Source: Polyangiaceae bacterium (GTDB taxonomy: Bacteria > Myxococcota_A > Polyangia > Polyangiales > Polyangiaceae). From it: a stretch of 45,119 bases of DNA. The stretch is taken from the NCBI GenBank assembly GCA_025937835.1, contig JAICQO010000055.1:1-45119 (forward strand). Direction: 5' to 3'. The translations under genes and the position numbers were made by a program. Positions 1 to 45,119 of the stretch are shown here, in pieces. Below the pieces are notes generated by a model, which saw nothing but the letters and a program-made list of their open reading frames with translations, had not been told where the DNA came from and made no database searches. The stretch's first letter is position 1, and each line of letters starts with the position of its first letter.

Positions 1-827
1 GCCTTCGGGGTCGCCTTTTGCGGGGGCTTGAGCGGGGCTTCCTTGTTGGCGGGGCCGGCTTCGAGGCTGCGCTTGAGGGCCTCGAACAGGTCGATGATCT
101 GAGCTTTCGGTGCCTCGGGGGCGACGGTGATCTCTTCGCCCTGGACCTTCTGCTCGACGGCCGCGCGGACCTTGTCGCTGAACGAGTCCTTGTAGTTCTC
201 GGGCGTGAAGGTCTCCGTGCTGAGCTGGTCGATGAGCTTGTCCGCGAGATCCAGCTCTTTTTCGCTGAAGTCGAGCTTGGCGCCCGTATCGATCTCGTCG
301 AAGGCGCGGACCTCGTTCGCGTAATAGAGCTGGTGCAAGATCAGGCCGTCGTCGCCGTAGGGGCGCACGAGAACGAGCTGCTCTTTGCCGCGAGCGGACC
401 AGCGGCCGACGGCCACGCGGTCCTTGCCGCGCATCGCGGCGCTGAGCAAGCGGTAGGCCTTGTCGCCGCCCTTGTCGGGGCCGAGATAATACGACTTCTC
501 CACCTGCACGAAGTCGACGCTCGAGAGCGGGACGAACTCGGTGATCTCGATCGAGTTGTCGCGGGCGGCCTCGAGGGCCTTCAGCTCTTCCTCGCTGAAC
601 AAGACGTACTGCCCGCGGGCGTACTCGTAACCCTTCACGGTGTCGCTGCGTTCGACGACCTGGTTGTTGTGCGTCGGACACACGAACTGCATCTTGACGC
701 GGGTGCCGCACTCCTTGTGCAGCATGTTGAAGCTCACCTGCTCGGAGGAGGCCGCCGTGAACAGCTTCACGGGGATCGAGACGAGGCCGAAGGAGACGGT
801 GCCGGACGAGGTCGCGCGCGGTGCCAC
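1..827 (-). CDS. ku: Ku protein of bacterial NHEJ (3' end outside window)
   Basis: Homodimeric Ku binds double-strand DNA ends and recruits LigD for non-homologous end joining. The frame reads from a GTG at 827 (protein start MAPRATSSGTVSFGLVSIPV, the usual Ku N-terminus) and continues through a complete Ku core, including the GYEYARGQYV and EEELKALE stretches, to a Lys/Pro/Ala-rich tail (KEAPLKPPQKA) where the window ends. At least 275 residues are visible, close to the usual 260-320, so little is missing. No clear Shine-Dalgarno precedes the GTG; the start was chosen by family fit. It is divergent from ligD with about 100 bp between the two starts, so promoters probably face away from each other there. 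The assignment is secure; only the C-terminal end is unknown. Confidence 0.95.
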   Translation of the reverse strand, partial: MAPRATSSGTVSFGLVSIPVKLFTAASSEQVSFNMLHKECGTRVKMQFVCPTHNNQVVERSDTVKGYEYARGQYVLFSEEELKALEAARDNSIEITEFVPLSSVDFVQVEKSYYLGPDKGGDKAYRLLSAAMRGKDRVAVGRWSARGKEQLVLVRPYGDDGLILHQLYYANEVRAFDEIDTGAKLDFSEKELDLADKLIDQLSTETFTPENYKDSFSDKVRAAVEQKVQGEEITVAPEAPKAQIIDLFEALKRSLEAGPANKEAPLKPPQKATPK

Positions 828-928
828 GTCCGGAATCGTACGGCAGCCGGAACGAATTCGGGAAATTCCAGGGGCGGATTCAGGGCGCGGTTCTCCACGC
901 ACGGCTCGAGGCGCTATGTTCCGGCGGC

Positions 929-3490
929 GTGGCTCGCGACCCGAAAGCCGACGATCTCGTCAGGTATCGCCAAAAACGCGATCCCCTCCGGACCAACGAG
1001 CCGTTCGGCGCTGAACGGAAGCTCAGCACGAGCAGCGGAACCTGGGCGGGGCGCTTCGTGGTGCACCTGCACTCGGCGACTCGACGTCACTACGACGTCC
1101 GCCTTCAGGTCGGGCGCGCGCTCAAGAGCTTCGCGGTACCCCGCGGGCCGAGCCTGGATCCGGACGAGCGGCGGCTCGCGGTGAACACCGAGGAGCACCC
1201 GCTCGAGTACGTAGATTTCGAGGATGTCATCCCCGAGGGTAATTATGGCGCCGGACCGATGATCGCCTGGGACGTCGGACGCGTGACGTACCTCGAGAAC
1301 AGCGCCGAGCAGGGGACCGAGAACGGGAAGATCGACTTCGTGCTCCACGGCCACAAGCTGCGCGGGCGCTTCGGCCTGGTGCACACCAAGCGCGGGGCCG
1401 GGAACGAGTGGCTGCTGCTGAAGAAGCGCGACGAGAATTCGCGCAAGGAAGGGGACATTCTGCTCGAGCAGCCGGAGAGCGTGCTCTCGGGGCTCACCGT
1501 CGACGAGCTCCGCGATCGGCGTGGCTTCGCCGAGCGGATCGAGGCCCGGGCTGCCGAGCTCGGGGCGGCGCGGCGCGCGCTCGACGTCACTCGCAAGGAG
1601 CCGATGCTGACGGCGCTCCAGGGAGCACGGCTCGACGATCCAGCGCGCATCTACGAGCTCAAGCTCGACGGCGTGCGCATCGTGGCCGACAAGCAGGGCG
1701 GTACGGTGACGCTGCGCTACAGGAACGGCGGAGTTTGCAGCGCGAGCTACCCGGAGATCGTGCGGGCGGTCGAGACCTTGCCCGGGGATCGGCTGGTGCT
1801 CGACGGCGAGATCGTCGCCTTCGACGAGCGCGGGCGGCCGCGCTTTCAACGGCTCGGCTCGCGCATCCAGTCGCGGAGGCCGCTCGATATCGCGCGCGCG
1901 GTGGCCGAGACGCCGGTGAAGTACCTGGTGTTCGACCTGCTCGCGATCGGCGCGCACGATCTAACCGAGCTCGCGTTGCTCCAGCGCAAGGGTCTGCTGC
2001 GCGAGCTCGTGCGCGGTAAGGGTCTGATCCAGGCGCTCGACCACTTCGAGGGGCGCGGAGTCGAGCTGTTCGCGTTCTGCGAGCAGCAGGAGCTCGAGGG
2101 CGTGGTCGCGAAGAAGCAGAGCTCACAATACCGCTTCGGGCCCCGGCGCAGCGAAGACTGGGTCAAGATCAAGCGCGAGCGAGAGGACGATTTCGTGGTC
2201 GTCGGTTGGGTCGCGGGCAAGGGCAACCGCGGGGCGATCGGCGCGGTGTGCATCGCGACCTACCGGGGGAACGCGCTCATTTACCGAGGCCGCGCCGGGA
2301 GCGGCCTCGACGACCAGACCATGCGCCGGCTGGAAAAGCTGCTGCACGAGCGCGAGGTTCCGGAGCCGCCCGTCGAGCAGCCGCTGCCCGAGGAGGCGAG
2401 AGGAGCGCGCTGGGTGCGGCCCGAGCTGGTCGTTTCCGTCAGCTACGCGGGGTTCAGCGACGATCAGCGCCTGCGCCACCCGGTTTTTCGCGGCATGCGC
2501 GCGGACGTCGCGCCCGAGTCGTGCACGGCCGCACCGAGCGACGAGCAGGAGCTCGGCAGGGCGGAGGCGCCGGAGCCGGAGCCGGAGCCCGCGTTGCGCC
2601 GCGCGGGGCTCAAGCTCTCGAACCGCGGCAAGGTGTTTTGGGAGCGCGAAGGCTACACGAAGGGCGATCTGCTCCGGTACTACGAGAGCGTCGCGCCGGT
2701 GTTGCTCCCGTTCCTCGCGGAGCGGCCGGTGGTGCTGGTGCGTCACCCCGACGGGATCGGCGGCAAGATGTTCTATCAATGGAACGTACCCGCCGGCACG
2801 CCCGACTGGATCCGGCGCATGACGCTCGAAGATCCGGACGAGCCCGGCAAGGTCAAGAACGTGTTCTTGATCGACGACGTCGATTCGCTCTCGTACGTGA
2901 TCAACCTCGGCTGCATCCCGCTCCACGTGCTCGGCTTTCGCGCGCACGCGAGGCAGCTCTGCGACTTCATCACCTTCGACCTCGACCTCGGGGAACAGCC
3001 ATTTTCTCGGGCGATCGAGCTCGCGCTGACGCTGCGCGAGATCTTGACCGAGCTCGGGCTGCCCGCATACGTGAAGACCTCGGGGCAGGGTGGGTTGCAC
3101 GTGCTCACGCCGCTCGGGCCAGAGGTCTCGTTCGATACGGCGAAGCTCCTGGTCGAGCTGATCGGTCGGATCGCGACGGCGCGCCACGCCGAGTTTGCGA
3201 CGATGGAGCGCCGCGTCGACAAGCGCGGAGGACGCATGTACGTGGACACCGGGCAGACCGGGCCGTCCCGCACGATCGTGTCACCGTACTCGGTGCGTGC
3301 CTACCCCGGGGCCAGCGTGTCGACGCCGTTGTTCTGGAACGAGCTTTCGGGTGCGCTCGAGCCGTCGCGTCTGACGATCATGACCGTGCCGTCGCGCGTC
3401 GCCGAGCTGACCGATCCGTTCGTCGGCTTCCTGCGCGAGACTCCGAACATTCCGGAGGCGATCCGCCGGCTCGCGTCCTTCGTAAGCTGA
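929..3490 (+). CDS. ligD: Multifunctional ATP-dependent DNA ligase LigD (PE-ligase-polymerase)
   Basis: LigD trims, fills and seals broken DNA ends brought together by Ku. Three domains appear in the Pseudomonas order. The 3'-phosphoesterase domain covers about residues 15-180, with HLHSATRRHYDVRLQ near residue 46. The ligase domain covers about 220-510, with nucleotidyl-transfer motif KLDGVR and predicted adenylated Lys245. The primase-polymerase domain covers about 560-850, with acidic metal ligands in FDLDLGE (Asp684, Asp686) and the TSGQGGLHV motif. With the GTG at 929 the protein has 853 residues, normal for three-domain LigD. The frame is open back to a GTG at 821, but that would overlap ku and adds residues unlike the family. 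No strong ribosome site is visible, so the start is uncertain. Divergent partner: ku. Confidence 0.94.
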   Translation: MARDPKADDLVRYRQKRDPLRTNEPFGAERKLSTSSGTWAGRFVVHLHSATRRHYDVRLQVGRALKSFAVPRGPSLDPDERRLAVNTEEHPLEYVDFEDVIPEGNYGAGPMIAWDVGRVTYLENSAEQGTENGKIDFVLHGHKLRGRFGLVHTKRGAGNEWLLLKKRDENSRKEGDILLEQPESVLSGLTVDELRDRRGFAERIEARAAELGAARRALDVTRKEPMLTALQGARLDDPARIYELKLDGVRIVADKQGGTVTLRYRNGGVCSASYPEIVRAVETLPGDRLVLDGEIVAFDERGRPRFQRLGSRIQSRRPLDIARAVAETPVKYLVFDLLAIGAHDLTELALLQRKGLLRELVRGKGLIQALDHFEGRGVELFAFCEQQELEGVVAKKQSSQYRFGPRRSEDWVKIKREREDDFVVVGWVAGKGNRGAIGAVCIATYRGNALIYRGRAGSGLDDQTMRRLEKLLHEREVPEPPVEQPLPEEARGARWVRPELVVSVSYAGFSDDQRLRHPVFRGMRADVAPESCTAAPSDEQELGRAEAPEPEPEPALRRAGLKLSNRGKVFWEREGYTKGDLLRYYESVAPVLLPFLAERPVVLVRHPDGIGGKMFYQWNVPAGTPDWIRRMTLEDPDEPGKVKNVFLIDDVDSLSYVINLGCIPLHVLGFRAHARQLCDFITFDLDLGEQPFSRAIELALTLREILTELGLPAYVKTSGQGGLHVLTPLGPEVSFDTAKLLVELIGRIATARHAEFATMERRVDKRGGRMYVDTGQTGPSRTIVSPYSVRAYPGASVSTPLFWNELSGALEPSRLTIMTVPSRVAELTDPFVGFLRETPNIPEAIRRLASFVS

Positions 3491-3499
3491 GCTTCGCTG

Positions 3500-3802
3500 C
3501 TACCAGAGCAAACACTGCTCGAAGCGGTCCACGTTTTCGGCCGACATCGCGCAGTCGTATTCGCGGCGTGAGACGCGGCTCGGGCACTCGCGAAAGGCCG
3601 GATCCCGCGCAGCTTTCTTGCGAGCCTCTTCGCGGAGGCGCATCAGCTCGGTCTCGTTGGTGTTCGGGTGATCGGACTTGACGAGCAGGGTCACGTAGCG
3701 ATCGAGCAACGCGCCGCACTCGATGGCGTTGGGGGGCGGGCCGCAGCTCGACGCGAAGCACCCGAGCGTCGCCGTGAGCCAGACGCGCGGGCTCAGAAGC
3801 AT
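3500..3802 (-). CDS. Small exported cysteine-containing protein, unknown function
   Basis: A 100-residue protein. An N-terminal hydrophobic signal (MLLSPRVWLTATLGCFASSC) ends in a weak lipobox-like ASSC, so it may be a lipoprotein or a periplasmic protein. The mature part is charged, with Cys near residues 29, 73, 84 and 97 that could form disulfides. Its ATG lies inside the end of the upstream lipoprotein gene (ATGCTTCTGA, 10-nt overlap), which implies translational coupling. It is convergent with ligD, whose stop is 9 nt away. I recognise no domain. Both the coupling and a signal peptide at the short start support a real gene. Confidence 0.65.
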   Translation of the reverse strand: MLLSPRVWLTATLGCFASSCGPPPNAIECGALLDRYVTLLVKSDHPNTNETELMRLREEARKKAARDPAFRECPSRVSRREYDCAMSAENVDRFEQCLLW

Positions 3803-4098
3803 TCTTTGACGATCTGCTGGGTGGTCTGGGCGTTGCGCACGCAGCTCATGGCCTGATCGTCGATGCGGCGCCCGACGCAATCCTTGAGCGTGGTCTTCTT
3901 CAATGCCTCGACGGTGTCTTTCACCATCTCGGCGCTCTGCCCGGCGCTGCCGCGAGACCGGAGCTCGAGCTCCGTGATGCGACTCACGATTTCGTTGCAT
4001 TCGTCGAGCGTCGCCGGGCGCCCGCAGCCCGCGAGCAGCAATGTCGAAACCAGGACCCCCAGAACGGCCTTCGAAGCGCTGAACACGAGGCCCCTCAT
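3793..4098 (-). CDS. Small lipoprotein, unknown function
   Basis: A 101-residue protein starting at ATG 4098. Residues 1-25 form a lipoprotein signal with a clear lipobox (LLLAGC, lipidated Cys25). The mature part carries four further Cys (about residues 34, 73, 86 and 100) and alternating charged helices (ECNEIVSRITELE, EMVKDTVEALKKTT). It is first in a two-gene unit with the coupled gene 3500-3802; both proteins share size, export signal and Cys spacing, which hints at related roles. The neighbouring DsbD-like gene could service such disulfides, but that link is inference. Longer in-frame starts upstream give no signal peptide and are less likely. Confidence 0.7.
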   Translation of the reverse strand: MRGLVFSASKAVLGVLVSTLLLAGCGRPATLDECNEIVSRITELELRSRGSAGQSAEMVKDTVEALKKTTLKDCVGRRIDDQAMSCVRNAQTTQQIVKECF

Positions 4099-4247
4099 GC
4101 CACATTCCACCGGCGCGGGCAGCGCCTGGGCGCGTTGCGTCACGAGCCACGGCTTTTGTCGAAATCTGGACGAGTGTGCAGGGATTGCTAGTCTCCGGGG
4201 AAGCCCATGGGTCCTTGGCCCGCCATCTCCCCGAACCAGAGAGGGGC

Positions 4248-5012
4248 ATGAGTCGTCCGCGCGCTGCAGCCGTTCGAGCCGCGTCTCCGGAGATTTTTCT
4301 CCGAAAAGCGACGTTGGCACGCACGTCGGGCGCCCGAGCCAAGTACGCCCAACGAGGGCTGTCCCACGACGGCCGGCTCGACGATTCCACGAGGATGATG
4401 CTGCTGCGGCAGCTCTATCTCTCGCAGATGGAGGGCCGGAATTTCGCTGGAGCCCTCGAAGTCGCCGAGCAGATGATCACCTGCAACGTGATGGCAGACG
4501 TGGCGCGGCAAGACGCCGCGCGCGCCTGCCTCGGGCTCGGTGACGAGCAGGGCGCGATCCAACACCTGCGGTTGGCGAGCCGCGTGAGCCCGCCGGCCCG
4601 CCGCGCCTTCCATCTCTGGACTCTGGGCAGCGTGCTGTACCTGAACGGCAAGCCGCGCGACGCGGTCGGCGCGCTCGAACGCGCGGCCCGCTGGGGCACC
4701 ACCGACAAGCCGCTGTACCTGGCGCAGGCGCTGCTGGCGCGGATCGCCGCCGGGGACACGGTCGAGAGCCTCGATCGAGCGCGGGAGGAGCTGGAAGAGT
4801 CGCCGTGTGGGCAGGGGTACGGGCAGTTCGTCCTGGGTGAGCTCGCGTTCGCCGACAAGGACTACGACGCGGCTCGCCGGCACCTGTCGGCCTTCGTGCG
4901 CCGGACCACGGGCGGGAGAGTCGCGCTCGAGGTCGCGCTGGCCGCCGAAATCCAGCGGGCTCGCCGGCTCTTACGCCTGCTTCGGGGCCGGTCGCGGGGC
5001 TCGCAACAGTGA
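4248..5012 (+). CDS. TPR-like helical repeat protein
   Basis: A 254-residue soluble protein built mainly of tetratricopeptide-like helix pairs, for example EGRNFAGALEVAEQMITC, LNGKPRDAVGALERAARWG and FADKDYDAARRHLSAFVRR. It ends in a basic tail (RLLRLLRGRSRG). The ATG at 4248 follows a purine-rich GAGAGG three bases upstream; the frame is open further upstream but without a better start. It has no signal peptide or membrane segment, so it is probably a cytoplasmic scaffold. It lies 57 nt upstream of the DsbD-like gene on the same strand. The partner and the process cannot be told from sequence. Confidence 0.75.
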   Translation: MSRPRAAAVRAASPEIFLRKATLARTSGARAKYAQRGLSHDGRLDDSTRMMLLRQLYLSQMEGRNFAGALEVAEQMITCNVMADVARQDAARACLGLGDEQGAIQHLRLASRVSPPARRAFHLWTLGSVLYLNGKPRDAVGALERAARWGTTDKPLYLAQALLARIAAGDTVESLDRAREELEESPCGQGYGQFVLGELAFADKDYDAARRHLSAFVRRTTGGRVALEVALAAEIQRARRLLRLLRGRSRGSQQ

Positions 5013-5069
5013 GCGTTCCACCCCTGGGGGAAACCCCGGGCGCCGTCACGGCGTAGACTCGAGGATCGA

Positions 5070-6299
5070 ATGGCACCGGATGCGTTCACCGAGGCTTTGT
5101 CGCGCGGCCCGCTCTACGCCGCGCTCGCCGCGCTGGCGGGTGGTTTTCTGGTCAGCCTGACGCCGTGCGTGTACCCGATGATCGCCGTCACGGTCAGCAT
5201 CTTCGGGGCGCGTCAGGCCAAGAGCCGATGGGAGGGCGCGCTGCTCTCGCTGTCGTTCGTGCTCGGCATCGTCGCGATGTTCGTGCCGATCGGCGTCCTC
5301 GCCGGCCTGTCGGGCTCGGTGTTCGGCTCGGCGTTGCAGAGCAGCTGGGTGATCATCGGCGTCTCGCTGTTGTTCCTCGCGCTCGCGGCGTCGCTGTTCG
5401 GCGCCTTCGAGCTCGCGCTGCCCGCCGGGCTCACGAATCGCCTGGCCGCGATCGGCGGCATCGGGCACAAGGGCGCGTTCTTGCTGGGGCTCGTGTGCGG
5501 GCTGATCGCCTCGCCGTGCACCGGTCCCGTGTTGACTGGCATCCTCACCTGGATCGCCCAGACCCGCAGCGCGCCGCTCGGTGCGCTCGCCATGGGCGCC
5601 TTCGCGCTCGGCCTCGGGTTTCCGTTCTTCCTGGTCGGAACCTTCGCGATCCAGCTGCCGAAGAGCGGGCGCTGGATGGTGCACGTGAAGAGCGCGCTCG
5701 GCATCGTGCTGATCATCGTGGCGCTCCACTTCGCGAGCACCGCGTTCCCGGCGATCGCGTCGTGGGCCAAGCCCGGATCCTGGTTCTACGGCGCCGCAGG
5801 CCTAGCGTGCCTCGTCGGGCTCGCGCTCGGCGCCGTCCACCGCGAGTTCAGCGAGCTCGGCGCGGGCGTCAAGGTCGCGAAGGCGAGCGGCGTGGCGCTC
5901 GTCAGCGCTGGCGGTTTCGCGCTCGTCGCCGCGCTCGGCCAGCCGAGCCACACCCCGAGCTGGCGCTTCGAAGACGTGGAAGCCGTCCGCGCCGAGGCCC
6001 TGGCCGGCGGCAAGCCGCTGCTCGTGGATTTCACGGCGGCCTGGTGCGGCGCCTGCAAACAGCTCGACCGCAAGACCTTCTCTTCCCCCGACGTCCAGCC
6101 CGAGCTCAACCGCTTCTTCAAGGTCAAAGTCGACGCCACCAACGACGACGATCCGAAGGTCGCCGCGACCATGGAGAAGTACAACGTGGTCGGCTTGCCG
6201 ACGGTGCTCGTCTTCGACTCCACCGGCAAAGAAGCCATGCGCTACACCGACTTCGTCGAGCCGAGCCCCTTCCTGGAAGCCATCCGCCGCATCAACTGA
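5070..6299 (+). CDS. dsbD: DsbD-type thiol:disulfide interchange protein (lacks N-terminal alpha domain)
   Basis: Transfers electrons from cytoplasmic thioredoxin across the inner membrane to periplasmic thiols. The first ~290 residues are a CcdA/DsbD-beta type membrane core of about eight helices, with the paired membrane cysteines in LTPCVYPM (Cys33) and ASPCTGP (Cys150). The C-terminal ~115 residues are a thioredoxin-fold gamma domain with active site WCGAC (Cys326, Cys329). The cis-proline loop is VGLPTVLVF. At 409 residues it lacks the periplasmic alpha domain of full-length DsbD, a form common in Deltaproteobacteria; a separate alpha-like partner is not seen here. The start at ATG 5070 is backed by GAGG with a 5-nt spacer. 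Confidence 0.92.
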   Translation: MAPDAFTEALSRGPLYAALAALAGGFLVSLTPCVYPMIAVTVSIFGARQAKSRWEGALLSLSFVLGIVAMFVPIGVLAGLSGSVFGSALQSSWVIIGVSLLFLALAASLFGAFELALPAGLTNRLAAIGGIGHKGAFLLGLVCGLIASPCTGPVLTGILTWIAQTRSAPLGALAMGAFALGLGFPFFLVGTFAIQLPKSGRWMVHVKSALGIVLIIVALHFASTAFPAIASWAKPGSWFYGAAGLACLVGLALGAVHREFSELGAGVKVAKASGVALVSAGGFALVAALGQPSHTPSWRFEDVEAVRAEALAGGKPLLVDFTAAWCGACKQLDRKTFSSPDVQPELNRFFKVKVDATNDDDPKVAATMEKYNVVGLPTVLVFDSTGKEAMRYTDFVEPSPFLEAIRRIN

Positions 6300-6328
6300 C
6301 CCCGGATTGAAAAGTCGTGGAGCGGCTG

Positions 6329-6557
6329 GGCCGCAAAGGCGCAAAGGGCCGCAAAGAGTCGCAAGGGATTTTTTGTTGGGGGCACGCTGGGACGTCGGTG
6401 CTCGGCTTTTGTCGCCAAGGCGCCATAAAGACGCCAAGAGTCGCCAAGAATTTTTGGTGAGGGGCACGCTGAGACGGTGTGGTGCTCTCGGCCGGAGTGT
6501 GGGGAGAATCCGTTGGAACGGCGCAAGAGGTTTTGTTTGGAGCGCGCTGGGGCGGCG
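6329..6557. repeat. Degenerate tandem repeat, about 82-bp period, three copies
   Basis: This is part of the 373-bp gene-free stretch 6300-6672. Three related copies start near 6329, 6411 and 6493. Each has a CGCAAAG- or CGCCAAG-rich head, a run of T, and a GCACGCTGGGACG-like tail (tails at 6381-6394, 6463-6477 and 6541-6557; the third is most diverged and reads GCGCGCTGGGGCG). Short reading frames here are simply the repeat read through, so I call no gene. It lies between the convergent dsbD-like and dinB genes. It may be a dispersed noncoding element; no transposase is visible. Confidence 0.7.
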
Positions 6558-6646
6558 TATGACGTTCCGGTGAGGTCGAGCGCCGCAACCACCTAAAAAA
6601 ACTTGGCGACGCCTTGGCGCTTCATCTGGCGCCTTGGCGACAAAAG
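6406..6646. repeat. Imperfect inverted repeat, ~50-bp arms, overlapping the tandem repeat
   Basis: The left arm 6406-6455 begins CTTTTGTCGCCAAGGCGCCA and ends in T5. The right arm 6595-6646 is its imperfect reverse complement, beginning with A7 and ending GGCGCCTTGGCGACAAAAG. The outer 20 bp match exactly and the arms are separated by about 139 bp. This terminal-inverted-repeat layout resembles a miniature mobile element or a large hairpin. I found no obvious target-site duplication. Confidence 0.7.
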
Positions 6647-6672
6647 CCGTCAGTGGTGTTGGGGGGGGGCGG

Positions 6673-7944
6673 TCAGTGCTCGCCGGGTTTGCGGCCACGG
6701 CCGTGGGTGATCTTGTCGGGGGCGCGGTCGCCGCGGCGGATCGCGGCTTTGCCGAAGCGTTCGGTGATCGCGTCGAGGGTCGGCCCGAGCGCGTCTTTCT
6801 TGGGGGGCGCGAACAGGTCGAGCTGTGAGGTCTCGCGGGGCTCGAGCTTGGAGACGGAGACGCCGAGCAGGCGCACCGGTTCGAGCAGCGCGAGTTCGTC
6901 CCACAGGGCGAGCACGACGTCGCGCAGCACGAGGCCGTCGTCGGTGGGGTTCGGGATGGTGCGGCTGCGGGTGAGCAGGGGGTAGTTCGGTTCGCCGTCT
7001 CGTTCGGTGCGGCCGGGCTTGTTGCCGCGCGCGCGGCCGAGCTTGGCCTTGAGGCTGATGGTGCGGGCGCGAGAGCCGGCGCGGCGCAGGCGGCGCGCCA
7101 CGTTTTCGGCGTGGGCGCCGAGCGCGTTGGCCACCACGTCGCGCTCGAGGACGTCGGTCTCGAAGGTGTTCTCCTCGCCGATCGATTTGGGCGCGCGATC
7201 GGCGATGACGGCTCGGGTGTCGATGCCGCGGGCCAGCGCGCGGAGCTCGAGCGCGCGCGGCCCGAGCTTTTGGACCAGCGCGTCGGGATCGTGATTGGCG
7301 AGATCGGCGAGCGTGCGGAAACCGCGTCGGACGAGCTCTTGCTCGAGCACGGGGCCGACGCCCCAGAGCCTGCGCACGGGGAGCGGATCGAGCAGAGCGC
7401 GGACCTCGCTCGGTTGCACCACGCAGAGGCCGTTCGGTTTGCCGAGCGTGCAGGCGATCTTGGCGACGAGCTTGCTCGGGGCGACACCGACCGAGACGCA
7501 CAGCGACGTGGCCTCGAGCACCTGCCGCTTGAGCGCGACGGCGAGCTCGCGCGGGCTGCCACCGTAGAGACCGACCGACGCGCTGACGTCGAGGAAGGCT
7601 TCATCGAGGGCGATCGGCTCGATCTCGGGCGTGAAGCGCTCGAAGACCGCGTGGACTTCGGAAGAGACCGCGGCGTAGTGCTCGATGTTCGAAGGGACGA
7701 AGACGGCGTGCGGGCAGAGCTGCTTCGCGCGAAACCCCGGCATGGCCGAGTGCACGCCGAACACGCGCGCTTCGTAGGACGCTGCGGCGACCACGCCGCG
7801 CGCCGAGCCCGCGCCGACGATCACCGGCTTGCCGCGCAGCTCCGGGTGATCGCGCTGCTCGATGGACGCGTAGAAGGCATCCATGTCGGCGTGGAGGATC
7901 CAGCGCTCGCCCGTGAAGCGGGGCTCGGACTTCTCTCGCACCAT
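6673..7944 (-). CDS. dinB: DNA polymerase IV (Y-family translesion polymerase)
   Basis: Copies past DNA lesions with low fidelity. The palm motif DMDAFYASIEQ (Asp20, Asp22) and the second acidic motif LDEAFLDVS near residue 115 are intact. VGVAPSKLVAKIA, the helix-hairpin-helix region (VRRLWGVGPVLEQELVRRG) and a little-finger domain follow. A sliding-clamp-binding motif SQLDLF lies near residue 380, followed by a ~35-residue tail. The 423-residue length is slightly above the usual 350-400. The start at ATG 7944 gives the expected N-terminus. It is downstream of the lipoprotein gene (45-nt gap, same strand), so it may be cotranscribed; no LexA-type box was recognised upstream. Confidence 0.93.
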   Translation of the reverse strand: MVREKSEPRFTGERWILHADMDAFYASIEQRDHPELRGKPVIVGAGSARGVVAAASYEARVFGVHSAMPGFRAKQLCPHAVFVPSNIEHYAAVSSEVHAVFERFTPEIEPIALDEAFLDVSASVGLYGGSPRELAVALKRQVLEATSLCVSVGVAPSKLVAKIACTLGKPNGLCVVQPSEVRALLDPLPVRRLWGVGPVLEQELVRRGFRTLADLANHDPDALVQKLGPRALELRALARGIDTRAVIADRAPKSIGEENTFETDVLERDVVANALGAHAENVARRLRRAGSRARTISLKAKLGRARGNKPGRTERDGEPNYPLLTRSRTIPNPTDDGLVLRDVVLALWDELALLEPVRLLGVSVSKLEPRETSQLDLFAPPKKDALGPTLDAITERFGKAAIRRGDRAPDKITHGRGRKPGEH

Positions 7945-7989
7945 CGAGCCGAGTGTATGCGGCCGGCGCGGGCAAGCCGCCAGAGGCGC

Positions 7990-8877
7990 CTACGGCTCGA
8001 AGTCGGCTGGTTTGGAACCCTGCTTGGGGCGTGGTGGCGTCGCGGGAGGCGGCGGAGCCGGCGCGGGCGCGGGCGCGGGCGGCGCAGGCGCGGGCGCTGG
8101 CCGTGGCGAGGCGCGGGGGGTGGGCCGCGGGGCGGACCGGCTCGGCTCCGCCTTGGGCGCGGGCGGCGCGTTGCCGACGCTGCCGTCGTCCGTGCCGGCC
8201 TTGTCCACCACGAGCGTGAGGAGCTCGCTCGATTGGGTCTCGACCTGCTTGGCGCGGTCGAGCATCAAGGCGATCACCTTCACGGCGTCGTCGAGGTTCG
8301 CGCGCACCTCGGCGCGCTCGGCGGAGCTCGCGAGATCGAAGGCTTCGTTCACCTGCGTGTCGAGCTGACCCGCGAGCAGCCGGAGCTCGGTCAGCCGCGG
8401 CGGGGCGGCGGTCATGCTGGCGCGGAGCTTCGCGAGCGTGGTGAGCGCGGTCTCGATGCGGGTGAGTAGCTGGCGATCGCCGCTCGACGGTGAGCCCGAG
8501 TGTTTGACACTGGCAGAGGTCTTCTCCGGATCGGGCGGATCGGGCGCGGTGACCTCGAGCTTCACGCGGACGCCGCTCGACACCAGCTTCTGGAGGCGCG
8601 CGTGGAGCTTGTCGACCAGCTCGGCGTTCGGCTTCGCCGGCTCGATTTCTGCGGCCCTTGCCAGGGTTTCGCGCGCGCTCTGGAGCTCCGCCGGAGCATC
8701 GGCGAGCTTGACCTGGAACTGGTAGAGCTCGAGGAAGTACTCGTCGAACTCCTTGTTTCCCGTGGTGTAGTGCCGGCCCTGTCCGACGGTGGTCGGACCG
8801 GTCCCGGCGAGAAACCGACATCCCGAGAGCGGGAGCGCGAGTAGCAGAGCCGTGAGCGTGCGTCGGTTCAGTGACAT
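7990..8877 (-). CDS. Lipoprotein with coiled-coil core and Pro/Ala-rich C-terminus
   Basis: A 295-residue protein. The lipoprotein signal MSLNRRTLTALLLALPLSGC places the lipidated Cys at 20. Residues ~40-220 are mostly charged helix (EFDEYFLELYQFQVKLAD, ELVDKLHARLQKLVSSG, NLDDAVKVIALMLDRAKQVE), probably coiled coil. The last ~65 residues are a Pro/Ala/Arg repeat (for example APAPAPPAPAPAPAPPPP), a typical flexible spacer. The ATG at 8877 overlaps the stop of the upstream gene by 10 nt (ATGTCACTGA), so translation is probably coupled. I recognise no family; a role in the envelope with the upstream GYF membrane protein is inferred. Confidence 0.75.
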   Translation of the reverse strand: MSLNRRTLTALLLALPLSGCRFLAGTGPTTVGQGRHYTTGNKEFDEYFLELYQFQVKLADAPAELQSARETLARAAEIEPAKPNAELVDKLHARLQKLVSSGVRVKLEVTAPDPPDPEKTSASVKHSGSPSSGDRQLLTRIETALTTLAKLRASMTAAPPRLTELRLLAGQLDTQVNEAFDLASSAERAEVRANLDDAVKVIALMLDRAKQVETQSSELLTLVVDKAGTDDGSVGNAPPAPKAEPSRSAPRPTPRASPRPAPAPAPPAPAPAPAPPPPATPPRPKQGSKPADFEP

Positions 8878-10970
8878 TCGAGGGAGGCTCCCCAGAGTTC
8901 GTCGAATCCGCCGACGGTGAGCACGAACAGCGACAGCGCGCGCGTTCCCGCGAGCCAGATCACGCCTTGCCCGGCGCTCGCGCCCTTGGGCGAGGCGAGC
9001 GCCGGTGTGCCGATCGGGGCGAGCTCGGCGGACAGCGCCTGGACGCGGACCTGGTATGCGCCGGTGCCGCCTTCGGTCCATTGCAACACCCAGCGGTCGG
9101 CACCGAGCGGCGCGATCCACGGAGCGATGGCTCCGCCGCCGGGCCCTCCCGGTGGGAGCGCGAAGTCGCTGACGGTGCGCGGGAGCTGCGCGGCCTGGCC
9201 GCGCGCGAGTCGGATCCGCCAATCGGCGTTCTCATCGTCGCGGCCGGCAAAGGCGATCAGCGTCGCGTTGGCGTGAGCCGCAACTGCCGGAGTACCGACG
9301 AAGCGGACGCCGGCGGGTACCACCTCGAGCGCGCTCTTCTTGGCGAAGTTCTGGCCGAGCCAGCCGGCCATCACGTCGCCGCTCAGACCGCCGCGGCGGA
9401 AGGTGACGAGGTAACCCGCATCGCCGGCGTGCGCGGCGCGCGCTTCGGTGACCCGGTCCGTCGCGACCTTCCAGAGCTCGTCCGAGACGGACTTGCCATT
9501 GGCTCGGGCGACGCCGTCTTTGGTAAAGCCCAACAGCGTGCGCGAGCCGGGCTCGATGGAGCGCGGCTGCCCGAGCGGGTGGTCCTCGCGGTCGACGCCG
9601 AACGACGCGGGGCTTCCGGCGCCGGCTGCGACATTGCGGACGGCGCTCGTGCCGGGCTCCTCGAACACGGCCTGGACGTCGAGCGTGCGCAGGTCGACGA
9701 CGATGCCGTTGGCTTGCGTGGGCTTGCTGGCGAAGCCCACGGCGACGCGGCCTTCGTCGAGGGTAAACACGTTCGGCGCGACGCTGCGCTCGACGCTCGC
9801 CGCGAGCTTGGCGGCGGGAACGGCCAGGCTACAGCCCTGGGCCTCCGGCGCTTTCGCGGCAGCAGCGGGCGCCGCGCTCGCCACGGCCGACGCCGAGCCC
9901 GCCGTTCCTTCCGCTTCGTCCGAATCCGAGCCGAAGACCAGGACCAGCACCAGGAGCACGACGAGCGCCGCGGCGATCAGGCTCACCACGACGAGCGCGG
10001 CTCGCAGGTTGCTCACCGCGGGCGACGCGGGAGGCGGGAAGCTCGGCGGCAGTGAAGGCTCCGGCAGAGGGGCGTCGTTCGACTCCGGGAACGACGGGAG
10101 CGGCTCGTTCGGCGGGATCGGCGGCAGCGACGAGCCGGGGGGCGCGTGAGTCGGCGGATCGGTGAGCACCGCGCCGATCGTGTCGGCCTCGACCTCTTCG
10201 GCGTCGTCCCCGTCGCGAACGACTTCTTCGGACGCAGCGGACGGCGACGGCGGAGTGCGTTGACTCGGCGGCGCTGGGAGCGCCGGCTCGGGTAGCGCGC
10301 GCGGCGGCGCATCGCCGCTCACGACGACGCTGGGCGAGGGCGCCGCGTGTTGCGGCGAAGAGCGCGGCGGCGGCGGCACCGGCTGGTGCGAGACGGGGCC
10401 GGAGGGCACGCGCGGGGGCGGCGGAGGCACGGCGCTCGGCGGGCGGAGCGTCGCGGTGGGCGAGGGCGGGCGCACGGGGTCGGGGGGCGCCATGCCCGGC
10501 GAGGTGCTGCGCGGCGCCACGGGCTTCGGCGGTGCCGGCGTGCGCAGCGAGGCAGCCGTTGCGGACGGGACACGCGGTACTGTCGGTGCCGTTGCCGGGG
10601 TGCGCGCGGCGGCCTGGCCAAGCCCGCTCGGCAGCGGCGGCTTGCTCGGGCGGAGCGCGACCGGAGCGACCCGAGGCGGTGACGTCGTGGGACGCAGCGG
10701 CTCGGTGTGCTTGGGATCGGGCGGGGTGGTCTGTTGGGGGTCGAGCCGCGGCTCGCGCGCGGTGAGCTTGGTACCGGGCGGGAGCGAGCTCGTGAGCTCC
10801 TTCACGCGGTTCGCCGGCAGCCACTCGGCCCAGCCCGGACGCCAGACACGCGTCGAGGGTGGCAAGCCACGCTTGGCTAGCTTGTCCCGCAGCTCGGTTT
10901 CGCTGCCTTGGGCGGGTTTGCCGTCGAGCGCGAGCCAATGCCACGCCACGTCGTCCGAGCGGTCACTCAA
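8868..10970 (-). CDS. GYF-domain-like, proline-rich single-pass membrane protein
   Basis: A 700-residue protein. Residues ~8-60 look like a bacterial GYF_2 (DUF4339) domain, with WHWLALDGKPAQG followed by RVWRPGWAEWLPA. A low-complexity Pro/Ser/Ala region spans ~65-315, then one transmembrane helix at ~321-348 (LVVVSLIAAALVVLLVLVLV), then a ~350-residue globular domain presumably outside the membrane. This topology suits a cytoplasmic sensor linked to an exported domain; the ligand is unknown. The start is a rare TTG at 10970, backed by GAGGAG with a 6-nt spacer. It is coupled to the downstream lipoprotein gene. Confidence 0.8.
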   Translation of the reverse strand: MSDRSDDVAWHWLALDGKPAQGSETELRDKLAKRGLPPSTRVWRPGWAEWLPANRVKELTSSLPPGTKLTAREPRLDPQQTTPPDPKHTEPLRPTTSPPRVAPVALRPSKPPLPSGLGQAAARTPATAPTVPRVPSATAASLRTPAPPKPVAPRSTSPGMAPPDPVRPPSPTATLRPPSAVPPPPPRVPSGPVSHQPVPPPPRSSPQHAAPSPSVVVSGDAPPRALPEPALPAPPSQRTPPSPSAASEEVVRDGDDAEEVEADTIGAVLTDPPTHAPPGSSLPPIPPNEPLPSFPESNDAPLPEPSLPPSFPPPASPAVSNLRAALVVVSLIAAALVVLLVLVLVFGSDSDEAEGTAGSASAVASAAPAAAAKAPEAQGCSLAVPAAKLAASVERSVAPNVFTLDEGRVAVGFASKPTQANGIVVDLRTLDVQAVFEEPGTSAVRNVAAGAGSPASFGVDREDHPLGQPRSIEPGSRTLLGFTKDGVARANGKSVSDELWKVATDRVTEARAAHAGDAGYLVTFRRGGLSGDVMAGWLGQNFAKKSALEVVPAGVRFVGTPAVAAHANATLIAFAGRDDENADWRIRLARGQAAQLPRTVSDFALPPGGPGGGAIAPWIAPLGADRWVLQWTEGGTGAYQVRVQALSAELAPIGTPALASPKGASAGQGVIWLAGTRALSLFVLTVGGFDELWGASLECH

Positions 10971-11001
10971 CCGGGGCTCCTCAGGGCGTCAGGTATCCGA
11001 A

Positions 11002-11030
11002 ATTATGCAGGGCCAACCCCAAACGTACAT
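11002..11030 (-). promoter_or_regulatory. Possible sigma-70-type promoter for the GYF gene
   Basis: Minus strand: -10 element CATAAT (11002-11007) and a weak -35 ATGTAC (11025-11030) with a 17-bp spacer, in an A/T-rich patch 30 bp upstream of the TTG start. The -10 is good, the -35 poor. Confidence 0.3.
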
Positions 11031-11048
11031 AAGTTTTCGGCTTTCTGC

Positions 11049-11693
11049 TCAGGAAAGGGGTGGCCGGCCCGTCGTACGGGCGAGCGCGATGATCGCGATC
11101 ACGCGCGTTCCCTGTGCGACGAGCACTCGAACACATGCACTTACCGTTGCCCCGGTCGTGACCACGTCATCGATGAGGATCGCGGAGCGAGGTGCGCGCG
11201 CCGAAAGCGTGAAGGCATCGCTCACGTTAGTCGCGCGAGCCCTGCGATCGAGCTCAGCTTGCTGCGCGGTCTCGCGCACACGGCTCAACAGCCGCGGTTG
11301 GCTGCGAAGCCCCATGCGCTCCGCGAGCGCGCGCGCGACGAGCGCCGACTGATTGAACCCGCGCTCGGCGAGGCGGCGCGGGTGGAGTGGGACCGGGACG
11401 ATCACGCTGCCCGGCTCGAGCACGGCGCGCGGCAAAACGCCCGCGAGCGCCGCGCCGAGCGGGCGAGCGAGCGCGGGGCACGGCGTGTACTTCAAACGCC
11501 GGATCGCCGCCGCGAGAGGGCCCTGATAGCTGCCGAGCGCGTGGATCGGCACGCCGTCCTCGCTGAGCTCCGGCTCGATGGGGTCGGGAGCGCCGCACGC
11601 CGCGCAAAACGTGTCACGGCTGACGGTGTCGCACCCGACGCAGCGGCGCGGGGCGATCCAGTCGCAGAGCCAATCGGTGAATGGTGCGGGCAC
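11049..11693 (-). CDS. comF: ComF family protein (zinc ribbon plus phosphoribosyltransferase fold)
   Basis: ComF proteins are needed for handling transforming DNA in naturally competent bacteria, and the family has a phosphoribosyltransferase fold. The N-terminal zinc-ribbon cysteines are at residues 18, 21, 30 and 33 (RRCVGCDTVSRDTFCAACG). VPVPLHPRRLAERGFNQS follows, and the PRPP-binding loop is ILIDDVVTTGATV near residues 172-184. At 214 residues it is a normal length. It starts with GTG 11693. The Nudix-fold gene lies 32 nt upstream on the same strand, so the two may be cotranscribed. The family assignment is secure; the actual reaction is not established for the family. Confidence 0.9.
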   Translation of the reverse strand: MPAPFTDWLCDWIAPRRCVGCDTVSRDTFCAACGAPDPIEPELSEDGVPIHALGSYQGPLAAAIRRLKYTPCPALARPLGAALAGVLPRAVLEPGSVIVPVPLHPRRLAERGFNQSALVARALAERMGLRSQPRLLSRVRETAQQAELDRRARATNVSDAFTLSARAPRSAILIDDVVTTGATVSACVRVLVAQGTRVIAIIALARTTGRPPLS

Positions 11694-11725
11694 TCAGCCG
11701 TATCGGCCGGCGCACGCTCGAGTTG

Positions 11726-12127
11726 TCAGCTGCCTTCGCCGAGCAGCTTGCTCATCGACGCTTCGTCGGCAGGCGTGAACGGATAGCGGTCGAACTCGGA
11801 GCTCTCGACCCAGCGAAAATCGTTGACGTTGAGGCTCGACGGCTCGCCCTGCAAGAGCTCGCACTCGTAGAGGTACAGATCCACGACGTAGCGCTCGTAG
11901 GGGTGACTGACGAAGCTCATCAGCTTGCCCGGCGCGATGTCGACGCCGATGCGGTGACGCACCTCGCGGCGCAGCGCATCGTGATCGGTCTCGCCGTCCT
12001 CGACGCGGCCGCCCGGGAATTCCCAGGACAGCGGCAACACGGCCGTCGCGCGGCGTTGAGTGATGAGGTAGTGGCCGCCGCGCTCGATCACGGCGGCCAC
12101 GACGCGGATGGTCTTGTGTGCAGTCAC
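11726..12127 (-). CDS. MutT-like Nudix-fold protein with degenerate catalytic box
   Basis: A 133-residue Nudix fold beginning IRVVAAVIERGGHYLITQRR, like MutT 8-oxo-dGTP hydrolases. The Nudix box starts canonically (GGRVEDGE, then RREV), but the expected REVxEExGV reads REVRHRIGV. The two metal-binding glutamates are replaced by His58 and Arg59. The DNA is unambiguous there. Catalysis by the standard mechanism is therefore doubtful; it may bind nucleotides without hydrolysing them. The GTG start at 12127 is preceded by GGAG with a 7-nt spacer. It sits between the FHA gene and comF on the minus strand. Confidence 0.85.
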   Translation of the reverse strand: MTAHKTIRVVAAVIERGGHYLITQRRATAVLPLSWEFPGGRVEDGETDHDALRREVRHRIGVDIAPGKLMSFVSHPYERYVVDLYLYECELLQGEPSSLNVNDFRWVESSEFDRYPFTPADEASMSKLLGEGS

Positions 12128-12164
12128 GGACGCGCTCCGTCGTGAGCGGCAGCGCGCCGCCCGC

Positions 12165-13178
12165 TCACAGATCCACGCGGAACAGTTGTTGACCCATCAG
12201 CAGCACGTCGCCGCCGCCGATCGAGCGTTCGCTGTTCAAGCGGACGAAGGTGCCGTTCGAGCTCCCCACGTCGGTCAAGTACACGCGACCGTCACTGCCC
12301 TTGGCGATCCGGCAGTGCAGACCGGAGACGTAGCCGTCCTCCGAGAACAAGATGTCGCCGCGCTCGCGGCCACAGTGCACGCCGCGCTCGGGGACGGGGA
12401 ACGAGTTGCCGGTGGTGTCGCGTCCGATCACCAGCGCGAGCCGACCGATGTAGCCGCGCGCCGGGCTGCCGAAGCGCTCGACGCCGTCGGCCGACTTGCC
12501 CTGGCCCTTCAGCTCCTCGAAGCGCACGATTTCCTGGCCGATCCGGAAGGCGTCGCCGAACTCGAGCAGGTGCGGCTCGTTGGCCTTGAGCTTGAGGTAG
12601 ACGCCGTTCAGCGAACCCTCGTCCTTGATCAGCAGCTGAGAACCGCGGCGCACGAAGCTCGCGTGGCGCGGAGAAAGGTAGCTGTCCCCCGCGAAGATCG
12701 ACCCCGTGTCGCGGCCGACGGTGACGCTCTGGGCGTCGGGTAAGCGGAAGCTGCCCGCTTCCGAACCGTCGGCGCGCAACGCGGTGAGCGTGACGCCCGG
12801 TGCAGACGCCGACGCGGGCGCGACCGCTTGCATCGACGGCGCGGAGCCGCCGCCGAGCGCGCTCAGGTTGTAACCGCACGACGCGCAGAAGCGATTGCTC
12901 GTGCTGTTCGGGTGACCGCACTGAGGGCAGGGAACCGGGCCCGCTGCAGGCGCGGGCGCCGGTGCGGCTGCGGGTGCCGGCTGCGGGCGCGCGACCTGTG
13001 GTGCCGGAGCTGCAGCGGGTGCAGCGGGAGACGGTGCGGGTTGCGCCGCCACTCCGCGCGACGGCGTTTGCGGACCAAACGACTTGGGTTGCGCTCCGCG
13101 CGGCAGCTCAGCGCCGCAGCCGAGACAAAACTTGTAGTGGTCCTGATTCTCTTTGCCGCACTTCGAACAAGTGATCAC
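12165..13178 (-). CDS. Double zinc-ribbon, double FHA-domain protein
   Basis: A 337-residue soluble protein. The first zinc ribbon is at residues 4-21 (CSKCG...FCLGCG). A Pro/Ala linker leads to a second ribbon near 84-102 (CPQCG...FCASCG). Two forkhead-associated domains follow. FHA1 (~125-225) has GRDTGSIF, SPRHA and GSLNGVYL; FHA2 (~240-335) has GRERGDILF, SGLHC and SSNGTF. FHA domains bind phosphothreonine peptides, so this is probably an adaptor for Ser/Thr kinase signalling, which is abundant in myxobacteria. The GTG start at 13178 follows GGGAGG with a 6-nt spacer. A sigma-70-like promoter lies just upstream. Confidence 0.88.
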   Translation of the reverse strand: MITCSKCGKENQDHYKFCLGCGAELPRGAQPKSFGPQTPSRGVAAQPAPSPAAPAAAPAPQVARPQPAPAAAPAPAPAAGPVPCPQCGHPNSTSNRFCASCGYNLSALGGGSAPSMQAVAPASASAPGVTLTALRADGSEAGSFRLPDAQSVTVGRDTGSIFAGDSYLSPRHASFVRRGSQLLIKDEGSLNGVYLKLKANEPHLLEFGDAFRIGQEIVRFEELKGQGKSADGVERFGSPARGYIGRLALVIGRDTTGNSFPVPERGVHCGRERGDILFSEDGYVSGLHCRIAKGSDGRVYLTDVGSSNGTFVRLNSERSIGGGDVLLMGQQLFRVDL

Positions 13179-13249
13179 AGGTGGCCTCCCTATACATGGC
13201 CTTTTGGACGACCGGCTTCCCTGCGGTCGAGAACCTTCGTAACCGCGCG

Positions 13250-13277
13250 ATTATCCACGACCTCTGGGCGGGGTCAA
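13250..13277 (-). promoter_or_regulatory. Predicted sigma-70-type promoter of the FHA gene
   Basis: Minus strand: -35 TTGACC (13272-13277) and -10 GATAAT (13250-13255) with a 16-bp spacer. This predicts a start near 13243, about 65 nt before the GTG. It lies in the ruvA-FHA intergenic gap. Confidence 0.5.
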
Positions 13278-13288
13278 GGACCCGCTCT

Positions 13289-13912
13289 TCAGGCGGAGAG
13301 CTCGGCGAGCGCCTCGCGCAGCAGATCCCCCAGCGGTTCCGCCCCAACCCGTTGGCCGAGCGCCTGCACGGCCCGCTCGGCTTCTGCCGGCCGATAACCC
13401 ATGTTGGTCAAGGCGCTGAGCAGGCGGGTGCGAGCGTCGCCCGGGCGCTCGGCGCTCGGAGGTAAGCGTTTTGGGTCGGACTCGTGGCCGAGCTCGAGCC
13501 CCGTCACGAGCGTGGCGAGCTTGTCCTTGAGCTCCAGCACCAACCGCTCTGCGGTCTTCTTGCCGATCCCGGGGACCTTGGTCAGACGGGCCGCGTCGCC
13601 GGCGCGGATCGCTTGCGCGAGGTCACGAGTGGTGAGGGCGCTCATCACGCCGAGGGCGGTGCGCGGACCGACGTTCGGGACGTTGATCAACAGCCGGAAG
13701 ATCCGCCGCTCGCCCTCGTCCGAGAACCCGAACAACTCGAGCGCGTCGGCGCGAACCACCGTGTGCACCCAGAGCTCGACTTCGTCCTCGCTCGAGCGCG
13801 CTCGTCCGAGCGTGCCGGCGGGGATCTGCACTTCGTAGCCGACGCCGCCTACGTCGAGTGTGACGACCGGCGGCTCTTCCGCCGCCACGACGCCCTTCAG
13901 CTTGCCGATCAT
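13289..13912 (-). CDS. ruvA: Holliday junction branch migration protein RuvA
   Basis: RuvA tetramers hold four-way DNA junctions and load RuvB. The OB-fold N-terminal domain starts MIGKLKGVVAAEE with VGYEVQIPAGTL. The two helix-hairpin-helix motifs lie around RLLINVPNVGPRTALGVMS and LTKVPGIGKKTAERLVLEL. The C-terminal RuvB-binding domain includes LLSALTNMGYRPAEAERAV. At 207 residues it matches the family. It starts at ATG 13912. ruvB and ruvC are not adjacent in this window. It is divergent from the lipoprotein gene at 13990 with a 77-nt gap. Confidence 0.95.
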   Translation of the reverse strand: MIGKLKGVVAAEEPPVVTLDVGGVGYEVQIPAGTLGRARSSEDEVELWVHTVVRADALELFGFSDEGERRIFRLLINVPNVGPRTALGVMSALTTRDLAQAIRAGDAARLTKVPGIGKKTAERLVLELKDKLATLVTGLELGHESDPKRLPPSAERPGDARTRLLSALTNMGYRPAEAERAVQALGQRVGAEPLGDLLREALAELSA

Positions 13913-13989
13913 GAAGCTCTCGGGGCTCTTCGACGCATGACGCGCTCCTCATTACCATCCGTGTCACGCCCGTGCTACGGCCGCGACCC

Positions 13990-14241
13990 ATGCTCAATCG
14001 GCTTCGGACGTCGCGCTTGCTGCTCGCGTGCCTCTGCCTCGCCGGCTCGCTCGCGGGCTGTGGTGGCTCGTCGAGTGAGACGCCTCCGCCGCTGTCGCCG
14101 GATCCGCTGAACGACCCTTACCGTTCGAGCGCCGACTTCGAGCGGAAGGCGGGCCGCGGCAAGACCGAATCGAGCGACGAAGCGCCGGCCCCCGAAGCTC
14201 CGACGAGCCCCGCCGAGCCCGCCGGACAAGAGCCGGAGTGA
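13990..14241 (+). CDS. Small lipoprotein, unknown function
   Basis: An 83-residue protein. MLNRLRTSRLLLACLCLAGS leads to the lipobox LAGC. The short mature part is disordered and acidic (ESSDEAPAPEAP). An alternative GTG at 13972 would only lengthen the cytoplasmic end. The next gene on the same strand begins about 70 nt downstream; this may be the first gene of that envelope cluster. No domain recognised. Confidence 0.6.
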   Translation: MLNRLRTSRLLLACLCLAGSLAGCGGSSSETPPPLSPDPLNDPYRSSADFERKAGRGKTESSDEAPAPEAPTSPAEPAGQEPE

Positions 14242-14308
14242 CGTGGAGCTGCCGGCCTTGCGGCCGCGGCGCCTGGATGCGGGCTTGTGTCGCGAGCCGA
14301 TCCCAAGC

Positions 14309-15916
14309 ATGGTTTGCCGAGTGTCAGAAGGACTGCTGGGGCTCGAGAGACTTCGGTCGAAACTGAGCTGGTTCGCGGGCTTGATCGCGTTCTTGTGGGT
14401 CTTCGTCGCGCAGGCGGCGGGGCAGGACGCGACGAGCAAACGGCTCGAGACGATCCGCAGCCAGATGGAGTCCGGTCAGGCGAAGTACGTCACCGGTGAC
14501 TACGCGGGCGCCGCTGCCATCTTCGAGACCGGCTTCAAGGCGCACCCTTACTCGGCGTTCCTGTTCAACGCTGGCGTCTGTTATCAGAAGCTCGGCGACC
14601 GCGTCCAAGCGCTCGCGAAGTTCAAAGAGTACCTGAACGTCGATCCCAACGCGCCCGACCGGGAGAAGGTCAGGGCGCGGATCCAGGCCCTCGAAGCGCT
14701 GGTGCCCGGCGCTCCGGGTACGACGCCGCCCGGCGAGACCCCCGCCGGTGAAGCCGCTTCGGGCGCGCCGCCGTCGATAGCGGACGAGCAAGTGGCGATG
14801 AAGTCGCTGGTCGTGATCGAGACCGAGCCGGCCGGCGCGCCGTTGAAGCTTTACGCGCAGACCACCCCCGGGGTCCCCGCGTTTCGCGCTGGCGCAGCCA
14901 ACCCAGGCTGGACCGAGGTTCATACGGCCGTGTCGCCGACCGACGTGACGCTCGACGTCGGGCGCTACCACGTGGTGGTCGAGAAGTACCTCGACTTCAA
15001 CGTGAGCGAGACGGACATCGACGTCTTGCCCGGCCACGTTCACCACTTCAAGGCGAACCTCTCGCAAGGCGCGTTCATGGCGTTCTTGCGCGTGGCGTCG
15101 AACGTGCGCGGCGCGTCCGTCTATCTGGACGATCCCGGCAAGAAGAAGCCGGCCTGGGGGCTCTCGCCGCACGGCGAGCTCGTGACGAGCGGCACGCACT
15201 CGGTGTTGATCGAGGCGCCGGGTTATGAGCCGCGAACCGTGGCCGTCGCGCTGAAGCACGGCGAGCAGAAGGAAATCGCGCTCGACCTCACGCGCGTGAG
15301 TTTCGGCTACCTGAGGCTGCACTCGCCGCGCGCGCGCCAGATCGAGGTCACGGTCGACGGTCGCTCGAAGGGGTCGTGGCAGTCCGGTGAGGCGCCGCTC
15401 GCGATCAAGCTCCCGTCCGGGCCGCACAAGCTGGTCGTGAAGAGCGACGGAAGGAAGACCTTCGAGGGCACGGTCGAAGTGCCGCGCGGCCAGGTCCAGC
15501 CGGTCTCGGTGCGGATGATCCCGAAATACCCGCGCGGCGCGGCCTGGGCCGAGGCGATCATCGCCGGGGTCACGCTCGGCACCGGGATCTGGCTCGGTAC
15601 GGAGTCGGATCGCGTCTACGACGAGCTTGCGGCGGACCGGCGCGCGGGCGTGCTCACCTCGGACGACGATCGCACGACGAAGGGCAAATGGTTCGCGATC
15701 GGTGCCGACGCCGGCTTCGTGCTCACGGGCGTGCTGGCCGGGCTCGCCACTTACAACTTCCTCAAGGATCCGCTGCCGGAGTCCTCGATTCAACTGGAGC
15801 GGCGCACCGAGTTCGATCCGTCTCTGCCTCAGGCATCGCGCGCCGGAGTCCGACCGTTCGCGTCGCTGCCGCCTCGGCGGTCCGCCGCCGTGCACGGCTC
15901 GCGAGGTGTCGAATGA
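14309..15916 (+). CDS. Exported TPR and PEGA-domain protein
   Basis: A 535-residue protein. A signal-like hydrophobic segment (SWFAGLIAFLWVFVAQAAG) is near residues 21-40. TPR-like helices cover ~50-125 (YAGAAAIFETGFKAHP, DRVQALAKFKEYLNVDP). A Pro/Gly linker is followed by several PEGA-type beta repeats from ~165 to 420 (for example GASVYLDDPGKKKPAWGLSP and LPSGPHKLVVKSDGRKTFEG). Two hydrophobic segments lie at ~425-490. Such proteins are common in Polyangia envelopes, without a settled function. The frame is open upstream to 14243; ATG 14309 or GTG 14321 are both possible. Its stop overlaps the next gene (ATGA). Confidence 0.75.
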   Translation: MVCRVSEGLLGLERLRSKLSWFAGLIAFLWVFVAQAAGQDATSKRLETIRSQMESGQAKYVTGDYAGAAAIFETGFKAHPYSAFLFNAGVCYQKLGDRVQALAKFKEYLNVDPNAPDREKVRARIQALEALVPGAPGTTPPGETPAGEAASGAPPSIADEQVAMKSLVVIETEPAGAPLKLYAQTTPGVPAFRAGAANPGWTEVHTAVSPTDVTLDVGRYHVVVEKYLDFNVSETDIDVLPGHVHHFKANLSQGAFMAFLRVASNVRGASVYLDDPGKKKPAWGLSPHGELVTSGTHSVLIEAPGYEPRTVAVALKHGEQKEIALDLTRVSFGYLRLHSPRARQIEVTVDGRSKGSWQSGEAPLAIKLPSGPHKLVVKSDGRKTFEGTVEVPRGQVQPVSVRMIPKYPRGAAWAEAIIAGVTLGTGIWLGTESDRVYDELAADRRAGVLTSDDDRTTKGKWFAIGADAGFVLTGVLAGLATYNFLKDPLPESSIQLERRTEFDPSLPQASRAGVRPFASLPPRRSAAVHGSRGVE

Positions 15917-17259
15917 TCGCCCGCTGGTTCGCCCTCGCGTCGGGTTCGCTGCTTGTCGGCTGTTCCTGGGGCCGCTTCGACGACGTCACCGCGGATGCGC
16001 CGGTCGTGATCTTGGACAAGCCGAGCGGGGTGGGCGCGGGCTTCGGGAGCGCGATGACGGCGCTCAGCCACGACGACCGCGGCCTCTTGCTAGTGCACGG
16101 CACGCCCGGCCATTCCAAGGCGGCGCTGTTCGACGTGGGCACGGGCAGCTCCCCGCTCGAGGACGCCTTGAGCGACAACTTTTGCACGAGCGAGACCGGC
16201 GGCTGTTTCCTCGGTTCGAGCAGCGCGGCGATCCCGCTCGGCGTCGGCCCGAGCGGCAAAGAGGTACTGAACTGCTACGCGCTCGGTCTGGGCGAGAAGC
16301 TCGATAACCAGGCGGGCATCCTGATCGAGTGCGAGGACAAGACGGTCTTCACGATCGACGTGACTCCGATGCTGCGGAGCGAGATCCAAGAAGGCCTCCA
16401 GAACGCCCTGCCCGAGATCGTGGCGCTTTCTTCGGACGAGCGCGAGGAACCGGCCCTCGTAGCGGGCTTCGATACGTTTGCAACGGCGCTCTACTATCCG
16501 AAGATCGACGCGGGCTTCGTCGAGCTCGACGCGCCGCAGACCAAGGGCCCCGGCTTCGGCCGCACCGTCAACGTGACGCGGGTGGCGGATCGGAACCTGG
16601 TGGCGGTCGGCGCTCCGGAGCAGAATTCGATCCACCTCTTTTCGGTGGAAGACGGCGACGCCCCCGTGCCGGCCTACCTGGGCTGCGTTCGCGGGGACGA
16701 CGGGTTCGCGCGCACGCTCGCGTCCGGGCCGATCTTCGAGGACGTGGCCGTGCCGGTGCTCGCGGTGGCGGATCTCGAACAGGTGCTGCTGTTCGACACC
16801 GCCGAGCTGCTCGAGCTGGATGCCGGCGCCGAGTCCGAGTGCCTGTCGCTCGCCAGCTTGCCCCGCGGCGCCGAGCTCACGAGCGTGAAATGCGGGGAGA
16901 CCGGCGCCGTGCAGGGCTGCGGCTCGAGCGATTTCGGCGCCTCGCTCGCGATCGGCGACGTCGACGGCGACGGCGATGGGGAGCTCGTGGTCGGCGCGCC
17001 CGGGATGAGCGCCCGGGACGTGTCGAAGGCGGGGGCCGTCGCCTACTTCGACCTCGAAGATCCGGCCGACACGCAGATCACGGACCTCAAGTTCATCGCT
17101 TCGGCCGAGAGCGGAGACCGGCTCGGTACTTCGCTGGCCATGGCCCGCAGCGATTCGCGTCACGTGGTGGCTACCGGCATCCCCGGCAGCGGCCGCAGCG
17201 CGATCTTCTACTGCCCCTCGTTCTTGCCGGCGCGCCTCGGCGCGGGCCGTTGCGACTGA
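15913..17259 (+). CDS. Lipoprotein with FG-GAP (integrin-like beta-propeller) repeats
   Basis: A 448-residue protein starting at ATG 15913, in a 4-nt ATGA overlap with the PEGA gene stop. The lipoprotein signal [17 protein letters not shown] gives lipidated Cys17. Repeats with the FG-GAP pattern follow, clearest at ~345-365 ([18 protein letters not shown], a calcium-binding-loop type motif), and also GFGRTVNV...[18 protein letters not shown] seven-bladed propeller on the cell surface is the likely fold. Paired Cys suggest disulfides. It is part of a tight envelope-protein operon with the following sigma-54 activator, 7 nt downstream. Confidence 0.78.
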
Positions 17260-17266
17260 GTCGGGA

Positions 17267-18693
<1,427 letters not shown>

Positions 18694-18697
<4 letters not shown>

Positions 18698-19893
18698 AGC
18701 ACGCCCTTCTGGCCGTCGTCCCGCTGCTCTTCGGCTGCGGAAATCGGACGGCGGGGCCTGCGCCCTCCGCCTCGACGTCGGCGTCCGCGTCCGCGTCGAG
18801 CGCCGTCCCGGAGCTCGGCTCCGGATCGATTGGACCGCCCGCGGCGGCCCCGGCCCCCCGCCAAGGCATGGCCTACATTCCCGACGGCGCGCTGGTCGCG
18901 GGCACGCCGCCGAACCGCCTGCCGCGCGTGGCCGACGCCGAGATGCAGGGCGAACAGGTGGTCCTGCACGGCTTCTACATCGATCTGTTTCCGTACCCGA
19001 ACGAAGAAGGCGCGATCCCCCTCACCAACGTGAGCCGCGAGCAGGCCGAGGTGTTGTGCACCGAGCGCGGCAAGCGCTTGTGCACCGAGCTCGAGTGGGA
19101 GCGGGCCTGCAAGGGTCCCGAGAACCACGTCTACGAGTACGGCGACCAGTATCGCTCCGAGCCGTGCGGGACCGGCGTGGAGCCGGGCCTGCGCCCGACC
19201 GGGCTACGCATGGGGTGCCGCAGCGATTTTGGCGTCCGCGATCTGCACGGCGGCGTCTTCGAGTGGACGGCCAGCAAGTGGAACCGCGGCTCGACCGGCG
19301 AGCTCTACACCGTGCGCGGCGGTAACGGCACCGCGGGCGAGGTGATGGGCCGCTGCGCGAACGGTCGCGCTTTCGAGGCCTCGACCCGCTCCGGATCGAT
19401 CGGGCTGCGCTGCTGCGCGGGCCCGAAGAACACGGCCGAGGTCACGCTCGCGGTCGGCAAGGTGCGGCACCTGGAGCCCGTCGGTCGCGTCGACAAGAAG
19501 CTCGAAGCGCGCCTGCGCCCGCTCTTGCCGGATGAAGTGAAGGCGGCGCTCGGAAAAAACAAGAAGCCGCGCTTCGACCGCGCCTGGATCTGGCGCCCCG
19601 TCGTCAACGACGCGATTTACGTGGTGGCGCTGTGCACGGGGATGCCGAAGCGCCCTGCTTGCGGGCTGATGCTCGCGCGCGACGAGCTCGAGCGCACGAG
19701 CTTCGTCGCCTGGGCCAGCAGCGGGCGCTCGTATCCGAAGCTCGAGATGGAATACGATCCGCGCGATCTGTATTTGTTCGGCGCCGACGTGGACGGCAAG
19801 TACCGCCGCGTGATCGCCTACGCCTACGGGCGCGTGAACGTGCTCCCCGAAGAGCGGCGTGCGCGGCCGAAGAAGAAGAAAAACAAGAAATAA
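18694..19893 (+). CDS. Lipoprotein with SUMF1/formylglycine-generating-enzyme-like domain
   Basis: A 399-residue protein. GTG 18694 overlaps the regulator's stop by 4 nt. The signal [15 protein letters not shown] gives a lipobox Cys at 15. A Ser/Ala linker leads to a SUMF1-type fold from ~55 to 250, with [45 protein letters not shown] and [10 protein letters not shown]. These are the hallmarks of the family, but many members bind ligands and are not formylglycine-generating enzymes; I see no sulfatase nearby. A C-terminal region (~250-385) of unknown fold ends in a poly-Lys tail. It is unusually Cys-rich for the fold. Confidence 0.82.
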
Positions 19894-19911
19894 GCTCCGC
19901 GCCGAGGTCGT

Positions 19912-20349
19912 TCAGAAGACCTGGATCCGTCCGTGACACTCGTCTTCGAGTCTCCGCGAGGCGATGCGCTCCTTGCGGGAGGCCGCGTCGAGCTCCTTCC
20001 GTGCGGTCGTCTCGCGTGCCGCGTCGCCCGAGGCCAGGGCTTCGGCATAGTTCTGAACGAACGGGCCGATGGCATCGACGCTGCGGGCGTACTCCTCGAC
20101 GGAGCGCCGGAGCTCGCTCGCTCGGGAAGCGCGGCGGAGCTGGTCGGCGACTCGCCGGTACAGCGGCACGGATTTGCGGTACGCGGCGGGCGTCCTCGGC
20201 GCGGTCGCCTGGTCGATCCGAAGGCGCCCCGCCTCCACGATCTCGGAGAGCTCTCGGCATTCGCGGGTCATGCGGAAGCGGCCACAGCCCGAGGAGCACA
20301 CCACCACCGCGAGGAGCGCGAGCGAACGCCAGAGCACGGGCCGACGCAT
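19912..20349 (-). CDS. Helical lipoprotein, unknown function
   Basis: A 145-residue protein. MRRPVLWRSLALLAVVVC plus SSGC forms a lipoprotein signal with lipidated Cys22. The mature part is highly charged and almost entirely helical (RKSVPLYRRVADQLRRASR, ARETTARKELDAASRKERIA), probably a coiled coil. It is convergent with the SUMF1-like gene (18 nt apart) and divergent from the Clp gene (109 nt). No family recognised. Confidence 0.7.
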   Translation of the reverse strand: MRRPVLWRSLALLAVVVCSSGCGRFRMTRECRELSEIVEAGRLRIDQATAPRTPAAYRKSVPLYRRVADQLRRASRASELRRSVEEYARSVDAIGPFVQNYAEALASGDAARETTARKELDAASRKERIASRRLEDECHGRIQVF

Positions 20350-20458
20350 ACCACGGCACGCGAAAACCTCGTCATCCCGGCCCTGCCCGCTCGGCCGGGC
20401 CGCCGGGTGCGACCGTGAAGTTGCCCAATTTCGCCCGTCCGGGCGATGGGTGCGAGGG

Positions 20459-23005
20459 ATGAAATCAGGACGCGTCGAGCCCGAGCTCCATGGTCTCAAG
20501 TTGATCGCGGAGGAGCTCTCCACGGCGCGGCGCGTGGGAACGAGCAGCGCGCACCTGCTGGCCGCCGTGGCGCGCGGAACGACCCCAGCGGCCGAGCTGT
20601 TGGCCGAGCGGCGGCTGACCGCGCAGACCGTGCTGGGCGCGTCCGCTGAGGTCGCCGAAGAGCTGGCCGAACCGGTGCGCAGCCTGCTTCATCGCGCCCA
20701 CGAGCTCGCGGTGCGCATGGGTCAGACCAGGGCCTCTGACGCCCACGTCTTGGTGGCGATCCTGAACGAGCCGCGCAGCGCCGCGCGCCGGGTGGTCGAG
20801 CGCCTGGGCATCGACGTCGGCCGCCTGCGCACGGCAGCCCTGCAGCTCGCCCTCGGCGTGGTGCGCGCGCGCCGCTCTCCGGGTCGGACCCAGGCCGTGC
20901 CTGCGCGCCGCACGCCGGCCGAGCTTCGCCGCGTCGCGGCCGAGGCGCCGCGCGCCAAGGCCGAGCCCGTGCGGACGATGCCCGAGTCCGCGCGCCGGCC
21001 GAGCCGCGCCGTCAGCGTCCCGATCATCCCGCAGATCCCGCCGCGCCCCGCGCCGCGCCCGCCCGAGCCGGAGAGCGCCGAGGCCGCGCCCCGCGCCGAA
21101 ACCCCGGCGCCGCGCGAGACAGCCGGGACCGAGGCACGCGAGCGCCCGTCCGTGCCGGCCCCCGTGCGCGAGCCGCTGCCGCGGGGTGTGTCGCGGTTCG
21201 AGCTCGACCCGCAGCGTTTTCCGACGTTGTGCGCGCTCGGCCGCAACCTGACCCTGGCCGCGGCGCGCCGCGAGCTCGATCCGGTCGTGGTCCGGGAAGC
21301 CACCGTGGAGATGGTGCTCGATGTCCTCGCCAAGCGCGAGGGCAACAATCCCTGTCTGATCGGCGCGGCGGGCGTCGGCAAGACCAGCGTCGCCCGCGGA
21401 GTCGCGCAGCGCATCGCCGCTGCTCCGGAGTCGGCCGGTCACGACGAGCGGATCGTGCTCGAGATCCAGGTCGGCGATCTGCTGCAGGGGACGGGGGTGC
21501 GCGGTGCGCTGGCAGGACGCCTGGCGGCGCTGCGCCGGGAGCTTGCGGCGCTCGACGGCCGTGTGGTGCTCTTCTTCGACGAGATCCACCAGCTGTTCAC
21601 CGACGCGGCGGAGGAGATTGCTTCCGAGCTCAAGCTGTTGCTCGCGCGTGGCGAGCTGCCGTGCATCGGCGCGACGACCACCGAGGAGTACCGGCGCTCG
21701 ATCGGCGCGGACGCCGCGCTGTCGCGGCGTTTTTCGACGATCGAGGTCGAAGAGCCGAGCCGCGAACAGGCGTACCTCGTGCTCGACGCGCTGCGCCCCA
21801 AGCTCGAAGCACACCACGGTGTGCGCTACGAGAGCGAGGCGCTCGCGCTCGGCATCGGCTGGTCCGTGCGTTATCTGCCGGGCCGCGCGCTGCCCGACAA
21901 GGCGATCTCGATCCTGGATCTGGCCGGGGCGCGGGTGCGGCGCCGCTCCAGGCAGCGCGTCGATGCCGAGGCGGTGGCCGAGGTCGTCGCGGAGCTCGCC
22001 GACGTGCCGCTCGAACGCCTGCTCGAGACGGACGCGTCGAGCTTCCTCAAGCTGGAGGATGCGCTTGCGGAGCGCGTGGTAGGCCATGCCCGATCGATCA
22101 CCAAGATTGCGCGGATCCTGCGCCGCAACGCCGCGGGCCTGTCCGGCCGCCGGCCGATCGGCACGTTTCTGTTGCTCGGACCGACCGGCGTCGGCAAGAC
22201 CGAGAGCGCCAAGGCCATCGCCGAGGTGCTGTTCCACAGCGACACGGCCATGACTCGCATCGACCTCTCGGAGTACGGCGAGGCCCACTCCGTGGCGCGT
22301 TTGATCGGTGCGCCTCCCGGGTACGTCGGTCACGACGCGGGCGGCCAGCTCACCGAGGCGGTGCGGCGCCGTCCCTATCAGGTCGTACTGCTCGACGAGC
22401 TCGAGAAAGCCCATCCGGACGTGCTGAATGCGTTCCTGGGTGTCTTCGACGAAGGCCGGCTCACCGACGGTCGCGGTAGAACCGTCGATTTTACCAACAC
22501 CGTGATCCTGCTCACGTCCAACATCGGCGCCGACGAGGCCACGACCACGCGGCGTCGTGTCGGCTTCGCGGAGGTCTCGGCAGAATCGCTGGCAGACGAT
22601 CTGGAAGCGCGGTTCATCGCGCGCGCCCGCTCGACCCTCGCCCCCGAACTCTACAACCGCTTCGACGAAGTGCTGGTCTACGAGCCGCTCGAGAAGAACG
22701 AGGTCAGCGAGATCGCACGGCGGCTCCTGCTCGGTATTGGCCGCACCCTCCACGAGCAGCGCGGCGTGCGGCTCGAGCTCGGACCGGACGTGGTCGAGTT
22801 CTTGATCGAGCACGGCGGCTACGAGCCGGCCCTCGGGGCGCGCCCGCTGAAGCGAACCCTGGCCCGCCTGGTCGAAGCTCCGCTCGCGGAGAAGATCCTC
22901 GAAGGGGAGCTCGAACGCGGCTCGACGCTGCTGCTCGACGTGGTAGGCGACGCGCTCGAGCTCGATGTCGTCTCGCCCGCGCTCGACCACGACGCCGCGG
23001 AATAA
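20459..23005 (+). CDS. Clp/Hsp100 AAA+ unfoldase with two ATPase domains
   Basis: An 848-residue ClpA/ClpC-type unfoldase. A double-repeat Clp N domain covers residues ~8-140 (HGLKLIAEELSTARRVGTSS; HELAVRMGQTRASDAHVLVAI). A ~100-residue Pro/Arg/Ala linker leads to D1, with Walker A GAAGVGKTS (Lys308) and Walker B VVLFFDEIHQ. D2 has Walker A GPTGVGKTE (Lys580) and Walker B VVLLDELEKAH. There is no ClpB-type coiled-coil M domain. A VGF tripeptide in the D2 loop (RRRVGFAEV) could dock ClpP. The ATG at 20459 lacks a well-spaced ribosome site, so the start is tentative. No clpP or clpS neighbour is visible; the long linker is unusual. Confidence 0.9.
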   Translation: MKSGRVEPELHGLKLIAEELSTARRVGTSSAHLLAAVARGTTPAAELLAERRLTAQTVLGASAEVAEELAEPVRSLLHRAHELAVRMGQTRASDAHVLVAILNEPRSAARRVVERLGIDVGRLRTAALQLALGVVRARRSPGRTQAVPARRTPAELRRVAAEAPRAKAEPVRTMPESARRPSRAVSVPIIPQIPPRPAPRPPEPESAEAAPRAETPAPRETAGTEARERPSVPAPVREPLPRGVSRFELDPQRFPTLCALGRNLTLAAARRELDPVVVREATVEMVLDVLAKREGNNPCLIGAAGVGKTSVARGVAQRIAAAPESAGHDERIVLEIQVGDLLQGTGVRGALAGRLAALRRELAALDGRVVLFFDEIHQLFTDAAEEIASELKLLLARGELPCIGATTTEEYRRSIGADAALSRRFSTIEVEEPSREQAYLVLDALRPKLEAHHGVRYESEALALGIGWSVRYLPGRALPDKAISILDLAGARVRRRSRQRVDAEAVAEVVAELADVPLERLLETDASSFLKLEDALAERVVGHARSITKIARILRRNAAGLSGRRPIGTFLLLGPTGVGKTESAKAIAEVLFHSDTAMTRIDLSEYGEAHSVARLIGAPPGYVGHDAGGQLTEAVRRRPYQVVLLDELEKAHPDVLNAFLGVFDEGRLTDGRGRTVDFTNTVILLTSNIGADEATTTRRRVGFAEVSAESLADDLEARFIARARSTLAPELYNRFDEVLVYEPLEKNEVSEIARRLLLGIGRTLHEQRGVRLELGPDVVEFLIEHGGYEPALGARPLKRTLARLVEAPLAEKILEGELERGSTLLLDVVGDALELDVVSPALDHDAAE

Positions 23006-23066
23006 GTCCGTGACAGAATTGCCCGGCCCGGAGTCCGACGGGTCGGCGATGACTCGGGGACCGGGG

Positions 23067-23103
23067 AAAGGCTCCCCAGCCGTCGGGCGAATTCGGAGCC
23101 TTT
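23067..23103 (+). terminator. Possible terminator hairpin after the Clp gene
   Basis: Perfect 9-bp inverted repeat AAAGGCTCC (23067-23075) and GGAGCCTTT (23095-23103) with a 19-nt loop, 60 nt past the Clp stop. No strong T-run follows, so termination is not certain. The rest of the 23006-23266 gap holds no gene I can support. Confidence 0.4.
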
Positions 23104-23266
23104 ACACGACGTTCGACGGCAAGACGGACTCAGTGGGGCGGCGTGGCGTGACATTTGGCCTCGCAAGTCGCCCAGGTGTGACAAAGTGCATCGTCTCCGG
23201 CCTCAAAAACACCGATTTTGCCTCGGGTTTTTAAAGGCACGGGAAGTGCAATCCAGCCGCGGCAAC

Positions 23267-24679
<1,413 letters not shown>

Positions 24680-24693
24680 GCGTGCTGCCGCTA

Positions 24694-24729
24694 GCGTGAG
24701 CCTTCGCACTCCGGTGCGTAGGTTCACGC
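24694..24729. terminator. Hairpin between convergent genes, possible bidirectional terminator
   Basis: A 16-bp stem (GCGTGAGCCTTCGCAC with GTGCGTAGGTTCACGC) closed by a TCCG loop, with one G-T wobble and one mismatch. It lies exactly in the 63-nt gap between the convergent activator and receiver genes. No T-run follows on either strand. Confidence 0.5.
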
Positions 24730-24742
24730 TGCGCGAGCGTGC

Positions 24743-25132
24743 TCAGCTTCCGCGGGCGAGCACTGCTTGCAGCGTGTCGGGCAAGATCGGCTTGACCAAG
24801 AAATCGTCGAAGCCGGCGGCGCGGGCGGTTTCCCGAGTCCGCAGATCGCTGTAGCCGGTCAGCGCGACGAGGTGCACGCCTCGACCAGCCGGATCCGCGC
24901 GCAGTAGCTGCGCCACCTCGCAGCCGTCCACGTCGGGGAGGCCGATGTCGATCAGGGCGATCGTCGGCTGGGCCTGCTTCAGATGCAGCAGCGCCTCGAC
25001 GGAGTTGGCGGCGCCGACCGCGCGATGCCCGAGCATCGAGACGAGTTCGCTCAACATGTCGCGCGAGTCGTCGTCGTCTTCGACGATCAAAACGCACTCG
25101 CAGGCTGACGGGGTCGGTTGCTCGGCGGGCAT
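24743..25132 (-). CDS. Single-domain response regulator (receiver only)
   Basis: A 129-residue stand-alone receiver. It has the acidic cluster in LIVEDDDDSR, phosphoacceptor Asp62 (LIDIGLPDVDG), the switch residue in ALTGYSD and Lys114 in LVKPI, all intact. There is no output domain. The sequence type resembles receivers attached to hybrid histidine kinases, such as the one at 37974-39620, so it may be a phosphorelay intermediate or a diguanylate/kinase partner regulator. It starts at ATG 25132; the upstream open frame to 25348 lacks a better start. It is divergent from the zinc-ribbon gene. Confidence 0.88.
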   Translation of the reverse strand: MPAEQPTPSACECVLIVEDDDDSRDMLSELVSMLGHRAVGAANSVEALLHLKQAQPTIALIDIGLPDVDGCEVAQLLRADPAGRGVHLVALTGYSDLRTRETARAAGFDDFLVKPILPDTLQAVLARGS

Positions 25133-25301
25133 GGGCAAACGCCGCGACTCTAACCCAAGCCCGGCCGCCAGGCGACGACTCCGTGCATTTCCGCAGCGGG
25201 GCGTGGCGAAGTGCGCGGGAGCGGGGGAGGCGAAATGGCTCGCTGAGACCAAAACGCCCCCGCAGGAGTCCGATTTTTCGCTGAAACCAGAAGCCGTCCG
25301 C

Positions 25302-25318
25302 TGGCATGCGGTCTGCAC
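25302..25318 (+). promoter_or_regulatory. Predicted sigma-54 (-24/-12) promoter P1
   Basis: TGGCATGCGGTCTGCAC matches the TGGCAC-N5-TTGC consensus with the required GG-N10-GC spacing. The predicted transcription start is about 25328, 19 nt before the ATG of the zinc-ribbon gene. It would drive the zinc-ribbon/glucan-synthase unit. Confidence 0.7.
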
Positions 25319-25346
25319 AGTGAGCTCCACCACAGTCGAATTCCCC

Positions 25347-25619
25347 ATGACTCGAGTGTTTCAAACCAACCCTGTCGACACCGAATGGCGAAACGTCTCT
25401 GAGCACAGCCCGTGCCCCATCTGCGGGGCATCCGAGGCGTGCCGCACGCACCCCGATGGGCATTTTGCGTGCTGCGCGCAGAAGCCGTCTGAGTGGCCGA
25501 TGACCAATGGTGCCTGGCTGCATCGGATCGCGCTCGCGCAGGTGTCCGAGGTCCGGCCCAGCGCGGTGCTGGAAGAGCACGTTTCTCGGAAGAATTCGGT
25601 GTTCGGTGCGCTTCCGTGA
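25347..25619 (+). CDS. Small stand-alone zinc-ribbon protein coupled to the glucan synthase
   Basis: A 90-residue soluble protein. The central CPICGASEAC...HFACC region (Cys23, 26, 32, 42/43), followed by EWPMTNGAWLHRI, resembles the zinc ribbon found at the N-terminus of phage and plasmid primases, but no primase domain follows. Its stop TGA overlaps the GTG start of the giant glucan synthase (GTGA), and P1 lies just upstream. Both argue that it is a real gene and first in that operon. Its job is unknown: a nucleic-acid-binding regulator or a translational leader are possibilities. Alternative: a chance frame, unlikely given the spaced cysteines. Confidence 0.7.
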   Translation: MTRVFQTNPVDTEWRNVSEHSPCPICGASEACRTHPDGHFACCAQKPSEWPMTNGAWLHRIALAQVSEVRPSAVLEEHVSRKNSVFGALP

Positions 25620-28600
25620 ACTCAGGGGAACGTCGCACGCCAGTGTCGCAGAGCGACGCCGGTGCGGCGTGCCCAGGACTCGACGCGGCGCGCGACTGCG
25701 ACGAACCGCCGTGTCTCCGGGGTGAAATCCTCAGCGCCGAACGCCTCGTCGAACACGCCGTCGACGTAGCCAGAGCCCAGGGGGAACCGACGCGGCGGGG
25801 GGCTCCGCGCCTTTTGTGGCAGCGCTACGTGAGCGCTCGCAATGGCCTGCGCGACGCCTACGAGATCCTCAAGCGCGAGTATCAGAACAAACGCGACCCG
25901 TCGCCGGCCGAGGAGTGGTTGCTCGACAATTCGCACGTCGTCGAGGAGCAATTCCGCGAAATCGAAGAGGACTTGCCGCGCGGTTACCTGAAAGAGCTGC
26001 CGCGGATCGCGGCTGGGGCGATGCGGGGCTGCCCCGCGGTCTACGGGCTGTGCCTCGACTACCTGCGCCACACGGACGCGCGCGTCGACCTCGGCACTCT
26101 CTCCCGCTACGTGCTCGCCTATCAGAGCGTGCGCGTGCTCACGATCGGGGAGCTGTGGGCGGTGCCGATCATGTTGCGCCTCGGGGTGTTGCTCGGCGTG
26201 AGCGCGATCGCGGCGGCAGAGACCAGCTCGCGTGAGCGGGCGCGCGGCGAAGAATGGGCGCAAAAGCTGCTCTCGCAGGCGCGGCGTCCCGAGACGCTCG
26301 CTCTCAGCTTGCTCGAGATCGAGCGCGGCCCGCAGATCACCGCGGCGTTCCTGGTGCAGTTGATCCGGCGCCTGCGCGAGCACGACGAGGCCGCGTTGAA
26401 CCCGGCCTTCGATTGGATCGCGCACCAGTCGGCAAAGCTCGGCGCGCCGCCGGAGGAGCTGGTCCGGCGTCAGCTGCTGCGGCAGGCCGCGGACCAGGTC
26501 TCGATCGGTAACGCCGTCACCAGCATGCGCGCGATCGCCGCCTTCGACTGGCACGAGTTCTTCGAGAGAACCAGCGCCGTCGAGGGCTTGCTGCGCAAGG
26601 ACCCGAGCTCCGACTACGCCGCGACGGATCCGAAGTCGCGCGACCGCTACCGGCACACGGTCGAGGGCCTAGCTCGTCGCAGCAAGAGCAACGAACAGGG
26701 CGTGGCCCAGGCCGCGCTCGAGCTCGCGCAGCGGCACGCATCCGAGCATTCGGTCGGCGACGTCGAAGCCCACGTCGGCTACTACCTGTTGGACGAGGGC
26801 CGCCGAGAGCTCGAGCGCCGCGTCTCGTACCGGCTGCGGCTCGGGGAGCGCTTGCGGCGAGCCGTCACCGGGCATCCGAGCTCGTTCTATTTCGGAGCGC
26901 TGTGCGTCTGCTTCGCTCTGGTGTGGGGCCTCGGGTTCAGCCTGTTCGGCGGTTTCACCGGCGGGATTTGGGGCGCGCTGTTCCTCGCGCTGCTCGCGCT
27001 GCCAGCGAGCGAAGTGGCGCTCGAGCTGGTGCACGGCCTCGTGATCTCGGGGCTACGCCCTCGGCTCTTGCCGCGCTTTGCCTTCAAAGACGGCGTCCCC
27101 GAGGGGGCACGGACGCTGGTCGCAGTCCCGGCGCTGCTCGAGAACGAATTGGTCATCGACCGGCTGCTCGAAGACCTCGAGGTGCGAGCGCTCGCCAACA
27201 ACGACGAGAACCTGCATTTCGCGCTGCTCACCGATTTCGTCGACGCTGAAAGCGCGGAAACGGCAGCCGATGCGCCGCTGCTCGAGCGCGCCGAGCGCGG
27301 TATCGCGGAGCTGAACCGCCGCCACGGCGGATCCAACCGGTTCTTGCTGTTCCACCGCCGCCGGGTCGAGGCCCCGAGCGAGGGCCGCTTCATGGGCTGG
27401 GACCGAAAGCGCGGCAAGCTGGAGGAGCTGAACCGGCTCCTGCGCGGCGCGGACGACACCACGTTCGTACGGCCGGTCGCCGTGCCCGAGCTCTTGGGCT
27501 CCATCCGCTACGTGATCACGCTCGACGCGGACACCGACCTGCCGCGCGACAGCGCTCGCAAGCTCGTGGCGACGCTGTCGCACCCGTTGAATCGCGCAGA
27601 GCTCGATCCGAGCCGAAAGCGCGTGGTCCGGGGCTACGGCATCATCCAGCCGCGGATCGGGACCTTGCCGCAAAGCTCGAGGCAGTCGCGGTTCGCGGCG
27701 ATCGCGGCCGGGCCGCCCGGGATCGATCCCTACACCACGGCCGTATCGGACGTGTACCAGGACCTGTTCGGCGAGGGTTCGTTCGTGGGCAAGGGCATCT
27801 ATGACGTCGACGCGTTCGCCGCGGCGCTCGCGGGGCGCGTCCCGGAAAATCGCCTGCTCAGCCACGACCTGTTCGAAGGCCTGTTCGCGCGCTCGGCGCT
27901 GGCCACGGACATCGAGTTGCTCGACGAGCAGCCGGCGGCCTACGAGGTTCAATCCGGGCGGCAGCATCGCTGGATCCGCGGCGACTGGCAGCTCTTGCCC
28001 TGGCTACTTCCGCGAGTCCCCGCGCGAGGCGGCGGCTCGCGGGCGAACGATTTGCGGCTTCTCGACTGGTGGAAGCTGTTCGACAACCTGCGGCGCAGCT
28101 TGTTGGCGCCGGCGTTGGTGCTGCTGTGCGTACTGGGCTGGGCAGGCGGCCAGGACCGCGCGCTACTCGCCACGCTTTCGCTCGGGCTCGTACTGGTCGC
28201 GCCGATCGCGCTCCGGTTGCTGTTCCAGCTCGCGCGCGACACCCGGCAGCTTTCGCCGGCGCGCTTCGGCGCGCTGGGCGGCGACATTCGATCGAACGCG
28301 ATTCAGGCGTTTTTGGCGCTCACGGTGTTGCTCGATCAAGCGCTGGTGGCATTGGATGCGATCGCCCGCACGCTCTATCGGGTCTACTGGTCGAAGCAGA
28401 GGTTGATGCAGTGGCGCACGATGCGGCAGTCGGCGCATCTGTTCGCTCAAGGAGACGCGCCGGTTGCGCTCCGCACCTACGTCGGGGCCGCCCTGTCGGT
28501 GGCGGGGCTCGCGCTGCTCGCCGGGTTTCAGCCGGAGTCGCTGTGGTTCGCCGCACCGGTGCTGTTCTGCTGGATGTCCGCACCGCTGATGGTCGGCTAC

Positions 28601-31600
28601 CTGAGCCGCGAGGTCGTACCTCCGAAGCCGATCGATCGCCTGTCGGAGAGCGACCGGCTGCTCTTGCGCGGGCTCGGCGCCAAGACCTGGCGCTTCTTCG
28701 AGACCTTCGTCACGGAGCGGGACAACTTCCTGCCGCCGGACAATTACCAGGAGGATCCGCGCGGCGTGGTGGCGCACCGCACCTCGCCGACCAACATCGG
28801 GCTTTACCTGATGAGCTCGCTCGCGGCGCGCGATCTCGGGATCATCACCATCCGCGAATGGCTCACGCGCGGCGAACAGACGCTGTCCACGCTCGAGCGG
28901 ATGGAGCGGCGGTCGGGGCACATCCTGAACTGGTACGACACCGAGACCCTGCGCCCGCTCGACCCGCAGTACGTGTCGACCGTGGACAGCGGGAACCTGG
29001 TGGCCGCCTTGTGGATCCTCCGCCAGGCGTGCGAGGAGTCCTGCGAGAGCGCGGTGTTCGGGCCCGAGACGCTCGAAGGTGTCGCGGATCTGCTGCGCTT
29101 CGCCGAACAAGGGCTGGAGGTGGCAGGGCGCGGCAGCAGCCGTTTCGGGCGGGAGCTCGCGAAGCTAGAGCGCGCCGTACGCAGCGCCGCGCCGTCGCTC
29201 GCGAAGGGGCCCGGCGCCGCGCTCGAAGAGCTCGACAGCGCGATCGCTCGGCTCCGCGAGCTCGGCCAGACCCCCGAAGCTCGAGAGGCACCGAGCGCGG
29301 TGAACCTCGAGCTGTCGCGCGCCGAGAGCAGCCTGCGCGCTCGGCTCGAGCTCCTGCGCGGCTTGTGCCCCTACCTCGAGAGCTTCCGGCGCCCGCCGCG
29401 ATTTCTGACCGAGGGGCGCTTCGCCCAAACCTTCCACGAGCTCGATCGCGCGATCGCGAGCGCGAGCAGCCTGGTCGCGATTCAGGAGCTCGGCGGGGCG
29501 ATCCCCGACTGGTGCCGCGACCTGCGCCGGCTCGCGGCGGAGTCCGGGCTCGGGGCGTTCGACCGCGGCATCGCCGACAGCTATCTGCGCGAGCTCGAGT
29601 CGCAGGTCGAGCGGGGAGCAAGGGCGGCGCTCGAGCTCGAGACGGGGCTGCGCGAGCTCGGACGGCGCGCGGGTCAGCTCGGCGACGGCATGGACTTCCG
29701 GTTCCTGTTCGACGAATCGCGCGAGCTGTTCGTGACCGGCTACAACGTCTCCTCCGCGCGCCTCGACACGTCGCACTACGACCTGCTCGCGTCCGAGGCG
29801 CGAATAGCCAGCCTGCTCGCGGTCGCCAAGGGCGACGTCCCGCAAGATCACTGGTTCCGGCTGGGCCGGCCACGGACCGCGGTGGAGTCGAGGCGCTGCT
29901 TGTTGTCGTGGAGCGGCTCGATGTTCGAGTTCTTGATGCCGCTGCTGTTCGCCAAGAATCAGCCTGGCACGCTGCTCTACGAGACCTGCGAGTCGGCCGT
30001 GCTGCGACAGCAGCGCTACGCCGCGGAGCGCGGAGTCCCCTGGGGCATCTCCGAGTCTTCGTACAACGTGATGGACCTCGGGATGACCTACCAGTACCGC
30101 GCGTTCGGGGTGCCGGGGTTGGGCCTCAAGGCGGGTCTCGGCGAAGATCTGGTGATCGCTCCCTATGCGACGGCCCTGTCGGCGATGGTGGCGCCGGAGC
30201 AGGCCGTCAAGAACCTGCGGCTGTTGTCGAAGGCGGGGCTCGACGGCGCTTACGGCCACTACGAAGCCATCGACTACACGCCGGGCCACGTTCCACCGGG
30301 GCGCGACGCGGTGATCGTCAAGTCGTTCATGGCCCACCACCAGGGCATGACGCTGGTGTCGATCGACAACGTGCTCAACGACTTCGTGATGCCCGCACGG
30401 TTCCACCGCGACGCGCGCATCCGCGCCAGCGAGCTCTTGCTCGAGGAGCGCATCCCGACCCGCGCTCCGCTCACGCGCGTGCCCGCAGCCTCGATCGTCA
30501 CGGCGCCGCACGGGGCACCCGAGCTCGATCTGACCGAGCATGTCGCGCTGACCCCGGGTGCGCCGCCGCGCGTGCACCTGCTCGGCCATGGTGAGCTGTC
30601 GACGATCGTGACCTCGACCGGGGGCGGAGTCACCACCTGGAAGGGGATCGACGTCAACCGCTTCCGCGAGGACCCGGTGCTCGATTCCGGCGGTATTTAC
30701 CTGTACATCAGGAACCTCAGCACGCCCAAGCTTTGGTCCGCCGGCTTCCAGCCGACCGCGGTCCGCGCCGATTTCTACGACGCGTCGTTCGCGATCGATC
30801 GCGTCGAGGTGCACCGCCGTGACGGCGAGATCGAGACCGTGACGCAGATCTTGCCCTCGCCCGAGCACCCCGCCGAGGTGCGCCGCTTCACGCTCACGAA
30901 CCACGGCAACAAGCCGGTCGACATCGACCTCACGACTTACACCGAGCTCGTGCTTTCGCCGCGCGGCGCGGACATCGCGCACCGCGCTTTCGGTAGCCTG
31001 TTCGTCGAGACCGAGGCGTTGCCCGAGCACGGCGCGGTGCTCGCGCGCAGGAAGCCGCGAGGCAAGTCCGAGGCCGAGGTCTGGCTCGTGCAATTGTTCC
31101 GCGGCGCCCCCGAAGACGGCTTCGATTACGACACTTCGCGCGAAGCATTCGTGGGCCGCGGTCGCAGCCTGCGCGACCCGGCAGCGCTGAGGCCGGGTGC
31201 GACGCTCGGCAAGAACGTCGGCTACGTGCTGGATCCGGCGCTGTCGCTGCGGCGCCGGCTGCGGTTGTTGCCCGGCAAGCCCGTACGCCGCTCGTTCATC
31301 ACCGCGCTCGCGAGCTCGCGAGACGAGGCGCTGTCGCTGATCGAGGCGTACTCGGCGCCGCACGGCATCGCGCGCACCTTCGAGCTCGCCTGGGCCGATG
31401 CGCGCGTCGAGCTCAAGCACCTCGGCATCACCGCGGTCGAGGTGCACCGCTTCCAGCGCCTGCTCTCGGCCGTGTTGTTTCCGAGGCCCGGGCTGCGCGA
31501 GCGAGGCGTGCCGCACGCGGAGCGTAGCGAAGGGCGCGCGGCGCTCTGGGCCCACGGCATTTCCGGCGATCTACCGATCGTCGTGTTCCGCATGGATCTG

Positions 31601-34462
31601 CCGGATTTCGCCGATCTGTGCCGCGAGCTCCTGCTCGCACACGAGTACTGGCGGCTGAACGGCGTCAGCGTCGATCTCGTGCTGCTGAACGAGGAGCCGA
31701 GCGGCTACGCGCAGCCGCTGCAGGAGGCGGCGCTGGGCTTGATCCGCGCCAATCATGCCGAGGGGCACCTCGACCAGCGCGGCGGTGTTCATCTGCGCCG
31801 CTCGGACACGATGACCGAGAATCAGCGCACGCTGCTGCTCGGAGCGGCGCGGGCCGTGCTGGTGGCTTCGCGAGGTTCGCTCGCGCGCCAGCTGCGCGCG
31901 GCGCTCGACCAACGGCCGCTCCCGGAGGCGCACGAGCCGCCGAGCGCCGCCCGCCCGGTGCGGCCGAGCCTGCGCCCGGAGCGCCCGCGGCTGACGTTCG
32001 ACAACGGCTTCGGTGGCTTCGACGATTCAGGCAGCGAATACGTGATCGCCTTCGAGCCGCCCGGAGCGACGCCCGCGCCCTGGAGCAACGTCTTCGCGAA
32101 CCCGGATTTCGGCGCGCTGGTGTCCGAGACCGGCGCGGGCTTTACCTGGTTCGGCAATAGCCAACGCCACCGACTGACACCCTGGAACAACGATCCGATC
32201 CTGGATCCGCCCGGAGAAGCGCTCTACGTTCGCGACGACGAGGACGGCGCGATCTGGTCGCCGACCCCGGCGCCGGCCGGCAATGGCGCGCACTTCCTGG
32301 TGAGACACGGCCAGGGCTACAGCCGCTTCGAGCACACGCGGAGCGAGCTCCGGCAAGAGCTCACGCTGTTCGTGCACCCGACGGAGTCCGTCAAGTTCTA
32401 TCGGCTCACGCTCGAGAACCTCGGCGCGTCACCCCGAAAGCTGTCCGTGTTCGGGGTCGTCGAATGGGTGCTCGGCAATCACCGCGAGCACACGCGCAAT
32501 TCGATCGTCACGAGCTGGGATCGCGAGGCCGAAGCTTTGGTCGCCACCAATCCATTGGCTGCGCTGACGGGACGGCACGCGTTCCTGAAGGCGACGCTCC
32601 CGGTTCGAAGCTTCAGCGGTGACCGTGAGGAGTTCTTCGGGCTCGCGGGCTCGAGAGCGCGGCCGCGAGCCCTCGAGCGGCGCGGACTGTCGGGACGCTA
32701 CGGCGCAGGGATGGATCCCGCCGGCGCGCTGCACGTCGAGCTCGAGCTCGCGCCCGGCGAGCGTCGCGAGCTCGGCATCCTGCTCGGCGAGGCCGAGAGC
32801 CCGATCGCGGCCCGCGCGCTGGCGCTCGAGCAAGGGACGGAAGCCGCGGTGGCCCGCGCGTTCGAGGCCGCGACCGGCAGCTGGCGAAAGCTGCTCGACA
32901 CCGTGCAAGTGCGCACGCCGGACCCGGCGCTCGACGTGATGATGAACCGCTGGCTGCTCTACCAGGTGGCGAGCTGCCGCTTCTGGGGTCGCTCCGCGTT
33001 CTACCAATCGAGCGGCGCCTATGGGTTCCGCGACCAGCTGCAGGACGTGCTTTCGCTCTTGCACGCGCGACCGGAGCTCGCGCGCGAGCATTTACTGCGC
33101 GCGGCGCGCCGTCAGTTCGAGCAAGGCGACGTCCAGCACTGGTGGCATCCCGAGGGCGGCGAAGGCGTGCGCACGCAGTGCTCCGACGATCTGTTGTGGC
33201 TGCCCTACGCGGCGGCGGAGTACGTCCGGGTCACCGGGGATCGAGCGATCTGGGACGAAGAGCTGCCGTTTTTGAGCGAGCGCGAGCTCGCCGTCGGGGA
33301 AGACGACCTGTTCGGCTCCCCGCGCGTGGGTGGCTCGGCGTCGCTCTACGAGCACTGCGAGCGCGCGGTCGTGCGCGGGACGACCCAGGGCCCGCACGGC
33401 TTGCCGCTGATGGGCGCCGGCGACTGGAACGACGGCATGAACCGCGTCGGCCACGCTGGAAGAGGCGAGAGCGTGTGGATGGCGTGGTTCTTGGCCAAGG
33501 TCCTGTCCGACTTCGCCGAGGTCGCCGCCGAGCGCGGCAACGCCGAGCGCGCGAGCTGGTGTCGGAACGAGATCCGGCGCCTGGCCGGGGCCGTGGACGA
33601 GCACGCGTGGGACGGCAGCTGGTATCGCCGCGCCTATTTCGACGACGGCGCGCCGCTCGGCACGCACTCGGACAGCGAGTGCCGGATCGACGCGCTCGCG
33701 CAGTCCTGGGCGGTGATTTCGGGCATCGCCCGGCCGGACCGCGCGGCGCTCGCGGTCTCGAAGTCCGAGGAGCTGTTGATCCGCGAAGAGCCGCGCACGA
33801 TGCTCCTGCTCTGGCCTCCGTTCGAGCATCACGCCCACGATCCGGGCTACATCCAGGCCTATCCGCCCGGGATCCGCGAGAACGGCGGGCAGTACACGCA
33901 CGGCGTGCTGTGGACGCTGCAGGCACTGTGTGCGCTCGGCGAGGGCGACCGCGCCGGGCGGCTGCTCACGCTCCTGAACCCGATCCAGCACGCGCGAACT
34001 CGCGAAGCGGCCGAGCGCTATCGCGTGGAGCCCTACGTCGTCGCGGCGGATATCTACTCCGCTTCCGGCTGGGACGGTCGCGGCGGCTGGACCTGGTACA
34101 CGGGCTCTGCTGCCTGGATGTACCGGATCACGCTCGAGTACGTGCTCGGTGTCTCGCGGCGCGACGATCACCTGCGCGTCAACCCGTGTATCCCCAGGGG
34201 GTGGCGTAGCTTCGACATCGAATACCGCTTCGGCGAGTCGACGCTCGCGATTCACGTCGAGAACCCCGAGGGTGTGGCAACCGGTGTGCGCCGCGTCGAG
34301 GTCGATGGCCTGCTGGTCGAGGACGGGCGCATTCCGCTTTCCTCGCACGTAGGCCGGCGCAGCGTACGAGTGTTGATGGGGCGCGGCACGAGTGATCGCC
34401 CCGCGGTCCCGCGCCCCGAGTCAGATTTGTCGAAGGCGCACGGCGAGCGTGCACATAGCTGA
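25616..34462 (+). CDS. ndvB: Cyclic beta-1,2-glucan synthase (NdvB/ChvB type)
   Basis: A 2948-residue membrane enzyme making cyclic beta-1,2-glucans from UDP-glucose, periplasmic osmoprotectants in rhizobia and Brucella. Membrane segments lie at ~422-470, ~825-871 and ~951-995. The GT84 glucosyltransferase between them has a DxD-type LDADTDLPRD near 632 and HRWIRGDWQLLPW near 783. A glycoamylase-like region covers ~1040-1600 (DPRGVVAHRTSPTNIGLYL, VSTVDSGNLVAAL). Two GH94 phosphorylase-related modules follow from ~1630; the second carries the catalytic-acid motif GAGDWNDGMN near 2601 and QYTHGVLW. GTG 25616 overlaps the zinc-ribbon stop by 4 nt. The frame is intact and full length. No NdvA exporter is in the window. 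Confidence 0.93.
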   Translation: MNSGERRTPVSQSDAGAACPGLDAARDCDEPPCLRGEILSAERLVEHAVDVARAQGEPTRRGAPRLLWQRYVSARNGLRDAYEILKREYQNKRDPSPAEEWLLDNSHVVEEQFREIEEDLPRGYLKELPRIAAGAMRGCPAVYGLCLDYLRHTDARVDLGTLSRYVLAYQSVRVLTIGELWAVPIMLRLGVLLGVSAIAAAETSSRERARGEEWAQKLLSQARRPETLALSLLEIERGPQITAAFLVQLIRRLREHDEAALNPAFDWIAHQSAKLGAPPEELVRRQLLRQAADQVSIGNAVTSMRAIAAFDWHEFFERTSAVEGLLRKDPSSDYAATDPKSRDRYRHTVEGLARRSKSNEQGVAQAALELAQRHASEHSVGDVEAHVGYYLLDEGRRELERRVSYRLRLGERLRRAVTGHPSSFYFGALCVCFALVWGLGFSLFGGFTGGIWGALFLALLALPASEVALELVHGLVISGLRPRLLPRFAFKDGVPEGARTLVAVPALLENELVIDRLLEDLEVRALANNDENLHFALLTDFVDAESAETAADAPLLERAERGIAELNRRHGGSNRFLLFHRRRVEAPSEGRFMGWDRKRGKLEELNRLLRGADDTTFVRPVAVPELLGSIRYVITLDADTDLPRDSARKLVATLSHPLNRAELDPSRKRVVRGYGIIQPRIGTLPQSSRQSRFAAIAAGPPGIDPYTTAVSDVYQDLFGEGSFVGKGIYDVDAFAAALAGRVPENRLLSHDLFEGLFARSALATDIELLDEQPAAYEVQSGRQHRWIRGDWQLLPWLLPRVPARGGGSRANDLRLLDWWKLFDNLRRSLLAPALVLLCVLGWAGGQDRALLATLSLGLVLVAPIALRLLFQLARDTRQLSPARFGALGGDIRSNAIQAFLALTVLLDQALVALDAIARTLYRVYWSKQRLMQWRTMRQSAHLFAQGDAPVALRTYVGAALSVAGLALLAGFQPESLWFAAPVLFCWMSAPLMVGYLSREVVPPKPIDRLSESDRLLLRGLGAKTWRFFETFVTERDNFLPPDNYQEDPRGVVAHRTSPTNIGLYLMSSLAARDLGIITIREWLTRGEQTLSTLERMERRSGHILNWYDTETLRPLDPQYVSTVDSGNLVAALWILRQACEESCESAVFGPETLEGVADLLRFAEQGLEVAGRGSSRFGRELAKLERAVRSAAPSLAKGPGAALEELDSAIARLRELGQTPEAREAPSAVNLELSRAESSLRARLELLRGLCPYLESFRRPPRFLTEGRFAQTFHELDRAIASASSLVAIQELGGAIPDWCRDLRRLAAESGLGAFDRGIADSYLRELESQVERGARAALELETGLRELGRRAGQLGDGMDFRFLFDESRELFVTGYNVSSARLDTSHYDLLASEARIASLLAVAKGDVPQDHWFRLGRPRTAVESRRCLLSWSGSMFEFLMPLLFAKNQPGTLLYETCESAVLRQQRYAAERGVPWGISESSYNVMDLGMTYQYRAFGVPGLGLKAGLGEDLVIAPYATALSAMVAPEQAVKNLRLLSKAGLDGAYGHYEAIDYTPGHVPPGRDAVIVKSFMAHHQGMTLVSIDNVLNDFVMPARFHRDARIRASELLLEERIPTRAPLTRVPAASIVTAPHGAPELDLTEHVALTPGAPPRVHLLGHGELSTIVTSTGGGVTTWKGIDVNRFREDPVLDSGGIYLYIRNLSTPKLWSAGFQPTAVRADFYDASFAIDRVEVHRRDGEIETVTQILPSPEHPAEVRRFTLTNHGNKPVDIDLTTYTELVLSPRGADIAHRAFGSLFVETEALPEHGAVLARRKPRGKSEAEVWLVQLFRGAPEDGFDYDTSREAFVGRGRSLRDPAALRPGATLGKNVGYVLDPALSLRRRLRLLPGKPVRRSFITALASSRDEALSLIEAYSAPHGIARTFELAWADARVELKHLGITAVEVHRFQRLLSAVLFPRPGLRERGVPHAERSEGRAALWAHGISGDLPIVVFRMDLPDFADLCRELLLAHEYWRLNGVSVDLVLLNEEPSGYAQPLQEAALGLIRANHAEGHLDQRGGVHLRRSDTMTENQRTLLLGAARAVLVASRGSLARQLRAALDQRPLPEAHEPPSAARPVRPSLRPERPRLTFDNGFGGFDDSGSEYVIAFEPPGATPAPWSNVFANPDFGALVSETGAGFTWFGNSQRHRLTPWNNDPILDPPGEALYVRDDEDGAIWSPTPAPAGNGAHFLVRHGQGYSRFEHTRSELRQELTLFVHPTESVKFYRLTLENLGASPRKLSVFGVVEWVLGNHREHTRNSIVTSWDREAEALVATNPLAALTGRHAFLKATLPVRSFSGDREEFFGLAGSRARPRALERRGLSGRYGAGMDPAGALHVELELAPGERRELGILLGEAESPIAARALALEQGTEAAVARAFEAATGSWRKLLDTVQVRTPDPALDVMMNRWLLYQVASCRFWGRSAFYQSSGAYGFRDQLQDVLSLLHARPELAREHLLRAARRQFEQGDVQHWWHPEGGEGVRTQCSDDLLWLPYAAAEYVRVTGDRAIWDEELPFLSERELAVGEDDLFGSPRVGGSASLYEHCERAVVRGTTQGPHGLPLMGAGDWNDGMNRVGHAGRGESVWMAWFLAKVLSDFAEVAAERGNAERASWCRNEIRRLAGAVDEHAWDGSWYRRAYFDDGAPLGTHSDSECRIDALAQSWAVISGIARPDRAALAVSKSEELLIREEPRTMLLLWPPFEHHAHDPGYIQAYPPGIRENGGQYTHGVLWTLQALCALGEGDRAGRLLTLLNPIQHARTREAAERYRVEPYVVAADIYSASGWDGRGGWTWYTGSAAWMYRITLEYVLGVSRRDDHLRVNPCIPRGWRSFDIEYRFGESTLAIHVENPEGVATGVRRVEVDGLLVEDGRIPLSSHVGRRSVRVLMGRGTSDRPAVPRPESDLSKAHGERAHS

Positions 34463-34467
34463 CGGCG

Positions 34468-34488
34468 TTTTGCGCTGTTGTCGCAAAA
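34468..34488. promoter_or_regulatory. Inverted repeat, possible activator site or weak terminator
   Basis: TTTTGCG (34468-34474), 7-nt spacer, CGCAAAA (34482-34488). It lies just after the glucan-synthase stop and about 80-100 bp upstream of the start predicted from P2, the usual distance for NtrC-type enhancer sites. With no T-run it is a poor terminator. Confidence 0.35.
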
Positions 34489-34543
34489 GCGGCTGAAAAA
34501 CCTCGATTTTACGGAATAATCGGCGCGTTTTCCCGCGTTTTCG

Positions 34544-34560
34544 TGGCATTCGCCTTGCTT
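34544..34560 (+). promoter_or_regulatory. Predicted sigma-54 (-24/-12) promoter P2
   Basis: TGGCATTCGCCTTGCTT: TGGC at 34544-34547, TTGC at 34555-34558, spacing GG-N10-GC. Predicted start about 34570, 23 nt before the ATG at 34593. A perfect palindrome CACCCATGGGTG (34561-34572) overlaps the predicted start site. Confidence 0.75.
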
Positions 34561-34592
34561 CACCCATGGGTGAGGTTCGAAGGAGAGCGCCC

Positions 34593-35117
34593 ATGAAGTT
34601 GAAGTCGAGCTCGATGTTGTTGGCAGCGGCCGGGATCTTTTCGGTCGTCACGAACACGAGCCTGGCGAACGCGGAGCCAGGCCGACGCGCCGAGGCGGCG
34701 ACGCGAACGGATCGAGTCGAGACCACGGGCCCCAATCGCAAGTTGCTCTCGAGCGGCGCCTGGACGCTGGGCCTCTCGTACGCGCCAGCGCTGGTCGTCG
34801 CGATCAAGAGCGAGCGCCGCGGCGATGATTACCTGTATTACCCCGTGGTCGGTCCCTGGCTCGATCTTGCCCACAGGAAGTGTGCAACTTGTGGGGATGA
34901 CAACCTCAATCAAGCGCTGCTCGTGACCGACGGCGTGTTCCAGGGCATTGGTGCGCTGTCGATCCTGGGTGCGTTCTTGCTGCCGGAGCGACACACGACC
35001 ACCACGGTCAGCCGGGCCCGCGTCGAGAAGAAGGAAGCGCAGACCGGCCTCGATCTCAAGCTGAAGCCCGTGCGGCTGAGCGGCGGCTACGGGCTACAGG
35101 CGACCGCTCGCTTCTGA
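34593..35117 (+). CDS. Exported protein of unknown function
   Basis: A 174-residue protein. ATG 34593 has a good AAGGAG with a 7-nt spacer. A Sec signal covers residues 1-27 (MLLAAAGIFSVVTNTSLANA, cleavage predicted after ANA). The mature part has two weakly hydrophobic stretches (SSGAWTLGLSYAPALVVAI; VTDGVFQGIGALSILGAFLL) with a CATCGDDN motif between them, and ends in KLKPVRLSGGYGLQATARF, which looks like outer-membrane beta strands. The aromatic C-terminal Phe fits an outer-membrane protein signal. No family recognised. Expected to be sigma-54 controlled through P2 and ended by the terminator at 35141. Confidence 0.8.
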   Translation: MKLKSSSMLLAAAGIFSVVTNTSLANAEPGRRAEAATRTDRVETTGPNRKLLSSGAWTLGLSYAPALVVAIKSERRGDDYLYYPVVGPWLDLAHRKCATCGDDNLNQALLVTDGVFQGIGALSILGAFLLPERHTTTTVSRARVEKKEAQTGLDLKLKPVRLSGGYGLQATARF

Positions 35118-35140
35118 GCCCGCTCGCGCCGGCCGATCAC

Positions 35141-35186
35141 AAAAAAGAAAGGCCCGAAGCTTCTAGAGCCTCGGGCCTTGGTTTTA
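35141..35186. terminator. Bidirectional rho-independent terminator
   Basis: A 9-bp stem AAGGCCCGA (35149-35157) and TCGGGCCTT (35171-35179), with an inner GCT/AGC pairing, followed by GGTTTTA on the plus strand and by a T-rich run on the minus strand (plus-strand AAAAAAGAAA at 35141-35150). It serves the convergent genes 34593-35117 and 35202-35507. Confidence 0.85.
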
Positions 35187-35201
35187 TCCCCCTCGAAATC
35201 G

Positions 35202-35507
35202 TCAGGTGATGCTGGCCGATGCCGGCGGGTCGCTCGCGGGGAACGACTCGAGCGAAGTCTTATCCACGAAGTCCAGGGTCTTCCGCGACTTCTTGCGCGG
35301 AGACTTGTCCCCGAGCGCGGCGTTGAGGAGCACCGTGGCGCCGGCGGCCGTGGCAAACACACCGAGCCAGCCACGCTTTGCCAGCCCTGCCGCCGAGAGC
35401 AGCGTGCCGACTACCCACTGCGCAGTCTGGGCGCGGCGTTCTCGCACTTGTGTGCGTTCGCCCACGCGCATGATGTCGAATGTGTTCTCCGTGATCGGTT
35501 GCGTCAT
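35202..35507 (-). CDS. Small membrane protein with SFPASDPPA tail motif
   Basis: A 101-residue protein. One hydrophobic hairpin covers ~27-66 (WVVGTLLSAAGLAKRGWLG, VFATAAGATVLLNAAL), resembling the YgaP-type DUF2892 membrane domain. A basic stretch (KSPRKKSRK) and a C-terminal SFPASDPPA at 88-96 follow; that tail motif is found in many small bacterial proteins of unknown role. ATG 35507 is backed by AAGGAG with a 6-nt spacer, and by P3 about 30 nt upstream. It shares an intergenic region with the divergent encapsulated-ferritin gene. Confidence 0.8.
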   Translation of the reverse strand: MTQPITENTFDIMRVGERTQVRERRAQTAQWVVGTLLSAAGLAKRGWLGVFATAAGATVLLNAALGDKSPRKKSRKTLDFVDKTSLESFPASDPPASASIT

Positions 35508-35534
35508 GATGCGCTCCTTGAACTGGCCCATTCC

Positions 35535-35551
35535 AAGCAGGCAATGTGCCA
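35535..35551 (-). promoter_or_regulatory. Predicted sigma-54 (-24/-12) promoter P3
   Basis: Minus strand TGGCACATTGCCTGCTT, GG-N10-GC spacing, with a complete TGGCAC. Predicted start about 35525, 18 nt before the ATG at 35507 and just ahead of its AAGGAG. Confidence 0.78.
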
Positions 35552-35636
35552 GCGCACGGCTTCGCGTAAATCAGCGCGAGCACGCGGAAATTGCGTGGCT
35601 GTCCGCACCACCCGCGCTGAAAGTCGCGGCGTTCTG

Positions 35637-35650
35637 CCTCGATTTCGGGG
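35637..35650. promoter_or_regulatory. Candidate activator site between divergent P3 and P4
   Basis: CCTCGATTTCGGGG, a near-palindrome (CCYCGA-N2-TCGRGG). It resembles the elements at 34501-34514 (CCTCGATTTTACGG) and 41620-41635, each upstream of a sigma-54-type promoter. Confidence 0.4.
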
Positions 35651-35680
35651 CACATCGAGCAGATGACGCGGAGCAGCGCG

Positions 35681-35697
35681 GGGCACGAAAGCTGCAG
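35681..35697 (+). promoter_or_regulatory. Sigma-54-like element P4 upstream of encapsulated ferritin
   Basis: GGGCACGAAAGCTGCAG has GGCACG and TGCA with GG-N10-GC spacing. The predicted start (about 35707) lies only 2 nt before the ATG at 35709, so use would give an almost leaderless message; this lowers confidence. Confidence 0.45.
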
Positions 35698-35708
35698 AAG
35701 TGGTGAGT

Positions 35709-36074
35709 ATGACCGATTATCACGAGCCCCCCGAGGAGCTCGACGCCCGGGCCCGAGACTTTCACCGCGCTCTTACCAGCCTCAAAGAAGAAATCGAAGC
35801 CGTGGACTGGTACGCGCAGCGGGTCGCGCGGGCCACGAGCCCCGAGCTCCGCCATGTGCTCGACCACAACCGTCGGGAAGAGATCGAGCATGCCTGCATG
35901 ACGCTCGAGTGGCTACGGCGCGAGGATCCCGAATGGGATTCGGCGCTCCGCACGTACTTGAACCAGAAAGGCGAGATCGTCGCGCTCGAGTCGCACGACG
36001 CGGACGAGGCGCCGAAACCCGACGATTCGGGCAAGGGCCTCGGCATCGGCTCGCTGCGCGGAGTGACGCAGTGA
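35709..36074 (+). CDS. Encapsulated ferritin-like protein (EncFtn), encapsulin cargo
   Basis: A 121-residue iron-oxidising ferritin-like protein that works inside an encapsulin shell. The two-helix core has EEIEAVDWYAQRVA and HNRREEIEHACMTLEWLRR. Glu28, Glu58 and His61 match the metal ligands Glu32, Glu62 and His65 known in Rhodospirillum rubrum EncFtn, with Trp34 and Tyr35 also kept. The C-terminal LGIGSLRG (111-118), after an acidic linker, is a classic encapsulin-targeting peptide. GTG codons at 35700/35703 could extend it, but ATG 35709 fits the family. Its stop overlaps the encapsulin GTG (GTGA), so cargo and shell are translationally coupled. Confidence 0.94.
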   Translation: MTDYHEPPEELDARARDFHRALTSLKEEIEAVDWYAQRVARATSPELRHVLDHNRREEIEHACMTLEWLRREDPEWDSALRTYLNQKGEIVALESHDADEAPKPDDSGKGLGIGSLRGVTQ

Positions 36075-36862
36075 ACCTGCTCCGTCGTTCGCTCGCGCCC
36101 GTCCCGGACGCGGCCTGGGAAACGCTCGAGTCCGCCTCGCGCGAAGCGCTGAAAGAGCAGCTGGTCGCGCGCCGGATCGTCGACTTCGACGGGCCGCACG
36201 GGCTGGCTCGCGCCGCCGTGAACCTCGGCTCCCTCGCGCCCGTCGATCTGGGGCCCGGAGTGAGCGCCGGCCTGCGCGAGGTGCAGCCGCTGTTCGAGGT
36301 CCGCGTCCCGTTCGTGGTCTCGCGTCGCGCCGTCGACGACGCGGCGCGCGGAGCCCCCGACTTCGACACCTCGCCGGCCGTCGAGGCCGCGCGAAAGCTC
36401 GCCGAAATCGAGGACCGCGCGGTTTTTCACGGTCTCGAAGCCGCGGGCATGCGCGGCCTGGCCGAGTGCTCGCCGCATCCGGCGCTCTCGCTCGGCGAGG
36501 ACCCGCTCGGGTTCGCGGACGTCGTCGCCCGCGGACTGGCGGCGCTCGACGACGCCGGCGTGGCCGGGCCTTACGCGCTCGTGCTGGGTTCCGCGCCGCA
36601 CCGCAGGCTCGCGGCCGTCTCCGCGATTTACCCGCCGCTCAAGCACCTGAGCACGCTGGTTTCGGGCCCGGTGTTGCGCAGCCGGACGCTCGACGGCGGG
36701 CTCTTGGTATCCCTGCGCGGCGGCGACTTCCGCCTGACCGTCGGCCAGGACGCCGCGATTGGCTATCGCCGGGACGATGGCGATCGGGTCGAGCTGTTCT
36801 TCGTCGAGAGCTTCACGTTCCTCGCGCTCGGTCCCGAGGCCGTGGTTCGTCTCAACTCTTAG
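36071..36862 (+). CDS. Encapsulin shell protein (family 1, HK97 fold)
   Basis: A 263-residue protein, the normal size for the 60-subunit class. The N-terminal arm (MNLLRRSLAPVPDAAWETLE; KEQLVARRIVDFDGPHG; NLGS) is the cargo-docking region. REVQPLFEVRVPFVVSR, an E-loop/A-domain region and a C-terminal FFVESFTFLAL follow in family order. It forms an icosahedral protein compartment that stores iron oxidised by EncFtn and protects against oxidative stress. The GTG start at 36071 overlaps the EncFtn stop. Its last 11 nt overlap the end of the convergent metallopeptidase gene. Confidence 0.95.
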   Translation: MNLLRRSLAPVPDAAWETLESASREALKEQLVARRIVDFDGPHGLARAAVNLGSLAPVDLGPGVSAGLREVQPLFEVRVPFVVSRRAVDDAARGAPDFDTSPAVEAARKLAEIEDRAVFHGLEAAGMRGLAECSPHPALSLGEDPLGFADVVARGLAALDDAGVAGPYALVLGSAPHRRLAAVSAIYPPLKHLSTLVSGPVLRSRTLDGGLLVSLRGGDFRLTVGQDAAIGYRRDDGDRVELFFVESFTFLALGPEAVVRLNS

Positions 36863-37880
36863 GCGTGGCGCCGTCTCGCGCGGCGGCCACGATCTTGTGC
36901 ACGAGCGCGAGCTTCTGCTTCACGCGCGCCGAGACCGCGAACGGGTAGGCGTCGGGTAGGCCCATGCTCCGATTCAGCGCGTTCAGCGCGATCGTGAGCT
37001 CGGTCCACTCCTCGAACAGACGGTCGAACCCGCCGGGTACGTCGGCTCTCGAGACGGTCTCGCTGGCGAAGCCGAAGTGGCGAGCCGTCTCGAGCGTGTC
37101 GGTGAGGTGCAGAAAGTGAGCGAAGGTTTCCGCCCAATCCTCCCAGGGGTGGCTGGCGGCGTAGGCGGAGATGAACGACTCGGCGTAGCTCGGATCGGGC
37201 CCGTTCTTGTAGTGGCGCTCGAGGGCTTGAGAGTAGTCAGCCCGCTCGTCTCCGAAGGTGTCCCGAAAGCTTCCGAGCGCCGGGGCGTCGCGGACCAGAA
37301 CCTCCCAGTAATAATGACCGATCTCGTGGCGGAAATGCCCCAGTAGCGTGCGGTAGCGCTCGTTCATCTGGGTTCGCATCTGCTCGCGCAGCACCGGATC
37401 GGCTTCGCCGAGGTTCAGCGTGATTAATCCCTCGGAGTGTCCCGTGAGCACCCGGGTCGCGCCGTCGTCCTTCTTGATGTCGAAAGCCAGGCCGTTCGTG
37501 GCGTCTTCACCCTTGGGAGTCAGCGGCAAGCCCAGGCGATCGAGACCGTAGACGAGGCGGCGCTTGGCCTTCTCGACCTCCGCCCAGAGCTCTCGGTTCT
37601 TCGGGTCGGACAGGTCCGGGATCACGTTGTTGAGGCGGCACGCGCGGCACAGCTCCTCGCTATCACCCTCGGGGATCATCCAGTTGCACACCCCGAGCGC
37701 CACGTAGTTCCGACATTTTCTGAAGGTGCCCGAGAGCGTCCGATAGTTTTCGTCACCCCCGGGCTCGAGCGCGAAGATCTCGCCGGACTCGGAAACGAAC
37801 CCGAGCTCGCGACCGCACGTGAGGCAGGCGGTGTTGTCGAAGAAGACGCGAGCGCCACAAGTGCAGCGGAAGGTTCTCAT
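36852..37880 (-). CDS. Putative zinc-binding metallopeptidase with zinc ribbons
   Basis: A 342-residue cytoplasmic protein of the PF10005/PF15887 type. The N-terminal ribbon has Cys6, 8, 19 and 22 (CTCGARVFFDNTACLTC); a second Cys set is at 56, 65, 78 and 81. The metallopeptidase motif HEIGHYYW has His185, Glu186 and His189, with a downstream acidic/aromatic region (DYSQALERHYKNG, PWEDWAETFAHFLHL) as in the family. Substrates are unknown. The start at ATG 37880 puts the first ribbon at the N-terminus. It is preceded by P5 on the minus strand, and the gene overlaps the encapsulin end convergently by 11 nt. Confidence 0.88.
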   Translation of the reverse strand: MRTFRCTCGARVFFDNTACLTCGRELGFVSESGEIFALEPGGDENYRTLSGTFRKCRNYVALGVCNWMIPEGDSEELCRACRLNNVIPDLSDPKNRELWAEVEKAKRRLVYGLDRLGLPLTPKGEDATNGLAFDIKKDDGATRVLTGHSEGLITLNLGEADPVLREQMRTQMNERYRTLLGHFRHEIGHYYWEVLVRDAPALGSFRDTFGDERADYSQALERHYKNGPDPSYAESFISAYAASHPWEDWAETFAHFLHLTDTLETARHFGFASETVSRADVPGGFDRLFEEWTELTIALNALNRSMGLPDAYPFAVSARVKQKLALVHKIVAAARDGATPKS

Positions 37881-37902
37881 GGGTGTTCAGTCTGCGCCCG
37901 AT

Positions 37903-37919
37903 TTGCAGGTCGCGTGCCG
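37903..37919 (-). promoter_or_regulatory. Predicted sigma-54 (-24/-12) promoter P5
   Basis: Minus strand CGGCACGCGACCTGCAA: full GGCACG, TGCAA, GG-N10-GC spacing. Predicted start about 37893, 13 nt before the metallopeptidase ATG. Confidence 0.68.
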
Positions 37920-37973
37920 AGCTTCGAGAAAGGCCACGGGGCTTTGCCCTGGCGCCCAGGGCGCGGGACGACG

Positions 37974-39620
37974 ATGGCTCTGGATTTGCATTCGGACGGC
38001 TCGCTTGAAACGCGGTGGAGTTTCGATTCCGACATGACGGCCAGCCAGTCCAACGAAGAGAACGTGATGATCGACGCGCGCCGGGCAGCGCATGGGTTCG
38101 CGCTTGCGACTCCGGAGCCACCCTTCCAGTCCTTCGTCGAAAACATGCAGGAGGGGGCGATCACGCTCGCCGCCGACGGGACCATCCTCTATGCGAACGC
38201 ATTCTTCGCCGCGCTGGTGAAGCGCTTGCCGTCGCAACTGATCGGGCTCGAGCTCCGCGCGTTGGTGCTTCCGGACTACGAATACACCGCCCAAGAGCTG
38301 CTGAAGAGCGGGCTGTCCGGGACGGCCAAGGGGACGCTGCGGCTCGCGGCCGGCGACGAGAGCATCCCCGTGCAACTCACGCTGAGCCCGCTCGGCCACG
38401 GGCCCGAGCCCAGCTGCTGCTGTGTGGTGTTCGATCTGCGCGAGCGCGAGCTGTTCGAGAAGGTGCACGCCGAGCAGCAAGCCGCCGAGCAAGCCAACGC
38501 GGCCAAGGACCGCTTTCTCGCGATCCTGAGCCATGAGCTGCGTTCTCCGCTGAATACGCTGCTCGGCTGGGCGCAGATCCTGAGGCAGCGCGGGGATCTC
38601 GACGAGTCATCGCGCCGCGCGATCCAGACCATCGAGCGCAGCGCGCGTGCGCAGGCTCAGATGGTCGCCGATCTGCTCGATATCTCGCGGATCGTCGCCA
38701 AGAAGCTGCAGCTCGAGCTCGACGTGGTCGACTTCAAGAGCGTGGTGGAGTCTGCCGTCAGCGCGGCCGCGCTCGCGCGAACCGACAAGTCGGTCGAGCT
38801 TTCGAGCGAGCTCCCGGAGCTCGACGTACCCGTCAACGGCGACGCCGCGCGCTTGCGGCAGATCGTCACCAACTTGCTGAACAACGCCGTCAAGTTCACG
38901 CCGAGCGGCGGCAAAATCCGGGTTCGCTTGGAGTCCGCGGAGCGAGAGGCCGTCCTGAGCGTGACCGACACGGGTGTCGGCATTCAGCCCGGGCAACTGC
39001 CGCACGTCTTCGATCCGTTCCGCCAGGCCAGCGCCGACCTCAACCATCGAAAAGGTGGTCTCGGGCTCGGGCTCGCGATCGCGCGGCAGCTGACGGAAGC
39101 CCACGGCGGTCGCATCGAGGCGCACAGCGATGGGCCGGGATGCGGCTGCACGTTCACGGTGCGGTTGCCGCAGACGCCCGCGCAAGCCCTTCAATCCCAG
39201 GAAGGTGCAGCGCCCGGCGGCGAGCTCCGCGCGGTCCGGGTGCTGGTGGTGGACGACGAGGCCGACACCCTCGAGCTGACGCGCTACCTACTCGAGAGCG
39301 CTGGCGCCGTGGTGGAGACCGCCGACAGCGCGCCGGCGGCCCTCTCGCTGCTCGATTCGCGCCGCTTCGACGTGCTGGTCAGCGACATCGGCCTGCCGGG
39401 ACAAGACGGCCACGCCCTGGTGCGCGAGCTGCGAGCGCGCGGTTACTCCGGCAACGCCTTTCCAGCGATTGCCCTGACCGGCTATGCTACGAGCGCCGAC
39501 GCGACCATGTGCGCCGCCGCCGGCTTCCAGATGCACCTCGCCAAACCCGTGGACGCCCGCGAGCTCGTGCGCAGCATCGCGCGCCTCGCCGCCAGCCGCG
39601 AGAGCAGCTACTCCGCGTGA
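37974..39620 (+). CDS. Cytoplasmic hybrid histidine kinase (PAS-HK-receiver)
   Basis: A 548-residue soluble kinase. A PAS sensor domain covers ~48-150 (VENMQEGAITLAADGTILYAN). The dimerisation helix has SHELRSPLN with phospho-His187. The ATPase domain covers ~235-395 (N box LLNNAVKFTPSGG, DTGVGI, FDPFRQ, GLGLGLAIARQL). A C-terminal receiver has phosphoacceptor Asp471 (LVSDIGLPGQDG). There is no membrane segment, so it senses an internal signal. ATG 37974 was chosen; ATGs at 38034 and 38067 are possible. Its stop overlaps the phospholipase D gene (GTGA). It is a plausible partner for a downstream phosphorelay. Confidence 0.92.
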   Translation: MALDLHSDGSLETRWSFDSDMTASQSNEENVMIDARRAAHGFALATPEPPFQSFVENMQEGAITLAADGTILYANAFFAALVKRLPSQLIGLELRALVLPDYEYTAQELLKSGLSGTAKGTLRLAAGDESIPVQLTLSPLGHGPEPSCCCVVFDLRERELFEKVHAEQQAAEQANAAKDRFLAILSHELRSPLNTLLGWAQILRQRGDLDESSRRAIQTIERSARAQAQMVADLLDISRIVAKKLQLELDVVDFKSVVESAVSAAALARTDKSVELSSELPELDVPVNGDAARLRQIVTNLLNNAVKFTPSGGKIRVRLESAEREAVLSVTDTGVGIQPGQLPHVFDPFRQASADLNHRKGGLGLGLAIARQLTEAHGGRIEAHSDGPGCGCTFTVRLPQTPAQALQSQEGAAPGGELRAVRVLVVDDEADTLELTRYLLESAGAVVETADSAPAALSLLDSRRFDVLVSDIGLPGQDGHALVRELRARGYSGNAFPAIALTGYATSADATMCAAAGFQMHLAKPVDARELVRSIARLAASRESSYSA

Positions 39621-41095
39621 CTCGGATCCTGGTCCCCGGCGAGACGTGCTTTCGGCTTTCCGCCTGTAGCGGAGCCGGAGTGCTGATCGACGCTCGTGAC
39701 TACTACGCCGCGCTCTACGCCGAGGCGCTGCGGGCGGAGCGGCGGATCCTGCTCGCCGGCTGGCAGTTCAACAGCGACGTCGCGCTCCTGCGCGGCGGCG
39801 AGGCCGAGCGCGCCGAGTATCCGGTCGAGCTCCTGCCATTTTTGGTGGCTCTCTGTCGCGAGCGACCGGAGCTGGAGGTCCGGATCCTCGCTTGGGACTT
39901 CAATCCGGTCTTCGCCCTCGAGCGAGAATGGCTACAGCGGGCGGTGTTCGATTTCGTGACCCCCGACAATTTGCGCTTCGAGTTCGACGGCCGACACGCC
40001 CCGGGCGCGTGCCATCACCAGAAATTCGCGGTGATCGACGAGCGCGTGGCGTTCGTCGGCGGCATCGATCTGGCGTCGGCGCGTTGGGACGACCGGGGCC
40101 ACCTCGCCGACGATCCGCTGCGGTACGAAAAGGGACAGCCGCAGAAGCCCTATCACGACACCATGGCCTGGGTGAGCGGTCCGGCGGTGCGCGAGCTCGA
40201 ACGACTGTTTCTCGAACGCTGGAACGCAGCGAGCGGTGAGGAGCTGGCTCCGTTGCCCGCTGCGTCTCAGGCACTGCCTCGTATCGAACGCGGCCTGGCG
40301 CTCGAGACCAACCAGGTCGGGGTGCTCCGCACGCTGCACCTCGGCGACGCGGTCGTGGCAGAGACGCTCGCCTTCTACCGGGCTGCGATCCAGAGCGCGA
40401 CTCGCTCGATCTATCTCGAGACGCAATATCTGACCGCGCGCTCGATCCACGACGCGCTCGTCGAACGCCTCACCGACCGCGAGCGCGAGCCGATCGACGT
40501 GGTGGTGATGATGCCGCTCGGCGCGGACACACCCAAGGAACGCTTGGTGCTCGGGGCGGCCCAGGAGCGACTGCTCGTTTCGTTGTTCAAGCATGCCCAG
40601 GCCTCCCCGAGCAGGCTGCGCGTGTACGGATCCTCGGCCTACGGATGCGGAGATACGCCGAAGCCCACCTTCATCCACTCGAAGCTGTTGATCGTGGACG
40701 ACCGGCTGCTGCTGATCGGGTCCGCCAACCTCACGAACCGCAGCCTGCTGCTCGACAGCGAGCTCGGGCTGGCCTTCGAGTCCGCCGCTCCTGGCGACCC
40801 GCTGTCCCTGGGCATTGCGCGCCTTCGCGCCGAGTTGCTCGGCGAGCACGCGGGCGTCGAGCCCGATCCGGTATATTTCGCCAGCGAAGGTCTGATTCCG
40901 CGCCTCGACCCGTTGCTGCCGGGGTGCCGGCTGATCGCGCGAACGCTCGACGCGGAGCTCGCGGGAAACCCGCCCGTGTTGCGGCTCGAGAAATTATTCG
41001 ACCCGCAAAAACCGCTCGACGAGCTGGAGTTCGACGAGCTCGTGGCCTCCGGCGGGCGCGACTCGCTCGCGAGCGTTCATCCTCAGTCCGGGTGA
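39617..41095 (+). CDS. Phospholipase D family protein (cardiolipin-synthase-like)
   Basis: A 492-residue protein with two HKD phosphodiesterase motifs: HHQKFAVIDERVAFVGG (His134) and IHSKLLIVDDRLLLIGSAN (His354). This marks phospholipase D or cardiolipin synthase chemistry on phospholipids. No N-terminal membrane helices are seen, unlike classical Cls, which fits the PLD/ClsC-type soluble enzymes. GTG 39617 overlaps the kinase stop, so it is coupled to the kinase. It ends 9 nt from the convergent small membrane-protein gene. The exact lipid substrate cannot be read from sequence. Confidence 0.9.
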   Translation: MTRILVPGETCFRLSACSGAGVLIDARDYYAALYAEALRAERRILLAGWQFNSDVALLRGGEAERAEYPVELLPFLVALCRERPELEVRILAWDFNPVFALEREWLQRAVFDFVTPDNLRFEFDGRHAPGACHHQKFAVIDERVAFVGGIDLASARWDDRGHLADDPLRYEKGQPQKPYHDTMAWVSGPAVRELERLFLERWNAASGEELAPLPAASQALPRIERGLALETNQVGVLRTLHLGDAVVAETLAFYRAAIQSATRSIYLETQYLTARSIHDALVERLTDREREPIDVVVMMPLGADTPKERLVLGAAQERLLVSLFKHAQASPSRLRVYGSSAYGCGDTPKPTFIHSKLLIVDDRLLLIGSANLTNRSLLLDSELGLAFESAAPGDPLSLGIARLRAELLGEHAGVEPDPVYFASEGLIPRLDPLLPGCRLIARTLDAELAGNPPVLRLEKLFDPQKPLDELEFDELVASGGRDSLASVHPQSG

Positions 41096-41104
41096 GTGCA
41101 CGTT

Positions 41105-41227
41105 TCAAGTAGCTAGGGCACCGAGCGCCCAAATTGCCGCGCCGAGGCCAATCGCCGCGGCGAGACCCGCGACTATCCAGAGCAGCAGGTGGTGACCTCC
41201 TGCAGAGCGGCGCGGCATTGCGCCCAT
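41105..41227 (-). CDS. Very small single-pass membrane protein
   Basis: A 40-residue frame: a basic start (MGAMPRRSAGGHH) and one hydrophobic helix (LLLWIVAGLAAAIGLGAAIW). Its ATG lies 7 nt after the stop of the YeaQ-like gene, so it would be the second gene of that unit. No clear ribosome site. It could be a real small membrane protein or chance. Confidence 0.45.
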   Translation of the reverse strand: MGAMPRRSAGGHHLLLWIVAGLAAAIGLGAAIWALGALAT

Positions 41228-41234
41228 CGTCAGC

Positions 41235-41486
41235 TCACACGTTCGCGCGGCGATATGCCGCAGCGGCGATGCCCAGGCAGGCAAGAGATCCCGCCATGCT
41301 GCCCACCAGGTTGGCCGACTGCACCTCTGCCAGCGGAGTGCCGCCCAGCAGGCTCACCAGAATGCCCCCGGCGAAAGACCCAGCAATCACGGCCGGTACG
41401 GTTCCAACCGCGTCGCGATCCGGCAGGAGAGCACGGCCCAGCAGTGCGACTACGGCGCCCAGAACGAAGAAGGCGAGGAGACTCAT
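41235..41486 (-). CDS. GlsB/YeaQ/YmgE-family small membrane protein
   Basis: An 83-residue protein of three hydrophobic helices separated by Gly-rich turns (MSLLAFFVLGAVVALLGRAL; VPAVIAGSFAGGILVSLLGG; LVGSMAGSLACLGIAAAAYR). This is the pattern of the YeaQ/YmgE "transglycosylase-associated" family, often stress-induced. ATG 41486 is preferred over GTG 41498, because the start predicted from P6 (about 41496) lies between them. The conserved family LLPDRDAVG (compare LMPG) segment is present. Function is unknown in the family; an envelope or osmotic stress role fits the context. Confidence 0.75.
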   Translation of the reverse strand: MSLLAFFVLGAVVALLGRALLPDRDAVGTVPAVIAGSFAGGILVSLLGGTPLAEVQSANLVGSMAGSLACLGIAAAAYRRANV

Positions 41487-41505
41487 TGCTTTCAGCACGG
41501 CACCG

Positions 41506-41522
41506 AAGCAAGGGGGGTGCCA
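41506..41522 (-). promoter_or_regulatory. Predicted sigma-54 (-24/-12) promoter P6
   Basis: Minus strand TGGCACCCCCCTTGCTT, a complete TGGCAC-N5-TTGC match. Predicted start about 41496, 10 nt before the ATG of the YeaQ-like gene. Confidence 0.8.
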
Positions 41523-41619
41523 GTGTGGGATGCCAATGAAGCCGAGCGGAACGCCTCGCTGACCTGGGGCTTTTTACGACACAGGTGGCGGTTTTGCTCG
41601 TGGCGCGTGTGCGGAACGC

Positions 41620-41635
41620 CCTCGAAATTTCGGGG
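41620..41635. promoter_or_regulatory. Candidate activator site between divergent P6 and P7
   Basis: CCTCGAAATTTCGGGG contains the perfect palindrome CGAAATTTCG (41623-41632) and has the form CCYCGA-N4-TCGRGG, related to 35637-35650. Confidence 0.45.
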
Positions 41636-41676
41636 ATTGGCTGGAAATTTGGGCGATACCACGCTGCCGCGGAGTT

Positions 41677-41693
41677 CGGCATAGCGCCTGCAT
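41677..41693 (+). promoter_or_regulatory. Possible sigma-54 (-24/-12) promoter P7
   Basis: CGGCATAGCGCCTGCAT, GG-N10-GC spacing, matching GGCA and TGCAT. Predicted start about 41703, 72 nt before ATG 41775. Weaker than P2, P3 and P6. Confidence 0.5.
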
Positions 41694-41774
41694 CCACACG
41701 GGGCCTGTTACGCAGGTTCAAGTCTGGTTCCGAGGTCGGGGCCGGGCCTCATCTCGACCGTACGGAGGTTTGTA

Positions 41775-42374
41775 ATGAAACGGGTTCTCTTGATCGACGC
41801 AGGGCAAGCTTCGGATGACGGTGCTCGAGCCCGGTTGGAGCAGGACGGCTACGAAGTGATCCAGTGCCAGAGCGCGGATCAAGCGCTGGAGCGTTTCCGG
41901 GACGGAGCCGAAGCAGTGGTGTTGCTCGAGCTCTCCGATAGCGTGCGCTTGCTCCATGAGCTCCGCGCGGTGCATCCGGAAATTCCAGTGATCGTCCTGT
42001 CCGCTTCCTCGAGCGAGGCAATCGGCGCGCTGAAGGAGGGTGCCGATTTCGTGGTCAAGCCGCCGCTCAGCCTGGAGGAGCTGTCGATCCTGACACGACG
42101 TGCGACCGGGGATTCGGCGTCCGGGCATCGCGCTTCTTCTCGCCCGGAAGGGGACAACGGCAAGAAGAGCGTCGACTACCAGCTGCCGTCGCAGGGTATC
42201 GACTTCCGCGAGCTCGAGCGCGAGGTGCTGACTCAAGCGCTGCGCCTTGCTTCCGGGAATCAAACACGTGCCGCGACGTTGCTCGGCTTGACGCGCGATC
42301 AGGTGCGTTACCGAATGGCGAAGTTCGGAATGACGAGTCGCGACACCGGTCGCCCCGGCGCCGAGGCAGCGTAG
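41775..42374 (+). CDS. Receiver-Fis regulator with phosphorylation-site Asp replaced by Glu
   Basis: A 199-residue two-domain regulator. The receiver fold covers 1-105 and keeps Lys95 (VVKPP). The phosphoacceptor position is Glu52 (VVLLELSDS), the acidic pair is reduced to Asp8 with Ala9 (LIDAGQ), and the loop after Glu52 is short by about four residues. A disordered linker (~110-140) leads to a Fis-type helix-turn-helix at ~146-186 (NQTRAATLLGLTRDQVRYRM). There is no AAA+ domain, so it cannot itself open sigma-54 promoters; the layout is like RegA/ActR. ATG 41775 has GGAGG with a 6-nt spacer. Likely a phosphorylation-independent DNA-binding regulator. Confidence 0.87.
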   Translation: MKRVLLIDAGQASDDGARARLEQDGYEVIQCQSADQALERFRDGAEAVVLLELSDSVRLLHELRAVHPEIPVIVLSASSSEAIGALKEGADFVVKPPLSLEELSILTRRATGDSASGHRASSRPEGDNGKKSVDYQLPSQGIDFRELEREVLTQALRLASGNQTRAATLLGLTRDQVRYRMAKFGMTSRDTGRPGAEAA

Positions 42375-42576
42375 CTGTCCCTTCTTTTCGGCAACTCGGT
42401 GCTATGAACTCGGCGCCGCGGGGCACATTGCCTCGCGGCGTCTTCGCTTGAATCGCACTAAAACAGCGTCGATTCGGCGTGGTTCCTCTTCGTAAGTGCT
42501 GTACTCTCGAGGGTGCCGCGAGACTCGACGCTCCCGCCGAGGGCGGTGGTCTCGTACGCGGTGCATCGAGGAAAGC

Positions 42577-45119
42577 ATGCCGACCAGAACGACGGAGCGG
42601 ACTTCTGCGCGGGGCGCCGGACGCCCCACCACGGGGGAAAACACGGGAACGCGTAGCGGCCCGCGTGCGAGCGCTCGCGGAAGGGCCGGCGCCCCCGCTG
42701 GTCCGGTCGAGCCGCCTTCCGAAGAGGCGGCGAGCACGAACGGACACAGCAACGGCCACGGGGCGGTGGAGCCGCGCCGCCAGCGGCCGTCGTTCGATTC
42801 GGAAGATCGGTTGTCGCCCGAGGCGCGCGGCGAGATCGATCAACTCGTAGAAACGCTCAAAGCCGTGAAGCGCGGCGACTTCTCGGTCCGCTTCGAATAC
42901 CAGCGCAACGGCCTCTTGAGCCGCGCCGGAGAGCTGCTGAACGACGTGCTCGGTCTGAACGAGCACATGACGAGTGAGCTCGTGCGCGTCGGGCGCGTCG
43001 TGGGCCACGAGGGGCGCATGCACGAGCGCGCCTCGGTGGGGCCGGCCGGCGGAGCCTGGTCCAGCAGCATGACCGCGGTAAACCAGCTGATCGCCGACCT
43101 GGTCGCACCGACGAACGAGGTCGCCCGCGTGATCACGGCGGTGGCGCGCGGAGATCTCTCCCAGAAAATGGTCCTGGAGATCGACGGGCGCCCGGTGCGC
43201 GGCGAGTTCCTGCGCATCGGCACGACCGTGAACTCGATGGTGGATCAGCTGAACTCCTTCGCGGCGGAGGTGACGCGCGTCGCGAAGGAAGTGGGCAACG
43301 AAGGCAAGCTCGGCGGTCAGGCGGAAGTGAAGGGGGTCTCCGGCACCTGGCGCGACTTGACCGACAACGTCAACGGCCTGGCTGCGAACCTCACGGCGCA
43401 GGTGCGCAACATCGCCAAGGTGACCACCGCGGTTGCCAAGGGCGACCTGTCACAGAAGATCACCGTCGACGCGAAGGGCGAGATCCTCGAGCTCAAGAAC
43501 ACGATCAACGTCATGGTCGATCAGCTCTCCTCCTTCGCAGCGGAGGTCACGCGCGTCGCGAAGGAAGTGGGCAACGAAGGCAAGCTCGGCGGTCAGGCCG
43601 AGGTGAAGGGCGTGTCCGGCACCTGGAAGGATCTGACCGACAACGTGAACGGCCTGGCGGCGAACCTCACTGCGCAGGTGCGCAGCATCGCCAAGGTGAC
43701 GACCGCGGTCGCCACCGGGGATCTGTCGCAGAAGATCACCGTCGATGCGCGCGGCGAGATCTACGAGCTCAAGAACACCATCAACACCATGGTCGATACG
43801 CTGCGCTCGTTCGCGGCGGAGGTGACGCGCGTCGCGAAGGAAGTGGGCACGGAAGGCAAGCTCGGTGGCCAGGCCGACGTGAAGGGCGTGTTCGGTACCT
43901 GGAAGGACCTGACCGACAACGTGAACGCGATGGCGTCGAACTTGACGGTTCAGCTGCGCGACGTGTCGAAGGTCGCGACCGCGATCGCCAACGGCGACCT
44001 GACCCGGAAGATCACCGTCGATGCGCGCGGTGAGATTCTGCAGATCAAGGACGTGATCAACAAGATGGTCGACCAGCTCAACTCTTTCGCCGCGGAGGTG
44101 ACGCGCGTCGCGAAGGAGGTGGGCACGGAAGGCAAGCTCGGCGGCCAGGCCGACGTGAAGGGCGTCTACGGGACCTGGAAGGACTTGACCGACAACGTGA
44201 ACGGCCTGGCGGCGAACTTGACGGTTCAGCTGCGCGACGTGTCGAAGGTCGCGACCGCGATCGCCAACGGCGACCTGACTCAGAAGATCACCGTCGATGT
44301 GTCGGGAGAAATCCTGCAGATCAAGGACGTGATCAACAAGATGGTCGATCAGCTCAACTCCTTCGCGGCGGAGGTGACGCGCGTCGCGAAGGAAGTGGGC
44401 ACCGAGGGCAAGCTCGGCGGCCAGGCCCACGTGCTCGGAGTGTCCGGCACCTGGGAGGACCTGACCGACAACGTGAACGGCCTGGCGGCGAACTTGACGG
44501 TTCAGCTGCGCGACGTGTCGAAGGTCGCGACCGCGATCGCCAACGGCGACCTGACTCAAAAGATCACCGTCGATGTGAAGGGAGAGCTGCTCCAGATCAA
44601 GGACGTGATCAACAAGATGGTCGATCAGCTGAACTCCTTCGGCGCCGAGGTGACGCGCGTCGCCAAGGAAGTAGGCACGGAGGGCAAGCTCGGCGGTCAG
44701 GCCGAGGTCAAGGGCGTCTCCGGGACCTGGAAGGATTTGACCGACAACGTGAACGGCCTCGCGGCGAACCTCACCACGCAGGTCCGAAACATCGCCAACG
44801 TCACGACCGCCGTGGCGAACGGCGATCTTTCGCAGAAGATCACGGTCGATGCGCGCGGCGAGATCCTCGAGCTCAAGAGCACGATCAACACCATGGTCGA
44901 TCAGCTCCGCTCTTTCTCGGCGGAGGTGACGCGCGTCGCGAAGGAAGTGGGCACCGAGGGCAAGCTCGGCGGCCAGGCCGAGGTGCGCGGCTTGTCCGGC
45001 ACCTGGAAGGACCTGACCGACACGGTGAACATGCTGGCCGGCAATCTCACCGGTCAGGTTCGCAACATCGCCGTCGTCGCGACTGCCATTGCGAACGGCG
45101 ATCTCTCCAAGAAGATCAC
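42577..45119 (+). CDS. Poly-HAMP signalling protein, probable hybrid histidine kinase (3' end outside window)
   Basis: 847 codons are visible with no stop. The first ~85 residues are disordered (Gly/Ser/Arg/Pro), then degenerate HAMP-like units (~85-227). From residue 228 there are 92-residue repeats, each made of two HAMP-like halves ([20 protein letters not shown]... and ...[17 protein letters not shown]). No membrane segment is seen, so it is a soluble poly-HAMP rod. The repeats closely resemble those of fungal group III histidine kinases (Nik1/Os-1), which sense osmotic stress. A GAF/kinase/receiver part is expected downstream but not visible. ATG 42577 has GAGG with a 6-nt spacer. The 202-bp gap upstream shows no sigma-54 match. 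Confidence 0.88.
43258..45119 (+). repeat. In-frame 276-bp coding repeats (di-HAMP units), seven copies, last partial
   Basis: Units start at 43258, 43534, 43810, 44086, 44362, 44638 and 44914, an exact 276-nt spacing with no insertion or deletion. Two sub-types alternate in blocks: [10 protein letters not shown]...ELKNTIN (units 1, 2, 6) and [10 protein letters not shown]...QIKDVIN (units 3, 4, 5). Unit 7 is mixed. About 95 bp are identical between units 4 and 5 around 44186-44282 and 44462-44558. Confidence 0.95.

Follow-up and report, generated by a model that had tools for sequence, protein, structure and literature searches.

The window, which is the whole 45,119-nt stretch of DNA that we analysed, carries an NtrC-type activator gene followed by an island of glucan, encapsulin and envelope genes. 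The features are as follows.

23267..24679 (+): EBP2, NtrC-type sigma-54 activator; Pfam Sigma54_activat, Response_reg and HTH_8 (frame 23186-24676)
24743..25132 (-): RR1, single-domain receiver; Pfam Response_reg
25347..25619 (+): zinc-ribbon-like ORF, 90 aa, preceding the glucan synthase; no Pfam match
25643..34462 (+): cyclic-glucan-synthase-like protein; GH94 and glycoamylase domains (frame 25493-34459; start from our own gene caller)
34593..35117 (+): protein of 174 aa, signal peptide apparent by eye; no Pfam or NCBIfam match
35202..35507 (-): small membrane protein, 101 aa; no Pfam or NCBIfam match
35709..36074 (+): EncFtn encapsulated ferritin; Pfam EncFtn-like, TIGR04535 above cut-off, C-terminal LGIGSLRG
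36071..36862 (+): family 1 encapsulin shell protein; NF041155 above cut-off
36852..37880 (-): zinc metallopeptidase; Peptidase_Mx with zinc ribbon
37974..39620 (+): hybrid histidine kinase; PAS, HisKA, HATPase and receiver (matched from 38034)
41235..41486 (-): small membrane protein, 83 aa; no family match
41775..42374 (+): receiver-HTH protein, 199 aa; Pfam HTH_8, weak Response_reg

The shell and cargo pair belongs to the family 1 encapsulins with EncFtn cargo, and the cargo protein ends in the kind of C-terminal targeting motif that is typical of these systems. The zinc-ribbon-like ORF is 41-59% identical over 61-75 aa in five relatives. A search of 58 other genomes gave homologues of the 101-aa membrane protein in 3 (E 3e-12 to 3e-6). 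The 83-aa protein had been labelled YeaQ-like, a name we abandon: neither Pfam nor NCBIfam gives a match for 41238-41486 at 0.001. The protein at 41775 had been described as a pseudo-receiver regulator, and a Glu indeed replaces the usual acceptor Asp (by eye), but the domain narrowly passes the Pfam receiver cut-off (33.9 versus 30.2 bits). It consists of a receiver and an HTH only, with no AAA+ domain as a functional sigma-54 activator would have, and its HTH shares 75% identity with the HTH of a degenerate activator of 450 aa in genome G004. Judged from its sequence, it is an activator relative without an AAA+ domain. Rfam and tRNA scans of the window gave no match.

The sigma-54 consensus is near TGGCAC-N5-TTGCW, with N10 between GG and GC. 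Using a 16-position sigma-54 (-24/-12) matrix written from the literature consensus rather than drawn from a data file, we found exactly seven sites in the window that score at least 14 (14.0-17.0). They are the seven GG-N10-GC elements of the original prediction, whose coordinates include the base before GG. All seven lie outside called coding sequence, on the right strand and 3-82 nt before a called start, in agreement with the earlier claim that they point the right way just ahead of genes. The pattern GGCAY-N5-YTGCW, which is post hoc in that it was drawn from the seven sites themselves, occurs exactly 7 times in the window, always at these places.

25302..25317 (+): TGGCATGCGGTCTGCA, before the zinc-ribbon ORF and cyclic-glucan synthase; matrix 16.7, ATG 29 nt off
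34544..34559 (+): TGGCATTCGCCTTGCT, before the exported 174-aa protein; matrix 17.0, the best of the window
35536..35551 (-): TGGCACATTGCCTGCT, before the 101-aa small membrane protein; matrix 16.5
35681..35696 (+): GGGCACGAAAGCTGCA, before EncFtn-encapsulin; matrix 14.0
37904..37919 (-): CGGCACGCGACCTGCA, before the zinc metallopeptidase; matrix 14.5
41507..41522 (-): TGGCACCCCCCTTGCT, before the 83-aa membrane protein; matrix 16.2
41677..41692 (+): CGGCATAGCGCCTGCA, before the receiver-HTH protein; matrix 14.1

Two weaker candidates, both absent from the original prediction, were also observed.

37975..37990 (+): TGGCTCTGGATTTGCA, candidate extra element before the hybrid kinase if that gene starts at ATG 38034; matrix 13.8; overlaps the called kinase start at 37974
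23235..23250 (+): AGGCACGGGAAGTGCA, weak element 16 nt before the EBP2 ATG at 23267; matrix 11.9

The latter is the best site outside called genes in the first 25 kb, and the earlier statement that this part has no match of equal quality holds.

We compared the cluster with several backgrounds, and it stands well above them. Dinucleotide shuffles of the window (n=100) contain 0.55 pattern matches on average and 3 at most, against 7 in the real sequence. An unbiased 657-kb sample of the same genome (40 stretches) has 7 upstream sites scoring at least 14, or 0.48 per 45 kb, and a 396-kb sample picked around pattern matches has 16, or 1.8 per 45 kb. The Poisson probability of 7 sites in a 16.4-kb span is 4e-8 at the exact-pattern rate and 8e-10 at the matrix rate (2e-5 and 4e-7 when multiplied by the number of spans), and among the 100 genome matches listed, none of them in the window, no such span holds more than 3. 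Shifting the GG-GC spacing by -2, -1, +1 and +2 leaves 0, 5, 1 and 2 upstream matches, compared to 80 at the true spacing. The matrix comparison with background proposed with the original prediction thus comes out in its favour.

Could the matches nonetheless be chance in a G+C-rich genome? The exact pattern has 137 matches genome-wide and its backward-read control 188, and since the backward pattern is not rarer than the forward one, the bare pattern outside promoters is mostly chance. The derivation of the pattern from the sites points the same way, as does G027, a genome of the same family in which a 400-kb sample has 2 upstream elements and 2 spacing-control matches, that is, no excess. 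Against this stand the matrix and spacing controls in the genome and the genus, the Poisson values of the cluster and the conservation of elements before homologous genes, and we consider chance highly improbable.

At the glucan locus, before the zinc-ribbon start, an element scoring 14.5-16.8 is present in all five homologous loci found (G003, G006, G007, G010 and G050). When the 450 nt before the glucan synthase itself are scanned, an element is seen in 4 of 15 cases; in G010 it lies farther off, preceding the zinc-ribbon ORF, and 9 distant synthase relatives (identity at most 43%) have none in these 450 nt. The synthase on contig C56 of G005, with only 79 bases upstream, was dropped from the counts. 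All three homologues of the 101-aa membrane protein have an element (15.0-16.6), and so do 6 of 9 metallopeptidase homologues at a score of at least 13 and 8 of 9 at 11.5 or more (one match, L298 with E 5e-4, excluded).

For EncFtn, the picture is one of a subset. Among 16 testable relatives, 3 have an element (G003 at -30, G007 at -30, G051 at -37) and the remaining 13 have none at 13 or above; the weak matches L028 and L029 were dropped, and L027 was excluded with 5 bases upstream. An alignment search over bacteria found 190 EncFtn matches, of which 80 loci were kept; an element of at least 11 lies within 160 nt upstream in 4 (L152, L158, L171 and L179) and in none of the other 76. A search of genome contigs with the window encapsulin found no relative. 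Among 20 distant homologues of the 83-aa protein, just 3 have an element of at least 13, and one of these is a paralogue encoded in the genome studied here. The receiver-HTH protein has a relative in G004 with an element of 14.5 at a similar distance; of six others, those in G003 and G002 have elements of 12.7 and 11.2 and four have none. The exported 174-aa protein has no homologue in the relatives' loci examined. Elements are thus conserved ahead of four of the seven genes, namely the glucan synthase with its zinc-ribbon ORF, the small membrane protein, the metallopeptidase and, in a subset of relatives, EncFtn. Conservation is weak at the receiver-HTH and supposed YeaQ-like 83-aa genes, so that the conservation expected of the original prediction is found in part.

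Because similar elements precede several of the same genes in relatives and an activator gene adjoins the cluster, it is very probable that the seven predicted elements are genuine sigma-54 promoters. A single rpoN match (PF04552, 213.6 bits) is present in the genome, and with rpoN and an NtrC-type activator beside the cluster, the sigma-54 reading is mechanistically complete. The matrix results, the four-gene conservation, rpoN and the adjacent activator together lend support to the local RpoN regulon that had been suggested.

The position of start codons bears on the same question. Among the upstream elements (n=80), an ATG lies 11-14 nt past the last element base in 22, and an ATG or GTG in 35, while 50 other 4-nt windows have on average 5.2 ATG (9.8 ATG/GTG) and at most 12 (16); single offsets elsewhere hold up to 5 ATG. 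The number of start codons rises sharply from 11 nt past the element onwards, which is what a transcript start at this place would predict. This rise, the fixed GG-N10-GC spacing, the strict orientation and the presence of rpoN all argue against the idea that the elements are sites of another DNA-binding protein that merely resemble -24/-12 promoters, to which we give very little credence.

Many elements are accordingly placed such that the start codon would fall near +2 to +5, predicting near-leaderless mRNAs. For example, the EncFtn ATG at 35709 has an offset of 12 nt after the last base of the 35681..35696 element, and the EncFtn relatives in G003 and G007 keep a start-codon-proximal element. 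This arrangement was unexpected and, if true, would link sigma-54 control to translation start in an unusual way. Leaderless mRNAs are favoured under stress. Of the 8 sigma factor matches in the genome (95.8% complete), none reaches the cut-off of the RpoS family, so there is room for a stress programme under sigma-54. We tentatively raise the possibility, to which we give less than even chances, that sigma-54 serves in this genus as a general osmotic and envelope stress sigma factor with many promoters fused to the start codon of leaderless or near-leaderless mRNAs. Activator relatives without a working AAA+ domain, such as the 41775 protein and others, would then be dedicated antagonists or co-regulators.

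Next, we considered which activator may act on the cluster. EBP2 has the receiver, AAA+ and Fis-type HTH domains expected of one, with the motifs GESGTGK, GAFTDA (a variant of GAFTGA) and LFLDEI recognised by eye. Its best matches are 56-93% identical in all seven other genus genomes searched. The distance between EBP2 homologues and the glucan synthase is 1-8 kb in G003, G005, G006 and G007. In G001 and G004 an EBP2 homologue is found at 1-3 kb from the gene for the small membrane protein, and G004 also has a 68% identical RR1 homologue near an EBP2 fragment (contig C553). An EBP2 relative on contig C7 of G006 has its own element (16.4) 13 nt before its start. The stretches around the homologues on G005 contig C56 and G002 contig C9 contain no elements of 13.5 or more. 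Element density is 5.1 per 45 kb in EBP2 neighbourhoods versus 3.3 in five further stretches from the genus that were chosen for their receiver-HTH or EBP relatives (including that on G002 contig C9), so that EBP2 neighbourhoods do not clearly stand out within the genus. Overall, EBP2 is the probable cognate activator of the cluster.

Upstream of most of these promoters we found enhancer-like dyads, scored either with a motif learned from regions including the window or with a held-out motif.

23146..23164: GCGTGACATTTGGCCTCGC, upstream of the EBP2 element, with a second site near -58; 14.3, motif including the window
25225..25243: GGGAGGCGAAATGGCTCGC, upstream of the 25302 element; 9.2, motif learned without the window
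35624..35642: TCGCGGCGTTCTGCCTCGA, between the divergent 35536 and 35681 elements; 13.1, held-out motif
41583..41601: AGGTGGCGGTTTTGCTCGT, between the divergent 41507 and 41677 elements; 7.9, held-out motif

We trained the held-out motif on 35 promoter regions from other loci, with divergent partners removed; its width and region were chosen after earlier runs that included the window. With it, the best site of the EBP2 region is the second dyad (13.3), and no dyad is found at the 34544 or 37904 promoters. A score of 13 is reached by none of 324 ordinary upstream regions. Dyads of at least 7.9 occur in 4 of 6 window promoter regions versus 4.3% of the ordinary ones (binomial 0.0015), at a threshold set after seeing the scores; a rank test against ordinary regions gives 0.07. 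At the other sigma-54 promoters of the genome, such dyads occur in 6 of 28 (one of 29 was too short to be used), and the window is not significantly better (P = 0.23). Five shuffles were run for the motif, with fewer restarts (25) than the real run (80). An inverted-repeat listing of the window gave no clear enhancer on its own.

We also considered plain GAGGCN5GCCTC as an enhancer and rejected it as not specific: the window has 0 exact copies and 7 with at most one mismatch, against 6 expected per 45 kb. Exact copies genome-wide per strand, relative to the backward control, number 22/35 in G000, 38/30 in G003 and 42/31 in G007. On contig C72 of G003 an exact copy lies about 105 bp before EBP2; it also faces a divergent gene, and no listed element of at least 12.5 is beside it.

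The same data can be read as genuine sigma-54 promoters under several unrelated activators, with the clustering due to gathered stress genes and not to one regulon. The genome has 48 Sigma54_activat matches, 42 of them strong and two of the strong ones in the window; the absence of the dyad at two promoters, its similar quality at other sigma-54 promoters and the frequency of elements in other selected genus stretches fit as well. Nevertheless, EBP2 homologues are repeatedly linked to the same target genes in differing arrangements, and the dyad is common to four of the six regions, which makes several unrelated activators rather unlikely in our judgement.

We therefore favour, as the probable explanation, a local stress and envelope regulon of sigma-54 and its activator, with EBP2 as the most likely activator. 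RNA polymerase with the single rpoN gene product would wait at the GG-N10-GC of the seven promoters. Phosphorylation, perhaps by the 37974-39620 hybrid kinase, a candidate partner, would switch on the NtrC-type activator, most likely EBP2, which would bind the predicted CGnGGCA-N3-TGCCnCG dyads, located about 55-95 nt before most of the promoters, and use ATP for promoter opening. The genes for the glucan synthase and its zinc-ribbon partner, for EncFtn and encapsulin, for the zinc metallopeptidase and for several small proteins of the envelope would be co-induced for osmotic, envelope and iron protection, and EBP2 would probably also activate its own gene through the 23235 element. We infer the common activator for all seven promoters, the phosphorylating kinase, the autoregulation and osmotic or general stress as inducer and common theme. 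If true, one activator-gated switch would control iron storage in encapsulins, the synthesis of cyclic glucan and a metallopeptidase, and the island would offer promoters open to testing, together with a named activator and a predicted enhancer, in a bacterial group that has been little studied.

Parts of this arrangement have counterparts in known systems. EncFtn and family 1 encapsulin operons are described with the same shell and cargo families as here, in a paper whose main text does not contain 'promoter' or 'sigma' (PMC8346489). Matrix-predicted sigma-54 regulons across bacteria include Polyangia among their classes, feature envelope genes and, in a passage on Planctomycetia, MscS channels; 'encapsul', 'glucan' and 'ferritin' have 0 occurrences in that main text (PMC12316311). 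The envelope theme is likewise that of a paper which, as its title tells, sees sigma-54 as a controller of the bacterial exterior (PMC3162934). A further counterpart is NmpR (NmpRSTU) of Myxococcus xanthus: an NtrC-like activator with paired inverted-repeat enhancers upstream of sigma-54 sites and a small regulon, partly beside the activator, that includes its own genes and CBS-domain and universal stress proteins (PMC11841059). The NmpR site is GCGCA-N5-TGCGC, whereas the dyad here is GGCA-N3-TGCC, and its targets are oxygen-use genes, unlike the glucan, encapsulin and envelope genes of the island (PMC11841059). The likeness, which is one of description, lies in an NtrC-type activator, sigma-54 sites, targets beside the activator and, as predicted here, inverted-repeat enhancers and self-regulation (PMC11841059).

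The cluster is very probably made up of real, partly conserved sigma-54 promoters, lying next to a probable activator. A pattern search of the window confirmed the seven elements of the original prediction at their places, and their claimed orientation and position also held: all seven lie outside called genes, on the same strand as the following gene and 3-82 nt from its called start. Using a 16-position matrix derived from the literature consensus TGGCACG-N4-TTGCW, exactly these seven elements and no further site reach a score of at least 14 in the whole window (the entire contig C189). The next-best sites score 13.8 (37975, plus strand) and then 12.4, inside coding sequence. Preferred starts, chosen by homology or ribosome-binding site, put EncFtn 12 nt, the small membrane protein 28 nt and the exported protein 33 nt from their elements. 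The elements, genes and regulators, with gene identities from Pfam and NCBIfam searches, are as follows.

25302, plus: element before a 90-aa zinc-ribbon-like ORF (25347-25619), followed by a cyclic-glucan-synthase-like protein (GH94 domains)
34544, plus: element before an exported protein
35536, minus: element before a small membrane protein
35681, plus: element before EncFtn (TIGR04535) and a family 1 encapsulin (NF041155)
37904, minus: element before a metallopeptidase (Peptidase_Mx and zinc ribbon)
41507, minus: element before a YeaQ-like protein
41677, plus: element before a receiver-HTH protein (41775-42374)
17267-18697: EBP1, NtrC-type activator (receiver, AAA+, Fis HTH)
23267-24679, plus: EBP2, NtrC-type activator (receiver, GESGTGK, GAFTDA, Fis HTH)
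24743-25132, minus: RR1, single-domain receiver
42766-45117: protein truncated at the contig end, with seven HAMP matches

The same searches identified a hybrid histidine kinase and a phospholipase-D-like protein. No family match in Pfam or NCBIfam was obtained for the exported protein, the small membrane protein or the YeaQ-like protein. The zinc-ribbon-like ORF has no Pfam match and is conserved in front of the glucan synthase of five relatives. We also observed a possible third divergent sigma-54 pair at 37881-38033 (37904 minus and 37975 plus), of which 37975 would precede the hybrid kinase if the kinase starts at 38034.

For the background, we took an unbiased 657-kb sample of the own genome (40 stretches, contigs C170-C209 except C189), chosen with the motif ignored. 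At a score of at least 14 it holds 13 sites overall, 7 of them upstream (0.48 per 45 kb; 7 per 554 genes), against seven in the window, in keeping with the local cluster originally proposed. A second, biased own-genome sample (396 kb around pattern matches) gave 1.8 upstream sites per 45 kb. Genome-wide, the exact pattern occurs 137 times versus 188 for the backward control, so the bare pattern is no evidence alone. The evidence is the clustering: seven elements fall within 16.4 kb, compared to at most three per such span among the 100 matches listed (Poisson 4e-8; 2e-5 once the number of spans is counted).

Spacing controls were run on stretches partly picked for elements, 1.12 Mb from the own genome and 0.53 Mb from relatives. 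These contain 80 non-redundant upstream elements of at least 13.5 with the true spacer, compared to 0, 5, 1 and 2 in the same stretches when the spacer is altered by -2, -1, +1 and +2; therefore most upstream elements in these stretches look real. A 400-kb sample of G027, from another genus of the family, showed no excess (2 upstream elements versus 1+1 in spacing controls). At the same threshold, the own unbiased sample has 0.62 elements per 45 kb, while nine EBP2 loci of other genomes have 27 in 240 kb (5.1 per 45 kb), two of these loci (G005:C56 and G002:C9) having none. EncFtn loci have 2.3 (G003), 2.3 (G007) and 4.1 (G051) per 45 kb, and five other selected genus stretches, G002:C9 included, have 7 in 95 kb (3.3 per 45 kb). 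The genus background is thus poorly fixed.

Conservation before homologous genes, as expected of the predicted regulon, stood for the zinc-ribbon/glucan synthase (5/5), small membrane protein (3/3, scores 15.0-16.6) and metallopeptidase genes (6/9 at 13 or more, 8/9 at 11.5 or more), held for a subset of EncFtn relatives (3/16), and was weak for YeaQ-like (3/20, one an own-genome paralogue) and receiver-HTH relatives. The zinc-ribbon ORF precedes the synthase in G003, G006, G007, G010 and G050, with elements of 14.5-16.8 ending 15-115 nt before the ORF start; the G005 synthase is truncated by the contig end. Six of the eight metallopeptidase elements begin 30-46 nt before the protein match. 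The EncFtn loci of G003 and G007 contain the metallopeptidase as well, preceded by an identical element, TGGCACATCGCGTGCA. Among 17 relatives' EncFtn loci, 16 were testable: elements of 14.4-16.9 lie at -30 to -37 in G003, G007 and G051, whose EncFtn proteins all begin MSEYHEP (the window protein begins MTDYHEP), and the other 13 have no upstream score above 10.0. G051 has an additional divergent partner element. Across bacteria, 76 of 80 EncFtn loci are without an element of at least 11. Receiver-HTH relatives score 14.5 (G004), 12.7 (G003) and 11.2 (G002), with no element in four further relatives. The exported protein has no homologue among the relatives' loci compared.

The EncFtn loci L097 (7635-11564, G051:C373), L158 and L171 likewise lie amid sigma-54 elements, those of G051 preceding CBS-domain and outer-membrane-like genes. 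In a Synergistales EncFtn locus (L152), a strong sigma-54-like element scoring 17.2 lies at -89 (about 2063-2078), by either chance or parallel control.

The receiver-HTH protein also belongs to a family of degenerate NtrC-type activators (with loci L254, L260, L258, L259, L256 and L110) that have similar HTH regions, NQTRAAxLLGLTRDQIRYRM and the like. By eye, the GAFTGA-type loop is absent in those of G004, G002, G003, G007 and G005; AAA+ is wholly absent from the window protein and its G058 relative, and the G046 relative retains GAFTDA.

Start codons were counted independently of our simple custom gene caller, except for the selection of the 80 elements. ATG starts 11-14 nt past the last element base in 22 of the 80 (50 other 4-nt windows: mean 5.2, maximum 12; offsets 0-10 total 5), and ATG or GTG in 35, for example at window 35681-35711, L094, L091, L245, L248 and L253. 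The EncFtn ATG offset is 12 in the window (homology-supported ATG 35709) and 14 in the G003 and G007 relatives. Should transcription start (+1) 12 nt downstream from the C of the GC, the ATGs of the 22 elements would fall at +2 to +5. This placement predicts leaderless or near-leaderless mRNAs in the genus, and the jump in ATGs at 11 nt is consistent with a true transcript start there. Open-licence literature on leaderless transcripts, sigma54 and promoters includes PMC3616915; for leaderless with Myxococcus xanthus, none was on that species by title.

As EBP2 has a receiver, GESGTGK, GAFTDA and Fis HTH, it is expected to be active as a sigma-54 activator. Its homologue lies about 1.3 kb from the glucan synthase in G005:C56 and G006:C102, 8 kb from it in G003:C72 and G007:C43, and in G001:C435 it is 3 kb away from the small membrane protein. 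G004:C553 carries a fragment of EBP2, 93% identical, that adjoins RR1 and the small membrane protein. Elements of 12.6-16.9 in EBP2 loci precede mechanosensitive channel, CBS-domain, pyridoxamine-oxidase-like, TerC and DUF2383 genes. Further elements there precede a KaiC-like ATPase, an alpha-amylase/CBM48/DUF3459 protein, a GH1 protein and a gene with a sub-threshold Holin-X match. Judged by gene names, the set reads as osmotic and general stress. At L253 (7559-13694, G006:C7), a KaiC-like ATPase, an MscS-type channel and a DUF3072 protein each follow a sigma-54 element; the adjoining EBP2 relative has its own element 13 nt before its ATG.

With the window excluded, motif learning over 35 promoter regions yielded an enhancer-like dyad, cG.GGCa...tGCC.Cg (score 56.2 versus 21.8-29.0 in five shuffles). 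The six held-out window regions score 13.3, 9.2, 0.4, 13.1, 1.2 and 7.9; among 324 ordinary upstream regions, 4.3% reach 7.9 and none reaches 13. The binomial value for four of six at 7.9 or more is 0.0015; this threshold equals the lowest score of those four and was fixed after the scores were seen. A rank test against ordinary regions gives 0.07. Of 28 other sigma-54 promoters, 6 reach 7.9 and 2 reach 13; as a set they differ neither from ordinary regions (0.36) nor significantly from the window's promoter regions (0.23). Two G007 promoters each have two dyad sites, 19 bp apart, and in G003:C72 an exact GAGGCAAATCGCCTC lies some 105 bp ahead of EBP2, with no listed element adjoining.

In the open-licence literature searched, we found no paper on encapsulin with sigma54 or RpoN and no description of these genes grouped under sigma-54. 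Among the matches listed for cyclic glucan with RpoN, none was on myxobacteria by title; RpoN with general and osmotic stress response led to Borrelia.

As is well established for this family, sigma-54 polymerase sits at GG-N10-GC until an enhancer-bound NtrC-type AAA+ protein opens the promoter. From linkage and the dyads, EBP2 would be the protein that acts on these promoters. The kind of system is already known: a myxobacterial case of an enhancer-bound NtrC-type activator opening a sigma-54 promoter is described in PMC11841059.
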